64,000 nt of DNA from the NCBI GenBank assembly GCA_017447875.1, contig JAFSMP010000026.1, positions 62,001 to 126,000 on the forward strand, read 5' to 3'. The first letter of the stretch is position 1. Each line of letters begins with the position of its first letter. Positions 1-64,000 of this stretch are shown in pieces. Position numbers and translations under genes: made by a program. The notes beneath the pieces are model-generated. The model made no database searches. It saw nothing but the letters and a program-made list of their open reading frames with translations, and had not been told where the DNA came from. The DNA is from Paludibacteraceae bacterium. GTDB lineage: Bacteria > Bacteroidota > Bacteroidia > Bacteroidales > Paludibacteraceae.

Positions 1-675
1 GACATCCACCTCGTGGCTGTTGAGAGAACTGTCGGCAGTGAACTCCAGCATCGACTTCTCGAAATAGAAATACCCCCTGTTACGAACGGCCGAAGCGATA
101 CGCGTACGCTCTTCATCGAGGGTCTCGGTGGAGAACTGATCGCCTTCTTTGATCTTACACCGCACGCGGTCTTGCGCCACAGCGCGTAGCTCATCCACCG
201 GTATATCCACTTCGTAGTTACGTATCGTGTAGGGCTGGTGAGCGGTCACGAGGTAGGTCAGACGCACTTTGCGTTTCTTATACACCTTCTGCGTATCCAC
301 CTCGGCATGGAAATAACCCATGTTATTCATCTGCTGCTTGAGCTGCAACATACTGATCTTGGTCAACTCCTCGTCATACACCACCGGTGCCTCACCCATC
401 TTATGCGCATTACGCGCCAGACGCTTGTTCGACTTGGTGGTTGTGTCCCGCGGGGCCGTGTTGTAGATGTCCAGTTGCAGTTTCCAGAAACCCATGATCT
501 CCGTGTTCTGCTTCTGCCTCAGATAAGCGCGCAAGGTATTCGTGGACACTTTCTTATCATCCACACACTTGACGTTCGCCTTGTCCAACAGATACTCACC
601 TTGCGGCACGAATTTCGTCGTGTTGCAGGAACAGAATAGGACTGCCAAAAGCCATATGTACGCCTTATTGCGCAT
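1..675 (-). CDS. tamL: TamL-like Omp85 lipoprotein, N-terminal part (3' end outside window)
   Basis: The first 225 codons are present and the gene runs off the left edge. The protein starts MRNKAYIWLLAVLFCSC, a short hydrophobic signal with a lipobox ending at Cys17, followed by an FVPQGEYLL segment and then POTRA-like sequence with a TYLVTAHQPYTI strand near residue 145. This fits TamL, the lipoprotein form of the TamA/BamA family in Bacteroidota, which works with TamB in outer-membrane assembly; the beta-barrel would lie beyond the window. The promoter at 686-717 predicts a leader of only about six bases, which supports this ATG. The start region and lipobox are seen directly; the family call rests on the POTRA-like N-terminus and is not proven without the barrel. 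Confidence 0.7.
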   Translation of the reverse strand, partial: MRNKAYIWLLAVLFCSCNTTKFVPQGEYLLDKANVKCVDDKKVSTNTLRAYLRQKQNTEIMGFWKLQLDIYNTAPRDTTTKSNKRLARNAHKMGEAPVVYDEELTKISMLQLKQQMNNMGYFHAEVDTQKVYKKRKVRLTYLVTAHQPYTIRNYEVDIPVDELRAVAQDRVRCKIKEGDQFSTETLDEERTRIASAVRNRGYFYFEKSMLEFTADSSLNSHEVDV

Positions 676-685
676 AATTATCGTG

Positions 686-733
686 CAAAATTACAACTTT
701 TTTTGCATATATGCAAATTTTTTCGTAACTTTG
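686..733. promoter_or_regulatory. Overlapping divergent promoters sharing a palindromic -33 box
   Basis: The 16-base palindrome TTTGCATATATGCAAA (702-717) supplies the -33 element in both directions. Rightward, TTGCATATAT is followed after 13 bases by TAACTTTG (726-733) for the RNA methyltransferase. Leftward, the same box is followed after 13 bases by TAATTTTG (686-693, complement) for tamL. Both match the Bacteroidota -7 consensus TANNTTTG. Confidence 0.85.
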
Positions 734-753
734 TGCCCGATTTCGGTATTATT

Positions 754-1539
754 ATGGAAAAAATCACGAAAGCACAGGTCAAACTTGTAAAAAGTTTGCA
801 GCAAAAAAAGTTCCGTGACGAACTCGGACTTTTTGTTGCTGAAGGCGAGAAATGCGTAGAAGAGTTACGCAAATCGTTTGAGCTGGTTCATCTCTATCGC
901 GAAGGCGAGAATGCCTCCCGTACGGAGATCGAGCAGATGAGCGGTTTACGGACTCCGCAAGGCGTCATCGGCGTCTTCAAGAAATCCGAGTATTCCGAGT
1001 ACTCCGATTATTCCGAATACTCCGGTCTTATCCTTGCGTTGGATGGGATTCAGGATCCGGGAAATTTGGGCACTATTATCCGCACCTGTGATTGGTTCGG
1101 AGTTCACGATATCGTCTGCTCGTTGGACACGGCAGACTGCTATAATCCCAAGGTGGTGCAAGCAACGATGGGAGCACTTGCGAGAGTACGCGTTCACTAT
1201 GTGGACCTGCCGAAATGGCTCAAGGAATTAAAAATTCAAAAATCAAAATTAAAAATTTTCGGGACACTATTAGACGGCCGCGATATGTATGACGTCTTAC
1301 AGTCCGAAGGACGGTCTTGCAGCGACAGCGGTCTTACAGGCGAAGCCGGTCTTACAGCGAAGCGATCTATTGTTGTCATGGGTAACGAGGGCAACGGTAT
1401 TTCGCAAGCCGTTCGCTCTCTTGTCACCCACCCGATTCGGATACCTTCTTATCCAAAAAACGCTGAGACTTCGGAAAGCCTCAACGTTTCTATTGCAACC
1501 GCGATCGTTCTCGCGGAATTTAGAAGACTAGGAAACTAG
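754..1539 (+). CDS. SpoU/TrmH-family RNA 2'-O-methyltransferase
   Basis: A 261-residue protein. Residues 1-75 form the substrate-binding part ([22 protein letters not shown]). The SpoU knot follows: motif 1 [20 protein letters not shown] near 95-115, motif 2 [12 protein letters not shown] near 206, motif 3 around [17 protein letters not shown] at the C-terminus. It would methylate a ribose 2'-OH of rRNA or tRNA with S-adenosylmethionine. The ATG at 754 is preferred over 703 because the predicted transcription start is near 738. Three different short repeats are embedded in frame: [11 protein letters not shown] near 79-89, a Lys/Ile-rich stretch near 158-168, and a Ser/Gly-rich stretch near 181-203. 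All fall between conserved motifs, so the enzyme is probably functional. The target nucleotide cannot be told. Confidence 0.9.
985..1025 (+). repeat. Period-9 array inside RNA methyltransferase gene
   Basis: About four and a half units of TCCGARTAY (tccgagtat, tccgagtac, tccgattat, tccgaatac). They are in frame and encode the [13 protein letters not shown] loop. Confidence 0.85.
1227..1260 (+). repeat. AT-rich phrase repeat inside RNA methyltransferase gene
   Basis: An A/T-only phrase apart from two C, built on AATTCAAAA / ATCAAAATT / AAAAATTTT. Similar phrases lie between genes near 4760 and 11881-11913. Here it is translated as a Lys/Ile-rich segment. Confidence 0.75.
1293..1366 (+). repeat. 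Four units of the GNA mini-hairpin element inside a gene
   Basis: Four units, each beginning GTCTTACAG or GTCTTGCAG, with cores TCC-GAA-GGA, GC-GACA-GC, GGC-GAA-GCC and GC-GAA-GC. The stem arms change together while the loop stays GAA-like. The same element lies between genes elsewhere in the window. Confidence 0.85.
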
Positions 1540-3365
1540 TACGCTGCCATCTGTGCTTTGACGTTGTCGTTGATGAAATCAGCGAACTGCCGGATGGTCA
1601 TCGAACCGTCTCCTTCGGGAGCAGGTTGACCACTTGCTTCGCCACCTTGACGACGCACGCTGACCTTACCCTCTTCCGCTTCTTTCTCACCGACGATGAG
1701 CATGTACGGGATACGCTTGAGTTCGTTATCGCGGATCTTACGACCGAGTTTCTCGTTACGGTCATCTACGATGACACGTACGTCCTGTGCTTCAAGCATC
1801 TCTTTCACTTTCCATGCATAGTCGTTGGATTTCTCGGAGATCGGCAGCACGACCGCCTGATCCGGCGTGAGCCACAACGGGAACTTGCCGGCCGTATGCT
1901 CGATGAGCACCGCTACAAAACGCTCCATGGAGCCGAACGGCGCACGGTGGATCATGACGGGACGATGTTTCTGGTTATCCTCACCCGTGTACTCGAGTTC
2001 GAAACGTTCCGGCAGGTTGTAATCCACCTGGATGGTACCGAGTTGCCAACGACGACCGAGGGCATCCTTCACCATGAAGTCGAGTTTCGGACCATAGAAA
2101 GCCGCTTCACCCGTCTCTTCGTGTGCCGGCAGGTTCATCTCCTTACATGCCTCACGAATCGCGTTCTCTGCGTGCTCCCATATCTCATCGGATCCCACGT
2201 ATTTCTCGTGGTTATTGGGGTCACGAAGCGAGATCTGCGCTTCGTAGTTCTCGAAGTTCAGCGCCTTGAAGATGATGTTGATGATCTCCATGACGCGGAT
2301 GAACTCCTGCTTCACCTGATCTTGGCGGCAGAAGATATGGGCATCGTCCTGGGTGAACGAACGCACACGTGTCAGACCGTGGAGCTCACCGGATTGCTCG
2401 TAACGATAGACGGTACCGAACTCCGCGCAGCGGAAAGGCAGGTCCTTATAGGAACGGGGCGAGTTCTTGAAGATCGCACAGTGGTGCGGACAGTTCATCG
2501 GTTTGAGCAGGTATACCTCACCCTCTTCCGGTGTCGTGATCGGTTGGAAGGAGTCCTTGCCGTAATGATCCCAGTGACCGGACGTCATATAGAGGTTCTT
2601 GGAACCGATATGCGGGGTGATGACCTGCTGGTAACCATAGCGTTTCTGGATCTTCTTCAGGAAATCCTCGAGACGCAGACGCAGCGCCGTTCCTTTCGGT
2701 AACCAGATAGGCAGACCTTTGCCGACCATGTCGGAGAACATGAAGAGCTCGAGGTCCTTACCGATCTTACGGTGATCGCGTTTCTTGGCTTCTTCGAGCA
2801 ACGCGAGGTACTCATCGAGCATGCTGCGTTTGGGGAACGAGATGGCGTAGATACGCGTCATCATCGGACGTTTCTCATCGCCGCGCCAGTAGGCTGCGGA
2901 GCAAGAGAGGACTTTGACCGCCTTAATGTCTCCGGTAGAGAGCAAGTGCGGACCCTTACATAGGTCGGTGAACGCACCTTGGGTATAGGTGGTGATCGAG
3001 CCGTCCTCGAGTTCCGAGATCAACTCGCATTTATAACTCTGTCCCTTGTCGCCGAACGCCTTCATCGCGTCGGCTTTGGAGATCTCTGCGCGAACGACGG
3101 ACTCTTTCTTCGCCCGCAGCTCCATCATCTTGTTCTCGATTGCTTCAAAGCAGGTGTCGTTGATGACCACGCCCTCAGGCGGCATCACGTCGTAGTAAAA
3201 ACCGTTCTCGATAGCCGGACCGATACCGAACTGGATGCCCGGATATAACTCTTGCAGCGCTTCTGCCATCAGGTGCGAACTCGTATGCCAGAACGCATGT
3301 TTGGCTTCGGTATCTTCCCACTCAAACGACTGTACACTGCCGTCTTGATATTGTACTTTAATCAT
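1536..3365 (-). CDS. thrS: Threonyl-tRNA synthetase with a collapsed TGS domain
   Basis: It charges tRNA-Thr with threonine. The editing domain is present (HTSSH at 27-31 and the DLCKGPH site), as is the class II catalytic core with its zinc ligands ([22 protein letters not shown]) and the C-terminal anticodon-binding domain ([20 protein letters not shown]). The length is 609 residues against roughly 640 for the family. The N-terminal TGS domain is reduced: one strand, [14 protein letters not shown], leads straight into [14 protein letters not shown]. The editing histidines sit 46 positions earlier than His73/His77 of the E. coli enzyme. A TAA lies two codons upstream of the ATG in the same frame, so the short N-terminus is not a mis-called start. 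The stop overlaps that of the converging methyltransferase gene. Confidence 0.97.
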
Positions 3366-3388
3366 ATTTTAGTGTTATGTATATTGTC

Positions 3389-4750
3389 TTATTGGTGTTG
3401 TTCACGCAACAGATCGTTCACCGTCTTGACGGGGTTGAAGGTGGAAACAGGCACTTCGACGAAGATGGTGTTCCATCTGCTCATCGCACCGTTCCATAGA
3501 CCCGGCAACTCAAGTGCCAGTAACTCTTTACCGTCCTTGGACTTATTGGAGATAAAGCCTGTCTGCGGATCGACGTACTTCGGCAGGTCGAAGGGTTTAC
3601 CTTCGTAGTCACGAATCGCGCAAACGAGATCCACGGGGTTGAAGTGGGTCGACTGTTTCATCAGTTCCGGATCGCTGATCTGGGTGGACTCGAGGATCTG
3701 GCAAGAGATCGAACCGTCTGCCTCACGAACCAAGAACGGGCCACCGCCGGGTTCACCGGTGTTCTTTACCACGCCGCATACGCGGATAGGACGATTCAGT
3801 TTCGCGCGCTCTTCGTCACTCAGGTTCGGGTTCTTTAGCGCTTCGAAGACCCGTTTCTGCTCGGTCACCAGCACACCTGCCAGGATCTGTTTGTAACGGA
3901 TGGTGTCTTTCTTCAGACGATCGGGCACGACGTTGTCGATATTCTTGATGAAGACGATGTCGGCATCCTGCTGGTTGAGGTTCTCGATGAGCGCACCGTG
4001 ACCGCCCGGACGGAAGAGCAATTTTCCGTCTTTGGTGCGGAACGGCGTACCGTCCGGATTCGCTGCGATCGTGTCGGTAGACGGCAACTGCTCGCTGAAC
4101 GTCACATCGTATTTCACTTTGTATTTATCTTCGAATTTCTTGAGGTTATCCGCTATATGCTGACGGAAGAGCGGCAGATGGTCGTGGCTAACCGTGAAAT
4201 GCAGATAGACCGTCGGTTTCTCGCCGTCCTTAGCCGGCTCAGCGCAATAGAGCGCGCCCTCTACCAGGTGCTCCAACGCAGGCGTACGCGCACCGTCGCG
4301 ATATTTATGGAACAGGAGCAAGCCCTTCGGCAGTTCTCCGTAATGCATGTCGTTGAGCAGGTAGCTGACAGCAGCCTGACCTTCCTTACCTGCCAAAGCG
4401 GGACCGAAGGCGAAACAGTCTTTGTGGGCCAAGAAATCCTGAATGAACGGCGTCTCGATACCGTCCTCGAGGTACTGGAACAGATTCTTGAACATACGGC
4501 TGGCCGCACCCGAAGCAGGCACGAATTTCAGGATCTTATGTCCCTCCTTCAAGTACTGCTCCCATGCAGCGATGTACGCTTCCTGTTCTGCACGTTTCGG
4601 GGCTAAGATACCCTTCTTAATCGAAGCCGGAGCAACGATGTCTAACTGAGGAAAACCGTTACGGAAACACTCTAACTGCGCCTCCGCTTTCTCTACCGAG
4701 ATGCCACGAGCTTGCAACTGCTCGAGGTCTTGTGCACTGAAACTGTTCAT
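3389..4750 (-). CDS. DUF4301 family protein
   Basis: A 453-residue cytoplasmic protein without a signal peptide or membrane segment. The opening (FSAQDLEQLQARGISVEKAE, then FRNGFPQLDIVAPASIKKGI) and the FVPASGAASRMFK motif near residue 77 match the DUF4301 family, which I know only from Bacteroidota and relatives and whose function is unknown to me. The GAASRMF stretch suggests a phosphate- or nucleotide-binding loop (inference). It lies 23 bases upstream of thrS on the same strand and has its own strong promoter at 4782-4812, so the two may be co-transcribed. Confidence 0.8.
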   Translation of the reverse strand: MNSFSAQDLEQLQARGISVEKAEAQLECFRNGFPQLDIVAPASIKKGILAPKRAEQEAYIAAWEQYLKEGHKILKFVPASGAASRMFKNLFQYLEDGIETPFIQDFLAHKDCFAFGPALAGKEGQAAVSYLLNDMHYGELPKGLLLFHKYRDGARTPALEHLVEGALYCAEPAKDGEKPTVYLHFTVSHDHLPLFRQHIADNLKKFEDKYKVKYDVTFSEQLPSTDTIAANPDGTPFRTKDGKLLFRPGGHGALIENLNQQDADIVFIKNIDNVVPDRLKKDTIRYKQILAGVLVTEQKRVFEALKNPNLSDEERAKLNRPIRVCGVVKNTGEPGGGPFLVREADGSISCQILESTQISDPELMKQSTHFNPVDLVCAIRDYEGKPFDLPKYVDPQTGFISNKSKDGKELLALELPGLWNGAMSRWNTIFVEVPVSTFNPVKTVNDLLREQHQ

Positions 4751-4781
4751 AGCATTATCGATTAAAATTCAAAATTTGGTG

Positions 4782-4812
4782 CAAAGTTACAACTTTTTTT
4801 TGATATATGCAA
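4782..4812 (-). promoter_or_regulatory. Promoter of the DUF4301 gene
   Basis: On the minus strand TTGCATATAT is followed after 13 bases by TAACTTTG. The predicted transcription start is about 27 bases upstream of the ATG at 4750. Confidence 0.85.
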
Positions 4813-4821
4813 GCACAATAG

Positions 4822-4852
4822 AAAAAATCGCACATTTTGGGTGCGATTTTTT
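4822..4852. terminator. Bidirectional rho-independent terminator
   Basis: AAAAAATCGCAC, a 7-base loop and GTGCGATTTTTT form a hairpin with A/T runs on both sides. It would end the minus-strand transcript of the gene at 4872-6473. Confidence 0.85.
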
Positions 4853-4871
4853 CGTTAGACAGGTGCTGCTG

Positions 4872-6473
4872 TTATTTTACTTGCGCACCGGTAACCGTGT
4901 ATATCTTGTCGCCGCGGAGGATATAGAGCTGTCCGTCACGGAAGAACTTAACGGTTCCGTTCGGCTCACCGCTCACGCTTTGGAGTCCTTCGTATCCTTC
5001 CCGCGTATACTTGTAGATAGGCGGTTCGCTCGCGATGTCGGAATCAGAGGTGGTGAAGAAGGTGTTGTTATCCTTCCAAGCGATCGCTTCTCCTTGCCAT
5101 TCGTACTCATAGCAGTCGATTACTTTCGGCTGGCGGTTCTTGAGGGTCTGCGCAATGCTCTCATTGCCTTCACGCTCCCAGTAGAGAACCCACGAGTAGA
5201 TAGCTACGTAGTTGTTATGATTCTTGATAAGGATATACTTACCGTCCGGCGAGATGTCGGCAGCGGTTGCCAGATGGAAACCCTTGTAACGATGGATAGA
5301 TCCCGAGTATTCGCCTTCTCCGATGTCGGAGGTCACACCGAGGTCGCACACATAGGTGAGCGTCTGCTGGGTGTCTCCGTAGTCCAAACGGAACGGCAGG
5401 CTATAGACCTGGTTGACATTGTCATAGACCTTGGTGACGATATAGAGCATCTGCTCGATATTATCGTACATCATCGACTCGCAGTTATGCTTTTGATGAT
5501 CCGGGTACTCGAATTTGATACGATGTGCGTTCACTTGTACATTCGGGTTTTGCGGATCAATAGCGGGTTCCTCGAAATAGATAATGCAGTACTCTCCGTC
5601 GGTATGGTTATTGTCGCCAAATCCACCGATAAAGAGGTAGTTCTTGTTGTTATACACACCGCCGCACATATCTTCCCAGTCCCAACGATAGACATTATCA
5701 AAGCTGACTTTTGCTCCTAATACAGAGCCTGTCTCGTCGGTTGCAACGATGAATGGGTTGGTATTCTTGTCCGTCTCATCGCTCTGCATCCAGATGTAAC
5801 CCGGCGTGACGCGCGAGCATGCGATACCGGACACTTCGGGAATACCTATATTCTTGCTAATGACACCATTCAGCGTGCGGGTGAACTCGGTATTGATCGG
5901 CAGGGTATCACCGTTGTAGGTCAACGGAAGTGACTGTCCTTCGGGATCCACCGGATCACCTCCTTCACCGGACGTCACCAATTTCACGTTCCGCAGTTTG
6001 AAGGTTCCGGAAGTGGGGTTCTCGGGGTTAGCACCGAATATGAGAGACAGAATGGGAGATGCGCCGTATTCATATTTAGGCTCGCACCATAAAGGAGTAG
6101 CAGGCGCCATGGAAGCGGACTGCCATTCGGTAGATTGCAGATCTATCCAACCGTTGGACCCATCCCACCAATACGCTCCTTGCTCGTCTATCAACCAATG
6201 CAGAAGCGTATGCTCGGAACCATCACCTTGGTACTCGAACTGCAGCGCAGTGATGCCGGTAAGACTACGCAGAGGAATCTTGATACCAGACACTTCCCAA
6301 TCAGTAGAAACGGTCCAGTTGACGGTCAGTTCATCGTTCTCTGCGTCATAGTTCAGCGTGGACGAACCGCCCGTTGAAAACGATTGCGCCTTGCTCAGGT
6401 CGAGTTCTGCGACCGCAGCATGGATGCTCAGCGCTGCACAAAAAGCAGCTGCTAAAAGGAATAATTTTTTCAT
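4872..6473 (-). CDS. Secreted protein with beta-propeller-like middle and C-terminal sorting tail
   Basis: A 533-residue protein. The start MKKLFLLAAAFCAALSIHA is a Sec signal peptide. Residues about 20-165 look like a jelly-roll carbohydrate-binding domain ending in GTFKLRNVKL. Residues about 185-495 resemble a beta-propeller with ISPDGKYILIK and aromatic repeats; I cannot name a catalytic family. The last 25 residues (FFRDGQLYILRG, then IYTVTGAQVK) belong to the tail shared by nine proteins in this window, a candidate type IX secretion signal that would place it on the cell surface. It is the last gene of the polysaccharide locus and is followed by the terminator at 4822-4852. Confidence 0.75.
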   Translation of the reverse strand: MKKLFLLAAAFCAALSIHAAVAELDLSKAQSFSTGGSSTLNYDAENDELTVNWTVSTDWEVSGIKIPLRSLTGITALQFEYQGDGSEHTLLHWLIDEQGAYWWDGSNGWIDLQSTEWQSASMAPATPLWCEPKYEYGASPILSLIFGANPENPTSGTFKLRNVKLVTSGEGGDPVDPEGQSLPLTYNGDTLPINTEFTRTLNGVISKNIGIPEVSGIACSRVTPGYIWMQSDETDKNTNPFIVATDETGSVLGAKVSFDNVYRWDWEDMCGGVYNNKNYLFIGGFGDNNHTDGEYCIIYFEEPAIDPQNPNVQVNAHRIKFEYPDHQKHNCESMMYDNIEQMLYIVTKVYDNVNQVYSLPFRLDYGDTQQTLTYVCDLGVTSDIGEGEYSGSIHRYKGFHLATAADISPDGKYILIKNHNNYVAIYSWVLYWEREGNESIAQTLKNRQPKVIDCYEYEWQGEAIAWKDNNTFFTTSDSDIASEPPIYKYTREGYEGLQSVSGEPNGTVKFFRDGQLYILRGDKIYTVTGAQVK

Positions 6474-6492
6474 AGTACTATTATTTTTTCGG

Positions 6493-6516
6493 GATACCGG
6501 AATACCGGTATACCGG
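6493..6516. repeat. Period-8 array NATACCGG
   Basis: Three octamers, gataccgg, aataccgg and tataccgg, which differ only in the first base. They lie between the DMT transporter and the tailed secreted protein. Confidence 0.8.
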
Positions 6517-6524
6517 GTTAACGA

Positions 6525-7397
6525 CTATTTCGACAACGCATACATCGCGAAGGCGGCACAGCAGATACCTGCTATCTGCAGCGGATTCGGGATGACGCTG
6601 AGGATGATGAGCGACAGCAGTACGGTCACCATCGGTGAGAGTCCCTCCATCGGTGAGACGATGACCGCCTTACCATAACGGTACGCATAGACGAGCGTCA
6701 GGGCACCGATCGAGTTGAGGATCTGGATACCGAAGCAGCCGAGGCTGGTGTTCGCTGAGGTCTGAGCAGCAAAGAAGGTCGCTGCATCGCCGTTCATATA
6801 CCATGCGACGGGGATGAGGACAAGTCCTGACAGAGCCATCCATACGAAGATCGACTCCGCGTCCATGGAGTTGTTGGCGAACTTCATGAAGAAGCCCTGG
6901 ATACCCCATGCGAAGAGCACGAGCACCGCCAGGATGATCCACAGGATACCGCTGACGGGACTACCTTCCTGCCCGGTCTCCAGCGAGAGAAGCAGGATGG
7001 CGATGAGTGCCACGACAATACCGGCTACCTGCCAACGCGTCGCTTTCTCCTTGAGGAAGACCGCCGCAAGGGTGATCACGATGACCGGCGACATGGAGAT
7101 GAAGGGATAGATGATATACGAGGGTCCGAGCGTCAGTGCTTTGAAGAGCACCAACTGGCCTCCTGCGCCCAGCAAACCGACCGTGCAACCAAGCAGAGCC
7201 GATTTGCCGTCGCAAAGGAATTTTCCTTTGTTGATGATGAGCGCCACGAGGGCACATGGGATCATCGACAGCGCCCAGAGGATATAGACCACCGTGTCCG
7301 GTATACCGTTCTGAATCTGATACCCGGAGAACGCACCCCATACACCCCATGTGACGACGGTGATGAGGATGAAAAGCAACCAAAGTTTATCTTTCAT
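6525..7397 (-). CDS. DMT-superfamily (EamA) transporter
   Basis: A 290-residue inner-membrane protein with about ten hydrophobic segments arranged as two EamA halves. The first half begins MKDKLWLLFILITVVTWGVW and has the PFISMSPVIVITLAAVFLKE signature; the second has a matching one near the C-terminus (GKAVIVSPMEGLSPMVTVLL). It moves a small metabolite; the substrate cannot be told. I start at 7397 because the upstream alternative would add SFFFRLSTKK, which is translated from a period-7 repeat. It sits in the polysaccharide locus, so uptake or export of a sugar-derived product is possible. Confidence 0.85.
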   Translation of the reverse strand: MKDKLWLLFILITVVTWGVWGAFSGYQIQNGIPDTVVYILWALSMIPCALVALIINKGKFLCDGKSALLGCTVGLLGAGGQLVLFKALTLGPSYIIYPFISMSPVIVITLAAVFLKEKATRWQVAGIVVALIAILLLSLETGQEGSPVSGILWIILAVLVLFAWGIQGFFMKFANNSMDAESIFVWMALSGLVLIPVAWYMNGDAATFFAAQTSANTSLGCFGIQILNSIGALTLVYAYRYGKAVIVSPMEGLSPMVTVLLSLIILSVIPNPLQIAGICCAAFAMYALSK

Positions 7398-7406
7398 AAC
7401 TTTTTT

Positions 7407-7437
7407 AGTCGAAAGTCGAAAGAAAAAAGACAAAAGC
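7407..7437. repeat. Period-7 array GTCRAAA
   Basis: Units gtcgaaa, gtcgaaa, gaaaaaa, gacaaaa fill the 40-base gap between the S23 gene and the DMT gene. The same family recurs near 16812, 30236, 31031, 36381, 39760 and 46971. Confidence 0.85.
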
Positions 7438-7809
7438 CTAATTACTTTCAGACGTGTTATACTTTTTCATTAACGAGTATACTAATTTCTGCACTTCTAC
7501 AACCTCTGCATTAATCTTTTCAGATTGACCTGCACTAATATAGTTCAATTCACCAGCTAACAACAACTCGGTTTCCAACTCATAAGCAGAACCCAAAGAG
7601 AAAGACAAAAAATGTACCAACTCTTTTTGTGTTGCCCGTCCAGCTCCTTCCGCTATATTTGATGGTATAGAAACAACAGCTCTTTGTATCTGCGTAATTA
7701 AACCGTATTGTTCACTGGAAGGAAAATCCTTTAACAACAAATAAACATTCTTGGTTAACTGCATTGCTTTTTGCCAAGCAATCAATTCTCTAAAATTGTG
7801 TATTGTCAT
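7438..7809 (-). CDS. S23/IVP-type four-helix-bundle protein
   Basis: A 123-residue protein with the signature of the 23S rRNA intervening-sequence protein family: FRELIAWQKAMQLTKNVY near the start, QIQRAVVSIPSNIAEGAGR near 40-58, and a helical C-terminal half rich in Glu and Leu. Members often lie inside rRNA spacers but many stand alone; the function is poorly known, possibly nucleic-acid binding. Here it stands alone between a DUF4832 lipoprotein and a transporter, bounded by two different repeat families. It is visibly more A/T-rich than the genes around it, which suggests later insertion. Confidence 0.9.
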   Translation of the reverse strand: MTIHNFRELIAWQKAMQLTKNVYLLLKDFPSSEQYGLITQIQRAVVSIPSNIAEGAGRATQKELVHFLSFSLGSAYELETELLLAGELNYISAGQSEKINAEVVEVQKLVYSLMKKYNTSESN

Positions 7810-7820
7810 ACGGCTTTTCT

Positions 7821-7861
7821 CTTTCAGTGAAACGGTCTTTTCTCTTTGAGCGCAGCGGTCT
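7821..7861 (+). repeat. Two units of the GNA mini-hairpin element
   Basis: CTTTCA-GT-GAA-AC-GGTCT and CTTTGA-GC-GCA-GC-GGTCT. The first has a T-A pair where most copies have C-G, a paired change. They fill the gap between the DUF4832 gene and the S23 gene, and the last base overlaps the DUF4832 stop. Confidence 0.85.
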
Positions 7862-9332
7862 ATTCCACCGTAATGGTCGTCAAATAGTTATAGCCGGTTG
7901 CCTCTTCCCACATGTTCTCATTAGCGAGACGGATGGAGTAACGCGGATCGTTATGCAGCGAAGCATACGGATCGGGCAGGTTCAGATAGACCTTATACTC
8001 ACCCTTCATGTTCGCATCCAGCGTACAAGCGAGGTTGACGATACGTTTCTCGCCTGCCATCCAGAAACGCGGATCAGCCGTCTGCGGATAGACGAATTTC
8101 TTGGTAGCATCCTCCGCCGAGACGAAGATCAACTCTACGTCACGTTTGTTAGCAGGTGCAGCAAAACCGCAGTTATGCAGCGTGATATCCGCCTTGAACT
8201 CCGCACCAGCCTTCGGCTCTTGCGTCATAAAAGCTTTATCCAGCACGAAACGGTAACCCAAACGACGTTTAATGGTCTCATAGTGACCGGACGAAACCCA
8301 CGAACTGAGGATATCCGGGTGATAGGAATTGCAGATATAGGTCCAATGGTATTTCTCCATCTCTTTGATGGCATTCTCACCCACGGAGTAATCGCATTCC
8401 TTGCAGGTTTCACCGCCCATAAGGGTGTACTTGGTATCTGCCTCCCAGAATGCCCGTTCTTCATCGCTATGATAGGTTCCCACATCATTGATATCCGATA
8501 CGAAGCAGTCGTTATGACCAGCCCAACGTGCTTTGATCGTCGACTGATAGGCCTCGGATTCGGTGAGCGGAGCCACCTCCATACCTTTTGAACGAAGGTA
8601 ACGGATCTTGAACTGCGGTTGACGGAAACATATCTGACGGTCTTGCGGAGTTACCTCAAAGAGATGCTCTGCAACCGGCCAACGCGGTTCGTAACCTTCG
8701 TCGGTAGAAGGATTATACGGATAATTGGTGGTGTAGTACCACTCCCCCCATGATCCGATGAAGCCGGCCTGGATACAGAAGATCACGTCAGCATGCTTCA
8801 TCAGATACGGGGATAGTTGGTCCATGTGACGCATAGCCCATTCAGCCGTTGCGTCCCACGGTTTTTTGCGATTGTTATGATGATAAGCGTATGAAAAACG
8901 CAATATCACTTTGGCTCCTGCTTCCCGCACCACATTCATGTTTTGATCCAAGCGGCTCAAGAACTCCGGTGCGATATCGCTCTCCATATAATTGGCGGAA
9001 CCGGTTACGGAGTCGGCCATATAATAGGAGTGCAGATAGAGGGTAATATGCTGGCGCTCACGGCTGCCTTTGATCGCATCCACAGATGCCACCTCATCGA
9101 TATTGGCGGTCGTGTAGTACTTCTGCACGTAGAAACCACGTTCAGGGTTTGCTATTTGTTCCTCTGTCTCGGTGAAGTATATCGTACCTTCAGGATCCAC
9201 CGGTGGAGGCACAATAGTATCCGGAGGAAGCACCTTTGTGGTGTCAGATGGAGTATCTTTAGGTGTCGGGTCATTGCCTTGGCAAGCCAAAAGGGTCAAC
9301 GCAAGGGCAAAAATCAGATATTTGCTTTTCAT
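7860..9332 (-). CDS. DUF4874/DUF4832 lipoprotein
   Basis: A 490-residue protein with a lipoprotein signal ending LTLLACQG (Cys17) and a Pro/Thr/Asp-rich linker to about residue 48. NPERGFYVQKYY near 62 opens a DUF4874-type region with a TIM-barrel flavour (KVILRFSYAYHHN, then GFIGSWGEWYY). DUF4832-type sequence follows from about residue 215, with a C-terminal beta domain (GYNYLTTITVE). These families resemble glycoside hydrolases but their activity is not established to my knowledge. Its place directly after SusC, SusD and a surface lipoprotein suggests a cell-surface role in the same glycan pathway, as a hydrolase or binding protein. Confidence 0.85.
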   Translation of the reverse strand: MKSKYLIFALALTLLACQGNDPTPKDTPSDTTKVLPPDTIVPPPVDPEGTIYFTETEEQIANPERGFYVQKYYTTANIDEVASVDAIKGSRERQHITLYLHSYYMADSVTGSANYMESDIAPEFLSRLDQNMNVVREAGAKVILRFSYAYHHNNRKKPWDATAEWAMRHMDQLSPYLMKHADVIFCIQAGFIGSWGEWYYTTNYPYNPSTDEGYEPRWPVAEHLFEVTPQDRQICFRQPQFKIRYLRSKGMEVAPLTESEAYQSTIKARWAGHNDCFVSDINDVGTYHSDEERAFWEADTKYTLMGGETCKECDYSVGENAIKEMEKYHWTYICNSYHPDILSSWVSSGHYETIKRRLGYRFVLDKAFMTQEPKAGAEFKADITLHNCGFAAPANKRDVELIFVSAEDATKKFVYPQTADPRFWMAGEKRIVNLACTLDANMKGEYKVYLNLPDPYASLHNDPRYSIRLANENMWEEATGYNYLTTITVE

Positions 9333-9350
9333 ACGTATGAATTATTTTTA

Positions 9351-10139
9351 TTACTTATCGAAAGTAACCAACAGTTTCTCGGCACGACCGATCTTCTCAC
9401 CGTCCGGCGTGTTAGCTTGCGGAAGAAGACCCACGCTCTCCCAGTTTTGCTGCATATCAAAACCGATCTCAAAAGCGTCTGCCCATTTGTTCCAAGGGAT
9501 ATATTGTTTGATCAGACGACCCTCGATGATTCCGTCCTCTACGAACTGGCTGGCACCGATATTACTTCCGGAAGGAAGCACTTCCCATTCCCAGCCTTCG
9601 CCGTTGAGTTCACCTGCCCAAGCAGATACGTTCGGGTTGTAGGAGATCTTAGCTCCTGCATCGTCAAAGATCGGACCTTCGAACATCAGGTCTACATTAC
9701 CCATGTGCTCCGGAGCGAACTGATCCCAGTAACCACCGGTCTCATCGCTGTTATCCGCATTCATATAGATATGCACACCGTCATTCGGCGTACGGCTGGT
9801 GATCTCTGCCGGATCAAAAATCAGTACATAGTTGATGTACACATTGTCGGCATAAACCATGATTTTCTTCAGCGCCGTATAGAGCGGATCATTCGGAGCC
9901 TCAGCAATAGCTACCTTAGCCGGATCCAGTTTATCCCAATCAGCAATCGATTTATCCTTGATACTGATCGGACTTACATACTCGCCGCCGCCACCACCGC
10001 CGCCGGTTGTATCCACAGCAGTTGTGTCCGGATTAACATTGGTTCCCGAGTTAGACGGTTCATCCTTCGAATCTTTCTTACATGCAATCATTGCGATTGT
10101 AGCGAAGCACACCAGTGCAACTTTCCAATTGAATTTCAT
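9351..10139 (-). CDS. Surface lipoprotein with DOMON/CBM9-like domain
   Basis: A 262-residue protein. The signal ends IAMIACKKDSKDE with a lipobox Cys20, followed by a flexible linker that contains seven consecutive Gly near 47-53. The rest (DWDKLDP, then KKIMVYADNVYINYVLIFDP and HIYMNADNSDETGGYWDQ) has the strand pattern of DOMON/CBM9-like sugar-binding domains. It is immediately downstream of SusD, the usual position of a SusE/SusF-like surface glycan-binding protein. Binding of the locus glycan outside the cell is inferred from this position. Confidence 0.65.
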   Translation of the reverse strand: MKFNWKVALVCFATIAMIACKKDSKDEPSNSGTNVNPDTTAVDTTGGGGGGGEYVSPISIKDKSIADWDKLDPAKVAIAEAPNDPLYTALKKIMVYADNVYINYVLIFDPAEITSRTPNDGVHIYMNADNSDETGGYWDQFAPEHMGNVDLMFEGPIFDDAGAKISYNPNVSAWAGELNGEGWEWEVLPSGSNIGASQFVEDGIIEGRLIKQYIPWNKWADAFEIGFDMQQNWESVGLLPQANTPDGEKIGRAEKLLVTFDK

Positions 10140-10184
10140 AATGTTTTGATTTTAAATGGTTAATAAATATTTTTGATTTGTGAT

Positions 10185-11876
10185 TTAATATCCCTCATTC
10201 TGCTCGATATGGCTGACAGTCCATTCTGCATTCGGAATCGGATAGATGATATGGTTATCCATATGACTAACCGTATTCCACAGTTGGAAGCCCGGATAAT
10301 GGCGATCCATATCTTTCTGATTACGATAGACATCGAACATACGGTGTCCCTCGAATGCCAACTCCATACGGCGCTCATCCATAACGATATCGCGGGCATC
10401 CGTATAGCCATGCATTTGAGTTGTGGAGAACATTCCTTCATCCGGAATACCGGCACGTTTACGAATCACATTCACCAGTTCCAGAGCCATGGAAGCATTG
10501 TCATTCCGTGCATATGCCTCAGCGGCATTCAGAATCACCTCTGCCCAACGGAGTACAACTGGCGAAGAGAGCGTAGCACTACCGTCCTGATAACCGAACT
10601 TGGTGACGAAGAATTTCGGATGCGAGTTACGAGCGATCATATTGCTCGGCATCACCCGTACGATCAGGTCTTCGCCTTTATAATCCACATGGTACTCGGT
10701 GTATTCTCCGCCTTTGTTCACGAGCGTATAGGTTGTACCGCCGGAAGTGAAGGTGTAGTTACCGCTTCCATCCTTGGTTGCCGAGAAGGTAGATACACTA
10801 CGCATATCCTCGGATCCTGCATTGCCTTTAGGCACATACACGCTCTCTTTATCACTCGGTGTACCGCCTTTGTACTGCGGTTTGATGAATGCCGTATAAC
10901 GCGCATCCGTCGGATAGCGCTCATAGAGGTTAAGCAACGGGAAGGACGGATATATCTCTCCCCATCCGCCGCCTTCGGCATTGTACATCGAACCGATAGA
11001 GGACTGTCCGCGGTCTTCTGTGGCTTCGTGCGCGATGCAGAAGAGGGTCTCGGACGAACTCTTCGCATTCGCAAAATAGGAAGCAAAATTATGATCCAGT
11101 TTAGCATCCAAGGCAGTAGACGTAGCCGAACCACCCATCATCTTATCCACCGTATTGATACAGTCGGTATATTTGCCCATAAAAAGGTACACGCGCGAGA
11201 GAAGACCGAGTGCTGCATCTTTCGTCGGATAACCATGATTACCACTCACACGCGGTTCATTGGTCATCAGCGAAGCGGCTTTCTTCAGATCCTCCACGAT
11301 CTGTTCATACACCTCTCCTACCGAGTTACGCTTCGTCTCATCGGAGATGGAAGACGTACGCAAAGGAATACCTTTGTTGGAGGTGCCATACGAGTACGGC
11401 AGAGCGAATAAGGTCACCAGATTATGATGGATCAAAGCACGCACGAAATAGGCTTCGCCTATGATCTGGCGGTCCTCTGCTTTCGACTCATCCAAACCCT
11501 CGATCACCGTGTTCGCCATATAGATGATCTTATACGCCAGCATCCATAGCGTACCTACGTTCTGCAGGTTATCCGTCATGGTGTACGTAGCAGCCTGGAA
11601 CAAGGGGTCAGTACTCTTACCCGACACACAGGTGTTATCGGCCGGGAACTCCGCCAGCTGGAAATAATGGCGGCAATAGGTGTTACCGCTCGGCCATCCC
11701 AGATACTCCACCTCATCTTTCATCAGTGCGTAACAACCGTCCATCACAGCCGAACTGGCCTCTTTCATAATCACCTCACTACTCTGCTCATCCGACGGAT
11801 AATAATCCAAATCGCAACTCGCCAAACCGAGCACTAATCCGAGTGCCACGGTTACATATAATAGTTTCGTTTTCAT
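10185..11876 (-). CDS. SusD/RagB outer-membrane lipoprotein
   Basis: A 563-residue protein. The signal ends LGLASCDLDYYP with lipobox Cys21. SusD features are clear: AEDRQIIGEAYFVRALIHHNLV near 138-158, NSVGEVYEQIVEDLKKA, VVLRWAEVILNAAEAYAR, and the ending YPIPNAEWTVSHIEQNEGY. It caps the SusC channel and presents oligosaccharide for import. It follows SusC by 44 bases and precedes the DOMON lipoprotein by 45, a standard locus order. The glycan it binds cannot be read from sequence. Confidence 0.95.
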   Translation of the reverse strand: MKTKLLYVTVALGLVLGLASCDLDYYPSDEQSSEVIMKEASSAVMDGCYALMKDEVEYLGWPSGNTYCRHYFQLAEFPADNTCVSGKSTDPLFQAATYTMTDNLQNVGTLWMLAYKIIYMANTVIEGLDESKAEDRQIIGEAYFVRALIHHNLVTLFALPYSYGTSNKGIPLRTSSISDETKRNSVGEVYEQIVEDLKKAASLMTNEPRVSGNHGYPTKDAALGLLSRVYLFMGKYTDCINTVDKMMGGSATSTALDAKLDHNFASYFANAKSSSETLFCIAHEATEDRGQSSIGSMYNAEGGGWGEIYPSFPLLNLYERYPTDARYTAFIKPQYKGGTPSDKESVYVPKGNAGSEDMRSVSTFSATKDGSGNYTFTSGGTTYTLVNKGGEYTEYHVDYKGEDLIVRVMPSNMIARNSHPKFFVTKFGYQDGSATLSSPVVLRWAEVILNAAEAYARNDNASMALELVNVIRKRAGIPDEGMFSTTQMHGYTDARDIVMDERRMELAFEGHRMFDVYRNQKDMDRHYPGFQLWNTVSHMDNHIIYPIPNAEWTVSHIEQNEGY

Positions 11877-11880
11877 AATT

Positions 11881-11913
11881 CAAATTTTAAATCTTAAATT
11901 TTAAATTATCAAA
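11881..11913. repeat. A/T-only phrase repeat between susC and susD
   Basis: Alternating aaattttaa, atcttaaat and tttaaatta blocks fill the SusC-SusD gap. They resemble the phrase embedded in the methyltransferase gene at 1227-1260. Confidence 0.7.
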
Positions 11914-11920
11914 TCGTTCG

Positions 11921-14900
11921 TTAGAACGAGATCTCCACTCCACCCTGGAACGTACGTCCGACAGGATAATTGGAGTTATACAAACCTGCGAGCGTGTTCT
12001 CACCGGACACCAGGTTGATTTCCGGGTCCATACCGGAGAACTTCGTAGCAGTTGCGAGGTTATCTGCCGTGAAATAGATACGGCATTTGGTCATCTTCGC
12101 CTTACTGATGAGTTTGGTCGGGAAGTCATATCCCACCGTGATATTTCTCAGACGGAAGAAAGAGCCATCCTCCAGATAACGGGAAGACACATCATTGGAG
12201 TGGGAGTTATTCGGCAGTTCTGCTCTTGGGTGCGTTGCTTTGTCACCCGGTTTCTCCCATCGTGTCCATCCTTGCGCAGAGAGCGACATCTGGTTGATAT
12301 CGATATACGCACCGTCCGCATCGGTCATCTCACGCGTAGCGTTGTAGATCTTATTGCCATAGACGAAGTTGGTATTGATATGGATGAAGATGCCGTTCCA
12401 ACTGAGTTGGGTATTCAAACCTCCGGAGAAGAGCGGACTCGCGGTACCTACGACGCGTGCATGGGTAGCATTGTAGTCATTGGTGGTCGTCTTGTTACCT
12501 GCGGCATCCAGGATATAATTACCGTCCTCATCCACCATGTACCATAACGGGTCACCGTTATTGGGATCCACACCAGCCCACTCTTTCATGTACCAGGAGT
12601 AGATGTCCTGACCTTCCTTGACTTGCTGGCTATAGGTGACAGCTGTTTGCAGGAACGGCAGATGATCCGGAGTCTTGGTCACGCGGTTCTGGTTGAATCC
12701 GATATTGAATCCGATATCCCAGCGCCATTTATTCATATCGATCACGTTCGCATCGATACGGAACTCTATACCGCGGTTCCGAACCGATCCTGCGTTCTTC
12801 GTTACCTTGAAGAATCCCGTCGAAGGAGCAACCGGTACATCCAGCAGCAAGTCCTTGTTATCCGTCTGATAGAGGTCGATAGACATGTCGATTCGCTTGA
12901 TGAACGTCAGGTCGATACCGATAGAAGCCATATAGGCGGTCTCCCAACGCAAGTCCGGACTCGCCAGACGACTGGAAGTAGCCGACACATTATTCTGATA
13001 TAGACTCGACAGGTTATAGGTTGCCAAGTACTGATACGGCGGGATATTGTTATTACCCGTTACACCGTACGAAGCACGCAGTTTGAAGAAGCTGACTACT
13101 TTCTGATTCTGCATAAACTGCTCGTTGCTGATGAGCCAACTGGCTGCTGCAGAGGGGAAATGACCTACGCGATGCTTGGGCGAAAAGATCGAACTGGCCT
13201 CAGCACGATAGGTTCCGGTGATGAAATACCGTTTGCCGTAGTCATAGCTGGCTTGTACGAAAGTTGACCAGGAGGCACCTGGGATATGATAACCGCCTAC
13301 CGAATACGGAGCCGAAGCGTTCAACGCATCGATACCGCTGGGCAGACCCGTTCCGGCTGCAGAGGTGTATTCCGATTTCCATACGCCGTACTCAAAACCG
13401 GCCATAGCATTGAAGCTGTGTGCGCCCCATTGGTTTCCGCCCTTGAGGATATTGGTCGTACCGAAATCCTTACTCAAACCCGTACTCTCACCCTTATATC
13501 CTTTCTTATAGGTATCGTGATACGTGCGACGGTCTGTATATTCTTTCGACTTCGAATAACCCGTACTGAAGGTGTTCGTGGTCGTGAAATGCAACCATTC
13601 GGTGAAATGGAGGTTCAGTTGCAGTACGCCTGCGAAATCGAAGTTATTCGACTTGGCGTAGTTATACTCCGCCGACTGCAACGAGTTCCACTGCATATGG
13701 CTGTACCACGGTTCTCCGTTATCCGGACGAACCGGATGTTCCGGATCGATATAGATATATTCCTTGGTCGGCTTGCCGTTCTCGTCCATCACGTACGGGC
13801 AATCCCACGGCATCTTATAGAACGCGTCATCCAGCATCATCCAGGATGGTGCATAATCGACGGACGACTTGGTGAAGTCCACCTTCACATTCATATCGAG
13901 CCATTTGGCGATGTCGGCTTTGATAGACGCATGTCCGCTCACTTTCTGCATACCGGTACCCTTCAGTGTTCCTTCCTCTCCGTAGTAATCAAGCGATGCG
14001 TAATAACCCACATGCTCCGAACCGCCTTTGACGGCTACGTTGTAGTTCTGGATGATACCGGTATGGAAGAACTCTTTTTTCCAATCCCAGTCCTGATCCA
14101 ACAGCGTTTTCGGACGTTCGTCACTGAACAATGCCGGATCATACAAGGTCTTCTGATAGTTATACAGTTCCTCCGAGTTCATCATCTTAAATCGACCGAA
14201 CAGAGCCTGTTTGCCACCGACCGTACCTTTGAGGTCCACACTGACCTTATTACCTTTCTTACCGGACTTGGTGGTTACGACGATGACACCACCTGCCGCA
14301 GATGCTCCGTAGATACCGGTCGAACCCGCATCTTTCAATACGGAGATAGACTCTACGTCATTGGGGTTGAAGGTTCCACCCATCACGCCGTCGACTACAT
14401 ACACCGGCGCAGCCGAAGCGGTGATAGATCCCGTACCGCGGATACGGATCTGCGCCGCATCACCCGGTTGACCGCCTGCATTGGTGACTTGCACACCTGC
14501 CACCTTACCTTGCAGCATGTTTCCTACATCCGGCGTCGTGACATCCGTCAGTTTCTCGGCATCCACCGTCACAACGGCAGAACTCAGTTCGGCTTTCTTC
14601 ACGGCCGAATAACCGAGCGACACCACTTCCTGCAACTGCTGGGCATCGGTCTCCATAATAATCTGCATGTTCTCCACCGCGCGGATCTCGATGGTCTTGT
14701 ACCCCATGTACGACAACTGCAAGGTTGCCTTGTCGGGTACCGTCATCTCAAAATTACCGTCAAAATCGGTAATCGTTCCCATCGTCGTTCCTTTCACGAG
14801 GATACTGACACCGATCATCGGTTCCGAATTGTCGGCATCATAAACTGTACCTTTCACGCTGATGTCGGCATAGATCGCCATGCTCATCACCAGACTCAAA

Positions 14901-14923
14901 AAGATAGTTTGAATTCTTCTCAT
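11921..14923 (-). CDS. SusC/RagA TonB-dependent outer-membrane transporter
   Basis: A 1000-residue protein. After the signal peptide, residues 22-92 form the carboxypeptidase-D-like regulatory domain (VKGTVYDADNSEPMIGVSIL). The plug follows with VSLGYSAVKKAELSSAV at the usual VVVGYG position, IRIRGTGSITA and PVYVVDGV. The beta-barrel fills the rest and ends in YNSNYPVGRTFQGGVEISF with the terminal aromatic expected of an outer-membrane barrel. It imports an oligosaccharide using TonB energy. The VSLGYS variant of the plug motif is unusual. GH36 lies three bases upstream and SusD 44 downstream. Confidence 0.97.
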   Translation of the reverse strand: MRRIQTIFLSLVMSMAIYADISVKGTVYDADNSEPMIGVSILVKGTTMGTITDFDGNFEMTVPDKATLQLSYMGYKTIEIRAVENMQIIMETDAQQLQEVVSLGYSAVKKAELSSAVVTVDAEKLTDVTTPDVGNMLQGKVAGVQVTNAGGQPGDAAQIRIRGTGSITASAAPVYVVDGVMGGTFNPNDVESISVLKDAGSTGIYGASAAGGVIVVTTKSGKKGNKVSVDLKGTVGGKQALFGRFKMMNSEELYNYQKTLYDPALFSDERPKTLLDQDWDWKKEFFHTGIIQNYNVAVKGGSEHVGYYASLDYYGEEGTLKGTGMQKVSGHASIKADIAKWLDMNVKVDFTKSSVDYAPSWMMLDDAFYKMPWDCPYVMDENGKPTKEYIYIDPEHPVRPDNGEPWYSHMQWNSLQSAEYNYAKSNNFDFAGVLQLNLHFTEWLHFTTTNTFSTGYSKSKEYTDRRTYHDTYKKGYKGESTGLSKDFGTTNILKGGNQWGAHSFNAMAGFEYGVWKSEYTSAAGTGLPSGIDALNASAPYSVGGYHIPGASWSTFVQASYDYGKRYFITGTYRAEASSIFSPKHRVGHFPSAAASWLISNEQFMQNQKVVSFFKLRASYGVTGNNNIPPYQYLATYNLSSLYQNNVSATSSRLASPDLRWETAYMASIGIDLTFIKRIDMSIDLYQTDNKDLLLDVPVAPSTGFFKVTKNAGSVRNRGIEFRIDANVIDMNKWRWDIGFNIGFNQNRVTKTPDHLPFLQTAVTYSQQVKEGQDIYSWYMKEWAGVDPNNGDPLWYMVDEDGNYILDAAGNKTTTNDYNATHARVVGTASPLFSGGLNTQLSWNGIFIHINTNFVYGNKIYNATREMTDADGAYIDINQMSLSAQGWTRWEKPGDKATHPRAELPNNSHSNDVSSRYLEDGSFFRLRNITVGYDFPTKLISKAKMTKCRIYFTADNLATATKFSGMDPEINLVSGENTLAGLYNSNYPVGRTFQGGVEISF

Positions 14924-14926
14924 GGT

Positions 14927-16810
14927 TTATTGATTTTTGGTTAGTTTGATCAAGTAATTACGGGTGAACTTTGCTTCAATACGCGGTTCGCTACCCTTCA
15001 CGATGAACGTCCGCGGTTCGTCTGCCGTGTACTCCTCTGCCGTATATTCGGCCTCGGGATCCAAACCGCGCAACTCCAACGTCCCTTCATAGTCCGCATC
15101 GTCCGTATAGAAGGCATAATAGAGCGCATCGTTCTGACGAATGACGTGTGCCTCAGGATAATCAAAGCCCCAGGTATAGAGGTTCAGGTACACACCGCGC
15201 GACAGGTTGTTCTCCTTATATATCTTCATCCATTTGCGAATCAAGGCCTCGCGTTCCGGCGTCAGCACGAACGGTCCGTCTTTCACATCCGGGTTGTCTT
15301 TAGGCCAGGTGAATTTCGTACCGATCACCGACCCCGTACCGATCTGGCTGGCAAAGTCATCGCCGTGATCCGTCAACTCCACATGGTCTCCGTAGTACGC
15401 CAGCACCGGTGACATCGCCGCATAGGCCTTACGTTTCATACGCACCTGACGGGACGACTCCGGATCGGAAGCCACCGCCTGGTTGATATGCGGAATCAGG
15501 AAATAGTTCACCGCGCAACCGCAAGGACAAACCTGCACTACCGCATCGGGCTTGTACTGCCGTGCCTGCGCATAGACCTTACCGAAATAAGTCGGCATCT
15601 GCTCCGGTGCCTCATACGGACTTGCCACATCCGCCGTCTCTCCATAGTCCGGCAGACAGCAATTGAGGTGCTGACCGTCGATCTTCAGGCCGTCGAAATT
15701 CCATCGCTCGAGGAACATCTTCAGCAGATCACTCGTATAGGCATCGGTGGCTTTGCTCACCGGCGATAAGTACCAACTGTCCCACCAGGTGATGAACTCC
15801 GGTGCCTCTTCTTCGGTACGGAGCAGCATCTCCGGGTGTTCTTTCAAGATCTTCGTACCCGGATCGGCGGCTAACGGTGCCCACCATAGTTTGGCTTTCA
15901 TACCGCGTTTATGGATCTCATCGGTCATGCGACGCATATCCTTGTCGCCTCCCGGGAAGCGGCTGTTGGTGTTCCAGTCGCCTTCGGCAATCTGGTAACC
16001 GTCATCTACGTCCACCCAACGGAATCCGAGTTCCGCCACCTTATCCAGCGTACCAACCACCTCATTGATCGTAAACGTCCGCTCGTAACCCCATGCGCAC
16101 CATACGGGTTCGAACGCTTCGGGTTCAGCCGGTTGCATCTGTACGCCCAGATGAGCCTGCATATAATCCGAGAAGATACGGAGCGTATTGAAATAGTCAC
16201 CTTGATGCGCAAAACGGAAGGCCTTGAAGCAATAGAGCGTATCGCCGGTCTGCAGCGTCTTCGGTTTGGGTAAGTCATAATGCAGCGCCATCGTGACCTT
16301 CTTGTCATAGCGTTTCCACTCTACCGGCATGGAGATCATGCGTAATACCGGTTCCATCAGACCGATCGCTACACCGCCGTCCCGTTGCCACATGTCCACC
16401 ACCGGGATGCCGCCTCCGTAGTCGGTGTTGTTCATACCGAGGTAGTTACGCTGGAAGAACCCTTCCGTTACCGGCAGCACCCAATCCTTACGAAGGACGG
16501 TACTACTCGGTTGCAGCGACCATACGACCGTATCTTGGGGCATCACCTGCGTGCGGCACAGCTCGTACGCTTTGACCGTCACCGGAGCACCTTCGTTCAC
16601 GAAGAAGGTCTCGATCACTTCCAGACCGTCTACTCCTTCCACCGGAGTGATGGTCTGATGCTTGGTCACGCGCATGCCGTTCTCGCTGAACGGGAACGAC
16701 TGCATGTCCGCTTCCGCACAGATCAACCGCTCCGTGTCCATCTTCGGTGCGCAGGCATTGAGACAAAAGACCGCTGCGCTCAAAGATAAAAGATAAAAGA
16801 CCTTTTTCAT
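14927..16810 (-). CDS. GH36-type alpha-galactosidase (lipoprotein)
   Basis: A 627-residue protein with an N-terminal beta domain to about 255 and a TIM barrel beyond (WCAWGYERTFTINEVV, WVDVDDGYQIAEGDW). The nucleophile is probably the Asp of LKIDGQHLN near 395 and the acid/base the Asp of ASDPESSRQ near 460. The cysteine-rich CPCGC lies where many GH36 enzymes carry a C-SGGGR-like motif. It would release terminal alpha-galactose or alpha-GalNAc. The signal ends LNACAP (lipobox Cys20). Residues 3-16 of the signal are translated from a mini-hairpin repeat that occurs between genes elsewhere. It lies between the amidohydrolase gene and SusC, with three bases to SusC. Confidence 0.78.
   Translation of the reverse strand: MKKVFYLLSLSAAVFCLNACAPKMDTERLICAEADMQSFPFSENGMRVTKHQTITPVEGVDGLEVIETFFVNEGAPVTVKAYELCRTQVMPQDTVVWSLQPSSTVLRKDWVLPVTEGFFQRNYLGMNNTDYGGGIPVVDMWQRDGGVAIGLMEPVLRMISMPVEWKRYDKKVTMALHYDLPKPKTLQTGDTLYCFKAFRFAHQGDYFNTLRIFSDYMQAHLGVQMQPAEPEAFEPVWCAWGYERTFTINEVVGTLDKVAELGFRWVDVDDGYQIAEGDWNTNSRFPGGDKDMRRMTDEIHKRGMKAKLWWAPLAADPGTKILKEHPEMLLRTEEEAPEFITWWDSWYLSPVSKATDAYTSDLLKMFLERWNFDGLKIDGQHLNCCLPDYGETADVASPYEAPEQMPTYFGKVYAQARQYKPDAVVQVCPCGCAVNYFLIPHINQAVASDPESSRQVRMKRKAYAAMSPVLAYYGDHVELTDHGDDFASQIGTGSVIGTKFTWPKDNPDVKDGPFVLTPEREALIRKWMKIYKENNLSRGVYLNLYTWGFDYPEAHVIRQNDALYYAFYTDDADYEGTLELRGLDPEAEYTAEEYTADEPRTFIVKGSEPRIEAKFTRNYLIKLTKNQ
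16761..16803 (-). repeat. GNA mini-hairpin element coding for a signal peptide
   Basis: On the minus strand CTTTGA-GC-GCA-GC-GGTCT, preceded by two TTTTATC units. It lies inside the GH36 gene and encodes the hydrophobic core YLLSLSAAVF. Confidence 0.8.
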
Positions 16811-16811
16811 T

Positions 16812-16836
16812 GCTTTCGACTTTTTTCTTTCGACTA
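16812..16836. repeat. Period-7 GTCRAAA array
   Basis: Two GTCGAAA-type units (complement strand) fill the gap between the amidohydrolase stop and the GH36 start. Confidence 0.8.
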
Positions 16837-17934
16837 TTAACGGTATTCTGTAAGAATACGTTCTGCATTATCGTGGTAGATCTTCTTCAGCACCTCGTCC
16901 GGCAGGTTAAAGCCGCTCAGCGACCAGTGGTACTCACTCTCCGGCATATAGAAATGCTCGTCATTAGTCTCCAGCACACGGAAGATCATCTGATACATCT
17001 CGGCGTCCATTCCGTTATCCGTACCAAACAGCACGCGATCCTGATACTTGATCAGGAACTCTCTCGTAGCCCGAGGTGTGTGCGCACTCTCCGCTACGCG
17101 TGCCGAGATATCGATATAGAGGTTCGGATACTTATCCAGCAGCGCACCCAGACGCGGCAGGTCGTGGTTCATATTCAGGTAATGGCACGCGATGAAGATC
17201 GTCTGCGGGTTCTCGCGAACGGCGTTCTCGAAGGTCGTCATCAGCTTGTCATAACCGTAGCAGTTGGTCGTATCGACGTGCCAGTTAACGGCATTCACCA
17301 ATCCGTCATTCGTCTCATCCATAGGCAGATACATCCAGTACGGTTCGGCGATATGAATACTGATTGGCATCTTCAGTTCGGCGCATTTCTCGATCAGCGG
17401 CTTGATACGCGGGTCGTCGATATGAATATCCTTGCCATCCGTCGGACGAGCGTAGGTATCACCTTCTCCTTTGTCTCCTAACTCACCTACTCCGACGGCA
17501 CCCAGTTCGTTATGATACCGCGCCAATAAGTCACACGCTTTCGCAATTCCTTCCGGAGACATATCCGTATAATCGAAGCAGCACCAGAAGCGGAAATGGT
17601 CCCTGTACGGCGCGTACAACTCTACCACCTCCTCAAACGGACGACCGATCCACGAGCAATGCATGATAGCCGTGTTCAGCACACCTACCTCATCCATCGT
17701 CTGGCACCACGCAGCGATCTGCTCCGCGTTCTCTACATAGTCATGCGAGTGCATATCGATGATATCGAATTTCGCACGCTCTACATGGGTGACAGGAATA
17801 TTATTCACTACCTTCGGCGCAAAGTCCTTCAACAAGATCGTCTTAGCCGGCGACTCCTCCGTCGTCTGCGCAGCACAGGAAACCAGTAGCCATGCTACCG
17901 AAACAAAGAAAATGTGAAACGTACAATTTTTCAT
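16837..17934 (-). CDS. Amidohydrolase-family lipoprotein (TIM-barrel metal hydrolase)
   Basis: A 365-residue protein with a signal ending WLLVSCAAQ (lipobox Cys20). Metal-ligand motifs of the Amidohydro_2 type are in order: DMHSHD near 60, GVGELGD near 150, ISIHIAEP near 195, IACHYLNMNHD near 250 and LFGTDNG near 302. It would hydrolyse or decarboxylate a small ring-bearing or amide substrate at the periplasmic or outer-membrane face. It is the first gene of the polysaccharide locus and faces the DeoR gene across a 277-base intergenic region that holds the regulator's candidate operators. The substrate is unknown. Confidence 0.85.
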   Translation of the reverse strand: MKNCTFHIFFVSVAWLLVSCAAQTTEESPAKTILLKDFAPKVVNNIPVTHVERAKFDIIDMHSHDYVENAEQIAAWCQTMDEVGVLNTAIMHCSWIGRPFEEVVELYAPYRDHFRFWCCFDYTDMSPEGIAKACDLLARYHNELGAVGVGELGDKGEGDTYARPTDGKDIHIDDPRIKPLIEKCAELKMPISIHIAEPYWMYLPMDETNDGLVNAVNWHVDTTNCYGYDKLMTTFENAVRENPQTIFIACHYLNMNHDLPRLGALLDKYPNLYIDISARVAESAHTPRATREFLIKYQDRVLFGTDNGMDAEMYQMIFRVLETNDEHFYMPESEYHWSLSGFNLPDEVLKKIYHDNAERILTEYR

Positions 17935-17959
17935 GGTGTATATCTGACAATTTTGCGTG

Positions 17960-17990
17960 CAAAATTACTATTTTTTTCGGATATATAAAC
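17960..17990 (-). promoter_or_regulatory. Promoter of the polysaccharide-utilisation operon
   Basis: The -7 box TAATTTTG (17960-17967, complement) sits about 26 bases upstream of the ATG at 17934. The -33 position has GTTTATATAT, a weaker form of TTGCATATAT, at the standard spacing. Confidence 0.7.
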
Positions 17991-18074
17991 AATATAAATA
18001 TATGCTCTATAGCATATTTTTTGGACGTTTTTACGTAAGGTTCTATGATTCAACTATTTACGCGAATCATTTGA

Positions 18075-18138
18075 CCTTTCGCAACGTTTCGAAAAATTGA
18101 AACGAAACTTTTTATTTGCTTGTTTCGAAAATATTTCG
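18075..18138. promoter_or_regulatory. Candidate DeoR/AgaR-type operator cluster
   Basis: Repeated GTTTCG / CGAAAC words: CCTTTCGCAACGTTTCG at 18075-18091, ATTGAAACGAAAC at 18096-18108, and TGTTTCGAAAATATTTCG at 18121-18138. The last covers the spacer between the -33 and -7 boxes of the DeoR gene. Its first 14 bases recur exactly, on the complement, at 31617-31630 upstream of the SIS operon. DeoR-family AgaR is known to bind repeated CTTTCRTTTC-like words. Confidence 0.65.
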
Positions 18139-18146
18139 TACCTTTG
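18116..18146 (+). promoter_or_regulatory. Promoter of the DeoR-family gene
   Basis: TTGC at 18116 and TACCTTTG at 18139-18146, with the same 23-base offset as the other promoters here. The spacer carries the candidate operator, which suggests autoregulation. Confidence 0.8.
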
Positions 18147-18152
18147 CACCCG

Positions 18153-18207
18153 AAATGGCTAAATGGTCAAATAAATGGTACATCGTAAATGACTAAATGG
18201 TAAATGG
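18153..18207. repeat. AAATGGNN phrase array in a 5' leader
   Basis: Repeated AAATGG followed by two variable bases (CT, TC, TA) occupies the leader of the DeoR gene and creates a spurious upstream ATG at 18197. Confidence 0.7.
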
Positions 18208-18211
18208 TTTT

Positions 18212-18985
18212 ATGAAATCATCTGCAAAAGAACGTAGAGCGCTCATATTGAGCCTGTTGGAGCAACAAGAAGAAGTGTTTGTTACGGATCTGAGTCGTCA
18301 GACGGGTATTTCGGAAGTAACCATTCGAAAGGATCTGACGATTCTGCAAAACCGCCACTTACTCCTCCGCACACGAGGTGGTGCCATGCGCAAACCGGTG
18401 GAAAACACCAGCGAAGAAACCGGTATTGACCGGAAACGGATGTTTAACTTCAAGGAGAAAGAACGCATCGGTGAAGAAGCCGCAAAACTCATCAAAGACG
18501 GGGATTTTATTATGCTCGACTCCGGCACTACTACACTCGAAGTAGCGCGGCATCTGGATAAATTCAAACATCTCCGCATCTTGACGAATGCCATGAATAT
18601 CGCTACCGAACTGATGAACTACAAGCGGTTCGATGTGGTGTTCTTAGGAGGAAACGTCCGTCCGTCCAGCCTCTCTACCGTAGGACCGTTGGCGCTGTCT
18701 ATCCTTCGTAATTTCCAAGGATACAAGCTCTTCTTAGGCGTAGACTCGTTCTCGATGGAAGAAGGCGTCTCCACTCCGAGTCTGGAAGAAGCACTGCTCA
18801 ACCAGATCATGGTGCAGCAGGCAGAAAAGGTCATCGCCGTCTTCGACTCTTCGAAGTTTAACAAACGCAGTTATGTTCATGTGGCGAATATCAACGAACT
18901 GGATTGTATCATTACCGACCGCGCTATCCCTATCGGCATGACCGCGAAACTCAAATCTGCAGGCGTAGAAGTCCGCACGGTATAA
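18212..18985 (+). CDS. DeoR-family transcriptional regulator (AgaR-like)
   Basis: A 257-residue protein. Residues about 6-55 are the DeoR helix-turn-helix (ILSLLEQQEEVFVTDLSRQT, then SEVTIRKDLTILQ, LLRTRGGAM). Residues 75-250 are the sugar-phosphate sensor with MLDSGTTTLEVARHL and LGVDSF motifs. Such proteins repress sugar catabolic genes and release DNA on binding a sugar phosphate. I start at 18212 because the ATG at 18197 lies in a phrase repeat. It is divergent from the polysaccharide operon, and its candidate operator is also upstream of the SIS/kinase operon, so these are its probable targets. The effector could be an amino-sugar phosphate (inference). Confidence 0.92.
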   Translation: MKSSAKERRALILSLLEQQEEVFVTDLSRQTGISEVTIRKDLTILQNRHLLLRTRGGAMRKPVENTSEETGIDRKRMFNFKEKERIGEEAAKLIKDGDFIMLDSGTTTLEVARHLDKFKHLRILTNAMNIATELMNYKRFDVVFLGGNVRPSSLSTVGPLALSILRNFQGYKLFLGVDSFSMEEGVSTPSLEEALLNQIMVQQAEKVIAVFDSSKFNKRSYVHVANINELDCIITDRAIPIGMTAKLKSAGVEVRTV

Positions 18986-18988
18986 AAA

Positions 18989-19016
18989 GAAACGACCCGC
19001 ATTCGCGAGTCGTTTC
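18989..19016. terminator. Terminator between converging genes
   Basis: GAAACGAC pairs with GTCGTTTC, extended inside by CGC/GCG around a short loop. On the minus strand it is followed by TTTTTATA, so it suits the beta-helix gene at 19050 best and may also end the DeoR transcript. Confidence 0.8.
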
Positions 19017-19022
19017 CTTTAC

Positions 19023-19054
19023 GATTTAACGGTTTAACCGTTTAACGATTTAAC
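19023..19054. repeat. NNTTTAAC octamer array at a gene end
   Basis: gatttaac, ggtttaac, cgtttaac, gatttaac: constant TTTAAC with a variable dinucleotide. The array contains the TAA stop of the gene at 19050-20777. Confidence 0.85.
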
Positions 19055-20777
19055 GAACAATAGCACCCTGTGCATTGTACTTCACACCGTTCTTGATGAT
19101 GATCATCTGACCGTTCTCAATCATCTTCACGGTCTTAACAGCCGCATTGGTGTTCTCGATAGCGGTAGCCGTCGGGAAGGTGATGGTCAAAGTGTTGGTA
19201 GCATATGTCCATGTGAAGGTATAATCACCTGCCACATCAGCAGCCAATGTCAGGTTACCGCTTCCAGCTACCACAACTGCTGCGCTGCTCTCACGGGTGA
19301 ATGCAACACCATTAGAGGTCCAGTTGCCCGAACCACCGATACGCATTCCAAACTCATAGTTGCCTGCTGCGAGGTTCAGCGTCAGAGATGCGGTAGCGTC
19401 ACCTTCCGCCACATCGAAGTTCTGGGTGTCAGCCCAATTACCGAGGAAGTTGCCGTGCATAGCGATAGTCGGAACAACTACAGCATCACCGGTCTTGGTA
19501 GCAACTGCACCAACGTAATCGTTGTCATTCGGGTTATAGTAGATATCGATCGTATAGATGCCTGCTTCCGTAATGTTCAGAATGTAGTTGTCATTCGGAT
19601 AAGCATTGGCACCATTATTCCAGTCATGATCTTTGACAACCTTGAAAGCAATCTGACCCATCGGAAGTGTCAGCCCCGTCTTCTCCCACTTGTAAGTATT
19701 GTCCTCTTGGAGAACCATGTCGTTAGCCGTATTGGTCGGATCCCAAGAAGTACCGAAGACGTCTGTGTTGTCACCGGCAACGGTGTACGTATGAGCAGGA
19801 GCGGGAGCCGGTACCCAACGCGGGTCACCGATCGGCTGACCGTCATTCATCGTCAAAGCCGGAGAACCTTCACCGAGGGTGAAGTTACCCTCAGCGGCAT
19901 TTACAAAGAGCGGATCCACTTGTTGACAGTTTGTTTTGGTAACAGAAGAGTGGATACCGGTACCTGAATCCTTGAGATAATTATACGTAATACAGTTGGT
20001 TGCACTCGCTACATCACGGATAGCGCGTACGTTATCTTGAGCTGCCGGCAACATAAAGATCGAGTTAGAAACAACAGCACCAGGAGTAGAGTTTTTACCA
20101 ATAGCAGCATAGTCGGTGTTCATTGGCAATACGTTGTAGAACGTACAGTGATCAACGAGCAGCGAGCCTGCAGTAGCACGGCTGTCGATAACGCCAGCCC
20201 AGAAACCGGAAGCGTCGGTAGCGATGTTCGCGAACGTAGAGTTCGTAATGCTCAGTGCGATAGAACCGGTGTTCTCGATGAACACAACGCTCTTCATACA
20301 ATTGTGGAAGTAGCAGTTGTTAATCGTAACCGAAGCAAGTCTTCTGCTGGAAGTAGCCTCGATCATAGCTTTGTTCTTGTTCCAGCCGTAGAACTCACAA
20401 CCTGTGAGCACGACGCGTTTGTTGTCGGTGTCATCAGCAGCTACGATTACATACTCATAGTCACCAATGGTGCTGCAATCAAACTTAACGTTGACGAACT
20501 CAGCTTTTGCGCCTTCTTTCAAACGAACAGGGCAAACTGTTTGAATAATAACTTCTGCTCCTTCTGCTGCTTTCACAGTCAAATCCTTACCCGTGAAGGC
20601 AAGATAGTTGCCCGACTCAGCATAAGTACCGGCAGCCATCACAATCTCATCTCCGGACGCTGCACTATTGAGCGCCGCTTGGAGAGAATTTGCAGTGGTG
20701 TTGTCAATGTTAATGACTGCTGCGTTCAATGCCAATACGGCAAACATCGCAGCACAGAAAGAAAATAGTTTCTTCAT
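19050..20777 (-). CDS. Secreted beta-helix protein with SusE-like domain and sorting tail
   Basis: A 575-residue protein. It has a Sec signal (MKKLFSFCAAMFAVLALNAA) and then a right-handed beta-helix from about 22 to 285 with repeating Asn/Cys turns (ITNSTFANIA, VDHCTFYNV) that ends in the IGDPRW motif of DUF4957/DUF5123-type proteins. Residues 290-400 (TYTVAGDNTDVFGTSWDPTN, NYILNITEAGIYTIDIYYNP) resemble the starch-binding X25/SusE module, and a second beta domain follows. The last 30 residues carry the shared tail (MIENGQMIIIKNG, YNAQGAIVR). A surface glycan-binding or lyase-like role is likely, but no catalytic residues are assigned. It has its own promoter. The ATG at 20783 is an alternative start. 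Confidence 0.8.
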   Translation of the reverse strand: MKKLFSFCAAMFAVLALNAAVINIDNTTANSLQAALNSAASGDEIVMAAGTYAESGNYLAFTGKDLTVKAAEGAEVIIQTVCPVRLKEGAKAEFVNVKFDCSTIGDYEYVIVAADDTDNKRVVLTGCEFYGWNKNKAMIEATSSRRLASVTINNCYFHNCMKSVVFIENTGSIALSITNSTFANIATDASGFWAGVIDSRATAGSLLVDHCTFYNVLPMNTDYAAIGKNSTPGAVVSNSIFMLPAAQDNVRAIRDVASATNCITYNYLKDSGTGIHSSVTKTNCQQVDPLFVNAAEGNFTLGEGSPALTMNDGQPIGDPRWVPAPAPAHTYTVAGDNTDVFGTSWDPTNTANDMVLQEDNTYKWEKTGLTLPMGQIAFKVVKDHDWNNGANAYPNDNYILNITEAGIYTIDIYYNPNDNDYVGAVATKTGDAVVVPTIAMHGNFLGNWADTQNFDVAEGDATASLTLNLAAGNYEFGMRIGGSGNWTSNGVAFTRESSAAVVVAGSGNLTLAADVAGDYTFTWTYATNTLTITFPTATAIENTNAAVKTVKMIENGQMIIIKNGVKYNAQGAIVR

Positions 20778-20839
20778 ACTCATTAGATTTTAAGTTAATA
20801 AATATTGTTAATTGATTGTGTGTTTTTGCAAATCGCTTG

Positions 20840-20870
20840 CAAAGATACTACAAATATTTGATATATGCAA
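20840..20870 (-). promoter_or_regulatory. Promoter of the beta-helix gene
   Basis: TTGCATATAT, 13 bases, TATCTTTG on the minus strand. The predicted leader is about 60 bases. Confidence 0.85.
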
Positions 20871-20890
20871 ACAAATTACGCAAATTTATA

Positions 20891-20920
20891 CGTTATTGGG
20901 CAATTTTCTGCCCAATAACG
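20891..20920 (-). terminator. Twelve-base-pair hairpin overlapping the 3' end of a gene
   Basis: CGTTATTGGGCA and TGCCCAATAACG pair perfectly around a 6-base loop. Most of the hairpin lies inside the coding sequence and encodes the last residues (NVIGQKIAQ plus stop). The following A/T stretch is modest, so terminator function is likely but not certain. Confidence 0.65.
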
Positions 20921-23900
20921 TTATAAATCTGACCGTTTTTGAGGATAAACAGCTGTCCGTTGCGGATGAATTTCTCACCCTCACGTACGTTCATCGACTG
21001 TACATTCTCAACTCCGCTCGCATTCGTATGCGGTTTGGTACGTTTCACGTTGATCGTGTTGAAGACCTCCTTGTTGCCGTCCGCATCCGTCTTGTAGGTC
21101 ACTACCTCGATACCGTTCTCCGTTACGTTGAAGCGGCTGTAACTCGGACTACCCGGTTGACCGAAACGAGAGGTGAACAGGCTCCACAGGTCCTTCACAT
21201 TATGGTGCTTGTAGTCGAACAGGATCGACAGGTCTTCGGTATACTCGTCCTCCATCTTCTGCTGGCTGTACGGATAGTAACGCTTGCGTCCGCAGGTAGC
21301 GCCGATGAAGTACAGCGTACCGTCGTCAGTCGTGAATGTACCGCCGCTCTTACCGGTCATGTTCGTGTTGGTGTTCACCGCTACGGTCTCTACACCGCTT
21401 ACGGCGTCAGCAATCAACGTACGGGTGTCGGGATTAACCGGACCCATGACCTCGTAGCAGTGGTCGTGGCCCTGGATAGCCAGGTCGATCTCACACTCCT
21501 TGAAGATCGGCAACATCATGTTACGAATCAGCGGGCACTCGTCATCCGTATGGTGACCGGCACCGGAGAAAATATTCTTGTGCGATACCGTTACACGGTA
21601 TTTCGTGTTCGGATACTTGGCAATCTGATCCAAGAACCAGTTACGAACATCCAGCGACAGATACGGCGATTGCATACCTTCCTCACTCGTTCCTTCTGCT
21701 CGCCACCAGTCCTGCAGCGAGTATACGAGGAACAGCACGTCGCCATAAACGAAGCTGTACGTGATACCCTTGAACTGCGGTTTGGTCTGTGCGGCATTTG
21801 CAAATCCCCAATCGGTATTGAAATGGTAGTCGTAGTTCAGACTCGGACTGTCATCGTGGTTACCGTCGGTCGGCACAAAAGCCATCTTATTCAATGCCGG
21901 ACGCATCGAACCGTCGAACCACTGTTCCCATTGCCATTCGGAGTTGGTATCACCACCCGTATCGGCAAAGTCACCGGGGAAGAGACAGAACTTGGCATCC
22001 GGTTCATTCTTAGCAACTGCCTTTGCGCACTTATTTGCCTCTTCGATATACTCGTAGTCCTGGATATGACTATCGGACATGTAGAGGAACGAGAAATTAC
22101 CTTGGTTCGCATCCTTCGTTACGAACTGCGCGATCTCACTCCAGTACTCGCCATAACCTACACGCCAGCTATAAACCGTACCCGGTTGCAGAGTCGTAGC
22201 CTGTGCCTTATGGCTCACGTAGTCGAACTTCGTGTTACGCGGCAGACCGGCAGCCGTACAGATATCGTATTTCGGACTCTCGGAAGGTTGAATAGGCGTA
22301 TAGTGGAGGTTTGCATCCGTCGTCTGTGCACTCACTTCAATCACACCTTCTCCGGCGAAGTCCTCAGCTGTCGCATTCGCTTTAGCGATGATCTGCACCT
22401 TACCCTCTTTGATACCACCGTTCGTGAACCAGCAGAAACCCATATGCGTTGCCGGGTCACCGTAGATCGTAGCGATCTGGTTATACGGCATCTGCTTCGG
22501 TTGTAACTTAGCAATCTCGGCGTTCATCTTTTCGATGTTACCTGCGATCGTCGGCAGTAACTCTGCGTTATCAGGATCGAGACTGTCGATCTTGGCTGCC
22601 GTCTTCGGAACCAGGAAGCGGATATAACTCGGAACCGTAAAGTCTTCCATCTTGTATTTCGCCTCAGCGTCCACTACCTCCTGCGGATATTTTACAGGCG
22701 GTTTCTCTTTGATGATGACGGTAGCGTTGGCGGTGAAGTCACCATCCAGCGTCTTCACCTGTGCCGTCGTGGTACCCGGTTTGATACCGGTCACCTTTCC
22801 GTTCTGAACAGTTGCGATCGTAGCGTCAGCTATCGACCACTCTACGCGTTTGTTATTCGCGTTCTCCGGCATTACCTGTGCTACAAGCGTACCGGTCTTT
22901 CCTTCGATGATCTCCAACGTTTCCGGGACAATCGTTACACCGGTCACCTTCACTACTACCGCATTCGGGTCATACTCATATGCACCGATATCATATCCCG
23001 TGCCCTTCGGACGAGCCACACCGTCGATATCCTTGCTCGGAGCACTGGCTGCATCGGCTTGATTCAAGAGCTTCGTGGAGAACTCCGTCAAAGCAAAGCT
23101 GGCTTTGGTCATCGCTGTTTTCTCTACATCGGTCTTGGGAAGACCCACGAAACTCGTAGGATTCATGAAGTTCGGACCGGCTGCGTCGCTGTTGTTAGCA
23201 GCCAAACCGGTAGTGATACCACCACCTGTTCCTACATCACCCACATTCTTCGTGGCACCGCTCGAAGCATCCACATAATTGACATGCTCATAGCTCGTAC
23301 TATTGCCCCAGAAAACAGTATTCGTCACGCGACCCGTCGTACGGCTACCCGCATAACGGTCACCGTAGTTATTACAGATCGTATTGTTAAAGAACGAACC
23401 CGCACCGTAGATACAACCGTTATAGGTCGAGTGGTTGTTATACATCACGCAGTTTTGTACCACACCCGCATTATTACGGATACCACCGATACTACCCTTA
23501 CATCCGCGGATAATACAGTTCTCGATAAGACCCGTTCCTTCGGAGTTGTAGATAGCGCCTACACCGCTCTCTACACCCGTACATACGCAATACTCGAAGA
23601 GGCAGTTACGTACCACTGCCGGAGTGGTGGCATTACCTTGCTCAATCCAGATAGCACCGGCATTCGATCCGCTCTCGCAGTTGCGGAAATGGCAGTTCTG
23701 CACCGTCATGTTACCACGCATATAGATAGCCGCAGCACCCCACTGACTGTGCTTTGCATTCTGGAATACCAGACCGTCGATCATAATAGGATTCGTAGGC
23801 GGATTGTCGTATTTGACGAGCAACCAAGACGTCAAACCTGTACCATCCAAGATACTCTCGTACAACTCCGGATCACGTAAACCCGTCTCGGCATTGTAAC

Positions 23901-24132
23901 CACCCATGTACGTAGCTCCGTCATGTGCGGAAATCGACTCATTGTACACTCCTTCTGCAATAAAAAGGGTGTCTCCATTACCCACACTGCTGATAGCTCC
24001 GGCGATAGTGGTCTTAGCATGTTCCCACGACTTACCGTCTCCGTCATCACCCGTCGGAGAAACATACCGGTTACTTGCTGACGCGCACAGCACCGCTGCA
24101 CTGACCGTCAAAAGAAATAAAAATCGTTTCAT
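20893..24132 (-). CDS. Beta-helix / BIG2 / metallophosphoesterase fusion with sorting tail
   Basis: A 1079-residue secreted protein. Signal peptide 1-19; beta-helix about 20-390 (RYVSPTGDDGDGKSWEHA, then repeated NC-F-NC turns); BIG2 domain about 395-470; purple-acid-phosphatase-type Fn3 domain about 540-665; calcineurin-like phosphoesterase about 670-1000 with metal motifs SDSHIQ, FPGDFADTG, DGNHDDSP, SHKNIFSGAGHH and GHDHCYE; shared tail at the end (KFIRNGQLFILKNGQ). It would cleave phosphomonoesters or diesters on an extracellular polymer. The neighbour upstream (24141-26471) is a paralogue without BIG2 domain and tail. The gap between them is eight bases. Confidence 0.85.
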   Translation of the reverse strand: MKRFLFLLTVSAAVLCASASNRYVSPTGDDGDGKSWEHAKTTIAGAISSVGNGDTLFIAEGVYNESISAHDGATYMGGYNAETGLRDPELYESILDGTGLTSWLLVKYDNPPTNPIMIDGLVFQNAKHSQWGAAAIYMRGNMTVQNCHFRNCESGSNAGAIWIEQGNATTPAVVRNCLFEYCVCTGVESGVGAIYNSEGTGLIENCIIRGCKGSIGGIRNNAGVVQNCVMYNNHSTYNGCIYGAGSFFNNTICNNYGDRYAGSRTTGRVTNTVFWGNSTSYEHVNYVDASSGATKNVGDVGTGGGITTGLAANNSDAAGPNFMNPTSFVGLPKTDVEKTAMTKASFALTEFSTKLLNQADAASAPSKDIDGVARPKGTGYDIGAYEYDPNAVVVKVTGVTIVPETLEIIEGKTGTLVAQVMPENANNKRVEWSIADATIATVQNGKVTGIKPGTTTAQVKTLDGDFTANATVIIKEKPPVKYPQEVVDAEAKYKMEDFTVPSYIRFLVPKTAAKIDSLDPDNAELLPTIAGNIEKMNAEIAKLQPKQMPYNQIATIYGDPATHMGFCWFTNGGIKEGKVQIIAKANATAEDFAGEGVIEVSAQTTDANLHYTPIQPSESPKYDICTAAGLPRNTKFDYVSHKAQATTLQPGTVYSWRVGYGEYWSEIAQFVTKDANQGNFSFLYMSDSHIQDYEYIEEANKCAKAVAKNEPDAKFCLFPGDFADTGGDTNSEWQWEQWFDGSMRPALNKMAFVPTDGNHDDSPSLNYDYHFNTDWGFANAAQTKPQFKGITYSFVYGDVLFLVYSLQDWWRAEGTSEEGMQSPYLSLDVRNWFLDQIAKYPNTKYRVTVSHKNIFSGAGHHTDDECPLIRNMMLPIFKECEIDLAIQGHDHCYEVMGPVNPDTRTLIADAVSGVETVAVNTNTNMTGKSGGTFTTDDGTLYFIGATCGRKRYYPYSQQKMEDEYTEDLSILFDYKHHNVKDLWSLFTSRFGQPGSPSYSRFNVTENGIEVVTYKTDADGNKEVFNTINVKRTKPHTNASGVENVQSMNVREGEKFIRNGQLFILKNGQIYNVIGQKIAQ

Positions 24133-24140
24133 GTTATTAA

Positions 24141-26471
24141 TTATTTGGTTAATAAAAATTGATTAAACAATTCTGTCTTGCCATTTTCGAGCACTTTGAA
24201 GGTCTCGAGTAGGATCTGCTCTTTCTTCACCGTCACCCGTGTATAACTCGGTGCTCCGGGTTGAGCCAGGTGTTGAAACAAGTCATAGTAATTCTCCAAC
24301 TCATGCACCGCCTTACTCTCCTCCATCTCTTCGCGGGTGAAAGGCTTATACCGTTTGGCTCCGCAGGTCGCTCCGATGAAATACAGCGTGCTGTCCACCG
24401 GCCCGATCACCTCGTAACAATGGTCATGCCCTTGCAGTACCAGATCCATCTTGCATGCTTTCATCACCGGCAACATCGTCTTTCGCAACAGCGGCGACTC
24501 CTTGTCATGCTGATGTTCCGAACCCGAGAACAGGTTCTTATGTACCAGTCCTACGCGCCACGTCACCTCCGGATGCGCTACCGCTTGCCTTACCATCCAC
24601 GGACCCAGGTTCTGCTCCAGATACTCCGACCTTCTGCTTGCCAAGTCATACCGTCCGCGCCAGAAATCCTGCATCGAGAACGCGATCAGCTGCATATCGC
24701 CATACACGAAACTGTAGTTGATGCCGGCGAACTGCGGTCTCACCTCCGTCTCGGTATTGAACGTCGTGTCCGTATTGAAATGATAACTGTAATTCAGCAG
24801 CGGCGAGTCATCATGGTTACCGTCTGTCGGCACCAACGGCATGATCCGCAACACCGGCGTCATCACTTGCTCGAACCACTGTTCCCATTCCCATTCACTG
24901 TTGTTATCCGTACCCGTGTCCACGAAATCACCCGGGAAGACACAGAACCGTGCGTCCTTCTCATTACGCGCAACCGCGTTCGCACACAGGCGCGCCGCGT
25001 CCACGTACTCCTTATTTTGTATATGACTGTCCGTCATGTAGATGAATGTAAACTCACCTTGCTCCTCATCCGCCGTACGGAAATGGCCTACTTCACTCCA
25101 GTGTCCCTCATACCCCACACGCCAACTGTAGTCCGTACCCGGTTGCAGGTTTTCCACCACCGCCTTATGACTCTCGTACCGGAAGGCGGTGCGTTTGTCC
25201 ATCTTAGCGGCCTTCAAGATACCCGAACTCGATATCGCATAATGCAGCGGTTCGGTCGTCGTAGCCGTCGCCGGAATAGTGACCCATTGTCCATCGTCCA
25301 TTGTCCATTGTCCATTGTCCATTATCTGTACTACTCCGTCTTTCACCCCTTCGTTGGTGAACCAGCAGAATCCCATCCGGGTCTTCGGGTCACCGTTGAT
25401 AGTCGCCACCGCACAGTACGGTGTCTCCTTCGGTTGCAGCACCGCCGTCTCGTCCGTCAGGTGCGCCACAAAACTCGGTACACTGTACTCCGGTTGCTTA
25501 TACAGCGTATAGTCTTTGTACGGGTCCACCCGTTTCACGCCTTGCGGCATTGTCGCGATACGATGGGTCGGTTTGCCGATCCTATAGTCGGCTACCAGCA
25601 TCATCGCCTCCTCTTCGAGCGTCTGAGGTACACCTGCAAAAGCCGTCGGATCGACAAAATGCGGACCGTCTACTGCTTCGTTATCGGTATTCAACCAAGG
25701 TTTCCGAAAGAAATGTTCCTCAAAGCCCTCATCCGCACGACTCATATCCGAATCGCTCTCATCGGAGATATAGTTAGCCGGATCGACAAATCCGTACTCA
25801 TTCCTGTTCCCCCATAACGTGCAACCCGTCACCGTGCTCTCGCTGTGGATACCGCCGTATCGCTTGCCGTAGCAGTTAGCTACCACGCACTCGCGTATCG
25901 CTCCGTCGAAATTGGCTACACCGCCTGCATCCGGCCAGTACGCACCGGTCGCCTCACAGTTATGCACGATGCAGTCCACCATCCGCGCACCCTTCGCACT
26001 CGCTTCCGGCAGGTCACCCTTAATCAGTACGCCACCGCATTGCTGTCCGCTGCATCCGCGGATCACACAATGCCGCATCATCACCTTGCCGCGCAACCAA
26101 GCTGCACCGCCGCGTTCATCATGCCGGGCATTCTGCAGAATCAGGTTCTCCACCCGTGTCGAGCGTTGACAGTCGTTCTCGCAGGTGATCAGACGCATAT
26201 GCAGATCCGTGCCGTCCAGGATCACCGTTCCTTCACCGATCACCGTCACGCCGTCTTTCAACGTCATCGCTTCATGGTACGTGCCTTCTTCGATCAGCAA
26301 GGTATCGCCTGCCTGACAGAAGTCCATGCCTAACTGAATCGTCCGCACCGCATGCTCCCTACTCTCCGCATCGTATCCTTCGTACCCCTCCAAACTCACA
26401 TACCGCACCGTTGCCGTGGCATAAAGTGCCACAACTACCAGTGTAATCAATATGCCTGTCCGACGATACAT
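24141..26471 (-). CDS. Beta-helix / metallophosphoesterase fusion, paralogue without sorting tail
   Basis: A 776-residue secreted protein with a signal peptide (GILITLVVVALYATA). Beta-helix about 22-290; Fn3-like domain about 345-475; phosphoesterase about 480-750 with TDSHIQ, FPGDFVDTG, DGNHDDSP, VHKNLFSG and GHDHCYE. It aligns with the downstream gene over the Fn3 and catalytic parts (both share YCAVATINGDP-like and CWFTN sequence) but has no BIG2 domain and ends FNQFLLTK, without the shared tail. A heptapeptide repeat (MDNGQWT, MDDGQWV) near 384-397 is translated from a period-7 DNA array. Tandem duplication followed by divergence is the simplest reading. Confidence 0.85.
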   Translation of the reverse strand: MYRRTGILITLVVVALYATATVRYVSLEGYEGYDAESREHAVRTIQLGMDFCQAGDTLLIEEGTYHEAMTLKDGVTVIGEGTVILDGTDLHMRLITCENDCQRSTRVENLILQNARHDERGGAAWLRGKVMMRHCVIRGCSGQQCGGVLIKGDLPEASAKGARMVDCIVHNCEATGAYWPDAGGVANFDGAIRECVVANCYGKRYGGIHSESTVTGCTLWGNRNEYGFVDPANYISDESDSDMSRADEGFEEHFFRKPWLNTDNEAVDGPHFVDPTAFAGVPQTLEEEAMMLVADYRIGKPTHRIATMPQGVKRVDPYKDYTLYKQPEYSVPSFVAHLTDETAVLQPKETPYCAVATINGDPKTRMGFCWFTNEGVKDGVVQIMDNGQWTMDDGQWVTIPATATTTEPLHYAISSSGILKAAKMDKRTAFRYESHKAVVENLQPGTDYSWRVGYEGHWSEVGHFRTADEEQGEFTFIYMTDSHIQNKEYVDAARLCANAVARNEKDARFCVFPGDFVDTGTDNNSEWEWEQWFEQVMTPVLRIMPLVPTDGNHDDSPLLNYSYHFNTDTTFNTETEVRPQFAGINYSFVYGDMQLIAFSMQDFWRGRYDLASRRSEYLEQNLGPWMVRQAVAHPEVTWRVGLVHKNLFSGSEHQHDKESPLLRKTMLPVMKACKMDLVLQGHDHCYEVIGPVDSTLYFIGATCGAKRYKPFTREEMEESKAVHELENYYDLFQHLAQPGAPSYTRVTVKKEQILLETFKVLENGKTELFNQFLLTK
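25285..25326 (-). repeat. Period-7 array CATTGTC inside a phosphoesterase gene
   Basis: Six heptamers (cattgtc, catcgtc, then three cattgtc, then cattatc). Because seven is not a multiple of three, the translation is a seven-residue repeat. Confidence 0.9.
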
Positions 26472-26484
26472 TATGGTCTGTTGT

Positions 26485-26525
26485 CTTTTAGCGAAGCGGT
26501 CTTTGTTCTTTCAGCGTAGCGGTCT
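26485..26525 (+). repeat. Two units of the GNA mini-hairpin element
   Basis: CTTTTA-GC-GAA-GC-GGTCT and CTTTCA-GC-GTA-GC-GGTCT lie between the PfkB gene and the metallophosphoesterase gene. Confidence 0.85.
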
Positions 26526-26528
26526 ATA

Positions 26529-27473
26529 TCAGCTCCACCCAAATCGCTCTCTACCGATACGCTCTACGTCCTCTCTATTTGTGAACGCCGTCGTACCACC
26601 GGCTGCCGTCGTGTTCACTGCTCCGGTCATGTTACCGTACTCCTGACACCGTGCCAGATCATCGCCTGCCGCCAGACGGGTGATAAAGCCGCTGTTGAAA
26701 CTATCGCCCGCACCGATACAATCGACTACGTTCTTATTGAGCAACGCCGCCTGCATCCGGTCGGGTTGACCCTTGCGCATCAGGAGTGAGCCTTTGCTGC
26801 CGCACTTGATAACCGCCGCATTCGCATACGGACGGATCTTCTCGATTGCTTCTTCGAGGGTCTCGCTATGCGTCAGATACTTGAGTTCCGTCTCATTCGG
26901 CATGAACACCGTCAGCATCGGCAGCACCGCCTTATAGTCCAGGTCCCATGCCTCCACCGGATCCCACTGCGTGTCCAGCGAAGTCGTCACACCGTTCGCC
27001 TTACATAGCTCCAGAATCTTCATCAGGTCGCGTTTCACGCCGCTCTGCATGAAGATAGACGATATATGAATATGCTTGGCCTCCTTGAACACTTCGGGAT
27101 TGATATCGTCCAACGACATGAAATCCATCGCACCCTGGTACGTCAGGTTAGCGCGATCCTCGTCGTAACTCATGCAGATCGTCGCACCCGTCGCATACTT
27201 GTCCTGACGGATCAGGTACCGGGTATCTACGCCCTTCGCCTTCAGACTCGTCTCCACCAGGTCACCGAAACTGTCGTTACCGATCATGCCGCAGAAAGCC
27301 ATTTTCGCACCCAGCGCCGCAGCGTTAGCCGCGAAGATAGCCGTCGAAGACCCTAAGGTCAAGGTCATCTGCTTCGCAAACTTCTCCTTGCCGATCTCCG
27401 GTTCACTCTCGATCTGATTCAGTATCAGATCCACATTCAACTCGCCTAACGCGATAATATCAAAGTTTTTCAT
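26529..27473 (-). CDS. PfkB-family sugar kinase
   Basis: A 314-residue cytoplasmic kinase. The N-terminal PfkB pattern is IIALGELNVDLILNQ and the C-terminal signature is VVDCIGAGDSFNSGFITRLA, where the Asp of GAGD is the catalytic base. It phosphorylates a sugar or sugar phosphate with ATP. Beside a SIS protein and a GatZ/KbaZ protein, a role on tagatose 6-phosphate, a fructose derivative or a deaminated amino sugar is plausible, but sequence alone does not decide. It is the fourth gene of the run that starts with the SIS gene, between the esterase and the phosphoesterases. Confidence 0.9.
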   Translation of the reverse strand: MKNFDIIALGELNVDLILNQIESEPEIGKEKFAKQMTLTLGSSTAIFAANAAALGAKMAFCGMIGNDSFGDLVETSLKAKGVDTRYLIRQDKYATGATICMSYDEDRANLTYQGAMDFMSLDDINPEVFKEAKHIHISSIFMQSGVKRDLMKILELCKANGVTTSLDTQWDPVEAWDLDYKAVLPMLTVFMPNETELKYLTHSETLEEAIEKIRPYANAAVIKCGSKGSLLMRKGQPDRMQAALLNKNVVDCIGAGDSFNSGFITRLAAGDDLARCQEYGNMTGAVNTTAAGGTTAFTNREDVERIGRERFGWS

Positions 27474-27490
27474 GGTTTAAAGAAATTGGC

Positions 27491-27525
27491 TCGTGACCAC
27501 GTGATCTCGTGACCACGTGATCTCG
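27491..27525. repeat. Period-8 array NCGTGAYC
   Basis: tcgtgacc, acgtgatc, tcgtgacc, acgtgatc. It fills the gap between the esterase and the kinase genes. Confidence 0.85.
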
Positions 27526-27533
27526 AAAAAAAA

Positions 27534-28928
27534 TCAAAAATACTTTCCAAATAACTCATTCATCTTGCTGTACCAGTTACGTGGATAACTATGCCCCATC
27601 TCCGGTTCAAGGATATACTCCTTCTTTTCCGCCGGAGTAGCCAGGTTGTTAAACGGCACTAAGTTCAAACGCGCCGGACATACATCGTCCGCCAGACCAC
27701 TCGATCCCAGTACCGGGCACGAGATACGCGGCGTCAGGTGCTTGATGTCGAAATACGGCAGATACCTCAGACTCTGCTCAACCGGTACACCGTCCACCCA
27801 GTAGTGGTCACTGATCTCCCAATATGCCAGACTCTCGATATCTTTTGCATCCGCAAAATCACCCATGAACGCGACATTCGCAGCAATGGCCGTGAACGGA
27901 TAGTCACTCAGCGCTGCCGCCACATAGGTCAGTGCACCACCTTGACTCGAACCCTCCGCAAACAACTTCGTCATGTCGCTCGCCTCACGCGTGGCCATAA
28001 ACCGAATCGCCTGCACCACGTCCATGTACGCACCGCGGTAGTAGTAATTATCCTTCTCGCCTAAGTTGTACCGGAACCAATCGCCGTAGATATTCACCGT
28101 CGCCTCGTCCACACCTAAATTCGTTCCTGCCGGACGGTTATTCAGGTATTGTCCACGGTGCGACAGGTAGAACTCCGCTTTCGTGCTGCCGTACGGACAG
28201 TCCACGGGACCCGTATAACCCTGGGTGTCATAACCGTAGAAATGCAGGATCACCGGATGCTTCTGACCATCCTGCGGCTCGCAGTAGTACCCGCGGATCT
28301 TCACCGGTTCACCGCTCAGGCCGTCCGGTACAGACATCATCTCCACCAGATAGACCTTGCATTGTGCCGTACTCCGTTCCTGAATCTCCTTCAACTGCGC
28401 GTTCATGTCTATCGCAGCCAACTGGTCCTTCGCAGCCTGCCAGAACTGATCAAAATCCGCCGGTTTGTCATTCACCGAAGTGATCTCAAACGGGTCGATT
28501 GCAAAATTGAAACCACGTACATGCGCTGTATCCACATAGCACTCCGCATGATAGATACCCGGCTCCAGCTTCGTGGTCGTCGTCACCACCACATCCTTCT
28601 GACTCTTGGTTCCTATCACCACGCTGTCCGTGATCGTCACCACCTCCGCTTTCTTGTCGGTCGTGATCACCACCTTCGTGCCTAACTGCACCGCATTCGG
28701 GTTGCCGTTCGTGATCTGGATCGTGATCTGCGGTTTACCGCTCCATACCCAGTTATCCGTCACCGGCACCGACGACTCAATCAGCGACATATCCGTCGGT
28801 CCGATAACCACCGCCGTGTCCTTCTGCTCCGGCTTCGGCTCGTCCTTACTCGTCGACTTCTTCTCGCATCCGCATGCCCCAAACAGTATTGTGCAGAGCA
28901 GAAGTATGTATAAATAATTGCCTTTCAT
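27534..28928 (-). CDS. Acetyl-xylan-esterase-like (CE7/AXE1) lipoprotein
   Basis: A 464-residue protein with a lipoprotein signal (MKGNYLYILLLCTILFGACG, lipobox Cys19). Residues about 35-140 form an Ig-like domain. The alpha/beta-hydrolase follows with nucleophile GSSQGG near 330, Asp in GLADDVCP near 415 and His in EMGHSYP near 445. This order and the YGDWFRY, YYYRGAYMDVVQAIRF segment match the AXE1/CE7 family, which removes acetyl groups from sugars. I start at 28928: upstream codons are translated from the mini-hairpin repeat. It probably deacetylates the glycan before further cutting. Confidence 0.85.
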   Translation of the reverse strand: MKGNYLYILLLCTILFGACGCEKKSTSKDEPKPEQKDTAVVIGPTDMSLIESSVPVTDNWVWSGKPQITIQITNGNPNAVQLGTKVVITTDKKAEVVTITDSVVIGTKSQKDVVVTTTTKLEPGIYHAECYVDTAHVRGFNFAIDPFEITSVNDKPADFDQFWQAAKDQLAAIDMNAQLKEIQERSTAQCKVYLVEMMSVPDGLSGEPVKIRGYYCEPQDGQKHPVILHFYGYDTQGYTGPVDCPYGSTKAEFYLSHRGQYLNNRPAGTNLGVDEATVNIYGDWFRYNLGEKDNYYYRGAYMDVVQAIRFMATREASDMTKLFAEGSSQGGALTYVAAALSDYPFTAIAANVAFMGDFADAKDIESLAYWEISDHYWVDGVPVEQSLRYLPYFDIKHLTPRISCPVLGSSGLADDVCPARLNLVPFNNLATPAEKKEYILEPEMGHSYPRNWYSKMNELFGKYF

Positions 28929-28948
28929 ATTGTAATTCCGTCTTTTGT

Positions 28949-28991
28949 CTTTGAGCGAAGCGGTCTTTTCTCTTTGAGGCGAAGCCGGTCT
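28949..28991 (+). repeat. Two units of the GNA mini-hairpin element
   Basis: CTTTGA-GC-GAA-GC-GGTCT and CTTTGA-GGC-GAA-GCC-GGTCT. The second stem is one pair longer on both arms. Confidence 0.85.
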
Positions 28992-30219
28992 ACTTGAGAT
29001 AGTCATTCAAGTTCACAATATTAAAGGCGTTATAATACTTATCCATATTATGCTCGATACGCATCAGCACAACCTCCTCAGCCTGAATACCCAGACGCTC
29101 GAGGTTCTCATACAGCGTCTGACGAGCCACCAGAGCCTCCGGTTTCTGCCAGATATAACGGCAACCGGTCTTCACCAACCACAACTGACGATCCGGCGTG
29201 CAGTCCTTCAGATCCTTGCCTACTTCCTCGCCGTGCAACCATTTCTTCCAGCGGTTGGATTCATATACGCATTGCCACAGCACCTGGGTCATGTTGCTCA
29301 ACTGCGCCACCTTACCCTCAGCGTACTGTTTCTTCTCTTCCTCTTCGAGCTCAGCCAGCGCGTCGTACTCGTTCATCGTGAACTCCGGTCCTACGTTAGC
29401 TGCACCCATACCTGCCTTCGGATAGTCCTCCGGGTTCTCCACATCGTCGCTATAGTGACCCTTGATGTAACTGCCGTACGGACGAACCTTAGCCGTCAGG
29501 TTACGTGCCACCTCCGGATCAAAGAAAGTAGTGTGCAGGTCCGTACCCACCTTACCTACGATGAAGCAAGGCCATACATCGTCCAGACCAACCTCATGCA
29601 AACCGGCTTTCAGACCCTCGAGGAAGGTGTCGAACGTCTTCTCGTCTGCCAGACCGCCGTGCACCTCTTCGGTACCTACCTCATAACTGATCGGAGCAAT
29701 ATTATGCGCCTTGCGGAAATCCTCGGCGTGCTTGATCAACTCAACCGTACGTTTAACGACTACATGGATATCGATGATCTCACCCTTCGGCAGGAAGATA
29801 TCTACGGTCGGATCCACGTGAATCAGGTCATAACCTGCCAGAATAGCAGCCTCGTAACTCTTCTTCACACCGTTCATCGCACGCTCGGTGTCCCAACGCT
29901 CGATACTCTGTTTGTCCTTCAACCACGGACCACCGTGATCGATCGCCACTACGTACGGACCCGTATAATGCACAGCCGCAGCCTCACGAGCCAGAATCTT
30001 CGTGAACGCCTCTTGCGTCATACCCGTGTAACCGCCGTCGCAGTCCACCTGATTCAGCGTCGTCGCGAAATAAATAGGCGAGTTGTTACGTTTCGCCGCG
30101 CGGAACGATGCCTTGATTACTGACAAGGAGTTCGGACAAGCCGCAAACAATGTCATCGGAACTCCGGTTGCTTTCTTTCTCTCCTCCATTACTTGGAGTA
30201 TATGCTCTGTCTTTTTCAT
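28990..30219 (-). CDS. GatZ/KbaZ-family tagatose-bisphosphate aldolase subunit
   Basis: A 409-residue cytoplasmic protein of the GatZ/KbaZ family (PF08013). Diagnostic stretches are FAACPNSLSVIKASFRAAK near 25, TTLNQVDCDGGYTGMTQEAF near 53, VVAIDHGGPWLKD near 88, SYEVGTEEVHGG near 180 and HYSDDVENPEDYP near 260. In enterobacteria this protein supports the catalytic GatY/KbaY aldolase that splits tagatose 1,6-bisphosphate. No GatY/KbaY gene is visible in the window, so the partner is elsewhere or this protein acts alone. It lies between the SIS gene and the esterase, consistent with galactitol, GalNAc or galactosamine breakdown. Confidence 0.88.
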   Translation of the reverse strand: MKKTEHILQVMEERKKATGVPMTLFAACPNSLSVIKASFRAAKRNNSPIYFATTLNQVDCDGGYTGMTQEAFTKILAREAAAVHYTGPYVVAIDHGGPWLKDKQSIERWDTERAMNGVKKSYEAAILAGYDLIHVDPTVDIFLPKGEIIDIHVVVKRTVELIKHAEDFRKAHNIAPISYEVGTEEVHGGLADEKTFDTFLEGLKAGLHEVGLDDVWPCFIVGKVGTDLHTTFFDPEVARNLTAKVRPYGSYIKGHYSDDVENPEDYPKAGMGAANVGPEFTMNEYDALAELEEEEKKQYAEGKVAQLSNMTQVLWQCVYESNRWKKWLHGEEVGKDLKDCTPDRQLWLVKTGCRYIWQKPEALVARQTLYENLERLGIQAEEVVLMRIEHNMDKYYNAFNIVNLNDYLK

Positions 30220-30235
30220 ATTATTATTGTTTAGT

Positions 30236-30328
30236 AAAAAGTCAAAAGTCGAAAGACCGTCCCTGCGGGACTCAAAGCCGCTTTTATCTTTGAGCGTAGC
30301 GGTCTTTTATCTTTAAGCGAAGCGGTCT
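30236..30328. repeat. Composite repeat: period-7 array plus three mini-hairpin units
   Basis: GTCAAAA and GTCGAAA units (30241-30254), then one inverted mini-hairpin with arms GTCCC/GGGAC (30259-30271), then CTTTGA-GC-GTA-GC-GGTCT and CTTTAA-GC-GAA-GC-GGTCT. It fills the gap between the SIS and GatZ/KbaZ genes. Confidence 0.85.
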
Positions 30329-30330
30329 AT

Positions 30331-31473
30331 TTATTCATAGATGGTCACACCCTCAACCACACGGTGAATATTTCCACTCACGCTCGGTGCATCGGGATTG
30401 AGACCGTGTGCCAACGATGCATAGTAGCCTAACAGCTGTCCAACCAGCACGTAAGCCACGATGCCGTAGAAGTCATTCTCCTTCGGGCCGTACGGCATAC
30501 GAACGACGAGGTCGGCCTTCACGCCCGGCAGTTCCGGTGCCTTGCCGGCAATCACGATGATCTGTGCCACCGGTGTGTTATTCGCATCTACCTGTTTCAC
30601 GAGGTCCCGCTCATAGCGCTGTACATCCTCTTGCTCGGTCATCAGGTACACCACGATCGACTTGCTATTCACCACAGCCTTCGGTCCATGACGGAAACCC
30701 AAGAACGAATCAAACTTACATACCACAGCTCCGTCGGTCAACTCTTGCAGTTTCAGATGGCACTCTTCTGCAATACCCTTCAGCGCGCCCGAACCTAAGA
30801 ACACGCCGCGCTCGAACGGACGGCTCGCGATCTCCTTCAGTTTCTCTTCGTACTCAGCCATCACCGCCTCCGCGTTCTTCGCCGTTTTCTCGATCATGTC
30901 CACATCCTTATCCAGCGTGTCGATATGACCGAGCATCAGGCAGGTCAGCAGCATCGTCGAGAAGCTACTCGTCATCGCCAACGACTTATCATCCGTCTCT
31001 TCCGGCAACAGCAGAAGAAGAATATTGCTTTCTTCTTTCGACTTTTTTCTTTCGACTGCTTGCTGTGCCAACTTTCCGTTCTTGTTGCAGGTGATATACA
31101 CGTGAGCCACATTTTTGCAGAGCTTGTTCGCCAGATTCACTGCACCCACACTCTCCGGGCTGTTACCCGAACGCGCAAAACTGACTAACAACAGTGGTTT
31201 GTCAGGTTTGAGCAGGTACTTGGCGTGCGTAATAATATCCGTCGTGGCTACCGAACGGACATTATGCCACATGCCGCGCATAACCGGTTGCAGCGCATCG
31301 CCGATGAACGCCGACGTGCCGGCACCGGTCAATACAATATCCGTGTCGGGGGTCAGATACTTGTGCATGAACGCACTCACCTCAGCTTTCGCTGCCAGTA
31401 ACTTCTCCAGCTCCTTCCGCCACATCGCCGGCTGCTGATGAATCTCATTAAAAGTAAAACCTGTGTTTTCCAT
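30331..31473 (-). CDS. agaS: SIS-domain sugar-phosphate isomerase/deaminase (AgaS-like)
   Basis: A 380-residue protein with two SIS domains. Sugar-phosphate motifs are DIVLTGAGTSAFIGDALQPV near 46, LVSFARSGNSPESVGAVNLA near 99, SSFSTMLLTCLMLG, and FDSFLGFRHGPKAVV near 252. Length and motifs match AgaS, which acts on galactosamine 6-phosphate. I start at 31473: the ATG at 31593 lies upstream of the promoter's -7 box. Residues about 139-148 (VERKKSKEES) are translated from an inserted period-7 repeat. It is the first gene of the catabolic operon and probably produces the substrate for the kinase and aldolase proteins downstream. Confidence 0.88.
   Translation of the reverse strand: MENTGFTFNEIHQQPAMWRKELEKLLAAKAEVSAFMHKYLTPDTDIVLTGAGTSAFIGDALQPVMRGMWHNVRSVATTDIITHAKYLLKPDKPLLLVSFARSGNSPESVGAVNLANKLCKNVAHVYITCNKNGKLAQQAVERKKSKEESNILLLLLPEETDDKSLAMTSSFSTMLLTCLMLGHIDTLDKDVDMIEKTAKNAEAVMAEYEEKLKEIASRPFERGVFLGSGALKGIAEECHLKLQELTDGAVVCKFDSFLGFRHGPKAVVNSKSIVVYLMTEQEDVQRYERDLVKQVDANNTPVAQIIVIAGKAPELPGVKADLVVRMPYGPKENDFYGIVAYVLVGQLLGYYASLAHGLNPDAPSVSGNIHRVVEGVTIYE
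31031..31057. repeat. Period-7 GTCRAAA array inside the SIS gene
   Basis: Two GTCGAAA-type units on the complement, in frame, encoding a Lys/Glu/Ser loop between the SIS motifs. Confidence 0.85.
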
Positions 31474-31562
31474 AAATATGTGTGTTTTGAATGATAACTT
31501 AATGGGGTCCCCGATGTAAACCAAGCCAGAGGCTGTTTGCGATCTTATTGCCGAACGCGATG

Positions 31563-31593
31563 CAAAATTACTGCTTTTATTCCTTATATTCAT
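31563..31593 (-). promoter_or_regulatory. Promoter of the SIS/aldolase/kinase operon
   Basis: The -7 box TAATTTTG is at 31563-31570 (complement). The -33 position is weak (ATGAATATAA), as expected of a regulated promoter. The leader is about 85 bases. Confidence 0.7.
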
Positions 31594-31616
31594 ACGCGCG
31601 TATTATGTTTTTTAGC

Positions 31617-31630
31617 ATATTTTCGAAACA
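31617..31630 (-). promoter_or_regulatory. Candidate operator shared with the DeoR promoter
   Basis: TGTTTCGAAAATAT on the minus strand is identical over 14 bases to 18121-18134. It lies about 25 bases upstream of the -33 box of the SIS operon. Confidence 0.65.
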
Positions 31631-31636
31631 AAAAAA

Positions 31637-31665
31637 TGCAACACGCATAATTTCAGCGTGTTGCA
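31637..31665 (-). terminator. Terminator downstream of hipA
   Basis: TGCAACACGC pairs with GCGTGTTGCA over 10 bases around a 9-base loop. On the minus strand it is followed by TTTTTTTG. Confidence 0.9.
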
Positions 31666-31696
31666 CGTTTCGTTTCTTGTTTCGAAACCTTTCGAA
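31666..31696. promoter_or_regulatory. Second candidate AgaR-type operator cluster
   Basis: CGTTTCGTTTCTTGTTTCG followed by AAACCTTTCG: direct and inverted TTTCG words between the hipA stop and its terminator, about 110 bases upstream of the SIS operon start. Confidence 0.5.
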
Positions 31697-32776
31697 TTAG
31701 AAATGATTTCTCATTTCATCAAAAATATCCGCTGCTTGTTTGCTATTCAAACCTACTCGTTCCGCTAATAGAATCACATCTGCGCGTTCGGGAAGCGGGT
31801 TATCGTTGACAGAAGTGGTATGGTAGTCTCCTGTAGAACCGCAAGGCAGCAGGTCGTATGCCGGAGCAAATCGCCAACCCTTATCATAGATAAAGGCAAA
31901 GTTTTTGGCATGGTCGTCGCGGTTGCCGATCAACACATTAAAACACATTAGGCGGTAGATTTTCCATAACTCTTCCATCGAGTGTGACAGGCGCGCAGAG
32001 ATAGTAAAGAGGTGCAGATAATCGATACTCGGAATCTGGTAGTCGGCTTGCAACAGGCCTGACGCGCTGACGACATGTAGTTTGCGACCATCCACTCTAT
32101 CAAAACGCTTGACGCCAAAATATTGGTCTTCAAATAGTTTCGTTTCCGGCATCTCAATGCCACACTGCTTGGCCAAGAGCGAATAACGGTATTCTTCGCG
32201 ACCTACTGATTTTTTGTCGTTCTTAGCCCGGAATTTAATCAGCCATTCGTCCTCGCCCTGTTTCAAAAAGATCTTTGGCCGTGCACCACCGGGCGAACCG
32301 CCTCGTTGGACCAGCTCAGCGATATGTTTACCTGCATAATTGTCATCTTCAAGGATGGCAAACGACTCAGCGGCTATCTGTGCCAAATCCAAATACTCCG
32401 GCGTATGCTGAATACTCTCATCCGGACGATACTCCAATGCTCCCCGACCGTTACTGCCCACCAAACAGAGCTGCTGCAGCGGATTAAGCGACAGGCTGTT
32501 AATGCTTTGCAACGCCAAATGGCGATGCAAAATCAGTTGCCCCCAACCGTCCGGCAAACTATCGGAGAACACGCCGAAATGTCCGTCAAAAGGTTTATAA
32601 GGTGCAATCTTCAGTCCCGGCGTCAGCGGTAACTCAAAAGGCGAAATACTATATCCATCTTGCAACCACTCCGCCGTATATTCGAACGCACAGGTCTGCG
32701 GACGTTGCGGCGTAAGCGCCAAGCGTCCCACTTGACGACCGCGCATCCATACCTCTATTTGTTGCACATCAATCAT
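31697..32776 (-). CDS. hipA: HipA-family serine/threonine kinase toxin
   Basis: A 359-residue protein. The HipA N1 domain comes first (VEVWMRGRQVGRLALTP-like start, PFDGHFGVFSDSLPDGWG near 60-80). The kinase core follows: GGSPGGARPKIFL near 163, FGVKRFDRVDGRKLHVVSAS near 217, the catalytic loop IGNRDDHAKNFAFIYD near 285 and the metal-binding AYDLLP. HipA toxins phosphorylate glutamyl-tRNA synthetase or similar targets and slow growth. The start ATG at 32776 overlaps the antitoxin stop by eight bases; GTG at 32785 is an alternative. It is shorter than the E. coli protein (440 residues) but the motifs are complete. Confidence 0.9.
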   Translation of the reverse strand: MIDVQQIEVWMRGRQVGRLALTPQRPQTCAFEYTAEWLQDGYSISPFELPLTPGLKIAPYKPFDGHFGVFSDSLPDGWGQLILHRHLALQSINSLSLNPLQQLCLVGSNGRGALEYRPDESIQHTPEYLDLAQIAAESFAILEDDNYAGKHIAELVQRGGSPGGARPKIFLKQGEDEWLIKFRAKNDKKSVGREEYRYSLLAKQCGIEMPETKLFEDQYFGVKRFDRVDGRKLHVVSASGLLQADYQIPSIDYLHLFTISARLSHSMEELWKIYRLMCFNVLIGNRDDHAKNFAFIYDKGWRFAPAYDLLPCGSTGDYHTTSVNDNPLPERADVILLAERVGLNSKQAADIFDEMRNHF

Positions 32777-33068
32777 GGCGAACACGTTTGGCTGGTTTGG
32801 TTTGCGCTAACATATCATCCATCGTAGCCCATGACTGCGACGCAAAGAGCGCATTGAAATCGCGCATACAATCCAACGCAAAAGCAACTTGCAGCAAGTC
32901 GGAAAAAGCAATCTTCCCTTGCTGCTCGAAACGACGGTAAGTGGATAAGGACAAACCCGCTTTTTGCGCCAATTCAGCTTGCGTCAGCCTCATAGCTGTT
33001 CGACGCTTTTTAGCGCGTTCTGCCACCGCCTGCGCTACCGATAACGGTGTCTCAAATGCATCTATCAT
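32769..33068 (-). CDS. hipB: HipB-like antitoxin (XRE helix-turn-helix)
   Basis: A 99-residue protein. The helix-turn-helix lies near residues 22-75 (RRTAMRLTQAELAQKAGLSL, STYRRFEQQGKIAF). It would bind HipA and repress its own operon. I start at 33068 because the predicted transcription start is near 33088; the longer reading frame would begin with TTG at 33095 inside the -7 box. It is translationally coupled to hipA through the eight-base overlap. Confidence 0.88.
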   Translation of the reverse strand: MIDAFETPLSVAQAVAERAKKRRTAMRLTQAELAQKAGLSLSTYRRFEQQGKIAFSDLLQVAFALDCMRDFNALFASQSWATMDDMLAQTKPAKRVRHD

Positions 33069-33092
33069 ACGATTTACGATTGAATTTCGCTG

Positions 33093-33123
33093 CAAAGGTA
33101 CAACTTTTTTCTGATATATGCAA
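33093..33123 (-). promoter_or_regulatory. Promoter of hipBA
   Basis: TTGCATATAT, 13 bases, TACCTTTG on the minus strand. The leader is about 20 bases. Confidence 0.85.
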
Positions 33124-33173
33124 ATTTAAATACCAAAATATGAGTAGTTAAGGCGGTTTTTTATCTTAATTAC

Positions 33174-33575
33174 TCAAATATGAGTAGTTAGATACTGCTC
33201 CTGCATCATAACAGCCTTCACAAAACCCTGAAACTGTTTGTACGCTTCCGGATCATTCAGTTGCGCACGCCAACGATGATACAACTCCATATAGCGCGGA
33301 TGATTCTTATCTCGAATAATCGGCAAAGCGTCTCTGCATGCCTGACTCCAGTCGCCGTGATTCTTTTTCTCGTTTTCCGTATAAGGATGTTCTTCAAGGT
33401 CCCGCCGTCCCTGGATATAAATCTCTTTAGGTCCCAAAGCGACCACTTCTCCGGTCAGCGGATCCTTAATAGGCTTGCGACGGGTTACCGTCATATCATT
33501 CACTCCTTGAACTTTTCGTTTACTTAATGCACCGGTGAATTCATCTAAACCGGTCGTTGCTTTGTAATGTGCCAT
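33174..33575 (-). CDS. Small protein of unknown function beside a DUF3987 gene
   Basis: A 133-residue protein I do not recognise. It begins MAHYKATTGLDEFTGALSKR and has a basic N-terminal half with MTVTRRKPIKDPLTGEVVALG near 27-47, then an acidic/aromatic helical half (RYMELYHRWRAQLNDPEAYK). There is no signal peptide or membrane segment. The ATG at 33575 is chosen because the upstream extension to 33686 is translated from a phrase repeat. It lies downstream of DUF3987 on the same strand, in a block with hipBA, which suggests a component of a mobile or defence-type island (inference). Confidence 0.65.
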   Translation of the reverse strand: MAHYKATTGLDEFTGALSKRKVQGVNDMTVTRRKPIKDPLTGEVVALGPKEIYIQGRRDLEEHPYTENEKKNHGDWSQACRDALPIIRDKNHPRYMELYHRWRAQLNDPEAYKQFQGFVKAVMMQEQYLTTHI

Positions 33576-33610
33576 ATTCTTTCTGTTTTTTGTGTTATTA
33601 AATTTTTGCA

Positions 33611-33660
33611 TGACCATTTTGACTTTTTTGACCATTTGGTCAATATGGTCAATTTGGTCA
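33611..33660. repeat. Period-9 ATTTGGTCA / TGACC array
   Basis: Left half carries TGACC units, right half their complement GGTCA (atttggtca, atatggtca, atttggtca), so the array is partly an inverted repeat. It lies upstream of the 133-residue protein gene. Confidence 0.8.
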
Positions 33661-33760
33661 TGCGATTTTTTTATGCACGGCGTCATATATGCGCCGTAAA
33701 AAGGTTATATATTACTTATCTATTGCTTATATGTTCCTTAATGATTGTAGGGGGTTAGTA

Positions 33761-35032
33761 CTAGGCTACAGCAAGTAATTTCCTATAGACCCCATGCCGA
33801 ACTTTATACACGATTCCTGATGTTATCCATTCTTCATTCCATCGTGTAGAGGTGCGAGGAGAGATGCCTTGGCTTTGAGCCTCAGCGACGAGTTGTTTGC
33901 TCTCAAACTCCTCCGGCAACAAACTCAGCAAGATCTGCTTCTGATCCAACGGTTTTACAGATGGAATCGAGACTTTTTCACTCCCTTTCACCAACTGATA
34001 CGCCTGTGCCATATGCAATATGAGCTTATTCCCGATCATCTCTGCTGTCTGATAATCTTCATCAGTACATGATAAAGCAGCGTCCATTTTGTCCGAATAG
34101 CATTCGGACGTCTTCCATCTTAACGCAGTCAATATCATGGCGATCCTCTCAATATGCACCGCCATACGGAGGACGACGGAATGAAACTCTTCACCAAGCA
34201 TGCGTATCAGCGTCGGGTACGCCGTTTGGAGATGGTTGCCGAGACGGGATTTCTGGTCTGCGGTCAATTTAAACTCACGCGGGTGCGTAAATAATAAGGA
34301 CTCGTAGAGATGGTAGAGACGTTCAGCCGCGGCCTTGATCGTTTCGTCCGAGGTGTCTGACGACTGCACATACCGGCTATTGAACGCTTGATGCTCATCC
34401 ACGATCAAGGTCAGCAGACGCGAGAAATAACCGTTCTCGACACTCGGTACAAGGGCGTGGTACTGGCTGAACGTACCCGTTAGTACCATCGACACTTGCG
34501 GATTCTCGATTACCGACGCTTCCTTGCATCGACTGCGGCTAATCGTCTCGTGCTCAGCTGCCTTACGGAGTGCGGTGTTGTAGTTGGCGGTGGAGGAACG
34601 CCAGATGTCGGTGATGACCGAACCTTCGGACTCGTGGATGTAGCCACGGCCATTCTGCTTGGCAAGCGTCTGGTAGAACGCAGGATACGTCGCATCACCG
34701 GGAATGATCAGCGGCATCTTCTCGTGGATGGGCTTGACCAATTCCAGCGCCAAGTTGGCAATTCCCTTGCCGCAAGCCGCAGAACCCACGATAAAGAGCT
34801 GCAAGTTCGGATAATAACGCTTCGCCGCTACACCGTACTTGACGTACAGGTTCGGCATCACACTTCCGCACGCGGTAAGCGCGCTCATTAATAACATGTC
34901 TTTCTCGGCAGGCGTGTGTGCGAGCGATAAGACGTTTTGCATCAGTTCAGGCAGGTTGTTTACATCCATGTTTTCCACGATGTGGAGGTTGACCTGCTCC
35001 TCCGAAGAATTTAGGTTCTGAATTTCATTCAT
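33761..35032 (-). CDS. DUF3987-family ATPase
   Basis: A 423-residue protein. A Walker-A-like loop FIVGSAACGKGIANLALELV lies near 80-99, followed by GDATYPAFYQTLAKQNGRG and IHESEGSVITDIWR. The C-terminal 60 residues look like a winged helix (PRTSTRWNEEWITSGIVYKV). This matches DUF3987 proteins, which are common in Bacteroidota islands and phages and are thought to act in DNA replication or primase-helicase functions. No integrase or transposase is visible nearby. The promoter region contains an inverted repeat that could serve autoregulation. Confidence 0.8.
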   Translation of the reverse strand: MNEIQNLNSSEEQVNLHIVENMDVNNLPELMQNVLSLAHTPAEKDMLLMSALTACGSVMPNLYVKYGVAAKRYYPNLQLFIVGSAACGKGIANLALELVKPIHEKMPLIIPGDATYPAFYQTLAKQNGRGYIHESEGSVITDIWRSSTANYNTALRKAAEHETISRSRCKEASVIENPQVSMVLTGTFSQYHALVPSVENGYFSRLLTLIVDEHQAFNSRYVQSSDTSDETIKAAAERLYHLYESLLFTHPREFKLTADQKSRLGNHLQTAYPTLIRMLGEEFHSVVLRMAVHIERIAMILTALRWKTSECYSDKMDAALSCTDEDYQTAEMIGNKLILHMAQAYQLVKGSEKVSIPSVKPLDQKQILLSLLPEEFESKQLVAEAQSQGISPRTSTRWNEEWITSGIVYKVRHGVYRKLLAVA

Positions 35033-35159
35033 AATAATTAAGTTTTTTGTTTAATAATAATGACGTGAACCAACGAAGTGTTCGCGGCATGAAGAGGAGG
35101 ATACGCAACAACTATACGAACTACAGCGTAGTGAAGTCGTTGATTGCCGTTTCCGACGA

Positions 35160-35197
35160 CAAAGATACTACAAAAAACGTCCTTTTTAAGGGACGTT
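35160..35197 (-). promoter_or_regulatory. Promoter and inverted-repeat operator of the DUF3987 gene
   Basis: The -7 box TATCTTTG is at 35160-35167 (complement). The -33 region is replaced by an inverted repeat at 35176-35197, AACGTCCTT / AAGGGACGTT, with one unpaired base. The leader is about 120 bases. Confidence 0.65.
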
Positions 35198-35200
35198 GTT

Positions 35201-35220
35201 GTCACGTGACGTCACGTGAC
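35201..35220. repeat. Perfect 20-base palindrome
   Basis: GTCACGTGAC twice in a row, itself a palindrome, so the whole 20 bases read the same on both strands. It lies between the unknown gene at 35239 and the inverted repeat of the DUF3987 promoter. Confidence 0.9.
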
Positions 35221-35238
35221 GCATTTTTTTGCAATTTT

Positions 35239-36342
35239 TTATGAAATTTGTGCTTTTTTGAAGCGTTTGCTGAGATGATTCGGCACAACGTACCACCCGA
35301 ACATGAGCGTCAGCTGGTCACATAATTCGGCGATTGTATGCGAAAGGATGAATTTTTTGAAGGCGGCATCGTATCTGCACCTCTCCTTAATATAATCGCG
35401 CGTGGACGCATAATGATCCGGTTCGGGGCAAGTCTGGTACTTATCCGGGAAAAGTTCCTGTTGGATTCGTGGATTTTTATGTTGTTCGGGGAACGACTCT
35501 TCCGGCATGGTGATCTTATGTTTGACAAAATCCGTCCATTGGTTCATCCAGGATCGGAAGAGGTTGAGTTGCTCCGGCGTAAAGTCCTTCATCTCCGGTT
35601 TGAACTCGTCGTAATGGGTTTCTTTCTCGAGGATGATTTGCTTGTACTCCGCCAGCCGCACCTTAGCGTCCGGATACTGCGCCGCTTCTTGCTGTGCGGA
35701 AGTCCATAGCCATGTCCAATAGCTGTTGAGCACTTGTTCCGCGCTAAGGCCTTCGAAGACGAATAAAGGGTTATGGGTTACGGGGGATGGGTTACGGGAT
35801 AGTTCTTGCGCAAAGGCATAGACTCCTGCGGGATCGGTCCAATCTATAGACAACAAGCCTTGTCGGTAGGTCTCTTGGTAGCCTGCGTTGAGGAGCCATT
35901 TCGCGAAAGGCCCTTCGTAGGGATAAAAGTCATCGATCCGGTCTCTTACTTGTTCACGCACGAGGTATTGCATATAATCGATAATCAGCCCGTACGCCAA
36001 GTCAAAGAGTCGGTCGTTACGGCATATGCGGGCAAGGATGCTCATATCGCCGCCGATTTCCATATACGCCTCGCTGAGTGCCTGTACTTCGGTTTGAAAC
36101 AACCCGCCGTTGTCCGCCAGCACTTCTTTCTCGTAGCGTATAAAGAAATCTTTCCGTTCTTCGGGTGTGTCAAGCACAATACCGCGCGCCTCGCCTTCGT
36201 CGGTGACGGAAAGCAACGCTGCCAACACCGCCGCAGCCGTCATCCCGGAAAAGACATATTCCTCCCCGTCCTGCGTATACACCAACTTATGCCCCTCGTA
36301 GCGGAGGGTGTCAGAGAAAATATAATCGGCTAACAGTTTCAT
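35239..36342 (-). CDS. Unknown cytoplasmic protein
   Basis: A 367-residue protein I do not recognise. It has no signal peptide or membrane segment, is rich in Tyr, Trp and Glu, and appears largely helical (for example QTEVQALSEAYMEIGGDMSI). Residues about 181-191 (RNPSPVTHNPL) are translated from an inserted period-7 repeat. The promoter's -7 box ends five bases from the ATG, so the transcript would be leaderless or nearly so. It sits at the edge of the accessory block with DUF3987 and hipBA, reads toward them, and may belong to the same island. Confidence 0.7.
   Translation of the reverse strand: MKLLADYIFSDTLRYEGHKLVYTQDGEEYVFSGMTAAAVLAALLSVTDEGEARGIVLDTPEERKDFFIRYEKEVLADNGGLFQTEVQALSEAYMEIGGDMSILARICRNDRLFDLAYGLIIDYMQYLVREQVRDRIDDFYPYEGPFAKWLLNAGYQETYRQGLLSIDWTDPAGVYAFAQELSRNPSPVTHNPLFVFEGLSAEQVLNSYWTWLWTSAQQEAAQYPDAKVRLAEYKQIILEKETHYDEFKPEMKDFTPEQLNLFRSWMNQWTDFVKHKITMPEESFPEQHKNPRIQQELFPDKYQTCPEPDHYASTRDYIKERCRYDAAFKKFILSHTIAELCDQLTLMFGWYVVPNHLSKRFKKAQIS
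35768..35802. repeat. Period-7 GGGTTAC array inside an unknown gene
   Basis: gggttat, gggttac, gggggat, gggttac, gggatag. On the coding strand it yields the Pro/Asn/His loop near residues 181-191. Confidence 0.85.
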
Positions 36343-36346
36343 AGCG

Positions 36347-36377
36347 CAAAGGTACTGCTTTTTTTTGATATATGCAA
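36347..36377 (-). promoter_or_regulatory. Promoter giving a nearly leaderless transcript
   Basis: TTGCATATAT, 13 bases, TACCTTTG on the minus strand. The box ends only five bases upstream of the ATG at 36342. Confidence 0.8.
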
Positions 36378-36715
36378 GAGATGAAAGAAAAAAGTCGAAA
36401 GAAAAAAGCTTTTTGAAACCATTTAAGGCAATTTTGGGCTTATCTGTATTCTGTCAGTGCAACGGTCTGTGCTCTGCACTCCTATCATTTTTTTTCGAAA
36501 CGTTGCGAAACAGGAAATGAAACGTTTTGTGATTTTTGTAATATAGTGAATATATGCGAGTTATGAGTTTCTATTCATCAAATATCGCTTTTTATGTTAT
36601 ATAACACTTTTGCGCACGCACGAACGTTCAATAATTATGATTATCTTTGCAGCGATTTTCGGGGTTTTGCCCTACCAAAAACACCTTTTTAGAAACACAA
36701 AAAACACAAAATACC
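36378..36715. other. Divergent intergenic region with repeats, operator-like words and a promoter
   Basis: No gene was found here. It holds a period-7 GTCRAAA array (36381-36409), one mini-hairpin unit CTGTCA-GT-GCA-AC-GGTCT (36451-36468), an AgaR-like cluster of CGAAAC words (36493-36524), a -7 box TATCTTTG (36642-36649) and an A-rich leader of about 60 bases before the ATG at 36716. No good -33 box precedes the -7 box, which suggests an activator or regulated promoter. Confidence 0.7.
36493..36524. promoter_or_regulatory. Third candidate AgaR-type operator cluster
   Basis: TTTCGAAACGTTGCGAAAC followed by AGGAAATGAAACG, built from the same CGAAAC words as the clusters at 18075-18138 and 31617-31696. 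It lies about 120 bases upstream of the -7 box of the giant surface protein gene. Confidence 0.45.
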
Positions 36716-39700
36716 ATGAGAAAATTATTCCTTCTTATTTCAGTTTTAACGCTTTCGATTGCGGTAAATGCAACGACTCACGAAATCGGGTCCGGAACAT
36801 CAAACATTCTTGGCACTACGGTTGCTTCTGCTGCTGATGGCGATATCATCATCCTTACCGATAATGGTCCCTATGTAAATGTTAAAGGAGTTGATTACAC
36901 CAGACTGAACAAAAATCTGACCATTCAAGCAGCAGAAAACAAGACCCCTGTTATTCAGTACGAAGTACCTTTCCGCAGTACAGATGGTAAAACGGTTAAG
37001 TTCATAGGTATTACCTTCGATGGTACATCATTGACAGAATACGATTGGTATTTCCGTTTCTATGATGCGAATAATAATAACCTCGAGTTCGAAGATTGCG
37101 AGTTTAGGAACGTCAGCACATATTATGTGTTTGATGTATATACAGCTTGTAAAGCTAACTCTTTGAAACTTACAAACTGTAAATTGCATGACAACTCCAA
37201 ACGTGGTATTTATAACCGAGGTACTTTAACCAGCCTTGAAATTAACGGTGGTCAAATTTATAACTTCACCGGAGCCTCCGTTCTTGAGAACACTGACGGA
37301 GCTACGCTTGGTAAAGTAAAAATCAACGGGACCGAGTTCTATGGCAATAAGAAGGACATCATTTATGGCACAGCTACTTCGCAAGCAGATTCTTGCATCA
37401 TCAATAACTGCTATTTCCACGATAACGACTACAGCGCAATCTATTTCAACAAGAGTACTGTAGAAAGTCAACAGACTATTCTAGGTTTAAAAGTCACCAA
37501 TTCGACCTTTGCTAACAACGATCCTTCCAAAGAATATCGTTCTGTTATAGATGTACAATCCTATAATCGTGAAGCAACAGATGCTATTGAAGTTGTTTTA
37601 GATCATTGTACATTCTACAACAATACAGCTATTAACTATGATTATTCAGCTATAAGAACAAGGATAGCAAATAGAACTACCGTTTCTAATTGTATCTTTG
37701 CTCATCCTTCAGCCATAGAGTTCTATGCAACAAATGTACATGCAGGCAGTGTAACTAACTGTCTTGCCTATAATTTCAATAAAGGATATAGCGCTCCGAC
37801 TAAAACGAATGCGAATACGGGCGATCCGCTGTTTACTGACGCGGCAGAAGGCGATTTCTCCTACGCCGGCAACTGGTCAACAGGCTCTATTTCTCCTGCT
37901 CGCGGAGCTGCTACCGATGGCTCTGACCTCGGTGATCCGCGTTGGTACACAGATGAGACGATTCCTTCTACCAGTTTCGCTTCTGCGTATGACTTGCTTG
38001 GAACAAAAGCACAGTTGAAGGGCAATATAGAACTGAACGCAAGTGATCACATCAAATATACAGGTTCGCAGGTAGCAGGTACCGCTAAATGGAAACTGCA
38101 TGTAGGAAGAAAATGTAAGATAAGCGCAGTAGCGGATAGAGAAGCAGAATCTACAAGCGGATGTACGCTCACACTTACTATTTACGATGCGGATGGTGAT
38201 GAAGTAAGCACCATCTCTGCCGCTCGTAGTGATAATGATAATGACATCAATTTCCCGGGAACACTAAATATTCCTGAAGAAGGCGACTATACCATCGTAT
38301 TAACCAATAGCGTTGAGTACTCCGGTGCTATCCTTGAAAAAATCACCCTTTCTTATTACGGTGGTGCCGTACAGAACATCTCCACCTCCACCAATACAAC
38401 TCTCAACGTAGCAGATGCATGGTTCTCGGGTTGTACACGTGATAACGATAAGACCTATATCCAATATCCGTCAAGCGAAACTTCTTCTGCATGGATTAAA
38501 TGGAATATTGCAACTTCTGAGACCAAGTACTACGATCTCACCGTTAATGTCAATACGGAATACGCTCATGGCTTTACCGCTGCTATTTATGAAGACGAAG
38601 AAGTTGCACCGGTCGCTTCTGTAACGGAAGGTTCTTATATTAATACGCAAGGTATCTTAGCTCTTGAATTAGGTCGCGTAAATCTCGTCGGTGGTAAAAA
38701 CTATGTGGTAAAAGTAACTAATTCACCAAGCGGTTCACAAGCCAAAGTAACAAGTGTAGTCTTCGCTCCGGTTGTAGCAACTGCTACTACTCTGCCGAAC
38801 ACACTTGCATTCTCCAATGCCGTTCTGAGCGAGAAGGCATTTATTCAAGACGACATGCTCTATTTCAACGAGATTGGTGATACCGACCCACGAGGAGAAT
38901 GGGCTCAATGGGAAGTAACGACCGACCATGACGGTTTGTTCCTCTTCACGATGGGCGTTACCAGCACCAACGGACAGAACTACAAAATAACCATCAAGGA
39001 CGATGGAGATAATGAGCTTGATTACTATGAGACCAGCCTCAGTTCCGGAGATAAAACGGTTAAGCATTATTTCGCACTCGCAACCGGAAACTACTTCGTA
39101 AAAGTAGAGAATACACGTAGTTATTCGAAAGGTCACCTCACAAGTCTTGTTGTTACCGAACCGGCAGGTGTCGTTACTCTTGACGAAGCAGCCACGAGCA
39201 ACGAATCTTGGGTTGAAAAAGTCGTGGATAAGGAAGCGGCAGGTCCGTTATACGATGTTCAAATCAAACGTACCATCAAAGCGGGTATGTACAACACTTT
39301 CTGTCTGCCGTTTGCCGTTTCGCCTGATATGTGCAAAGACATCTTCGGTAGCGATGTACAGATACGTACGCTGGATTCAGCAACCGTAGATGAGGATTTT
39401 GTGCTTACGCTTGATTTCAAGAAATCTTCGGACATCTACCCGGGCACACCGGTGCTTATTCAGACTTCGCGCGACATCGTGAACCCTGTATTTATTGGTG
39501 TGAAATTCACACGCGAAACACCTTCTGCAACGACGAAGACGAATGCCAACTTCTACGGCACTTTCGTTAAGACGGCATTGGAAGTTAATGAAAACATCCT
39601 CTTCTTGGGTGCGAACAACAAACTCTATTTCCCGACCGCATCGGTAGATATATACGGAATGCGCGGCTGGTTCGTCATTCATGGCGTATCCGCAAGTGCC

Positions 39701-39862
39701 ATCAAGCGTGCACGCATTGTGGAGAACAACAATGCCCCGACCGATATTGAGATCATCGGAAGTCAAAAGAAAGTCGAAAGTCAAAAGCTGATTGAGAACG
39801 GTCAACTCGTCATTATCCGTGACGGCATCCGTTACAATGTAATGGGAGCAAGAGTTAAATAA
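36716..39862 (+). CDS. Giant secreted beta-helix protein with three sugar-binding-like repeats, CLPF module and sorting tail
   Basis: A 1048-residue protein. Signal MRKLFLLISVLTLSIAVNA; beta-helix about 20-405 ending in SDLGDPRW; three beta-sandwich repeats of about 130 residues (ends near 547, 680, 808), each with a W-x-KW-like motif (TAKWKLH, WIKWNIA, WAQWEVT) and an ending such as ILEKITLSYYGG; then a module of about 180 residues opening MYNTFCLPFAVSP and closing IKRARIVEN; then the shared tail (LIENGQLVIIRDG, YNVMGARVK). It is probably a surface glycan-binding protein. The stretch before the tail (GSQKKVESQKL) is encoded by a period-7 repeat. A small peptide gene follows 50 bases downstream. 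The start at 36716 gives the signal peptide; the upstream ATG at 36647 lies at the -7 box. Confidence 0.8.
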   Translation: MRKLFLLISVLTLSIAVNATTHEIGSGTSNILGTTVASAADGDIIILTDNGPYVNVKGVDYTRLNKNLTIQAAENKTPVIQYEVPFRSTDGKTVKFIGITFDGTSLTEYDWYFRFYDANNNNLEFEDCEFRNVSTYYVFDVYTACKANSLKLTNCKLHDNSKRGIYNRGTLTSLEINGGQIYNFTGASVLENTDGATLGKVKINGTEFYGNKKDIIYGTATSQADSCIINNCYFHDNDYSAIYFNKSTVESQQTILGLKVTNSTFANNDPSKEYRSVIDVQSYNREATDAIEVVLDHCTFYNNTAINYDYSAIRTRIANRTTVSNCIFAHPSAIEFYATNVHAGSVTNCLAYNFNKGYSAPTKTNANTGDPLFTDAAEGDFSYAGNWSTGSISPARGAATDGSDLGDPRWYTDETIPSTSFASAYDLLGTKAQLKGNIELNASDHIKYTGSQVAGTAKWKLHVGRKCKISAVADREAESTSGCTLTLTIYDADGDEVSTISAARSDNDNDINFPGTLNIPEEGDYTIVLTNSVEYSGAILEKITLSYYGGAVQNISTSTNTTLNVADAWFSGCTRDNDKTYIQYPSSETSSAWIKWNIATSETKYYDLTVNVNTEYAHGFTAAIYEDEEVAPVASVTEGSYINTQGILALELGRVNLVGGKNYVVKVTNSPSGSQAKVTSVVFAPVVATATTLPNTLAFSNAVLSEKAFIQDDMLYFNEIGDTDPRGEWAQWEVTTDHDGLFLFTMGVTSTNGQNYKITIKDDGDNELDYYETSLSSGDKTVKHYFALATGNYFVKVENTRSYSKGHLTSLVVTEPAGVVTLDEAATSNESWVEKVVDKEAAGPLYDVQIKRTIKAGMYNTFCLPFAVSPDMCKDIFGSDVQIRTLDSATVDEDFVLTLDFKKSSDIYPGTPVLIQTSRDIVNPVFIGVKFTRETPSATTKTNANFYGTFVKTALEVNENILFLGANNKLYFPTASVDIYGMRGWFVIHGVSASAIKRARIVENNNAPTDIEIIGSQKKVESQKLIENGQLVIIRDGIRYNVMGARVK
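39760..39789 (+). repeat. Period-7 GTCRAAA array inside a gene, just before the sorting tail
   Basis: gtcaaaa, gaaa, gtcgaaa, gtcaaaa, in frame, encoding SQKKVESQK immediately before the conserved tail. Confidence 0.85.
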
Positions 39863-39912
39863 CTGAATGGCTTAATAAATCATAAATTGTTAAATCGAAA
39901 ATTAATTTGGTT

Positions 39913-40059
39913 ATGAAAAAGCAATATATTCAACTCGCCACAACGATTCAGCAGATAGTTCCGACCGGTACAGTCTGCGTTGGTTCAGTACAGAGTAATG
40001 CCGGATTACAGCTCGCCGGCGGCTCGGACGGTTCCAGTGAAGAAGAAAGACCGTTCTAA
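39913..40059 (+). CDS. Small peptide, MKK-x-YI family, member 1
   Basis: A 48-residue peptide that starts MKKQYIQLATTIQQIVPTGT, has a single Cys at 22 and ends with Gly/Ser/Glu-rich sequence (GGSDGSSEEERPF). There is no signal peptide or membrane segment. It begins 50 bases after the giant CLPF-module protein and precedes the next giant protein by 57 bases. Two further peptides in the window share the start, the Cys position and the genomic setting. I recall similar short Bacteroidales proteins annotated only as hypothetical. The function is unknown. Confidence 0.75.
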   Translation: MKKQYIQLATTIQQIVPTGTVCVGSVQSNAGLQLAGGSDGSSEEERPF

Positions 40060-40116
40060 CGCGCGTGCATATATATAATAAGGTATATTGATTAACTAAC
40101 TTAAATATTTAGTATT

Positions 40117-43100
40117 ATGAGAAAACTATTTTTACTCATTCCGGCATTAGTGCTATCTTTAGCAATTAGTGCTGACGTGATTTACATTAACACAGAGACA
40201 TCAGATGCTCTGCGCAAGGCATTGAACAATGCTCAATCTGGTGACATCATCGAAATGGCTGCCGGTACGTATGTAGAGTCTCCAGAAAACTGGATTGCCT
40301 TCACTGCTAAAAATATTACCGTACGCGCAGCAGAAGGTGCTGAGGTTATTCTACAACCACAAGTTTCCATTCGTTTGAAGGAAGGCGCAACCGCTGAATT
40401 TATCGGCATTAAGTTTGATTGCGGACATCTAAGTGATGTGAATGCTTATAGCGATATCATTTTCCCTGCTGATGCCACAGACGGGAAAAATATCATTTTA
40501 AGAAACTGCGAATTCTATGGATGGACTCAAAATAATGCGATTATCTATTCTTCAGAGTCTAATACGCTGAATTCTCTTATCATCGAAGATTGTTATTTTC
40601 ACGATGTTACGAAGAGTTGCGTCTTCTTGCAGAATACATCGGATGCTGTCGAAGTTCAGATAAGCAATTCTACTTTTGCTAACATTGCAACCGTTACCGG
40701 ATCATACTATGCCGGTGTTATTGATATGCGTTCCACTACCGGTTCGCTCCTCGTTGATCATTGTACATTCTACAATGTGCAGGCAATGAGTACAGATTAC
40801 GCTGCTATCGGTAAAATCGGTTCCGGTACAACCGCTGTTGTTTCTAACTGTATCTTCGCAATGCCGACCAGCACAAGTGGTGTTAGAACAATTCGTGACG
40901 CTGTAACAGCAAATAACTGTCTCGTTTACAATTATTCAAGCGACTCCGGTTATGGTATGCAAGGCAACGTTACCAAAAACAATTGTTCCATTGCTAATCC
41001 TCTCTTTACGGATGCTGCTAATGGCGACTATTCTTTCGCAGGTAACTGGGTAACAATGGAACTCTCTCCGGCACGTGGCGCAGCTACCGATGGTTCGGAT
41101 CTCGGTGATCCGCGTTGGTACAGTGCAGAGGTTCTTCCTTCTGTTGATTTTGCTTCTCCGTACCAATTCGTAGGCGCCAAAGCACAAATTGCAGGCAACC
41201 TCTGGTATGATGATGTAAACGAGTATCTCTATTACAATAACAAATCGGAGTGCGGTGTAGCTACTTGGAAAATCAATGCTACACGTGCTTGCAGAGTTGA
41301 GGCTACGCTGAATATGAATGCAGCAACTACTACCGGACATAAGTTCAAAGTAGAGGTGCTGGATGCAGATGGTAATAGCGTAGGTGAAACGGCTGAACCG
41401 AGTCAGGTTAGTGCTGCCGGTGACATCGCTTTGCCGGATCAAATTGTTCTCCCTGCTGCAGGTAAGTACACAGTTAAATTATACAACCTTACAGGCTGGT
41501 CATCCGCTAAGATTGATGGTGTCACCTTCTCTTACGTAGGTGGTGACGTACAAGCTATGCCGGGTACAACGAACATTGACGATGCTTGGTTCTCTTCCAA
41601 TGGCACACGTACCGCTGGCGAATACATTGCTATTCCTTCCGGTCATCAGCACGAAGGTTGGGTAAAATGGAATGTATCTTTTGCTGAAGCTGCTAACTAC
41701 AATGTAACAGTTAATATTGACAACGCGAACGGTCACAATTACACTGTAGCTCTCTACACGAGCGAATCAGATGAATCTCCTATCACTATCGGTGAAGGTG
41801 GTCAGAAGAGTACCGTTGGTACGCTTGAGTTAGGTGCTTTGGAAGTTCCTGCCGGCAACTATATCATGAAGGTAACGAACGCTACCCAATACTCCGATGC
41901 TAAGTTGATCAGCGTTAAATTCTCTTATGCAGGTGGTGCAGCCGTTGATCTGTCGAAAGACGCTCCGGCTTCGCTTCTCGCAAACGCGGACGCTATCGTC
42001 TCTGACGATTGGACGATTGAGGACGGTAAGATTACCCACGCAGAAAGCAAAGCGCTGACCGGATGGGCTAAATGGAATGTAAACTGCGCAGACTATGCTA
42101 ACTATAATGTAACCGTGAACATTTCTTCTGATAACGGACACCTCGTACGCGTTGAGATATTCGAAGACGAAGCAGAACCAGCTATCTACACCTTGGATGA
42201 AACAGAAGCCACCAAATATCACGAAGGTAACCAAGCTATCGATTTAGGCAATATCGTTTTGGGTGCCCGCGAGTATGTAGTGAAAGTAAGCAACACTGCT
42301 GAATACTCGCATGTACAAATCGCAAGCATCGTTATTTCTTACGAAGGTGGTGCCCTTGTTAATCTCCCCAATGACGCTATTCCGTTTGCTGACGCTATTC
42401 TGAGTGAGAACGCAACGCGTAATCTGGAAAGTGTTCCGCAAGAGATTCACTTCGGTAGCCCGAATGCAAGCCAGTACGCAAAATGGAATATCCACGCTGT
42501 AGCAGGCTTGTATACCTTTACATTTGATGTCGTTGGTACTAACTATGGTACATATAAACTGGACATCTTGGAGGGTAATGACAATATCTTCACCTATACG
42601 CAGGGTAAGCAAGGAAGCGGTCAAGTTACTATCTCCAAAGTCTTCATTCCTGCAGAGGGTGATTATGTACTCCAACTGGCAAACACCAACAGCGGTGCTG
42701 ACGGCTATCTGACCAGCCTCGCTGCTACTGCTGCAACGGATGTATTTGTCCTTGACGAGAACACGGAAGATGACGGTAGCATCGCTGCAGCTGCCGCTAC
42801 TGAGGAAGAATATACATTCCTCCTCAAACGTTCCTTCACCGCAGGCAAGTATTATACCATCTGTCTCCCCGTTAGTTCATGGGACAGCGAGTTAAAACTT
42901 GCGTTTGGTGCAGATTATGAGTTATGGAAGATGACGTCGGCAGAGCAAAACGGAGATGAGATTGCTTTGAACTTCGAGAAAATCAATAGTGAGGGTTTCA
43001 GCGCCGGAAAACCGTATATCATCAAACCGTCGGTAGATGTTGTGAACCCCATCCTCTACAATAAGAAGCAGATTAAAAATTCTACCTACAACAATGTTCA

Positions 43101-43422
43101 GGAATTCGCCGCTGCTGACTTCGTAGGTACGTTCTACAAGGATGAGATTCCGGCAGGAGAGACTAACCTCTATCTGCAGAACAATGAGCTCTTCTATAAT
43201 GAGAACAACAATACGCCGATCAAGGGTACCCGCGCATGGGTTCGTCTCAAATCGCAAAGTGCTGCTGCTCCGAGAGCACGCATCGTCCTCAAAGGCCACA
43301 TGCCGACCTATATTGACCTCGTTAACGGAGAGAAGAAAACGGTCAAGGCCCTCGAGAACGGTCAGGTTGTTATCATCCGTGACGGTCAGAAGTACAACGT
43401 AATGGGTATCAAGCTCCAATAA
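40117..43422 (+). CDS. Giant secreted beta-helix protein with four sugar-binding-like repeats, CLPF module and sorting tail
   Basis: A 1101-residue paralogue of the preceding giant protein. Signal MRKLFLLIPALVLSLAISA; beta-helix about 20-335 ending in SDLGDPRW; four beta-sandwich repeats ending near 472 (FSYVGG), 602 (FSYAGG), 740 (ISYEGG) and 868, with motifs ATWKIN, WVKWNV, WAKWNV, YAKWNI; CLPF module about 893-1056 (YYTICLPVSS, GKPYIIKPS, RARIVLKG); tail at 1074-1101 (ALENGQVVIIRDG, YNVMGIKL). No catalytic motif is seen, so it is probably an adhesin or glycan binder exposed on the surface. Its beta-helix closely resembles that of the 19050-20777 protein. A second small peptide gene follows 19 bases after the stop. 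Confidence 0.8.
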   Translation: MRKLFLLIPALVLSLAISADVIYINTETSDALRKALNNAQSGDIIEMAAGTYVESPENWIAFTAKNITVRAAEGAEVILQPQVSIRLKEGATAEFIGIKFDCGHLSDVNAYSDIIFPADATDGKNIILRNCEFYGWTQNNAIIYSSESNTLNSLIIEDCYFHDVTKSCVFLQNTSDAVEVQISNSTFANIATVTGSYYAGVIDMRSTTGSLLVDHCTFYNVQAMSTDYAAIGKIGSGTTAVVSNCIFAMPTSTSGVRTIRDAVTANNCLVYNYSSDSGYGMQGNVTKNNCSIANPLFTDAANGDYSFAGNWVTMELSPARGAATDGSDLGDPRWYSAEVLPSVDFASPYQFVGAKAQIAGNLWYDDVNEYLYYNNKSECGVATWKINATRACRVEATLNMNAATTTGHKFKVEVLDADGNSVGETAEPSQVSAAGDIALPDQIVLPAAGKYTVKLYNLTGWSSAKIDGVTFSYVGGDVQAMPGTTNIDDAWFSSNGTRTAGEYIAIPSGHQHEGWVKWNVSFAEAANYNVTVNIDNANGHNYTVALYTSESDESPITIGEGGQKSTVGTLELGALEVPAGNYIMKVTNATQYSDAKLISVKFSYAGGAAVDLSKDAPASLLANADAIVSDDWTIEDGKITHAESKALTGWAKWNVNCADYANYNVTVNISSDNGHLVRVEIFEDEAEPAIYTLDETEATKYHEGNQAIDLGNIVLGAREYVVKVSNTAEYSHVQIASIVISYEGGALVNLPNDAIPFADAILSENATRNLESVPQEIHFGSPNASQYAKWNIHAVAGLYTFTFDVVGTNYGTYKLDILEGNDNIFTYTQGKQGSGQVTISKVFIPAEGDYVLQLANTNSGADGYLTSLAATAATDVFVLDENTEDDGSIAAAAATEEEYTFLLKRSFTAGKYYTICLPVSSWDSELKLAFGADYELWKMTSAEQNGDEIALNFEKINSEGFSAGKPYIIKPSVDVVNPILYNKKQIKNSTYNNVQEFAAADFVGTFYKDEIPAGETNLYLQNNELFYNENNNTPIKGTRAWVRLKSQSAAAPRARIVLKGHMPTYIDLVNGEKKTVKALENGQVVIIRDGQKYNVMGIKLQ

Positions 43423-43441
43423 CCTCTAAAACTATAGCCTT

Positions 43442-43600
43442 ATGAAAAAGAATTATATTATACCAAGTACGCAAAGCGTAGTATTCTATGCCGGCAATAT
43501 TTGTCAGGCTGCAAGTCCGTTTGCCGGACCTAATGTAAACGTTACCGGTCCGAACGTAGGCCTCGGCGGTGGAGCACAAGATATCGGTAATCCGGATTAA
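43442..43600 (+). CDS. Small peptide, MKK-x-YI family, member 2
   Basis: A 52-residue peptide that starts MKKNYIIPSTQSVVFYAGNI, with the single Cys at 21 and then Pro/Asn/Gly-rich sequence (VGLGGGAQDIGNPD). It has no signal peptide. It lies 19 bases after the second giant CLPF-module protein and is followed by a strong terminator, so both belong to one transcript. It shares the start and Cys position with the peptides at 39913 and 60720. Confidence 0.8.
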   Translation: MKKNYIIPSTQSVVFYAGNICQAASPFAGPNVNVTGPNVGLGGGAQDIGNPD

Positions 43601-43633
43601 TCCCATACCCGAGTGCCCTTTGCACTCTCCATA

Positions 43634-43667
43634 CAAGCATGGCGGGTCGAATGACTCGCCATGCTTG
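43634..43667 (+). terminator. Strong rho-independent terminator
   Basis: CAAGCATGGCG and CGCCATGCTTG pair, with GTC/GAC continuing inside, and ATTTTT follows. A second small hairpin GAGTGC-GCACTC lies just before it at 43611-43627. Confidence 0.92.
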
Positions 43668-43698
43668 ATTTTTAACGACGACAATTTTTGATCATACC

Positions 43699-46600
43699 AT
43701 GAAACGCACCTTTCTTTCCTTATTGTTATGCGTGCTTGCGTGCGCGTTAGTACATGCCGCAACGATTAACGTTACGCCGGGTTCAGGTACCCTCCGAACG
43801 GCGGTCACCAATGCTGCCGCAGGCGATGTACTGGTACTAACTACCGGTGAGTACAACGAGACTTCCACCATCACCACCTCGGTGGCGCTGACGATTAAGG
43901 CTGCTGAAGGGACCCAACCGGTCGTAAAATCCACCAAACGGATTGAGGTGAATGCAGACTTCTCGCTCGAGGGCGTGACCTTCCTCTGCTCCTATCACTT
44001 GATCCAGGTAAACGCTACTACTCCGATTAACTTCACCGTGCGCAATTGTATCTTCCGCATGGGAACAGAATCCGCCAACTCTTATCGTGCCATCTATATT
44101 GACTCCGCGCCGACGCGTGTCAAGAATGTCACGATCACAGGTTGTACCTTCGACGGAGGTAAAGGTGCCGGACGGTTTATCTATGTCTATCCGGGTAGTA
44201 ACGTGGAGGCACTGGAAGGACCGGTCACTATCGACCACTGCACGTTCTATAATTGCAATGACAACCGCGGTGTCTATCCGGCTAACATCGACAACACGCA
44301 TATCACCAACTGCATCTTCATGAATGCGGAAGAGCGGGAAGGTGCCAATAGTTTTGCGGTGTACGGTTCCAACTCCTACGTCCATAACTGTATGGCGTTC
44401 AATGCGCCGATCAAAGTAGGTACCGGTGGTTCGCAGGCCAACTGCTCCGCACGCAACCCCTATTTCGTAGATGCCGCAGCGGGTAATTTCCAACTATATA
44501 AGAACAGTCCTGCGGTCAATGCCGGCACGGACAACAGCACACTCGGTGATCCGCGTTGGGGTGTTTCGGCAGAGGACTACGACACCAGCGACGAACCGTA
44601 CGTGCCCTACAAACAGCCGTACTCCATGGCTCCGACGACCAATTCGGTGAAGATCCTATGGCAGATGAACGAAGAGACCGCACCCACCAATGCCGTCGTC
44701 TATTACGGCACTGATCCGGCGAACCTCTACCAAAGTATCGCCACTTCCGACGGTTGGAACGTACCCGATGAAGGCTATATGCATATTGTCACCCTTACCG
44801 GTCTGCAACCCAACACCCGCTATTATTTCACCGTCGGTGCCTCAGAGAAGCGGCGCTTTGACAAGGTATGCAGCACCAAGACCGCACCTGAGCAAGGTAG
44901 TGCCTTCCGTATCTTTACGATCAGCGATATCCATGGTAATGCCTGCAAGAACTGGTCGAATATGCAGGACTTCATCTGTGCTCTCAACTGCGACATCTCG
45001 CTCATGAACGGCGATTTTGTCTCGTCCAAAGGTAATGACCGTAACTGGAATAACTATTTCTTCACACCCGGTGCACCATTCCTGAGTCAAGTGCCGTTGA
45101 TGTCCTCGTCAGGCAACCATGAGACCGGTGATCCACGCGGATACCGCTGGTCGTCGTTCTATGACTATTTCCATCAGTTTGCTCATGAGGGCGCGTGCGA
45201 AGGAGACACTATCGACCCGCGCAATGAAGCCTATTTCCATTTCATGTACGGCAATGCGGAAGTGATCATGCTCAATCTCAACGGAGACGAGAGTTCGCCT
45301 GAGTTTTTACCCGGCAGCCGTCAATACGCGTGGGCAGACTCCGTATTAAATACGTGTACGCGCCCGTGGATCATCGTCTGCCACCACGTCGGTGTGCATA
45401 CCACCGGTTACCATGGGCAGTGGGCAGATGAACCGCGCCAGATGGGTGCGCTCTTCGAGAAACATGCGGCACTCGGCAAACGGATCATCTCCCTCTCCGG
45501 CGATGATCACTCCTTCGAGCACCTCTATAAAGACGGCGTGCATTATGTGCGCCCGGGATGCGGACGAGACGCCAACTACGACCAGCAGAAACAACTGCAA
45601 GACTACAAATACTCGATGTTCTATCGGAAAGTATCCTGTTTCTCAACGCTCGACATGGCGGCTGACGCTTCTTCGATCGCCCTCACGGCATACGACTCCG
45701 TAGGCAACCCCTTCTACACCTATACGTTCTTGCATGACAACGAGGTCATCATTCCTGCGGTCAACTTCACCGTACCGGCTACCGAAGTGAGTGCCGAAGA
45801 CTCGATCCTGCTCCGCTGGTTCACGTTTGATCCGGTCGGCGATGCAACCGTTTCCCTCTACTGCGGACAGACACCCGATGCCACTGACGTCACCGGTCTC
45901 ACACCTATCGTCACCAACCTTCCGGGTTCGGCAGAGAAATACATGTGGCATACGCGCAATGTCATGCCCAAAGGTAAGTACTACCTCTATGCTGTCGTCA
46001 CTTCCGGAGGACAGACGTATATGAGCACCAACAAACCCGTTGTGAACCTGCTGGAAGACACGACTCCTCCACCCTCTCCTACAGACCTTAGCGGAAAAGA
46101 GGAAAACGGACACTATCTCCTCACCTGGCTCAACCCGACCCACCTCGTGCAGATGGACGAACTGCTGACGGATTTCAGCGACGGTGTCGGACCCATGGAG
46201 AGCGCGAATGAAGACGGGGCGACTATGAGCCTCAGCCTCGCTGACGGTGCGCTCCAATGCGACTATTCCCTCACCAAAGCCTGGGCAACCGCCGCGGCAG
46301 AGTATGTCTTCGCGCAACCCGCCGACATGCACCTTACCCCTATTCTGACCTTCCGTCTCAAGGGTAACGGCACCGCCACCGACCTGCGTATCGTAGCGAA
46401 GAATATGTCCGCCAATCATGAAGACTGGTGGTACACCGAGAGCATCAACCTCTCCAATGCCGATTGGCAGGACATCACCCTTGACCTGCGCACCCTGCAG
46501 GCTTTCGAGTGGTACACCAACACCGATGACCACAACCAATGCGAAGGCATCGTGCGTCTCTCCTTCGGCGTCTCCACCGGCAATCCCGTCAGCGGTACGT

Positions 46601-46986
46601 TCTGGATAGATGACCTGCATCTGACCGGCGACATCTACCCTGCCCCGGATTACCAGGAGACCGTCATCGTTCGTAAGGACGATGCGTTCCCTGCGTCACC
46701 CACCGATGGTACGGAGATCTACCGCGGCACCGCCGAGACCTGCATCGATGCTTCCGCTGTAGCCGGACAACTGTACTACTACACCGCCTTCGCCTTCGAT
46801 GACCGCAATAACTGGTCGGTTCCTACTCCTGCTGCCCAATGGCGGTCCGATAATGCGTCTGCACTCGCTACGCCCAATACCAAATCACCCGTCCCGCAGA
46901 AATTCCTGCGAAACGGGCAATTATTGATTCAGCGCGACACCAAAATCTACACGGTTATAGGTTCGCTTTTCTCTTTCGACTTTTGA
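43699..46986 (+). CDS. Secreted beta-helix / metallophosphoesterase protein with altered sorting tail
   Basis: A 1095-residue protein. Signal MKRTFLSLLLCVLACALVHA; beta-helix about 20-290 ending in STLGDPRWG; Fn3-like domain about 305-390; phosphoesterase about 400-650 with ISDIHGN, LMNGDFVS, SSGNHETGD, VCHHVGVHTTGYHGQ and SGDDHSFEH; a linker domain; a jelly-roll domain about 800-975 ending in GTFWIDDLHLTG; an Fn3-like segment; then the start of the shared tail (KFLRNGQLLIQRD, IYTVIG). The final residues SLFSFDF come from a period-7 repeat and replace the usual ending. It probably dephosphorylates a surface polymer. It converges with the gene at 46994 with seven bases between. Confidence 0.82.
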   Translation: MKRTFLSLLLCVLACALVHAATINVTPGSGTLRTAVTNAAAGDVLVLTTGEYNETSTITTSVALTIKAAEGTQPVVKSTKRIEVNADFSLEGVTFLCSYHLIQVNATTPINFTVRNCIFRMGTESANSYRAIYIDSAPTRVKNVTITGCTFDGGKGAGRFIYVYPGSNVEALEGPVTIDHCTFYNCNDNRGVYPANIDNTHITNCIFMNAEEREGANSFAVYGSNSYVHNCMAFNAPIKVGTGGSQANCSARNPYFVDAAAGNFQLYKNSPAVNAGTDNSTLGDPRWGVSAEDYDTSDEPYVPYKQPYSMAPTTNSVKILWQMNEETAPTNAVVYYGTDPANLYQSIATSDGWNVPDEGYMHIVTLTGLQPNTRYYFTVGASEKRRFDKVCSTKTAPEQGSAFRIFTISDIHGNACKNWSNMQDFICALNCDISLMNGDFVSSKGNDRNWNNYFFTPGAPFLSQVPLMSSSGNHETGDPRGYRWSSFYDYFHQFAHEGACEGDTIDPRNEAYFHFMYGNAEVIMLNLNGDESSPEFLPGSRQYAWADSVLNTCTRPWIIVCHHVGVHTTGYHGQWADEPRQMGALFEKHAALGKRIISLSGDDHSFEHLYKDGVHYVRPGCGRDANYDQQKQLQDYKYSMFYRKVSCFSTLDMAADASSIALTAYDSVGNPFYTYTFLHDNEVIIPAVNFTVPATEVSAEDSILLRWFTFDPVGDATVSLYCGQTPDATDVTGLTPIVTNLPGSAEKYMWHTRNVMPKGKYYLYAVVTSGGQTYMSTNKPVVNLLEDTTPPPSPTDLSGKEENGHYLLTWLNPTHLVQMDELLTDFSDGVGPMESANEDGATMSLSLADGALQCDYSLTKAWATAAAEYVFAQPADMHLTPILTFRLKGNGTATDLRIVAKNMSANHEDWWYTESINLSNADWQDITLDLRTLQAFEWYTNTDDHNQCEGIVRLSFGVSTGNPVSGTFWIDDLHLTGDIYPAPDYQETVIVRKDDAFPASPTDGTEIYRGTAETCIDASAVAGQLYYYTAFAFDDRNNWSVPTPAAQWRSDNASALATPNTKSPVPQKFLRNGQLLIQRDTKIYTVIGSLFSFDF

Positions 46987-46995
46987 CTTTCGACT
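46971..46995. repeat. Period-7 GTCRAAA array across a gene end
   Basis: tctttcgac, ttttgac, tttcgac (complement of GTCGAAA units). It supplies the last codons and stop of the plus-strand gene and reaches the stop of the converging gene. Confidence 0.85.
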
Positions 46996-47563
46996 AAAAA
47001 AGCGTAATCTCACCGAAGAACTGCGGACAATGGAAGTCCGGTTTCGGTAAATCAATCGGCCGCCAACTCAAGAAGTGCGGCCGTTTGGTTTTATCGGCAC
47101 ATTTATAGAAATTGGCTTTTAGCACTTGCGGGAACTCGGGCTTCTTATCGCGGAAGATCAGATCCAACGGGATACGCTCTTCCACCTTCCATTCAAACAG
47201 ACCGTCTTTCTCCTCAAACGCTGCTCTTGGATAATCGCATTTGCGCTCAATACGTGCCATCTCTGCCGCACTCAACGGTACGACATCTTCTGCCCTGCCC
47301 TTTCTGCGACTGCCTACCATCGCACCAATACAGTTGCACTCGAAATTGAAGTAATGGTCATCGCCCGGTACCTGGCAGAAGAACTCCACACAGCTGTCCT
47401 CCCATACGGGGCCTTGATCCTCTGTCGTCACCGCCCGCAGTTGCTCACCCCTCACATGCCATTTAAGCAACAGCCATTCATGGTCATTGCTTACTTCGAC
47501 GGATACTTCCGGCTTCTCCGGAAACTCCGCAGGCCAATTGACCTTATTTACTGCACAAGTCAT
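46994..47563 (-). CDS. CBM9-like carbohydrate-binding protein
   Basis: A 189-residue protein without a signal peptide. It shows the CBM9-like pattern: LLLKWHVRGEQLRAV near 32, DQGPVWEDSCVEFFCQV near 50, YFNFECNCIGAMVGSRR near 72, and a C-terminal HFLSWRPIDLPKPDFHCPQF. Short proteins of this type (PF16011-like) are common beside glycan loci and lack known enzymes. The start overlaps the end of the kinase gene by 20 bases, so the two are translationally coupled. It is the last gene of the long minus-strand operon. Confidence 0.78.
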   Translation of the reverse strand: MTCAVNKVNWPAEFPEKPEVSVEVSNDHEWLLLKWHVRGEQLRAVTTEDQGPVWEDSCVEFFCQVPGDDHYFNFECNCIGAMVGSRRKGRAEDVVPLSAAEMARIERKCDYPRAAFEEKDGLFEWKVEERIPLDLIFRDKKPEFPQVLKANFYKCADKTKRPHFLSWRPIDLPKPDFHCPQFFGEITLF

Positions 47564-48626
47564 GGATGATCTGTTTCATTTGAGGTTCAACTTTCTCTTG
47601 TTCTTCGACCAAACGTAACTGTGCTTTGGTGCGCACTAAGTTATGCTCCGGATATTGGATCTTGTAGTACGTGTCGCCGTTGATGTAGTCGGTGAAGAAC
47701 CGCACAGTCTGCATGTAACTCAGCAGACGGCAACCGTAAGGCAGCAGTTCTTTCTCCAGATCCGTGAGGAAGGTAGCCTCTTTGAGGTAACCTCGTGTAT
47801 AGGCTTCAAAGATCGCCAGATCCACATGGATATTGTCGAGGTTCGGATCATCCTCCAGACCCGAGTTCGCCGCCGTACGCATGAAGTCACCGAAGTCACT
47901 GAGCACAAAGCCCGGCATGACGGTGTCCAGATCCACGATACAGATCGGGCGTCCCTGCTCATCAAAGAGCACGTTATTAACCTTCGTATCACAGTGGTTG
48001 ATATGTTTCTGTAACTTCCCTTCTCTAAACAGTCTCTCCGCCAGACACATCGCTTCGCGTCGTTCATCGATCCACGCGATGATCTCCGCACAAGCCGCTT
48101 TACGTCCTGCGGCATCTGCCTTCAACGCCTCATCAAGTTGCCATAAGCGGTACTCCATGTTATGGAAATTAGGAATCGACTCGCATAGTGCATCGAACGG
48201 CAGATCCGCCAACTGGCATTGGAAACGACCGAATGCCTGTCCCGTCAGTTCTGCGGACTCAGGCGTCACTTTCTCTTGCGAACTCGTGCCTTCGATCAGC
48301 ACATACACCCGCCAGTAGTCCCCTTCCGGAGTCCGGTAATAGAGCTTACCGTCATGCGTGGGAACGACCTCCAGCACCTTACGGGCGATATCCGTCTCAC
48401 CGGCTGCAGTCAACTTCGCACGGATATGGTCGGTCACCACCTGAATATTCCGCATCAGTCCCTCCACATTGGTGAAGATATGATGGTTGATACGTTGCAG
48501 GAAATAGGATTTCTCACCCGCCTTCTTGGCGCGCACGATGAAGGAGTCATTGATGAACCCGATCTTCAATGGCTGCGGTTCGCCTACTTCATTCTGAATA
48601 GCAAAATGCGATAAGATTTCTTTCAT
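47544..48626 (-). CDS. NahK-like N-acetylhexosamine kinase (APH fold)
   Basis: A 360-residue aminoglycoside-phosphotransferase-fold kinase. The catalytic loop is HINHCDTKVNNVLFD near 208, metal binding is IVDLDTVMPGFVLSDFGDFM near 230, and an N-terminal nucleotide lobe precedes them (SYFLQRINHHIF). The DTKVNNVLFD and DLDTVMPG pair is typical of NahK, the anomeric kinase that makes GlcNAc/GalNAc 1-phosphate. This fits the AgaS-like and GatZ/KbaZ genes in the window. Other APH kinases act on choline or homoserine, so the substrate remains an inference. Confidence 0.78.
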   Translation of the reverse strand: MKEILSHFAIQNEVGEPQPLKIGFINDSFIVRAKKAGEKSYFLQRINHHIFTNVEGLMRNIQVVTDHIRAKLTAAGETDIARKVLEVVPTHDGKLYYRTPEGDYWRVYVLIEGTSSQEKVTPESAELTGQAFGRFQCQLADLPFDALCESIPNFHNMEYRLWQLDEALKADAAGRKAACAEIIAWIDERREAMCLAERLFREGKLQKHINHCDTKVNNVLFDEQGRPICIVDLDTVMPGFVLSDFGDFMRTAANSGLEDDPNLDNIHVDLAIFEAYTRGYLKEATFLTDLEKELLPYGCRLLSYMQTVRFFTDYINGDTYYKIQYPEHNLVRTKAQLRLVEEQEKVEPQMKQIIHDLCSK

Positions 48627-48648
48627 GGTCGTTGATTCGTTAATTACG

Positions 48649-50172
48649 CTATTTTATTTTGAGTGCTTTCAAGATGATAGGCTCCATGATCTCGTATCCG
48701 GCGTCGGTAGGATGGACATTATCGTTACTCAGTCCCTTACGCAGCCCGCCGTCGGGATCTGCCATCGCGCTGTAATAGTCTACATACAGAATCTTGTTCT
48801 TCGCTGCATACGCCTTGATCATCTCATTGAGGGCGCGTATCTGCTGCGGTGCGTCGATGACATACGGATTCCAGCGGAAAGAACGTGCTGGCAGTACGGA
48901 ACACAGGACGGGTCGAATCTTGTTCGCTTTCGCCAGTTCGCACATCGAGATGATATTCCCCATCGTGTGCTCCAGCGATATCGTACCGTTATTCTGCGCG
49001 ATATCATTGGTGCCGCACATGATAACGACGGTCTTCGGATGCAACTCAATGACGTCTGCCCGCATACGCACCAGCAGTTCTGCCGAGGTCTGTCCGCCGA
49101 TACCGCGACCGGTGAAACCATGCGAGCGGAAGAACTCCTGACGCATCTTATACCAGTTATTAGTGATGCTGTTGCCGTAGAAGACCACATTGATCTTCGC
49201 CTCATGCGACAGCAGGTCGGCATTATTATCCGCATACCGGCCGAATTTCGCCCAGTCAGCCTTGCGCCCGGCACGCTTGCGCACGATCTTATTATGCGCA
49301 ACAACCTCGTTATAGAGCGCTTTGGTGATCGGCGAAGTGGTGAACGTGGCATCAATTGGATAATGGTCACTCAGATACGGTACTCCGTAACCGTCCCGCA
49401 AGATACGGAACTCCAGCGGAGAGGCATTGCGGTAATAGATATAATCGATCATCTTACCCTTGTCCGGTTTGTAACCATGGAAGGTATAAAGCGTATCGGT
49501 GACCGGTGCCTCGCGTTGCGCCAGTTTCATCGTGTTCCACATCGGTGCCAGTTCGGGTACATCGGGTGTCACATTGAGATCGCCCATCACGAACATCGGA
49601 ATAGAGTCTCCGCCGATAGCAATAGCACTGTCGGCGATCAGTTGCAGCGATTTCTCACGAGCCACAACACCCTTATGATCCAGATGGGTATTGAAAACCA
49701 GATACTGCTGTCCACTCTTCTTATGCTGAATATGCACATAGGTCACGATACGTTTGTATTTGCCGTCCCATCCGCGCGAAGGGATATCCGGTGTCTCGCT
49801 GAGCCAGAAGGTATTGGTGCGGATCAGGTCATACTTGGTCTTGTTATAGAAGACCGAACAGGCCTCATCGGCTTTCTTCTCCGGGTCACGACTGATAGAC
49901 ACACCTTCGTAAACAGCCGCCAGTTTCTCCCGTAAGAACTCCTCCTGGTCTGGCATCTCTTCCTGCATGCCTACTACGTCCGGTCGCTCGGTGAGTAACA
50001 TCTTCACCGCCGCTTCCTTGCGCAACTCCCATCCGTGAGGACCGTCCTGTTCGTTCTTGGTCGAGGAACGGATGTTATACGACATGACGGTTATCGACTC
50101 AGCCGATAATGGTGAAAGGTGATAGGTGAAAGGTGAAAGGAATACCATCACCAAAAACAAACTCTTTTTCAT
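48649..50172 (-). CDS. Fusion of EEP phosphodiesterase and SGNH/GDSL hydrolase
   Basis: A 507-residue secreted protein. Residues about 27-280 are an endonuclease/exonuclease/phosphatase domain (VMSYNIRSS, VVGMQEEM, FNTHLDHKG, VMGDLNVTP, LSDHYPI). Residues about 325-507 are an SGNH hydrolase (VFYGNSIT with Asn in place of the usual Asp, GGQTSAELLVR, IMCGTNDI, DNVHPTDAGY). It may cut a phosphodiester and an acyl ester on one substrate. The signal peptide (residues 11-22, FLSPFTYHLSPL) is translated from a period-7 repeat. The start overlaps the transporter stop by four bases. Confidence 0.85.
   Translation of the reverse strand: MKKSLFLVMVFLSPFTYHLSPLSAESITVMSYNIRSSTKNEQDGPHGWELRKEAAVKMLLTERPDVVGMQEEMPDQEEFLREKLAAVYEGVSISRDPEKKADEACSVFYNKTKYDLIRTNTFWLSETPDIPSRGWDGKYKRIVTYVHIQHKKSGQQYLVFNTHLDHKGVVAREKSLQLIADSAIAIGGDSIPMFVMGDLNVTPDVPELAPMWNTMKLAQREAPVTDTLYTFHGYKPDKGKMIDYIYYRNASPLEFRILRDGYGVPYLSDHYPIDATFTTSPITKALYNEVVAHNKIVRKRAGRKADWAKFGRYADNNADLLSHEAKINVVFYGNSITNNWYKMRQEFFRSHGFTGRGIGGQTSAELLVRMRADVIELHPKTVVIMCGTNDIAQNNGTISLEHTMGNIISMCELAKANKIRPVLCSVLPARSFRWNPYVIDAPQQIRALNEMIKAYAAKNKILYVDYYSAMADPDGGLRKGLSNDNVHPTDAGYEIMEPIILKALKIK
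50111..50140 (-). repeat. Period-7 GGTGAAA array coding for a signal peptide
   Basis: ggtgaaa, ggtgata, ggtgaaa, ggtgaaa, gg. On the coding strand it gives the seven-residue repeat SPFTYHL / SPLS in the signal region. Confidence 0.9.
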
Positions 50173-51437
50173 ACTTCTTCTTGTTGTGTTTGAGGATGCT
50201 TTCTTGCGCGAATAAAGATATAGATAAGCAGCAGTAAGGACAATGCCGCGGCTGCCAACCAGAACAGACGGATGGCAGAGAAGTCATACTGCGCCACCCC
50301 GTCCACGATGGTCTTACGTCCTTCGATCAGGTAACCGCTGACGATATCCTGCAGACCTGCCGCCGCATACGATGCCATACCGATGACACCTGCCGTAGCA
50401 CCCGCAGCCTCAGCCGGAGCGATATCCACCGCCATCAGACCGCCCAAGAAACAGATCAGTACACCGATACTCAGACCGAAGAGGATGACAACAATGCAGT
50501 CTAACCAGAAATAACCGGCAGGCACAAAGAGGAACGCTGCCAGCGAGAAGAGGTTAACCGCCGAAGTGAGGAAGGCCATGAAGGTGCGATCCCCTTTGAA
50601 GAGCTTGTCCGACACCAGTCCCGAACCCACCGTACCGATGATACCGCAAGCAGAACTGAGGGTCAGCAGGAACGAGGCATTCTCCACCGTATAGGCTTTC
50701 TCTGTCTGGAAATAGAAGATACCCCAACTGGTGAACGCATAACGCGCTACATACATGAAGGCCGAAGCGAGTGCCAACACCCATATGATCGGCATCTTCA
50801 GCACCTCCAGTTGCTTCATACCCGTCTCTTTCACTTTCTCCGCCGTACTGGCCGGATGTTCTTCTACAGACTGGAAAGGCCGCAGCAGGGCGAAGATCAG
50901 GAGCACTCCTATCAGACCCATGCCGGCTGCGCCCAAGAAACCTGCTTGCCAGCCGAAAGCACCCACGATGAGTGCCGTCACGTAGAACGTGATCGCCTCA
51001 CCTAAGTTATGGGACAGCGACCAATAACCGTATTTGGTACCGAATCCGTCATTGCCGAACCATCGCTTGAGCGAGATGATGGAGCACGGCGCACCCACCG
51101 ACTGGAACCAACCGTTGATCGCCCATAAGATGACGAACACGATGAACGGCACTTTGAGTGCCAGCACCGCATTGACGAGCGCACAGATGAGCAGACCCGC
51201 CGACATGAAATAACGCACATTGACATGGTCTGCCAGAAAGCCGTTGAACAGCTTACCGACCGCATAGCCGAAGAAAAGTGCCGAACCGATGATACCTAAC
51301 TCCGACTCAGTCAGAAAACCGTCATCGACGATGCCTTTCTTGAGTACACTCAGACTCAAACGGCATACGTAAAACAAACCGTATCCTATAGTCACCGCCC
51401 AAAACACGCCTTGGCGGGTACGTTCTTCTTTTGTCAT
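50169..51437 (-). CDS. OPA-family organophosphate:phosphate antiporter (GlpT/UhpC-like)
   Basis: A 422-residue, twelve-helix MFS protein of the organophosphate antiporter type. The first helix region is GYGLFYVCRLSLSVLKKGIV, then SELGIIGSALFFGYAVGKLF and INGWFQSVGAPCSIISLKRW near 110-130, the conserved OPA region. It would import glycerol 3-phosphate or a hexose phosphate in exchange for phosphate, or act as a sensor like UhpC. Overlaps of four bases with both neighbours (EEP-GDSL and metallophosphoesterase genes) tie it to extracellular phosphoester cleavage, whose products it could import. Confidence 0.9.
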   Translation of the reverse strand: MTKEERTRQGVFWAVTIGYGLFYVCRLSLSVLKKGIVDDGFLTESELGIIGSALFFGYAVGKLFNGFLADHVNVRYFMSAGLLICALVNAVLALKVPFIVFVILWAINGWFQSVGAPCSIISLKRWFGNDGFGTKYGYWSLSHNLGEAITFYVTALIVGAFGWQAGFLGAAGMGLIGVLLIFALLRPFQSVEEHPASTAEKVKETGMKQLEVLKMPIIWVLALASAFMYVARYAFTSWGIFYFQTEKAYTVENASFLLTLSSACGIIGTVGSGLVSDKLFKGDRTFMAFLTSAVNLFSLAAFLFVPAGYFWLDCIVVILFGLSIGVLICFLGGLMAVDIAPAEAAGATAGVIGMASYAAAGLQDIVSGYLIEGRKTIVDGVAQYDFSAIRLFWLAAAALSLLLLIYIFIRARKHPQTQQEEV

Positions 51438-53770
51438 AGTCTATTACCTAAAATCGTATATTCGATATTATTGCGAATGATGATCACTTGTCCGTTGCGG
51501 AGATATTTCCGATGACTGACAGCTGATTTCTGAATACTCTCAATCCCTTGTCCCTCGATATGAGGTGTCACCACGAGGTCATCGATAGCGAGTGCCTGGT
51601 CTTCTCCTTGCTCGTCCACATCCGTCCAACGCAGCAGTACCACTTCACCCGGATTGATGGTCACGTTCAGCGTAGCCGACAAACGCGTCTGATTGGCTGT
51701 GTTGTCTCCATCGATCTTCGAGGCCACCGTACCGTCTATCGTGGCGGTCATAGCGGAAGGAGTCACGAAATCCAGATCCGCCATTGCACGGGCACGTACA
51801 TCGCCGAGGTATTTCTGGCGGTCACGCAACTGACGCAGCAAGGCCGGTGAAGTCAGCACGACATACTCGAATTTCAATGTATCAATCGCCGTAGAGGATG
51901 TTCCCACACGCCATACCTTCCCGGTATACGCCACCTCCAACTCCTGGATCTGCTCACCCGTATTGTTCTCTATCAGCACGCCGTACATGATAGCGCGATT
52001 GTCGTTGTCATTGAGTGAACCGAGGGAACGGTAGGTGGAGTTCTTCGATTTGATCGCCGGATTACCGGCACCGAAGTTATACAGTCCTGAACTCGAATGC
52101 GATCCCTCTCCGATACGGAAGTAGTTAAACGTACCCCAGGTGGCGGAACTGATACCGTCCGGCAGCGTCTTACCCGAAGTACAAGCGTACCATCCTTCGG
52201 GATAATGGCCCTGGACGAACGTACCCTTGGCAAGCGTCTCGCTATGCTGGTTCGGATACTCAACCAGTTCATCAAAATCCTCCTTATACTCCCATACGCC
52301 GTTAGCATTCTTCGTATAGGATGCGACCATCATGTTCTTAAGCACCGGTTCGGTATAGACATTGCCGAAGCGGTCGATAAACTCCACAACGAAGTCCGCA
52401 TCCGGGTCTTCCGGTTCGTAGTAGAACATATGGTTCGTAGCCCCTGCACCGGGGTTCTTGGAAGCAATTGTACCGCCATCCGAACCCGGATAGTTAGGCC
52501 GCGTGTCCCCTTCTTCGAGCATCACATCGTAGATCTTGGGATCGATACCCGTGAACTGGCGCATCACATGCTTCACGCCGTTCTCGTAGATATTCACCTC
52601 CGACTTGCTGTCATAGCTCCATACATCCGCCAGCACACAGTTGGTCTTGCTGTTTCCGGCATCGATGCTGTTGACCGGGAAGGTACGGATCTGATATTCT
52701 TTGGGATAGCCGGTAGCTTTGTAGAACCATTGCTTGAAACCTTTATTGCCGTCCGCTTCATACACCATGTATCCGTTAGGCGAACCGTCGGAGCACCAGT
52801 TAGAGCACCAGAATGCACCCTCTGCCGCACCCATCGTGCGCTCATGCAGGCGCGCCGAGATCTCATTGACCACATTCGTATGCTTGTGTCCGGAGATGAT
52901 ATGCTGTACTACCGCCCCTTTGTTCATCCAAGCCTTGAGGTTGGTGAGTACACCCGTCATACTGGCAGAGGGGATATGGAACGACACCATGATCGGTGTT
53001 CCGTTAGGCACAAGCGCCAAGTCCTGTTGCAACCAACTCTGCTGCTCCGTCGTCAGACCGCAACCGTAGTCTTTCGACCCTTTCGATCCTTTATACAGCA
53101 CGTTATCGAGCACCACGTAGTGCACCGCACCGATATTGAACGAGTAATAGGTCGGACCCCATGTAGCCGTGAACTTATCGTCTGCGATAGAGTCCTGCTG
53201 AGCTTGCGTCTCCTGCGTAGCGGCCTGACAGTTATGGTCATGGTTACCGATGGTCATGAAGTTAGGAAATCCCATGGCTTCGAAATAGCCCTTCATCATC
53301 GCATTGGCATTGTACCAGTCCCATACGATATCTCCTACGCAGATGCCGTAGAACTTCGTGCCCTCCGGATAACTCTTCTTGAACTCCAGCACATCTTCCA
53401 CCGTCTCGTAGCGAAAACGATGGTCGTCGTAGCCGTTCAGCACTTGCGGGTCGGAGAAGACGAAGAGCACATGATTCATGTCCGCAGCTCCGCCGTCTGC
53501 CTGCTGATGAAGCGTGAAGTCATACGTACCGGCTCCACTCACCCGCTTGTATATCAGCGGTGAACCGCCTTCGTCCAGCGGGATGTCGCATCCCGAAGGT
53601 ACCGTTACGAACACAAACTCCGCATTGTCGCGGTACGGCAACTCATACGCACCTGCCGCATCCGTCTGCGCGATGGTCACGCCGTCGCTGACCGCTACGC
53701 CAACGACGGGTGAACCATTATCCGTTAATACATGTCCTGTGATCAGGGCAGAGAGCAGAAATGCTAACAT
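51434..53770 (-). CDS. Calcineurin-like phosphoesterase with N and C accessory domains and sorting tail
   Basis: A 778-residue secreted protein. Residues 1-16 form the signal, about 12-95 a carboxypeptidase-regulatory-like MetallophosN domain (GHVLTDNGSPVVGVAV), about 98-330 the catalytic domain with FSDPQ, CVGDIVWDW, IGNHDHN, VSFHIPS and SGHKHTN, about 340-480 a MetallophosC domain, about 500-740 a jelly-roll binding domain, and 748-778 the shared tail (KYLRNGQVIIIRNN, YTILGNRL). It cleaves phosphate esters at the surface. It is coupled by a four-base overlap to the OPA transporter. Near residue 230 a GSKGSKDYG loop matches the GTCGAAAG repeat words (53071-53093). Confidence 0.88.
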   Translation of the reverse strand: MLAFLLSALITGHVLTDNGSPVVGVAVSDGVTIAQTDAAGAYELPYRDNAEFVFVTVPSGCDIPLDEGGSPLIYKRVSGAGTYDFTLHQQADGGAADMNHVLFVFSDPQVLNGYDDHRFRYETVEDVLEFKKSYPEGTKFYGICVGDIVWDWYNANAMMKGYFEAMGFPNFMTIGNHDHNCQAATQETQAQQDSIADDKFTATWGPTYYSFNIGAVHYVVLDNVLYKGSKGSKDYGCGLTTEQQSWLQQDLALVPNGTPIMVSFHIPSASMTGVLTNLKAWMNKGAVVQHIISGHKHTNVVNEISARLHERTMGAAEGAFWCSNWCSDGSPNGYMVYEADGNKGFKQWFYKATGYPKEYQIRTFPVNSIDAGNSKTNCVLADVWSYDSKSEVNIYENGVKHVMRQFTGIDPKIYDVMLEEGDTRPNYPGSDGGTIASKNPGAGATNHMFYYEPEDPDADFVVEFIDRFGNVYTEPVLKNMMVASYTKNANGVWEYKEDFDELVEYPNQHSETLAKGTFVQGHYPEGWYACTSGKTLPDGISSATWGTFNYFRIGEGSHSSSGLYNFGAGNPAIKSKNSTYRSLGSLNDNDNRAIMYGVLIENNTGEQIQELEVAYTGKVWRVGTSSTAIDTLKFEYVVLTSPALLRQLRDRQKYLGDVRARAMADLDFVTPSAMTATIDGTVASKIDGDNTANQTRLSATLNVTINPGEVVLLRWTDVDEQGEDQALAIDDLVVTPHIEGQGIESIQKSAVSHRKYLRNGQVIIIRNNIEYTILGNRL

Positions 53771-53773
53771 TCC

Positions 53774-53813
53774 TATTTAACGTTTTAACAATTTAACCAT
53801 TTAACGTTTTAAC
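53774..53813. repeat. NNTTTAAC octamer array at a gene end
   Basis: tatttaac, gttttaac, aatttaac, catttaac, gttttaac. It contains the stop of the gene at 53809 and fills the gap to the next gene. Confidence 0.88.
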
Positions 53814-55905
53814 GTACTTGTGCGCCTTGTGCATTATAGAGCTTGCCGTTGCGCTGGATATAGAGCACACCGTCGATCATGAACTTCTGTCCCTGGATCG
53901 TAGCGTTCACATGCTCCAGACCCTCTTCTATCTCCGACGGGATAACCGGTTCTGCGGGTTGATCCGGGTCGGTGGCAGGAGTCGGTTCCGGTATTTCGAT
54001 CGTCAACGCCAGGTAACGCAAGTTACGCGGATTCGAACGAATGGACTGATGGGTGTTCTTATCGTACTCGTAATACGTGATCTCACCCGGCAGTGCGATA
54101 CTATCGATAGCTAATACACCTACATAGCGGTCCATATCGTTATCGAACGTACCGCTGACGGTGTTGTTCTCGAAGGTCACGTCTGCATATTTCTCCAGCG
54201 GATAGAGCGTTGCTTTACCCTGCGGATTGAGGATGCTCAGTTCTTGGCTGTACGGCAGACTCAAGGTGAAGTACGGTAACTTGTTCGGATTGATCTCCGG
54301 CATCGCATATTTCACGAGCAGCGAAGAAGCGAAGACACCTTTGTAAGCCGTGGTATAAGCCGTTGAAGAACCATCGTTCTCCGGGCAGAAGACATTGAGT
54401 ACAGTGTAGTTACCCTTACGACCTTTGCCGTCCAAATCCGTCCAAGAATCGAACAGGTTATTCGGGCAGGTGTACGGCGCTTTATTACGCACGTTGATTT
54501 GCATAAGGAAATACAAGCCCTTCTTGTCCGGCGTCAATGCCACATCAATACCATACTCGTATTGCGGGCCACCCGGACGAACTACGTTCGCCAATTTACC
54601 GCCACGGGTCAGCGTCAACAAGTAGCTGTCCTGACCACCGTTCGTATTATGCTGCATCCATTGATTATCGATGGTCTCCACACCGGAGTTCTTGCCCTTC
54701 GGTAAAGTACCGATCTCATCCGGCAGACGGCTGCCTCCGTGACGACCGGTCATCATACCGGCTGCGTACCAAACACCTTCGTCCGTGCAGCGCAATGCAT
54801 AACATACAGCATCCGAACCTTCGGTACCGTTGCTATAACCCCAGTTATAGAACCATTTGAACTCACCTGCGAGGTCAAAAGCGAAGAATGCAGTGTGGGT
54901 AAATGCGGCATCAAACGCATAGCCGTTATTGAACACATCCTCCATATCGTCAATACGCAGGTCACCGCTGTGGTGGTTAACCGCCAATACCACTTGTCCG
55001 ATCGGGCTGACTGCTACTGCACCTGCTTCGTCTGCCTCATCGCCATCGATCATATGAGACCATTTCTCTGTACCCGCTGCGCTGTATGCCAACAGAACCG
55101 CATTGCTGGCGGTAGCGGCAATCGCTTTGCCGTTGAAGGTTGTGCTACCTGCCAAAGCTGTACCTACATAGACATTATCATTGGCATCTACCGCTACCGA
55201 AGGTTTCGAATACGAAGCCTGTCCGTCGCAGCGGAAATCATACCATACGAGACTACCGCTATTCGTATACTTGGCTACGATCAACTGTGCATCGTTGTTG
55301 AAGTCACCCATCACTTCGCCGCCCCAAGTGAGCGTTGCATCACCGTCCAACAGACCGGTAATGATGACGTTGTTCTTCGAGTCAATAGCCAGACCACCGG
55401 CTTTAGCACCTAATGCAGCAATCTCCCATGCACGAACGGCTGTACCGTCAGCACGTAACTTCAGTACGTACAGTGCCGCCTCACCCATGTTGGTGTCATC
55501 TACCGGCATCGTTTTCGTGCCGACATTAATGGACTTGTTATACGCACCCAATACGAAGATATTGCCGTATCCGTCCACCGCCAAATCAGCAACCGTCGCA
55601 CTACCTTGATTAACCAGCGAATAGACCCAAAGAACAGAACCTGACGGAGATACTTTGATGATGACCGCATCCCCTTTGTCGGCAGCACTTTGGGATACCA
55701 GGGTCTTCTCTCCCACTTTCACTTTATCGCCGCCATACAATGCTGCCACATAGACATTACCGTCCTTGTCCACCGCCATGCGTTGCGGATCAATCTGACT
55801 ACCGGTCTCATTGGATCCCCAATAAGCGTACCAGTCCATACTGCGTTGCGCACTTGCAACGATTGTCAGGCATACCATCATGCCTAAAAGGAAGAATTTT
55901 TTCAT
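53809..55905 (-). CDS. Secreted SBBP-type beta-propeller protein with sorting tail
   Basis: A 698-residue protein with a Sec signal (MKKFFLLGMMVCLTIVASA). Residues about 25-520 carry repeats of the form AVDKDGNVYVAALY, AVDGYGNIFVLGAY, AIDSKNNVIITG and AVDANDNVYVGTAL, typical of SBBP beta-propellers. A beta-sandwich linker and a Pro/Thr-rich stretch (PEPTPATDPDQPAEP) precede the shared tail (KFMIDGVLYIQRNG, YNAQGAQVR). It follows SusD by 21 bases, a position often held by a surface glycan-binding protein. No enzyme activity is assigned. Confidence 0.8.
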   Translation of the reverse strand: MKKFFLLGMMVCLTIVASAQRSMDWYAYWGSNETGSQIDPQRMAVDKDGNVYVAALYGGDKVKVGEKTLVSQSAADKGDAVIIKVSPSGSVLWVYSLVNQGSATVADLAVDGYGNIFVLGAYNKSINVGTKTMPVDDTNMGEAALYVLKLRADGTAVRAWEIAALGAKAGGLAIDSKNNVIITGLLDGDATLTWGGEVMGDFNNDAQLIVAKYTNSGSLVWYDFRCDGQASYSKPSVAVDANDNVYVGTALAGSTTFNGKAIAATASNAVLLAYSAAGTEKWSHMIDGDEADEAGAVAVSPIGQVVLAVNHHSGDLRIDDMEDVFNNGYAFDAAFTHTAFFAFDLAGEFKWFYNWGYSNGTEGSDAVCYALRCTDEGVWYAAGMMTGRHGGSRLPDEIGTLPKGKNSGVETIDNQWMQHNTNGGQDSYLLTLTRGGKLANVVRPGGPQYEYGIDVALTPDKKGLYFLMQINVRNKAPYTCPNNLFDSWTDLDGKGRKGNYTVLNVFCPENDGSSTAYTTAYKGVFASSLLVKYAMPEINPNKLPYFTLSLPYSQELSILNPQGKATLYPLEKYADVTFENNTVSGTFDNDMDRYVGVLAIDSIALPGEITYYEYDKNTHQSIRSNPRNLRYLALTIEIPEPTPATDPDQPAEPVIPSEIEEGLEHVNATIQGQKFMIDGVLYIQRNGKLYNAQGAQVR

Positions 55906-55926
55906 AAGTATATAAATTTAGTTGGT

Positions 55927-57441
55927 TTAATATCCTTCGTTTTGTCCCAGATCCGGGTTGATGAACACCTCATCATAAGGTATCGGCAGAAGTATCTCAT
56001 ACGCCTGGAAAGCTGTGTACTTAGCGCCCACATTCGGTTCATTCACCGAGCGCATGTATGTCACAAAATCATTCGCATTCGGATAGAGACGCATCAGGTC
56101 GAACCAGCGCTGGTTCTCAAAGCACATCTCCGTTCTGCGCTCATGGAAGATTGCCGCACGCAAGGTCGGATAAGCCGCAGCATAGGTTGCATTCGCCATT
56201 GAGGTGGCATAGTCCTTGAGCGTGGAACTCGGACGCGTCGTGCGTACCTTATCCAGATACATAATGGCATTGGCGGATGCATTGCCTTCCACCCGCTCAT
56301 ACGCCTCGGCGAGCATCAGATAGACATCTCCGAAGCGCAACTCGAACCATATGTTTCCTCCATATCCGGAAGGGTTCGTATCGATATATTTCTTGGTGTA
56401 GTACGTGCTGTTATACGGACGAATGGCCCAACTCAAGCGTGCACGATCCATCACCGGGAAACCGTTCTTCGTATCCTCGAACTCATTGAACAGGTTCTCT
56501 TGCCCCGCATTGAATCCGCGACCGGGCAATGCCGATGTCAGACCCGTTGCACCGGAAGGCTGGAAATACTGCGCGAAATTCGAACCCTCGTCCGCATTCG
56601 CCATGTACATAATGGGGAAGATGATCTCCTCATCCGTCTGTCCTTCGAGCGTGAAGAGTTTGTTATACGCTTTACCAAAACCCGTATAACCACTCACCGT
56701 CAGTGCTTTCTCCAGATACGTGATGGCATTATTATACCGGCTCGACATGCCTTGTGTAGCCGCCTGCTGCAGATACACTTTTCCGAGCAACGCACACGCT
56801 GCCGTACGGGACGCATGACCGAAACGGGCTCCGGTGCAGTTAGCCGGCAGCATACTGCCGTCTGCGATCGTCTGAAGGTCCTCGATGATGAAGTCATACA
56901 CCTCCTCTACCGAGTTACGTTTCAGTTTCTTCGTCTCTTCCGTTCCCGACACCGTATGCCGCATGATCGTCACCGGTCCCCAAAGACGCACGAGATAGAA
57001 ATGACTCAACGCGCGGAGGAACATCGCCTCGCCTTTGATACGTGCCTTGTCCGCATCGCCCATCGGTACATCGTCGATATGCTCCAGCAGGACGTTACAA
57101 CGATGGATGCAGAAATAGAACGAGTTGTATATCTCCGCTACGATCGTGTTGGAACTCGTCACATTATGACTGACGAAGGTATAGTACAAACCGCCGGACG
57201 TACCCATATCGGTCGTCGTGGTATTGTCAGACTTCATCTCCGTCACGAAGAACAACTTGTCGTACGCCGGACGCATCGCCTGATAGGCAGAACTGAGCAG
57301 ACCCTCCATATCCGCCGAATCGCGATAGAACTTGCTGTCATCGAACGAGTCGGGATCCTTCAGGTCCAGGAACTTATTATCCTTGCAACCGGTAGCCATC
57401 ACCGCTACCACTGCCATTATGACAAAATAGATTCGTTTCAT
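55927..57441 (-). CDS. SusD/RagB outer-membrane lipoprotein (second locus)
   Basis: A 504-residue protein. The signal MKRIYFVIMAVVAVMATGC gives a lipobox Cys19. SusD features: SADMEGLLSSAYQAM, ARIKGEAMFLRALSHFYLVR near 134-153, NSVEEVYDFIIEDLQTI, LRFGDVYLMLAEAYER, HERRTEMCFENQRWFDLMR and the ending PDLGQNEGY. It pairs with the SusC at 57454. ATGs at 57447 and 57450 are alternative starts; 57441 gives the best signal peptide. The start lies 12 bases after the SusC stop. Confidence 0.95.
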   Translation of the reverse strand: MKRIYFVIMAVVAVMATGCKDNKFLDLKDPDSFDDSKFYRDSADMEGLLSSAYQAMRPAYDKLFFVTEMKSDNTTTTDMGTSGGLYYTFVSHNVTSSNTIVAEIYNSFYFCIHRCNVLLEHIDDVPMGDADKARIKGEAMFLRALSHFYLVRLWGPVTIMRHTVSGTEETKKLKRNSVEEVYDFIIEDLQTIADGSMLPANCTGARFGHASRTAACALLGKVYLQQAATQGMSSRYNNAITYLEKALTVSGYTGFGKAYNKLFTLEGQTDEEIIFPIMYMANADEGSNFAQYFQPSGATGLTSALPGRGFNAGQENLFNEFEDTKNGFPVMDRARLSWAIRPYNSTYYTKKYIDTNPSGYGGNIWFELRFGDVYLMLAEAYERVEGNASANAIMYLDKVRTTRPSSTLKDYATSMANATYAAAYPTLRAAIFHERRTEMCFENQRWFDLMRLYPNANDFVTYMRSVNEPNVGAKYTAFQAYEILLPIPYDEVFINPDLGQNEGY

Positions 57442-57453
57442 AGTCATCATCAA

Positions 57454-60400
57454 TTAGAATGTCAGTTTAATACCGCCGCTAAACGACCGTGCCAACGGGT
57501 ATGTACCGAAGTCCAGACCCGGTGCCGTATTCGATGCATTATAGTCCACATCAGGGTTATAACCCGTGTATTTCGTCGCCGTAAACACGTTATCCACCGA
57601 GAAATAGAGATAGAACTTACTCAGATGGATAGCCTTGAATGCCTTGTTATCCGGGATGGTATAACCGAGCGTCAGGTTCGTCATTCTCAGGAACGAAGCA
57701 TCTTCCACGAAATAGGTTGAGAACTTCGTGTTGAGGTTCTTCTGGCTGCGGTTAGCACGGAACATCATATCGTCGGTTACCGCATACGGTTGGGTATATT
57801 CGCCGCGGTAGCGGTTCAGACCCACACTCATCGAGTTCACACCGCCCTCGAGGTTACAGATATAATAGCGCGAGAAGTTGATCACCTGGTTTCCGTACTG
57901 TCCGTCGAACGACATGGAGAAACTCAGGCCCTTCCAACTGATGGAGGTATTGAATCCGTAGGAGAACTTCGGATAGTTATTGCCGATGATGTCGCGGTCG
58001 TCCTCAGTGATCTTTCCGTCGCCGTTCACATCTTTCCATTTCACGTCACCCACGTACACATTCTTGTAATCCGAAACCGCCGGACCCTTCAGTTCGTATC
58101 CTTCTTCACCGACGTGCTTCGCATCTTCGCATATCAGCGCATACTCGTCGGCATTGATGATACCTTCGGAAACCATACCGTAGTACGAACCGATGGCGTA
58201 GCCGTTGCGGGTGATATGGGTCAACTGCTGCCGCTGTGCCTTTATCAGGATGTCGTCATCCAGTCCGTACACGCGGTTGCGGTTCAGCGATATATTGAAG
58301 CCTATGTTCCACTTCACGCCGGCCATGTTGATCACGTTCGCGTCCACTTGGAAGTCACCACCCTGGTTAATCACACGACCGTGATCCAGGTTCGTCCACA
58401 TACTCGTCGCACCGGTCACGGCACTGACGGTGTTCTGGTACAGCAGGTCCGTCGTCTTACTATAGTAATAGTTCATCACGAGGCTCAGACGTCCCGACCA
58501 GAAGGTCATATCCGTACCTACGTTCACCTGCGAAGTTTTCTCCCATCCCAGGTCCTGATCCACCGATGTCGGATAGTACGTCACGACCGCCGCAGGATCG
58601 GAACCGAAGACATAAGAGCCTTGTTTGATGGTAGCTATATGACGATAGTTGGAGATGTTGTTATTACCCGAGATACCCCATGAAGCACGAAGCTTGGCGG
58701 TGTATATATCCTGGATATGCTCCGCCCAATGCTCGTTGGTGATGTTCCATCCGGCGCTCACCGAGGGGAACAGACCCCAGCGGTTGTTCTTTCCGAATCG
58801 CGAGCAACCGTCGCCACGCAGCGTGACCGACACCGTATAACGATGGTCGTAGTTATACATCGCACGACCGAAGACAGACATCAGCGACCAAGCGATCTTA
58901 TCCGTCTTGGCGCTCGTACCGTTCTCATCGGTCTCCGTCGGTTTGGCGGCACTCAGCTCCGTGATACGGTCATCGGGCAGTGCGCCCAGTACCGTTGCTG
59001 CGTCGATGTTATTATACACCTTCTTTTGCATCGAGTATCCGACTACGGCACTGATTGTGTGCTTGTCTGCGAAGGTGTTGTCGTAGCTCACCGTTGCCTC
59101 CAAGAGCCAGTCGGTGTTGAAGTCGCGGTTGTCCTTGGCTACCACCAGCGAGTTCGTCTCGTAGTTACCAGGTGCGTAATTACTCTGACCGAGCCACGAC
59201 GGACGATAGAGGTTGTAGATCTGATCCGCTATCTGTACACCGCCGTTGAGCTTGATGAACAGACCGTTGTAGATCTTGTAACTGAGATTCGTGTTGATCG
59301 ACGCACGCATCTTCGTGTAGTACTCCTCACGTCCGTTAGCGATTGCCACGGGGTTCTCACCGCCGAAGCACATATACGATGTCTCGCCGTTGCGGTAGCT
59401 CCAGCCTAAGGCATACGACCCGTCTTCGTTATACGCCGGATAGGTAGGCGGCATACCGAGTGCGTTCAGGATTACACCGTCGTTGAACGCCAGACCGTCC
59501 GTACGAACCACGCGCTCCTTGACGTAATACATATTCGTATTCACGCCTACCGTGAAGCGGTCGGTCACGTTGATGTCCATATTCAGACGACTCGTCACGC
59601 GCTGGTGATTGGACGGAGCCACGATACCGTCCTGATTGAGGTAACCGGCAGAGAACATATATTTGAATTTGTCCTTACCGCCGCTGACCGAGAAGTTCAC
59701 CTTGTGCATCGGCGCATTGCGGAAGATCTCATCCTGCCAGTCGGTGTCGTAGTCCGAATCGATGATGTCCGGGCAAAGGAGCATCGTATTGATGTTCGGT
59801 GCACCGGTAGCGATACGGGTTGCATTATCGTCCGTACGGCTGTGGTACCAGTTGACGGCATCATCCGATCCGTAGATTGACGGGTTATTACGCAGGAAGT
59901 CGAAATAATTATTGTTGTATCCGTCCATATGCAACTGCTTGAACTCCGCCGCGTTCATCATCTTCACTTTCCGCTGCACCTGCTGCATCGAGAACTGGTA
60001 ATCCAACTGTACCTTCGGTTTACCTTCCGCACCGCGCTTGGTCGTGATCAGAATCACACCGCCGCCTGCACGGGAACCGTAGATAGCGGCCGAAGCGGCA
60101 TCCTTCAGCACCTCGATTGACTCCACATCACTCGGGTTGATGAATACATCTTTCGATGCCGGGAATCCGTCCACTACATACAGCGGTTCAACACCTCCAT
60201 AGACCGAGTTCACTCCACGGATATGAATCGTTGTACCGGCACCCGGAGCACCGCTAGTCTGCTTGATTTCCACACCCGGCGTATGACCGATGAGGGCTTG
60301 CTCCAGCGTAGATGTGGACATATTCATCTCCTCCGTCTTCACGGACGAGATAGCACCGGTCAGGTCGCTCTTACGCACCGTACCGTAACCGATAACGACC

Positions 60401-60702
60401 ACGTCTTCGAGCAACTCCGAGTCTTCCGAGAGCGTCACCTTAACAGGATCCGAATTCTGGACACTGACTTCTGTCGTCTTGTATCCCACATAGGAGACCA
60501 CTAACTTCGCTCCTTGCGCTACGCTCAAGGCAAAATGACCGTCTATATCGGTCACTGTACCTTCCGTAGTGCCTCGCACGACCACCGACGCGCCGATCAC
60601 CGGCTCGCCTTTGTCGTCCACTACTGTTCCCTGCACCGCTATCTGTGCCCATATCCCGGCACACAGTCCCAACAGGAACAAGGTATTCAAAATGCGTTTC
60701 AT
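57454..60702 (-). CDS. SusC/RagA TonB-dependent outer-membrane transporter (second locus)
   Basis: A 1082-residue protein. Signal 1-19; regulatory domain about 22-95 (VQGTVVDDKGEPVIGASVVV); plug with DVVVIGYGTVRKSDLTGAIS, TIHIRGVNSVYG and PLYVVDGFP; a large barrel ending TYPLARSFSGGIKLTF. It imports an oligosaccharide. The plug motif is canonical here, unlike the first SusC (VSLGYS). It is directly preceded, with 17 bases between, by the third small peptide gene, so peptide and transporter are co-transcribed. Confidence 0.97.
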   Translation of the reverse strand: MKRILNTLFLLGLCAGIWAQIAVQGTVVDDKGEPVIGASVVVRGTTEGTVTDIDGHFALSVAQGAKLVVSYVGYKTTEVSVQNSDPVKVTLSEDSELLEDVVVIGYGTVRKSDLTGAISSVKTEEMNMSTSTLEQALIGHTPGVEIKQTSGAPGAGTTIHIRGVNSVYGGVEPLYVVDGFPASKDVFINPSDVESIEVLKDAASAAIYGSRAGGGVILITTKRGAEGKPKVQLDYQFSMQQVQRKVKMMNAAEFKQLHMDGYNNNYFDFLRNNPSIYGSDDAVNWYHSRTDDNATRIATGAPNINTMLLCPDIIDSDYDTDWQDEIFRNAPMHKVNFSVSGGKDKFKYMFSAGYLNQDGIVAPSNHQRVTSRLNMDINVTDRFTVGVNTNMYYVKERVVRTDGLAFNDGVILNALGMPPTYPAYNEDGSYALGWSYRNGETSYMCFGGENPVAIANGREEYYTKMRASINTNLSYKIYNGLFIKLNGGVQIADQIYNLYRPSWLGQSNYAPGNYETNSLVVAKDNRDFNTDWLLEATVSYDNTFADKHTISAVVGYSMQKKVYNNIDAATVLGALPDDRITELSAAKPTETDENGTSAKTDKIAWSLMSVFGRAMYNYDHRYTVSVTLRGDGCSRFGKNNRWGLFPSVSAGWNITNEHWAEHIQDIYTAKLRASWGISGNNNISNYRHIATIKQGSYVFGSDPAAVVTYYPTSVDQDLGWEKTSQVNVGTDMTFWSGRLSLVMNYYYSKTTDLLYQNTVSAVTGATSMWTNLDHGRVINQGGDFQVDANVINMAGVKWNIGFNISLNRNRVYGLDDDILIKAQRQQLTHITRNGYAIGSYYGMVSEGIINADEYALICEDAKHVGEEGYELKGPAVSDYKNVYVGDVKWKDVNGDGKITEDDRDIIGNNYPKFSYGFNTSISWKGLSFSMSFDGQYGNQVINFSRYYICNLEGGVNSMSVGLNRYRGEYTQPYAVTDDMMFRANRSQKNLNTKFSTYFVEDASFLRMTNLTLGYTIPDNKAFKAIHLSKFYLYFSVDNVFTATKYTGYNPDVDYNASNTAPGLDFGTYPLARSFSGGIKLTF

Positions 60703-60719
60703 GGTTTAAATAGATATTT

Positions 60720-60875
60720 TTAGAGGTTTTGATTCGGATCACCCGGGATGTCACCACCACCAAGCGTTCCACCGCCTATCTGTGTACCTCCACCTACAGG
60801 ACTTCCGTCACACAGATGCATTTGCGCGTTTACCTTCACGATCTCCACTGTCGGATAAATATAATTCTTTTTCAT
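60720..60875 (-). CDS. Small peptide, MKK-x-YI family, member 3
   Basis: A 51-residue peptide that starts MKKNYIYPTVEIVKVNAQMH, has a single Cys at 22 (HLCDGS) and then Gly-rich sequence (GGGTQIGGGTLGGGDIPGDP). It has no signal peptide. A strong Shine-Dalgarno match AAGGAGAT (60883-60890, complement) lies seven bases before the ATG, unusual in this genome. It sits 45 bases after the BIG2 CLPF-module protein and 17 before SusC. Same start, Cys position and upstream protein type as the peptides at 39913 and 43442. Confidence 0.8.
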   Translation of the reverse strand: MKKNYIYPTVEIVKVNAQMHLCDGSPVGGGTQIGGGTLGGGDIPGDPNQNL

Positions 60876-60882
60876 ATATCTT

Positions 60883-60890
60883 ATCTCCTT
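60883..60890 (-). promoter_or_regulatory. Strong Shine-Dalgarno site of the third small peptide
   Basis: AAGGAGAT on the minus strand, seven bases from the ATG at 60875. Most genes in the window show no such site. Confidence 0.75.
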
Positions 60891-60893
60891 AAC

Positions 60894-60925
60894 AATTTAA
60901 CACTTTAACTATTTAACGGTTTAAC
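60894..60925. repeat. NNTTTAAC octamer array at a gene end
   Basis: aatttaac, actttaac, tatttaac, ggtttaac. The last unit contains the stop of the BIG2 protein gene. Confidence 0.88.
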
Positions 60926-63900
60926 GAATAATCTGTCCTTGCGCATTATACATCTTGCCGTCGCGGATGATGAACAACTGACCGTCTCGGATAATCTTCT
61001 GAATACTGATATCTGTATTCTGAACGCTCTCCATGCCAGTGACCACCTCCGTCTGATCAACCACGAACCGTGCGCGACGGAGCGGAGCAGACATCGGAGT
61101 AGGAGTACTGATCTTGAAGTAAGCACGCAGGCCTCTCAGTTGACCATCTGCTTGCGGATAGAAGAGGTTGTTGCCATCACCATCCGGTGTACCAACAAAC
61201 AGCGTGTTATAGTCGTTCGCTGTTACATTCAGCGGGCTGAACAAACCTTGCATCGTAACATCTCCGTTCTTAACCGGCGAAGCGATAGAACTAATCTGCT
61301 TGTCGCTATACGTTCCGGATATATTCTTATCAGCAGCCGGTTTTACCAAGTACGGCATACCTCCTGCCAATTCGTCACCAGAAATAGCGGTGAAGGTAAT
61401 ATCAATCTCATCACCGTTCTGTTCTACGTTCGTCATTCCCACAACCTCTGCATCGCCCAAATCATCCGCTTTATTAATCGCGAACGGCAGGCACAAGGTA
61501 TTCCATACATTCGCTACCAACGCGCTACGAGTGATTGCAACAGTACGTGTCTGACCACCATTAGCACGAATCCAACCTTCGTTAGTTGCGTCATCCTCAG
61601 CAAGGGTCTTCGTACCGTTGTAACTCTCCCAGCAGATATTGTCAATTACGAAGCGTGCTTTATTACCACTGGTATATGTACCGTTAACGGTCGAATGATT
61701 CTCAAAACGGATAGTAAAGTTATCCGGCTCATTGATAGCAGGAATGGTAATTTGTGCAAAGTTCTCCATCTTATTACCGGACGCTTCTGCCAAATCATCA
61801 TTACCTAAACGTTTCACTTCACGGCCGTTGATGAGAATACGGATATCCCAGTTGGTATTAGCCTCACCTGCTACCAAGTTCCAATCAAAGGTCATGGATG
61901 CGATACCGCCTGCTATAGCGCTGCTCTCCAGATAAGCCTCTTTGTCCTCACCTTGACGCGGAGCACGGATAAATGCCACATTAGGCTCGAAGTCGCCAAC
62001 GTTGATTCCTGCCAAGCGAGCCGTCCACGTAGCCTTGTCGCCTGCTGCACTCTCTTCATTAGCAGCATAGGTGCTTGCCGTTGCCCTATTGCTGAACGTC
62101 TCGCAGTTAACCGGCCATACGATTACTTTGTAAGACGTTTCTACAAAGTCATCACTTCCGTCCCAAGCAAACTTGGCAGTAATGATTGCCTCACCACGCG
62201 CTACAGCTGTCACTTGTCCGTTATCCACCGTTGCAACATTTGTGTTGGACGAACTATAACTCAAAGTACCCGTCTCACCTGCCGTGTTGTTAATAATTGC
62301 ACGAGTATAGTTCTCATCAACACGCATTACCTTATCCGATTTATCTTCATAGCGTAAGTACGGGGTTATAAATACCGTATCAATAATCAGACGTGAACCT
62401 TCATTTGTTATATTTGCCTCATCAAACGAAGTTCCGGTATATGACTCGTTCTTGATGTAGAGTTTCTGATTGTTCTTCATCATTCCGTTTACTCCGAACA
62501 AGAACTTCTCGTGAGTACTTACTCCATTCGGTACGTATTCCATAAAGCCCTTACGCTCGTCACCGGCAAAAGCTGCTATACGCAGTGTTCTATTTGATTC
62601 ACTTGCCCATTGTTTCCAATAGAAGGACAGATATTTAATACCACCTTCCACTTCTTCTTTACTTCCAAGAATACCGCGACCGCCTTGCTCTGCCGTTGCT
62701 GTAGCAATCCATACAGAACGGTTCTTCTTTTCAGTCCCCCAAATGGTATCACTACTATTATGACGGATTGCTCCTTCCGGTTTCCATTCAAATTTGACTC
62801 CCGTCCAAATGGTATCTTTCGTTCCGATAGAACCGGTACCGTTTACCACTTTCTTGAAATGTTCCTTGATGTGTGCATTCTCATCGCGTACATATATGAT
62901 ATATGAAGCCTCAGCAGCCTTGTAATTCTCTGTCTGCGGAAGGGTAGCTGTAATAGTAGCCTGACCTACACCACCTGCGAGCGAAACAATACCTGCACTT
63001 GTAACCGTTGCTACAGCAGTATTACTACTAACATAACCTATCGTTCCGTCATAGCCTGCTGTTTTGGTCAGTGTATTAGCCGGAACATCTGCTCCTAAGT
63101 TCAAAGCAACTTTCGCATTCTCATACGAAGCCGTCGTAGCCGTGCGGGAAACTACCGTTAACGCATAGGTAGTCGTAACCTCGCCCCATGTAGCCGTCAC
63201 GGTAAAATCACCTTCCGTCTCATCGGTAACGGTTACTCGACCAGCCGCATCAATAGATACTCCTTCTACATTATCCGGAGCAATGCTATAAACCACTGCG
63301 TCGCCCGTAGTATTATTAATCAAATCATTGTTCGTATAGAGCAAACTATTCCGTGTATCCAATGTTGCTGCTTTAGTCGTATAGAGCAGGTACGGAGTGA
63401 TCTTCATTGCACCCATTACTGCAACTATTGCAGCATCTGCGGTATATTCCATCTTCAAATACGCATTCTTTGCACCGCCAGTGACATCTTCATTAAATTC
63501 AAAAGGTGTGGAGGCTGTTGCTGCATCAACTTCTTGTGTTGCGACGGCATCGCCCCAATTATCTTTGTCTGTAGAATAATAGAACTTAATGTTCATTTTT
63601 GTAGCAGTTCCCTTTGCTCCCCACTGTCTCCAATCAAAAGCAATGTGCTTTACACCACCTTCGATACTATCTGAAATAAGCGTAGAACCTGCATTCGAAC
63701 GCAATGCCGTAGCTTGAATACGCGGATTTAAGCCAAGCGTATCTGCCTCTCCGCGACGAACATTAGCCACCTTCCAATCCCATAAATCACCGTGCCAGTC
63801 TGCACCGGTCGTTTGACCTGTTTGAACTACTTTACTGAAGTTCTCAGCAATGATGCCATCTACTACACGAAGCGTATAAGTTGTGCTTGCTCCCTCGCTC

Positions 63901-64000
63901 CAGGTAGCAGTAATAGTTGTCGTTCCAACACCTACCGGAGTAATCACACCATTTTCTTCATCTACGGTTGCAATATTTGTATCATCAGAGGAATAAGTAA
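60921..64000 (-). CDS. Giant BIG2 surface protein with CLPF module and sorting tail (5' end outside window)
   Basis: At least 1026 codons; the frame is open to the right edge, where TYSSDDTNIATVDEENG continues a BIG2 domain, so the start lies outside. It holds at least four BIG2-type domains (endings TTTITATW, DFTVTATWG, QATITATLP, AIITAKF) alternating with jelly-roll domains (HIAFDWRQWGAKGTATKMNI, YLSFYWKQWASESN, MTFDWNLVAGEANTNWDI). Then comes the CLPF module (WNTLCLPFAINKADD, GMPYLVKPA, LRRARFVV) and the shared tail (IIRDGQLFIIRDG, YNAQGQIIR). It is probably a long surface adhesin or glycan binder. The third small peptide gene follows. Confidence 0.82.
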   Translation of the reverse strand, partial: TYSSDDTNIATVDEENGVITPVGVGTTTITATWSEGASTTYTLRVVDGIIAENFSKVVQTGQTTGADWHGDLWDWKVANVRRGEADTLGLNPRIQATALRSNAGSTLISDSIEGGVKHIAFDWRQWGAKGTATKMNIKFYYSTDKDNWGDAVATQEVDAATASTPFEFNEDVTGGAKNAYLKMEYTADAAIVAVMGAMKITPYLLYTTKAATLDTRNSLLYTNNDLINNTTGDAVVYSIAPDNVEGVSIDAAGRVTVTDETEGDFTVTATWGEVTTTYALTVVSRTATTASYENAKVALNLGADVPANTLTKTAGYDGTIGYVSSNTAVATVTSAGIVSLAGGVGQATITATLPQTENYKAAEASYIIYVRDENAHIKEHFKKVVNGTGSIGTKDTIWTGVKFEWKPEGAIRHNSSDTIWGTEKKNRSVWIATATAEQGGRGILGSKEEVEGGIKYLSFYWKQWASESNRTLRIAAFAGDERKGFMEYVPNGVSTHEKFLFGVNGMMKNNQKLYIKNESYTGTSFDEANITNEGSRLIIDTVFITPYLRYEDKSDKVMRVDENYTRAIINNTAGETGTLSYSSSNTNVATVDNGQVTAVARGEAIITAKFAWDGSDDFVETSYKVIVWPVNCETFSNRATASTYAANEESAAGDKATWTARLAGINVGDFEPNVAFIRAPRQGEDKEAYLESSAIAGGIASMTFDWNLVAGEANTNWDIRILINGREVKRLGNDDLAEASGNKMENFAQITIPAINEPDNFTIRFENHSTVNGTYTSGNKARFVIDNICWESYNGTKTLAEDDATNEGWIRANGGQTRTVAITRSALVANVWNTLCLPFAINKADDLGDAEVVGMTNVEQNGDEIDITFTAISGDELAGGMPYLVKPAADKNISGTYSDKQISSIASPVKNGDVTMQGLFSPLNVTANDYNTLFVGTPDGDGNNLFYPQADGQLRGLRAYFKISTPTPMSAPLRRARFVVDQTEVVTGMESVQNTDISIQKIIRDGQLFIIRDGKMYNAQGQIIR

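What the first reader, a model, noticed from the sequence alone, without database searches (positions are those of the whole stretch)
39913..60875. A family of three tiny peptides (48-52 residues), each directly downstream of a giant surface protein
Three short genes at 39913-40059, 43442-43600 and 60720-60875 start MKK-[NQ]-YI, carry exactly one Cys at position 21-22, lack a signal peptide and end in Gly/Pro/acidic sequence. All lie 19-50 bases after the stop of a giant tailed protein on the same strand, two in one plus-strand cluster and one in the minus-strand SusCD operon. One has a strong Shine-Dalgarno site, rare here. Three of three in the same setting is unlikely by chance. I recall similar short Bacteroidales proteins only as hypotheticals. 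They could be precursors of a modified peptide, chaperones or regulators of the giant proteins, or signalling peptides (inference).
Basis: partly seen in the sequence, partly recalled or inferred. Interest (0 to 1): 0.85.

Follow-up and report, generated by a model that had tools for sequence, protein, structure and literature searches.

The report
Small leader-like peptides beside surface proteins
Rumen bacteria carry many tiny genes placed right after genes for a particular kind of exported surface protein; the peptides look like raw material for a peptide-trimming system known from quite different bacteria, so they may be processed partners of those surface proteins.

Summary
The three ORFs are real genes of an unnamed peptide family. 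A profile finds it in 139 of 178 genomes of the genus (rumen/gut Paludibacteraceae), with up to 24 matches each. It is under purifying selection (dN/dS about 0.3) and matches nothing over cut-off in Pfam or NCBIfam. The start (KKxYxxP) is conserved; the Cys is not.

What predicts the peptide is not protein size or the type IX secretion (T9SS)-like tail but an unnamed ~150-residue module just before the tail. In a sample retrieved by the surface protein, 50 of 51 module-bearing genes have a peptide and 0 of 27 tail-only genes do; counting only loci new to the session, 32 of 33 against 0 of 27. In the window, 3 of 9 tails have the module, and exactly those 3 have peptides.

Most likely mechanism (about 0.45): the peptides are YxxP-leader precursors recognised in trans by the genome's discrete RRE (PqqD) and trimmed by the adjacent archaeal-type signal-peptidase-like protease, as in the LPP RiPPs described in Bacillota. 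RRE and protease occur in 14 of 16 genus genomes. In three of them a YxxP peptide ends the same gene run. Processing itself is inferred. Main rival: a cytoplasmic partner of the module.

The parts
39913..40059 (+). peptide P0001 (48 aa), 50 nt after the tailed gene
43442..43600 (+). peptide P0002 (52 aa), 19 nt after the tailed gene
60720..60875 (-). peptide P0003 (51 aa), 45 nt after the tailed gene and 17 nt before the SusC gene
36716..39862 (+). T9SS-like tailed surface protein upstream of P0001 (beta-helix, DUF5123); start chosen by eye at the first ATG
39266..39733 (+). penultimate module (xTxCLP..NRAY..RRAR) of that protein
   Evidence: C56:101266-101733
39734..39859 (+). T9SS-like tail of that protein
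40117..43422 (+). tailed surface protein upstream of P0002 (DUF5123, DUF4957)
42826..43296 (+). penultimate module of that protein
   Evidence: C56:104826-105296
43300..43419 (+). T9SS-like tail of that protein
43634..43667 (+). terminator-like stem-loop (15 pairs, then T run) 34 nt after P0002, so P0002 may be the last gene of the unit
   Evidence: 7 such sites found in the region against 3.4 (sd 1.9) in shuffles
60921..63947 (-). tailed surface protein upstream of P0003 (Big_2)
61050..61520 (-). penultimate module of that protein
   Evidence: C56:123050-123520
60924..61046 (-). T9SS-like tail of that protein
60885..60890 (-). Shine-Dalgarno-like AAGGAG before P0003

Best explanation
Each peptide is the second gene of a two-gene unit whose first gene encodes a T9SS-exported surface protein with a particular C-terminal module (shown: linkage, coding, selection). 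The peptide's N-terminal ~22 residues, KKxYxxPxxxVxxL, act as a leader bound by the genome's discrete RRE (PqqD). The neighbouring archaeal-type signal-peptidase-like protease cuts the leader just before the conserved [AG]-[AGS]-Ser. The variable Gly/Pro/acidic remainder, perhaps phosphorylated on that Ser by an HprK-like kinase, then works with the module-bearing protein. One processing set would serve many dispersed precursors. Shown: motif, RRE and protease in the genomes, three genomes with RRE, protease and a YxxP peptide in one run of genes. Inferred: binding, cleavage, modification, export and the joint function.
For: YxxP start: in 164 distinct peptides found with an anchor [YF]xx[PL], Y in 100% and P in 98%; a Ser 18-22 residues after the Tyr in 154 of 164. 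Conserved N part, variable C part. PqqD/RRE over cut-off in 14 of 16 genus genomes. Of the 14 RRE loci read, 13 have next to the RRE a gene with the Ser, His and Asp motifs, and the 14th a diverged homologue. Best NCBIfam match TIGR02228 archaeal-type signal peptidase I, E 8e-7 for L405, below its cut-off; S30/H68/D83 invariant in 6 aligned, against S29/H68/D93 in LppS (PMC13381572). The one RRE tested matches NF033530 lasso PqqD at E 4e-4, below cut-off, and the RRE profile weakly matches TfuB1 (E 0.44). In that alignment the Asn and Asp line up, at the spacing of LppB N33 and D70, which bind the YxxP motif; by eye all 13 RREs keep both; this mapping is mine. HprK-like kinase near 6 of 14, NTP_transf_5 near 2 of 14. 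In G002 and G004 by profile, and in G003 by motif only, a YxxP peptide follows the giant tailed gene next to the protease-RRE pair.
Against: No binding or cleavage evidence. In 11 of 14 RRE loci no such peptide was seen near the machinery by profile or motif. Three near cases are only somewhat more than expected from peptide density (my estimate, about 1). The link to a genome holding an RRE is weak: peptide matches in 12 of 14 RRE+ against 0 of 2 RRE- genomes, p 0.05. The extended LPP motif (VLxHQxIxFET) is absent; position 10 is Thr in 48%. No transporter was sought. A RiPP reading does not by itself explain the strict tie to the module. No NCBIfam model matched the peptides beyond chance level, and no PDB chain matched the peptide profile.
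Confidence: 0.45

Rival explanations
1. The peptide is a cytoplasmic partner (secretion chaperone or anti-folding factor) of the module in the surface protein encoded just upstream, with no processing.
For: One peptide per module gene: 50 of 51 against 0 of 27, across 19 passenger clusters among 52 module proteins of that sample. Same pairing in five genomes of other families, 18 of 30. No evident signal peptide.
Against: Peptide and tail similarity hardly correlate once the passenger is unrelated (rho 0.06; the module itself was not compared). Peptides also stand before, or fused to, lipoprotein-like proteins and a secreted nuclease. N part conserved across unrelated partners, C part variable.
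Confidence: 0.25
2. The peptide is a ligand, immunity or inhibitory partner of the surface protein, exported by an unknown route.
For: Strict gene pairing; C part tracks the passenger best (Mantel 0.29), which may be mere co-inheritance.
Against: Very short, strongly conserved start, no evident signal peptide; the few domains recognised in the last ~480 residues of 100 upstream proteins are Ig-like, repeat, beta-helix and carbohydrate-binding, not evident toxins.
Confidence: 0.12
3. Regulatory short ORF: its translation, not its product, controls the neighbouring gene or the mRNA 3' end.
For: Short, at operon boundaries; a terminator-like hairpin follows P0002.
Against: dN/dS about 0.3 in both halves; spacer length varies widely; in three Bacteroidaceae/Prevotellaceae loci it is fused in frame to the next secreted protein.
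Confidence: 0.08
4. A chance or annotation artefact.
For: Only three in the window, weak similarity to each other (27 and 32% identity to the first).
Against: 139 of 178 genus genomes, selection, neighbourhood counts.
Confidence: 0.01

Closest known systems
LPP (linear polyphosphorylated peptide) RiPPs of Bacillota, PMC13381572 (abstract and sections 6, 7, 10, 11, 12 read; passages of others)
   Same: Short precursors with a YxxP leader, variable C part and a conserved Ser near the start of the core; discrete RRE next to an archaeal-type signal-peptidase-like protease; HprK-like kinase and NTP transferase near some of the RREs here.
   Different: Bacteroidota, while the paper calls LPP restricted to Bacillota; most precursors scattered over the genome and tied to T9SS module genes instead of inside one cluster; leader lacks VLxHQxIxFET; transporter not sought; no product known.
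Lasso peptides with discrete B1 (RRE) and B2
   Same: YxxP leader and PqqD-type RRE (weak similarity to TfuB1).
   Different: No B2 (PF13471) over cut-off in 16 genus genomes, one match below it in G008; cyclase not searched; no conserved Thr just before the core.
T9SS cargo genes with a dedicated neighbour (type B CTD proteins with PorP/SprF-like genes; KLIKK proteases with potempins): recalled, not tested; potempin papers seen only as a listing
   Same: A helper gene encoded right beside the T9SS cargo gene.
   Different: Those neighbours are larger, exported proteins; here a ~50 aa peptide with no evident signal peptide.

Membership tests
LPP RiPPs | YxxP motif in precursor N-terminus, variable C-terminus | tested here: met
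LPP RiPPs | Extended leader YxxPxVLxHQxIxFETxxS | tested here: not met
   position 10 T48 V24, no HQ or FET; a Ser 18-22 after Tyr in 154 of 164
LPP RiPPs | Discrete RRE next to archaeal-type signal-peptidase-like protease | tested here: met
   13 of 14 RRE loci by motif, the 14th diverged; present in G000 (L392). Protease family matches are below curated cut-offs
LPP RiPPs | HprK-like kinase and NTP transferase | tested here: inconclusive
   kinase near 6 of 14 RREs (best TIGR04249 E 5e-10, below cut-off), NTP_transf_5 near 2 of 14; none seen beside the G000 pair; rest of the genomes not searched
LPP RiPPs | Precursor gene inside the cluster | tested here: not met
   only 3 of 14 RRE loci have a YxxP peptide nearby
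LPP RiPPs | MsbA-like transporter | not tested
LPP RiPPs | Phosphorylation of core Ser3, RRE-dependent leader cleavage | not testable with these tools
   needs biochemistry
Lasso peptides | B2 leader peptidase (PF13471) | tested here: not met
   0 of 16 genus genomes over cut-off; G008 has one match below it, E 1e-4
Lasso peptides | macrolactam cyclase | not tested
   not searched
T9SS cargo (upstream proteins) | Known C-terminal sorting domain model | tested here: inconclusive
   Por_Secre_tail E 0.1 and TIGR04183 E 0.065, both below cut-off; own tail profile gives 103 matches in G000
T9SS cargo (upstream proteins) | Translocon SprA in the genus | tested here: met
   PF14349 in 15 of 15 genus relatives; not found in the 77% complete G000

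The most novel reading that the evidence does not exclude
A dispersed RiPP-like system in Bacteroidales: a single RRE-protease(-kinase) set matures a dozen or more different peptides per genome, each encoded with and working on one module-bearing T9SS surface protein, so that the secreted surface carries a matched set of processed peptides.
Probability: 0.3. Interest if true: 0.9.

Novelty: new variant of a known kind. Interest (0 to 1): 0.75.

Why it matters
If right, it extends YxxP/RRE leader processing to Bacteroidota, shows precursors scattered genome-wide rather than clustered, and links them to surface proteins of the type IX secretion pathway, whose C-terminal module here has no known role. 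Even if the processing idea fails, the near one-to-one link of an unnamed module with an unnamed peptide makes the function of both directly testable, and the same pairing occurs in other Bacteroidales families.

Tried and rejected
Tail-peptide co-evolution or a mobile tail+peptide cassette: Mantel correlations are weak and nearly vanish for unrelated passengers (rho 0.06). In the part of the DNA alignments printed (the output was cut), the longest alignments run through tail, spacer and peptide, while many short ones start at the peptide. Lasso peptides: no PF13471 over cut-off. Pfam and NCBIfam on peptides: only chance-level matches. Module against Pfam (nothing convincing) and PDB (nothing). 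Rfam on 36000-64000: no match. P0003 on plasmids: no match. Literature: ten searches turned up no description of these peptides, judged from listings; 'MKKNYI' occurs in no held paper. TIGR04189 for SprA was uninformative, replaced by PF14349. Mechanism by structure: not possible, the tool is off.

Cautions. dN/dS used pairs picked by peptide similarity and is biased; one search is used instead. The Fisher values treat loci as independent; they are related. Of 136 peptides (E below 0.02), 16 with no ORF of 100 aa or more ending in the 500 nt upstream were dropped, 9 of them near a locus edge. Of the 120 left, 108 follow a tail by pattern, but two of these (L085, L131) are wrong on later reading, so 106. 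The query and the module and tail profiles (A6, A7, A4) were built from peptide-bearing loci; one search kept the best 80 of 156. 18 of the 50 positive loci had already been fetched through their peptide; without them it is 32 of 33 against 0 of 27. Module scores separate cleanly: 36.6 bits or more against 4.1 or less. L309, L313 and L328 were added by hand to because the ORF scan stopped at 130 aa; the HMM alone gave 47. The six genomes were picked because they had peptide matches; one of them (G434) has a peptide match but no module match.
Full report
What is there. The three ORFs exist as described and lie 50, 19 and 45 nt behind proteins that end in a T9SS-like tail. They resemble one another weakly (27 and 32% identity to the first) but belong to a large family. 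Searches with P0002 and P0003 found more such peptides in the same genus, and a profile of 29 found matches in 139 of 178 genus genomes at E up to 0.1, up to 24 per genome and 15 in the window's own. In an order-wide sample it reached 17 of 393 genomes at E up to 0.01, three of them of the own genus. Named records retrieved with the surface protein are mostly Paludibacteraceae or 'uncultured Bacteroidales' MAGs from ruminants and other animals. Several of these contigs have the same lengths as contigs of the unnamed genus genomes, which is how I place the genus.

Coding and selection. For 26 gene pairs chosen by similarity of the upstream protein, dN/dS is 0.29 for the N part and 0.33 for the C part of the peptide, against 0.19 for the tail and 0.24 for the passenger. 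In 164 distinct peptides, found with an anchor [YF]xx[PL], Tyr-x-x-Pro is nearly invariant, position 15 is hydrophobic (L, V, I or F) in about 83%, and a Ser follows 18-22 residues after the Tyr in 154. Cys is absent from 88. The C part is rich in Gly, Ser, Pro and Asp. Some genus members end in APxRKVF- or RRTDVF-like sequence, and those of other families often in R..W.[DE].

What the peptide goes with. The own genome has 103 matches to a tail profile. Of 100 inspected, 12 are followed by a peptide. Counting the 13 peptide places plus two found, 12 of the 14 with readable upstream sequence follow a tail directly; one sits behind an insertion and one is fused to a lipoprotein-like protein. Upstream proteins share an unnamed penultimate module. 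It has 12 matches in G000, each before a tail: nine are followed directly by a peptide, one has its peptide about 660 nt on behind a DUF2442-like gene, and two lie at contig ends with no peptide seen in about 270 nt. Of the 88 other inspected tails three have a peptide (9 of 10 against 3 of 88, p 1e-9).

A sample retrieved by the last 200 residues of the surface protein (80 loci, 78 with enough sequence) gave 50 of 51 with module and 0 of 27 without (47 by HMM, 3 fused forms added by hand). The query came from peptide-bearing proteins, and 18 of the 50 loci were already known through their peptide; new loci alone give 32 of 33 against 0 of 27. The one exception, L278, has 339 nt of downstream sequence and an aberrant tail end. 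The 52 module-bearing proteins of that sample with enough passenger fall into 19 passenger clusters. In five genomes of two other families with quite different tails (unnamed; I call them Prevotella-type by resemblance), 18 of the 30 module loci examined have a peptide. These genomes were picked because they had peptide matches, and 43 module matches were listed. Of 104 peptide loci from the peptide-based sample 88 have the module; three of the other 16 score just below the threshold, and the rest appear by eye to have other penultimate domains.

Fusions and other settings. In L309, L313 and L328 (Bacteroidaceae/Prevotellaceae) the peptide follows a module+tail gene and continues in frame into a signal-like sequence of the next protein, in L313 a nuclease (PF01223 E 3e-37). 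In G000 contig C52 a peptide is fused to a lipoprotein-like protein (lipobox by eye, no Pfam match), while L044, L049 and L011 have the peptide as a separate gene before such a protein. These show that the peptide is read as protein and is not confined to one partner type.

Machinery. The YxxP start recalled the leaders read by RREs of lasso peptides. Lasso B2 is not found over cut-off, but PqqD is present in 14 of 16 genus genomes. Beside it, in 13 of 14 loci read, lies a gene for a protein of about 140-180 aa with Ser, His and Asp motifs, best matched by archaeal-type signal peptidase I, below the curated cut-off. The 14th has a diverged homologue and a kinase. An HprK-like kinase is near six and an NTP_transf_5 protein near two. 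This is the core, without the transporter, of the LPP clusters described in PMC13381572, where LppB presents a YxxP leader to LppS (S29, H68, D93). The protein here has S30, H68, D83. In G002, G003 and G004 the giant tailed gene next to the pair is itself followed by a YxxP peptide: 29 and 15 bits in G002 and G004, motif only in G003. In the other 11 loci no such peptide was seen.

Reading. Established by computation: family, selection, module linkage, RRE-protease pair in the genus. Inferred: that this pair acts on these peptides, where it cuts, whether the Ser is modified, how the product leaves the cell, and what it does with the module. Because the extended LPP motif and the single-cluster layout are not met, the family is not filed as LPP; it may work like LPP. 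The chaperone reading explains the strict module pairing more directly and stays a serious rival.

Limits. In that count G004, G010, G011 and G013 are taken as peptide-negative because they are not among the matched rows, whose unmatched rows were partly unlisted. G004 counts as a miss although a peptide was later seen beside its RRE. Fisher tests ignore relatedness.

Noticed in passing
L117 (G000 C53, near 10530-9870) and L180 (C53 end): Small genes resembling DUF2442 (E 0.012, below cut-off; L117) and DUF4160 (E 2e-6; L180) lie behind the tail of two module genes, in L117 between tail and peptide, in L180 at the contig end. In L085 and L131 a ~190 aa protein (recalled as four-helix-bundle type) lies just before the peptide. 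The spacer may be an insertion site.
   Followed up: partly
G000 C66:43042, C25:4988, C37:3032, C34:13068, C6:80319 (L196, L199, L214, L240, L242): Another small ORF type follows tails of other proteins: a PRK/PRR-like motif, then a hydrophobic stretch and an Arg/Lys-rich end, like a sorting signal; no Pfam match for the three tried.
   Followed up: partly
L020, L025, L083, L139, L156, L166: A second peptide ending in RKVF-like sequence lies about 1.2 kb before another family peptide, with a tailed gene of about 333-373 aa between them.
   Followed up: no
L399, L401 (G004, G002): The RRE-protease pair sits in a run with large secreted proteins, in L399 a C10 (streptopain-like) protease, and with a ~180 aa secreted protein containing CNCF near its end.
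   Followed up: no
L150/L068, L156/L139: Peptide segments nearly identical in DNA although the upstream proteins differ, suggesting recombination within or beside the peptide gene.
   Followed up: partly
window genome G000: 103 matches to the tail profile in 2.2 Mb, a large share of T9SS-like cargo for the genome size.
   Followed up: no
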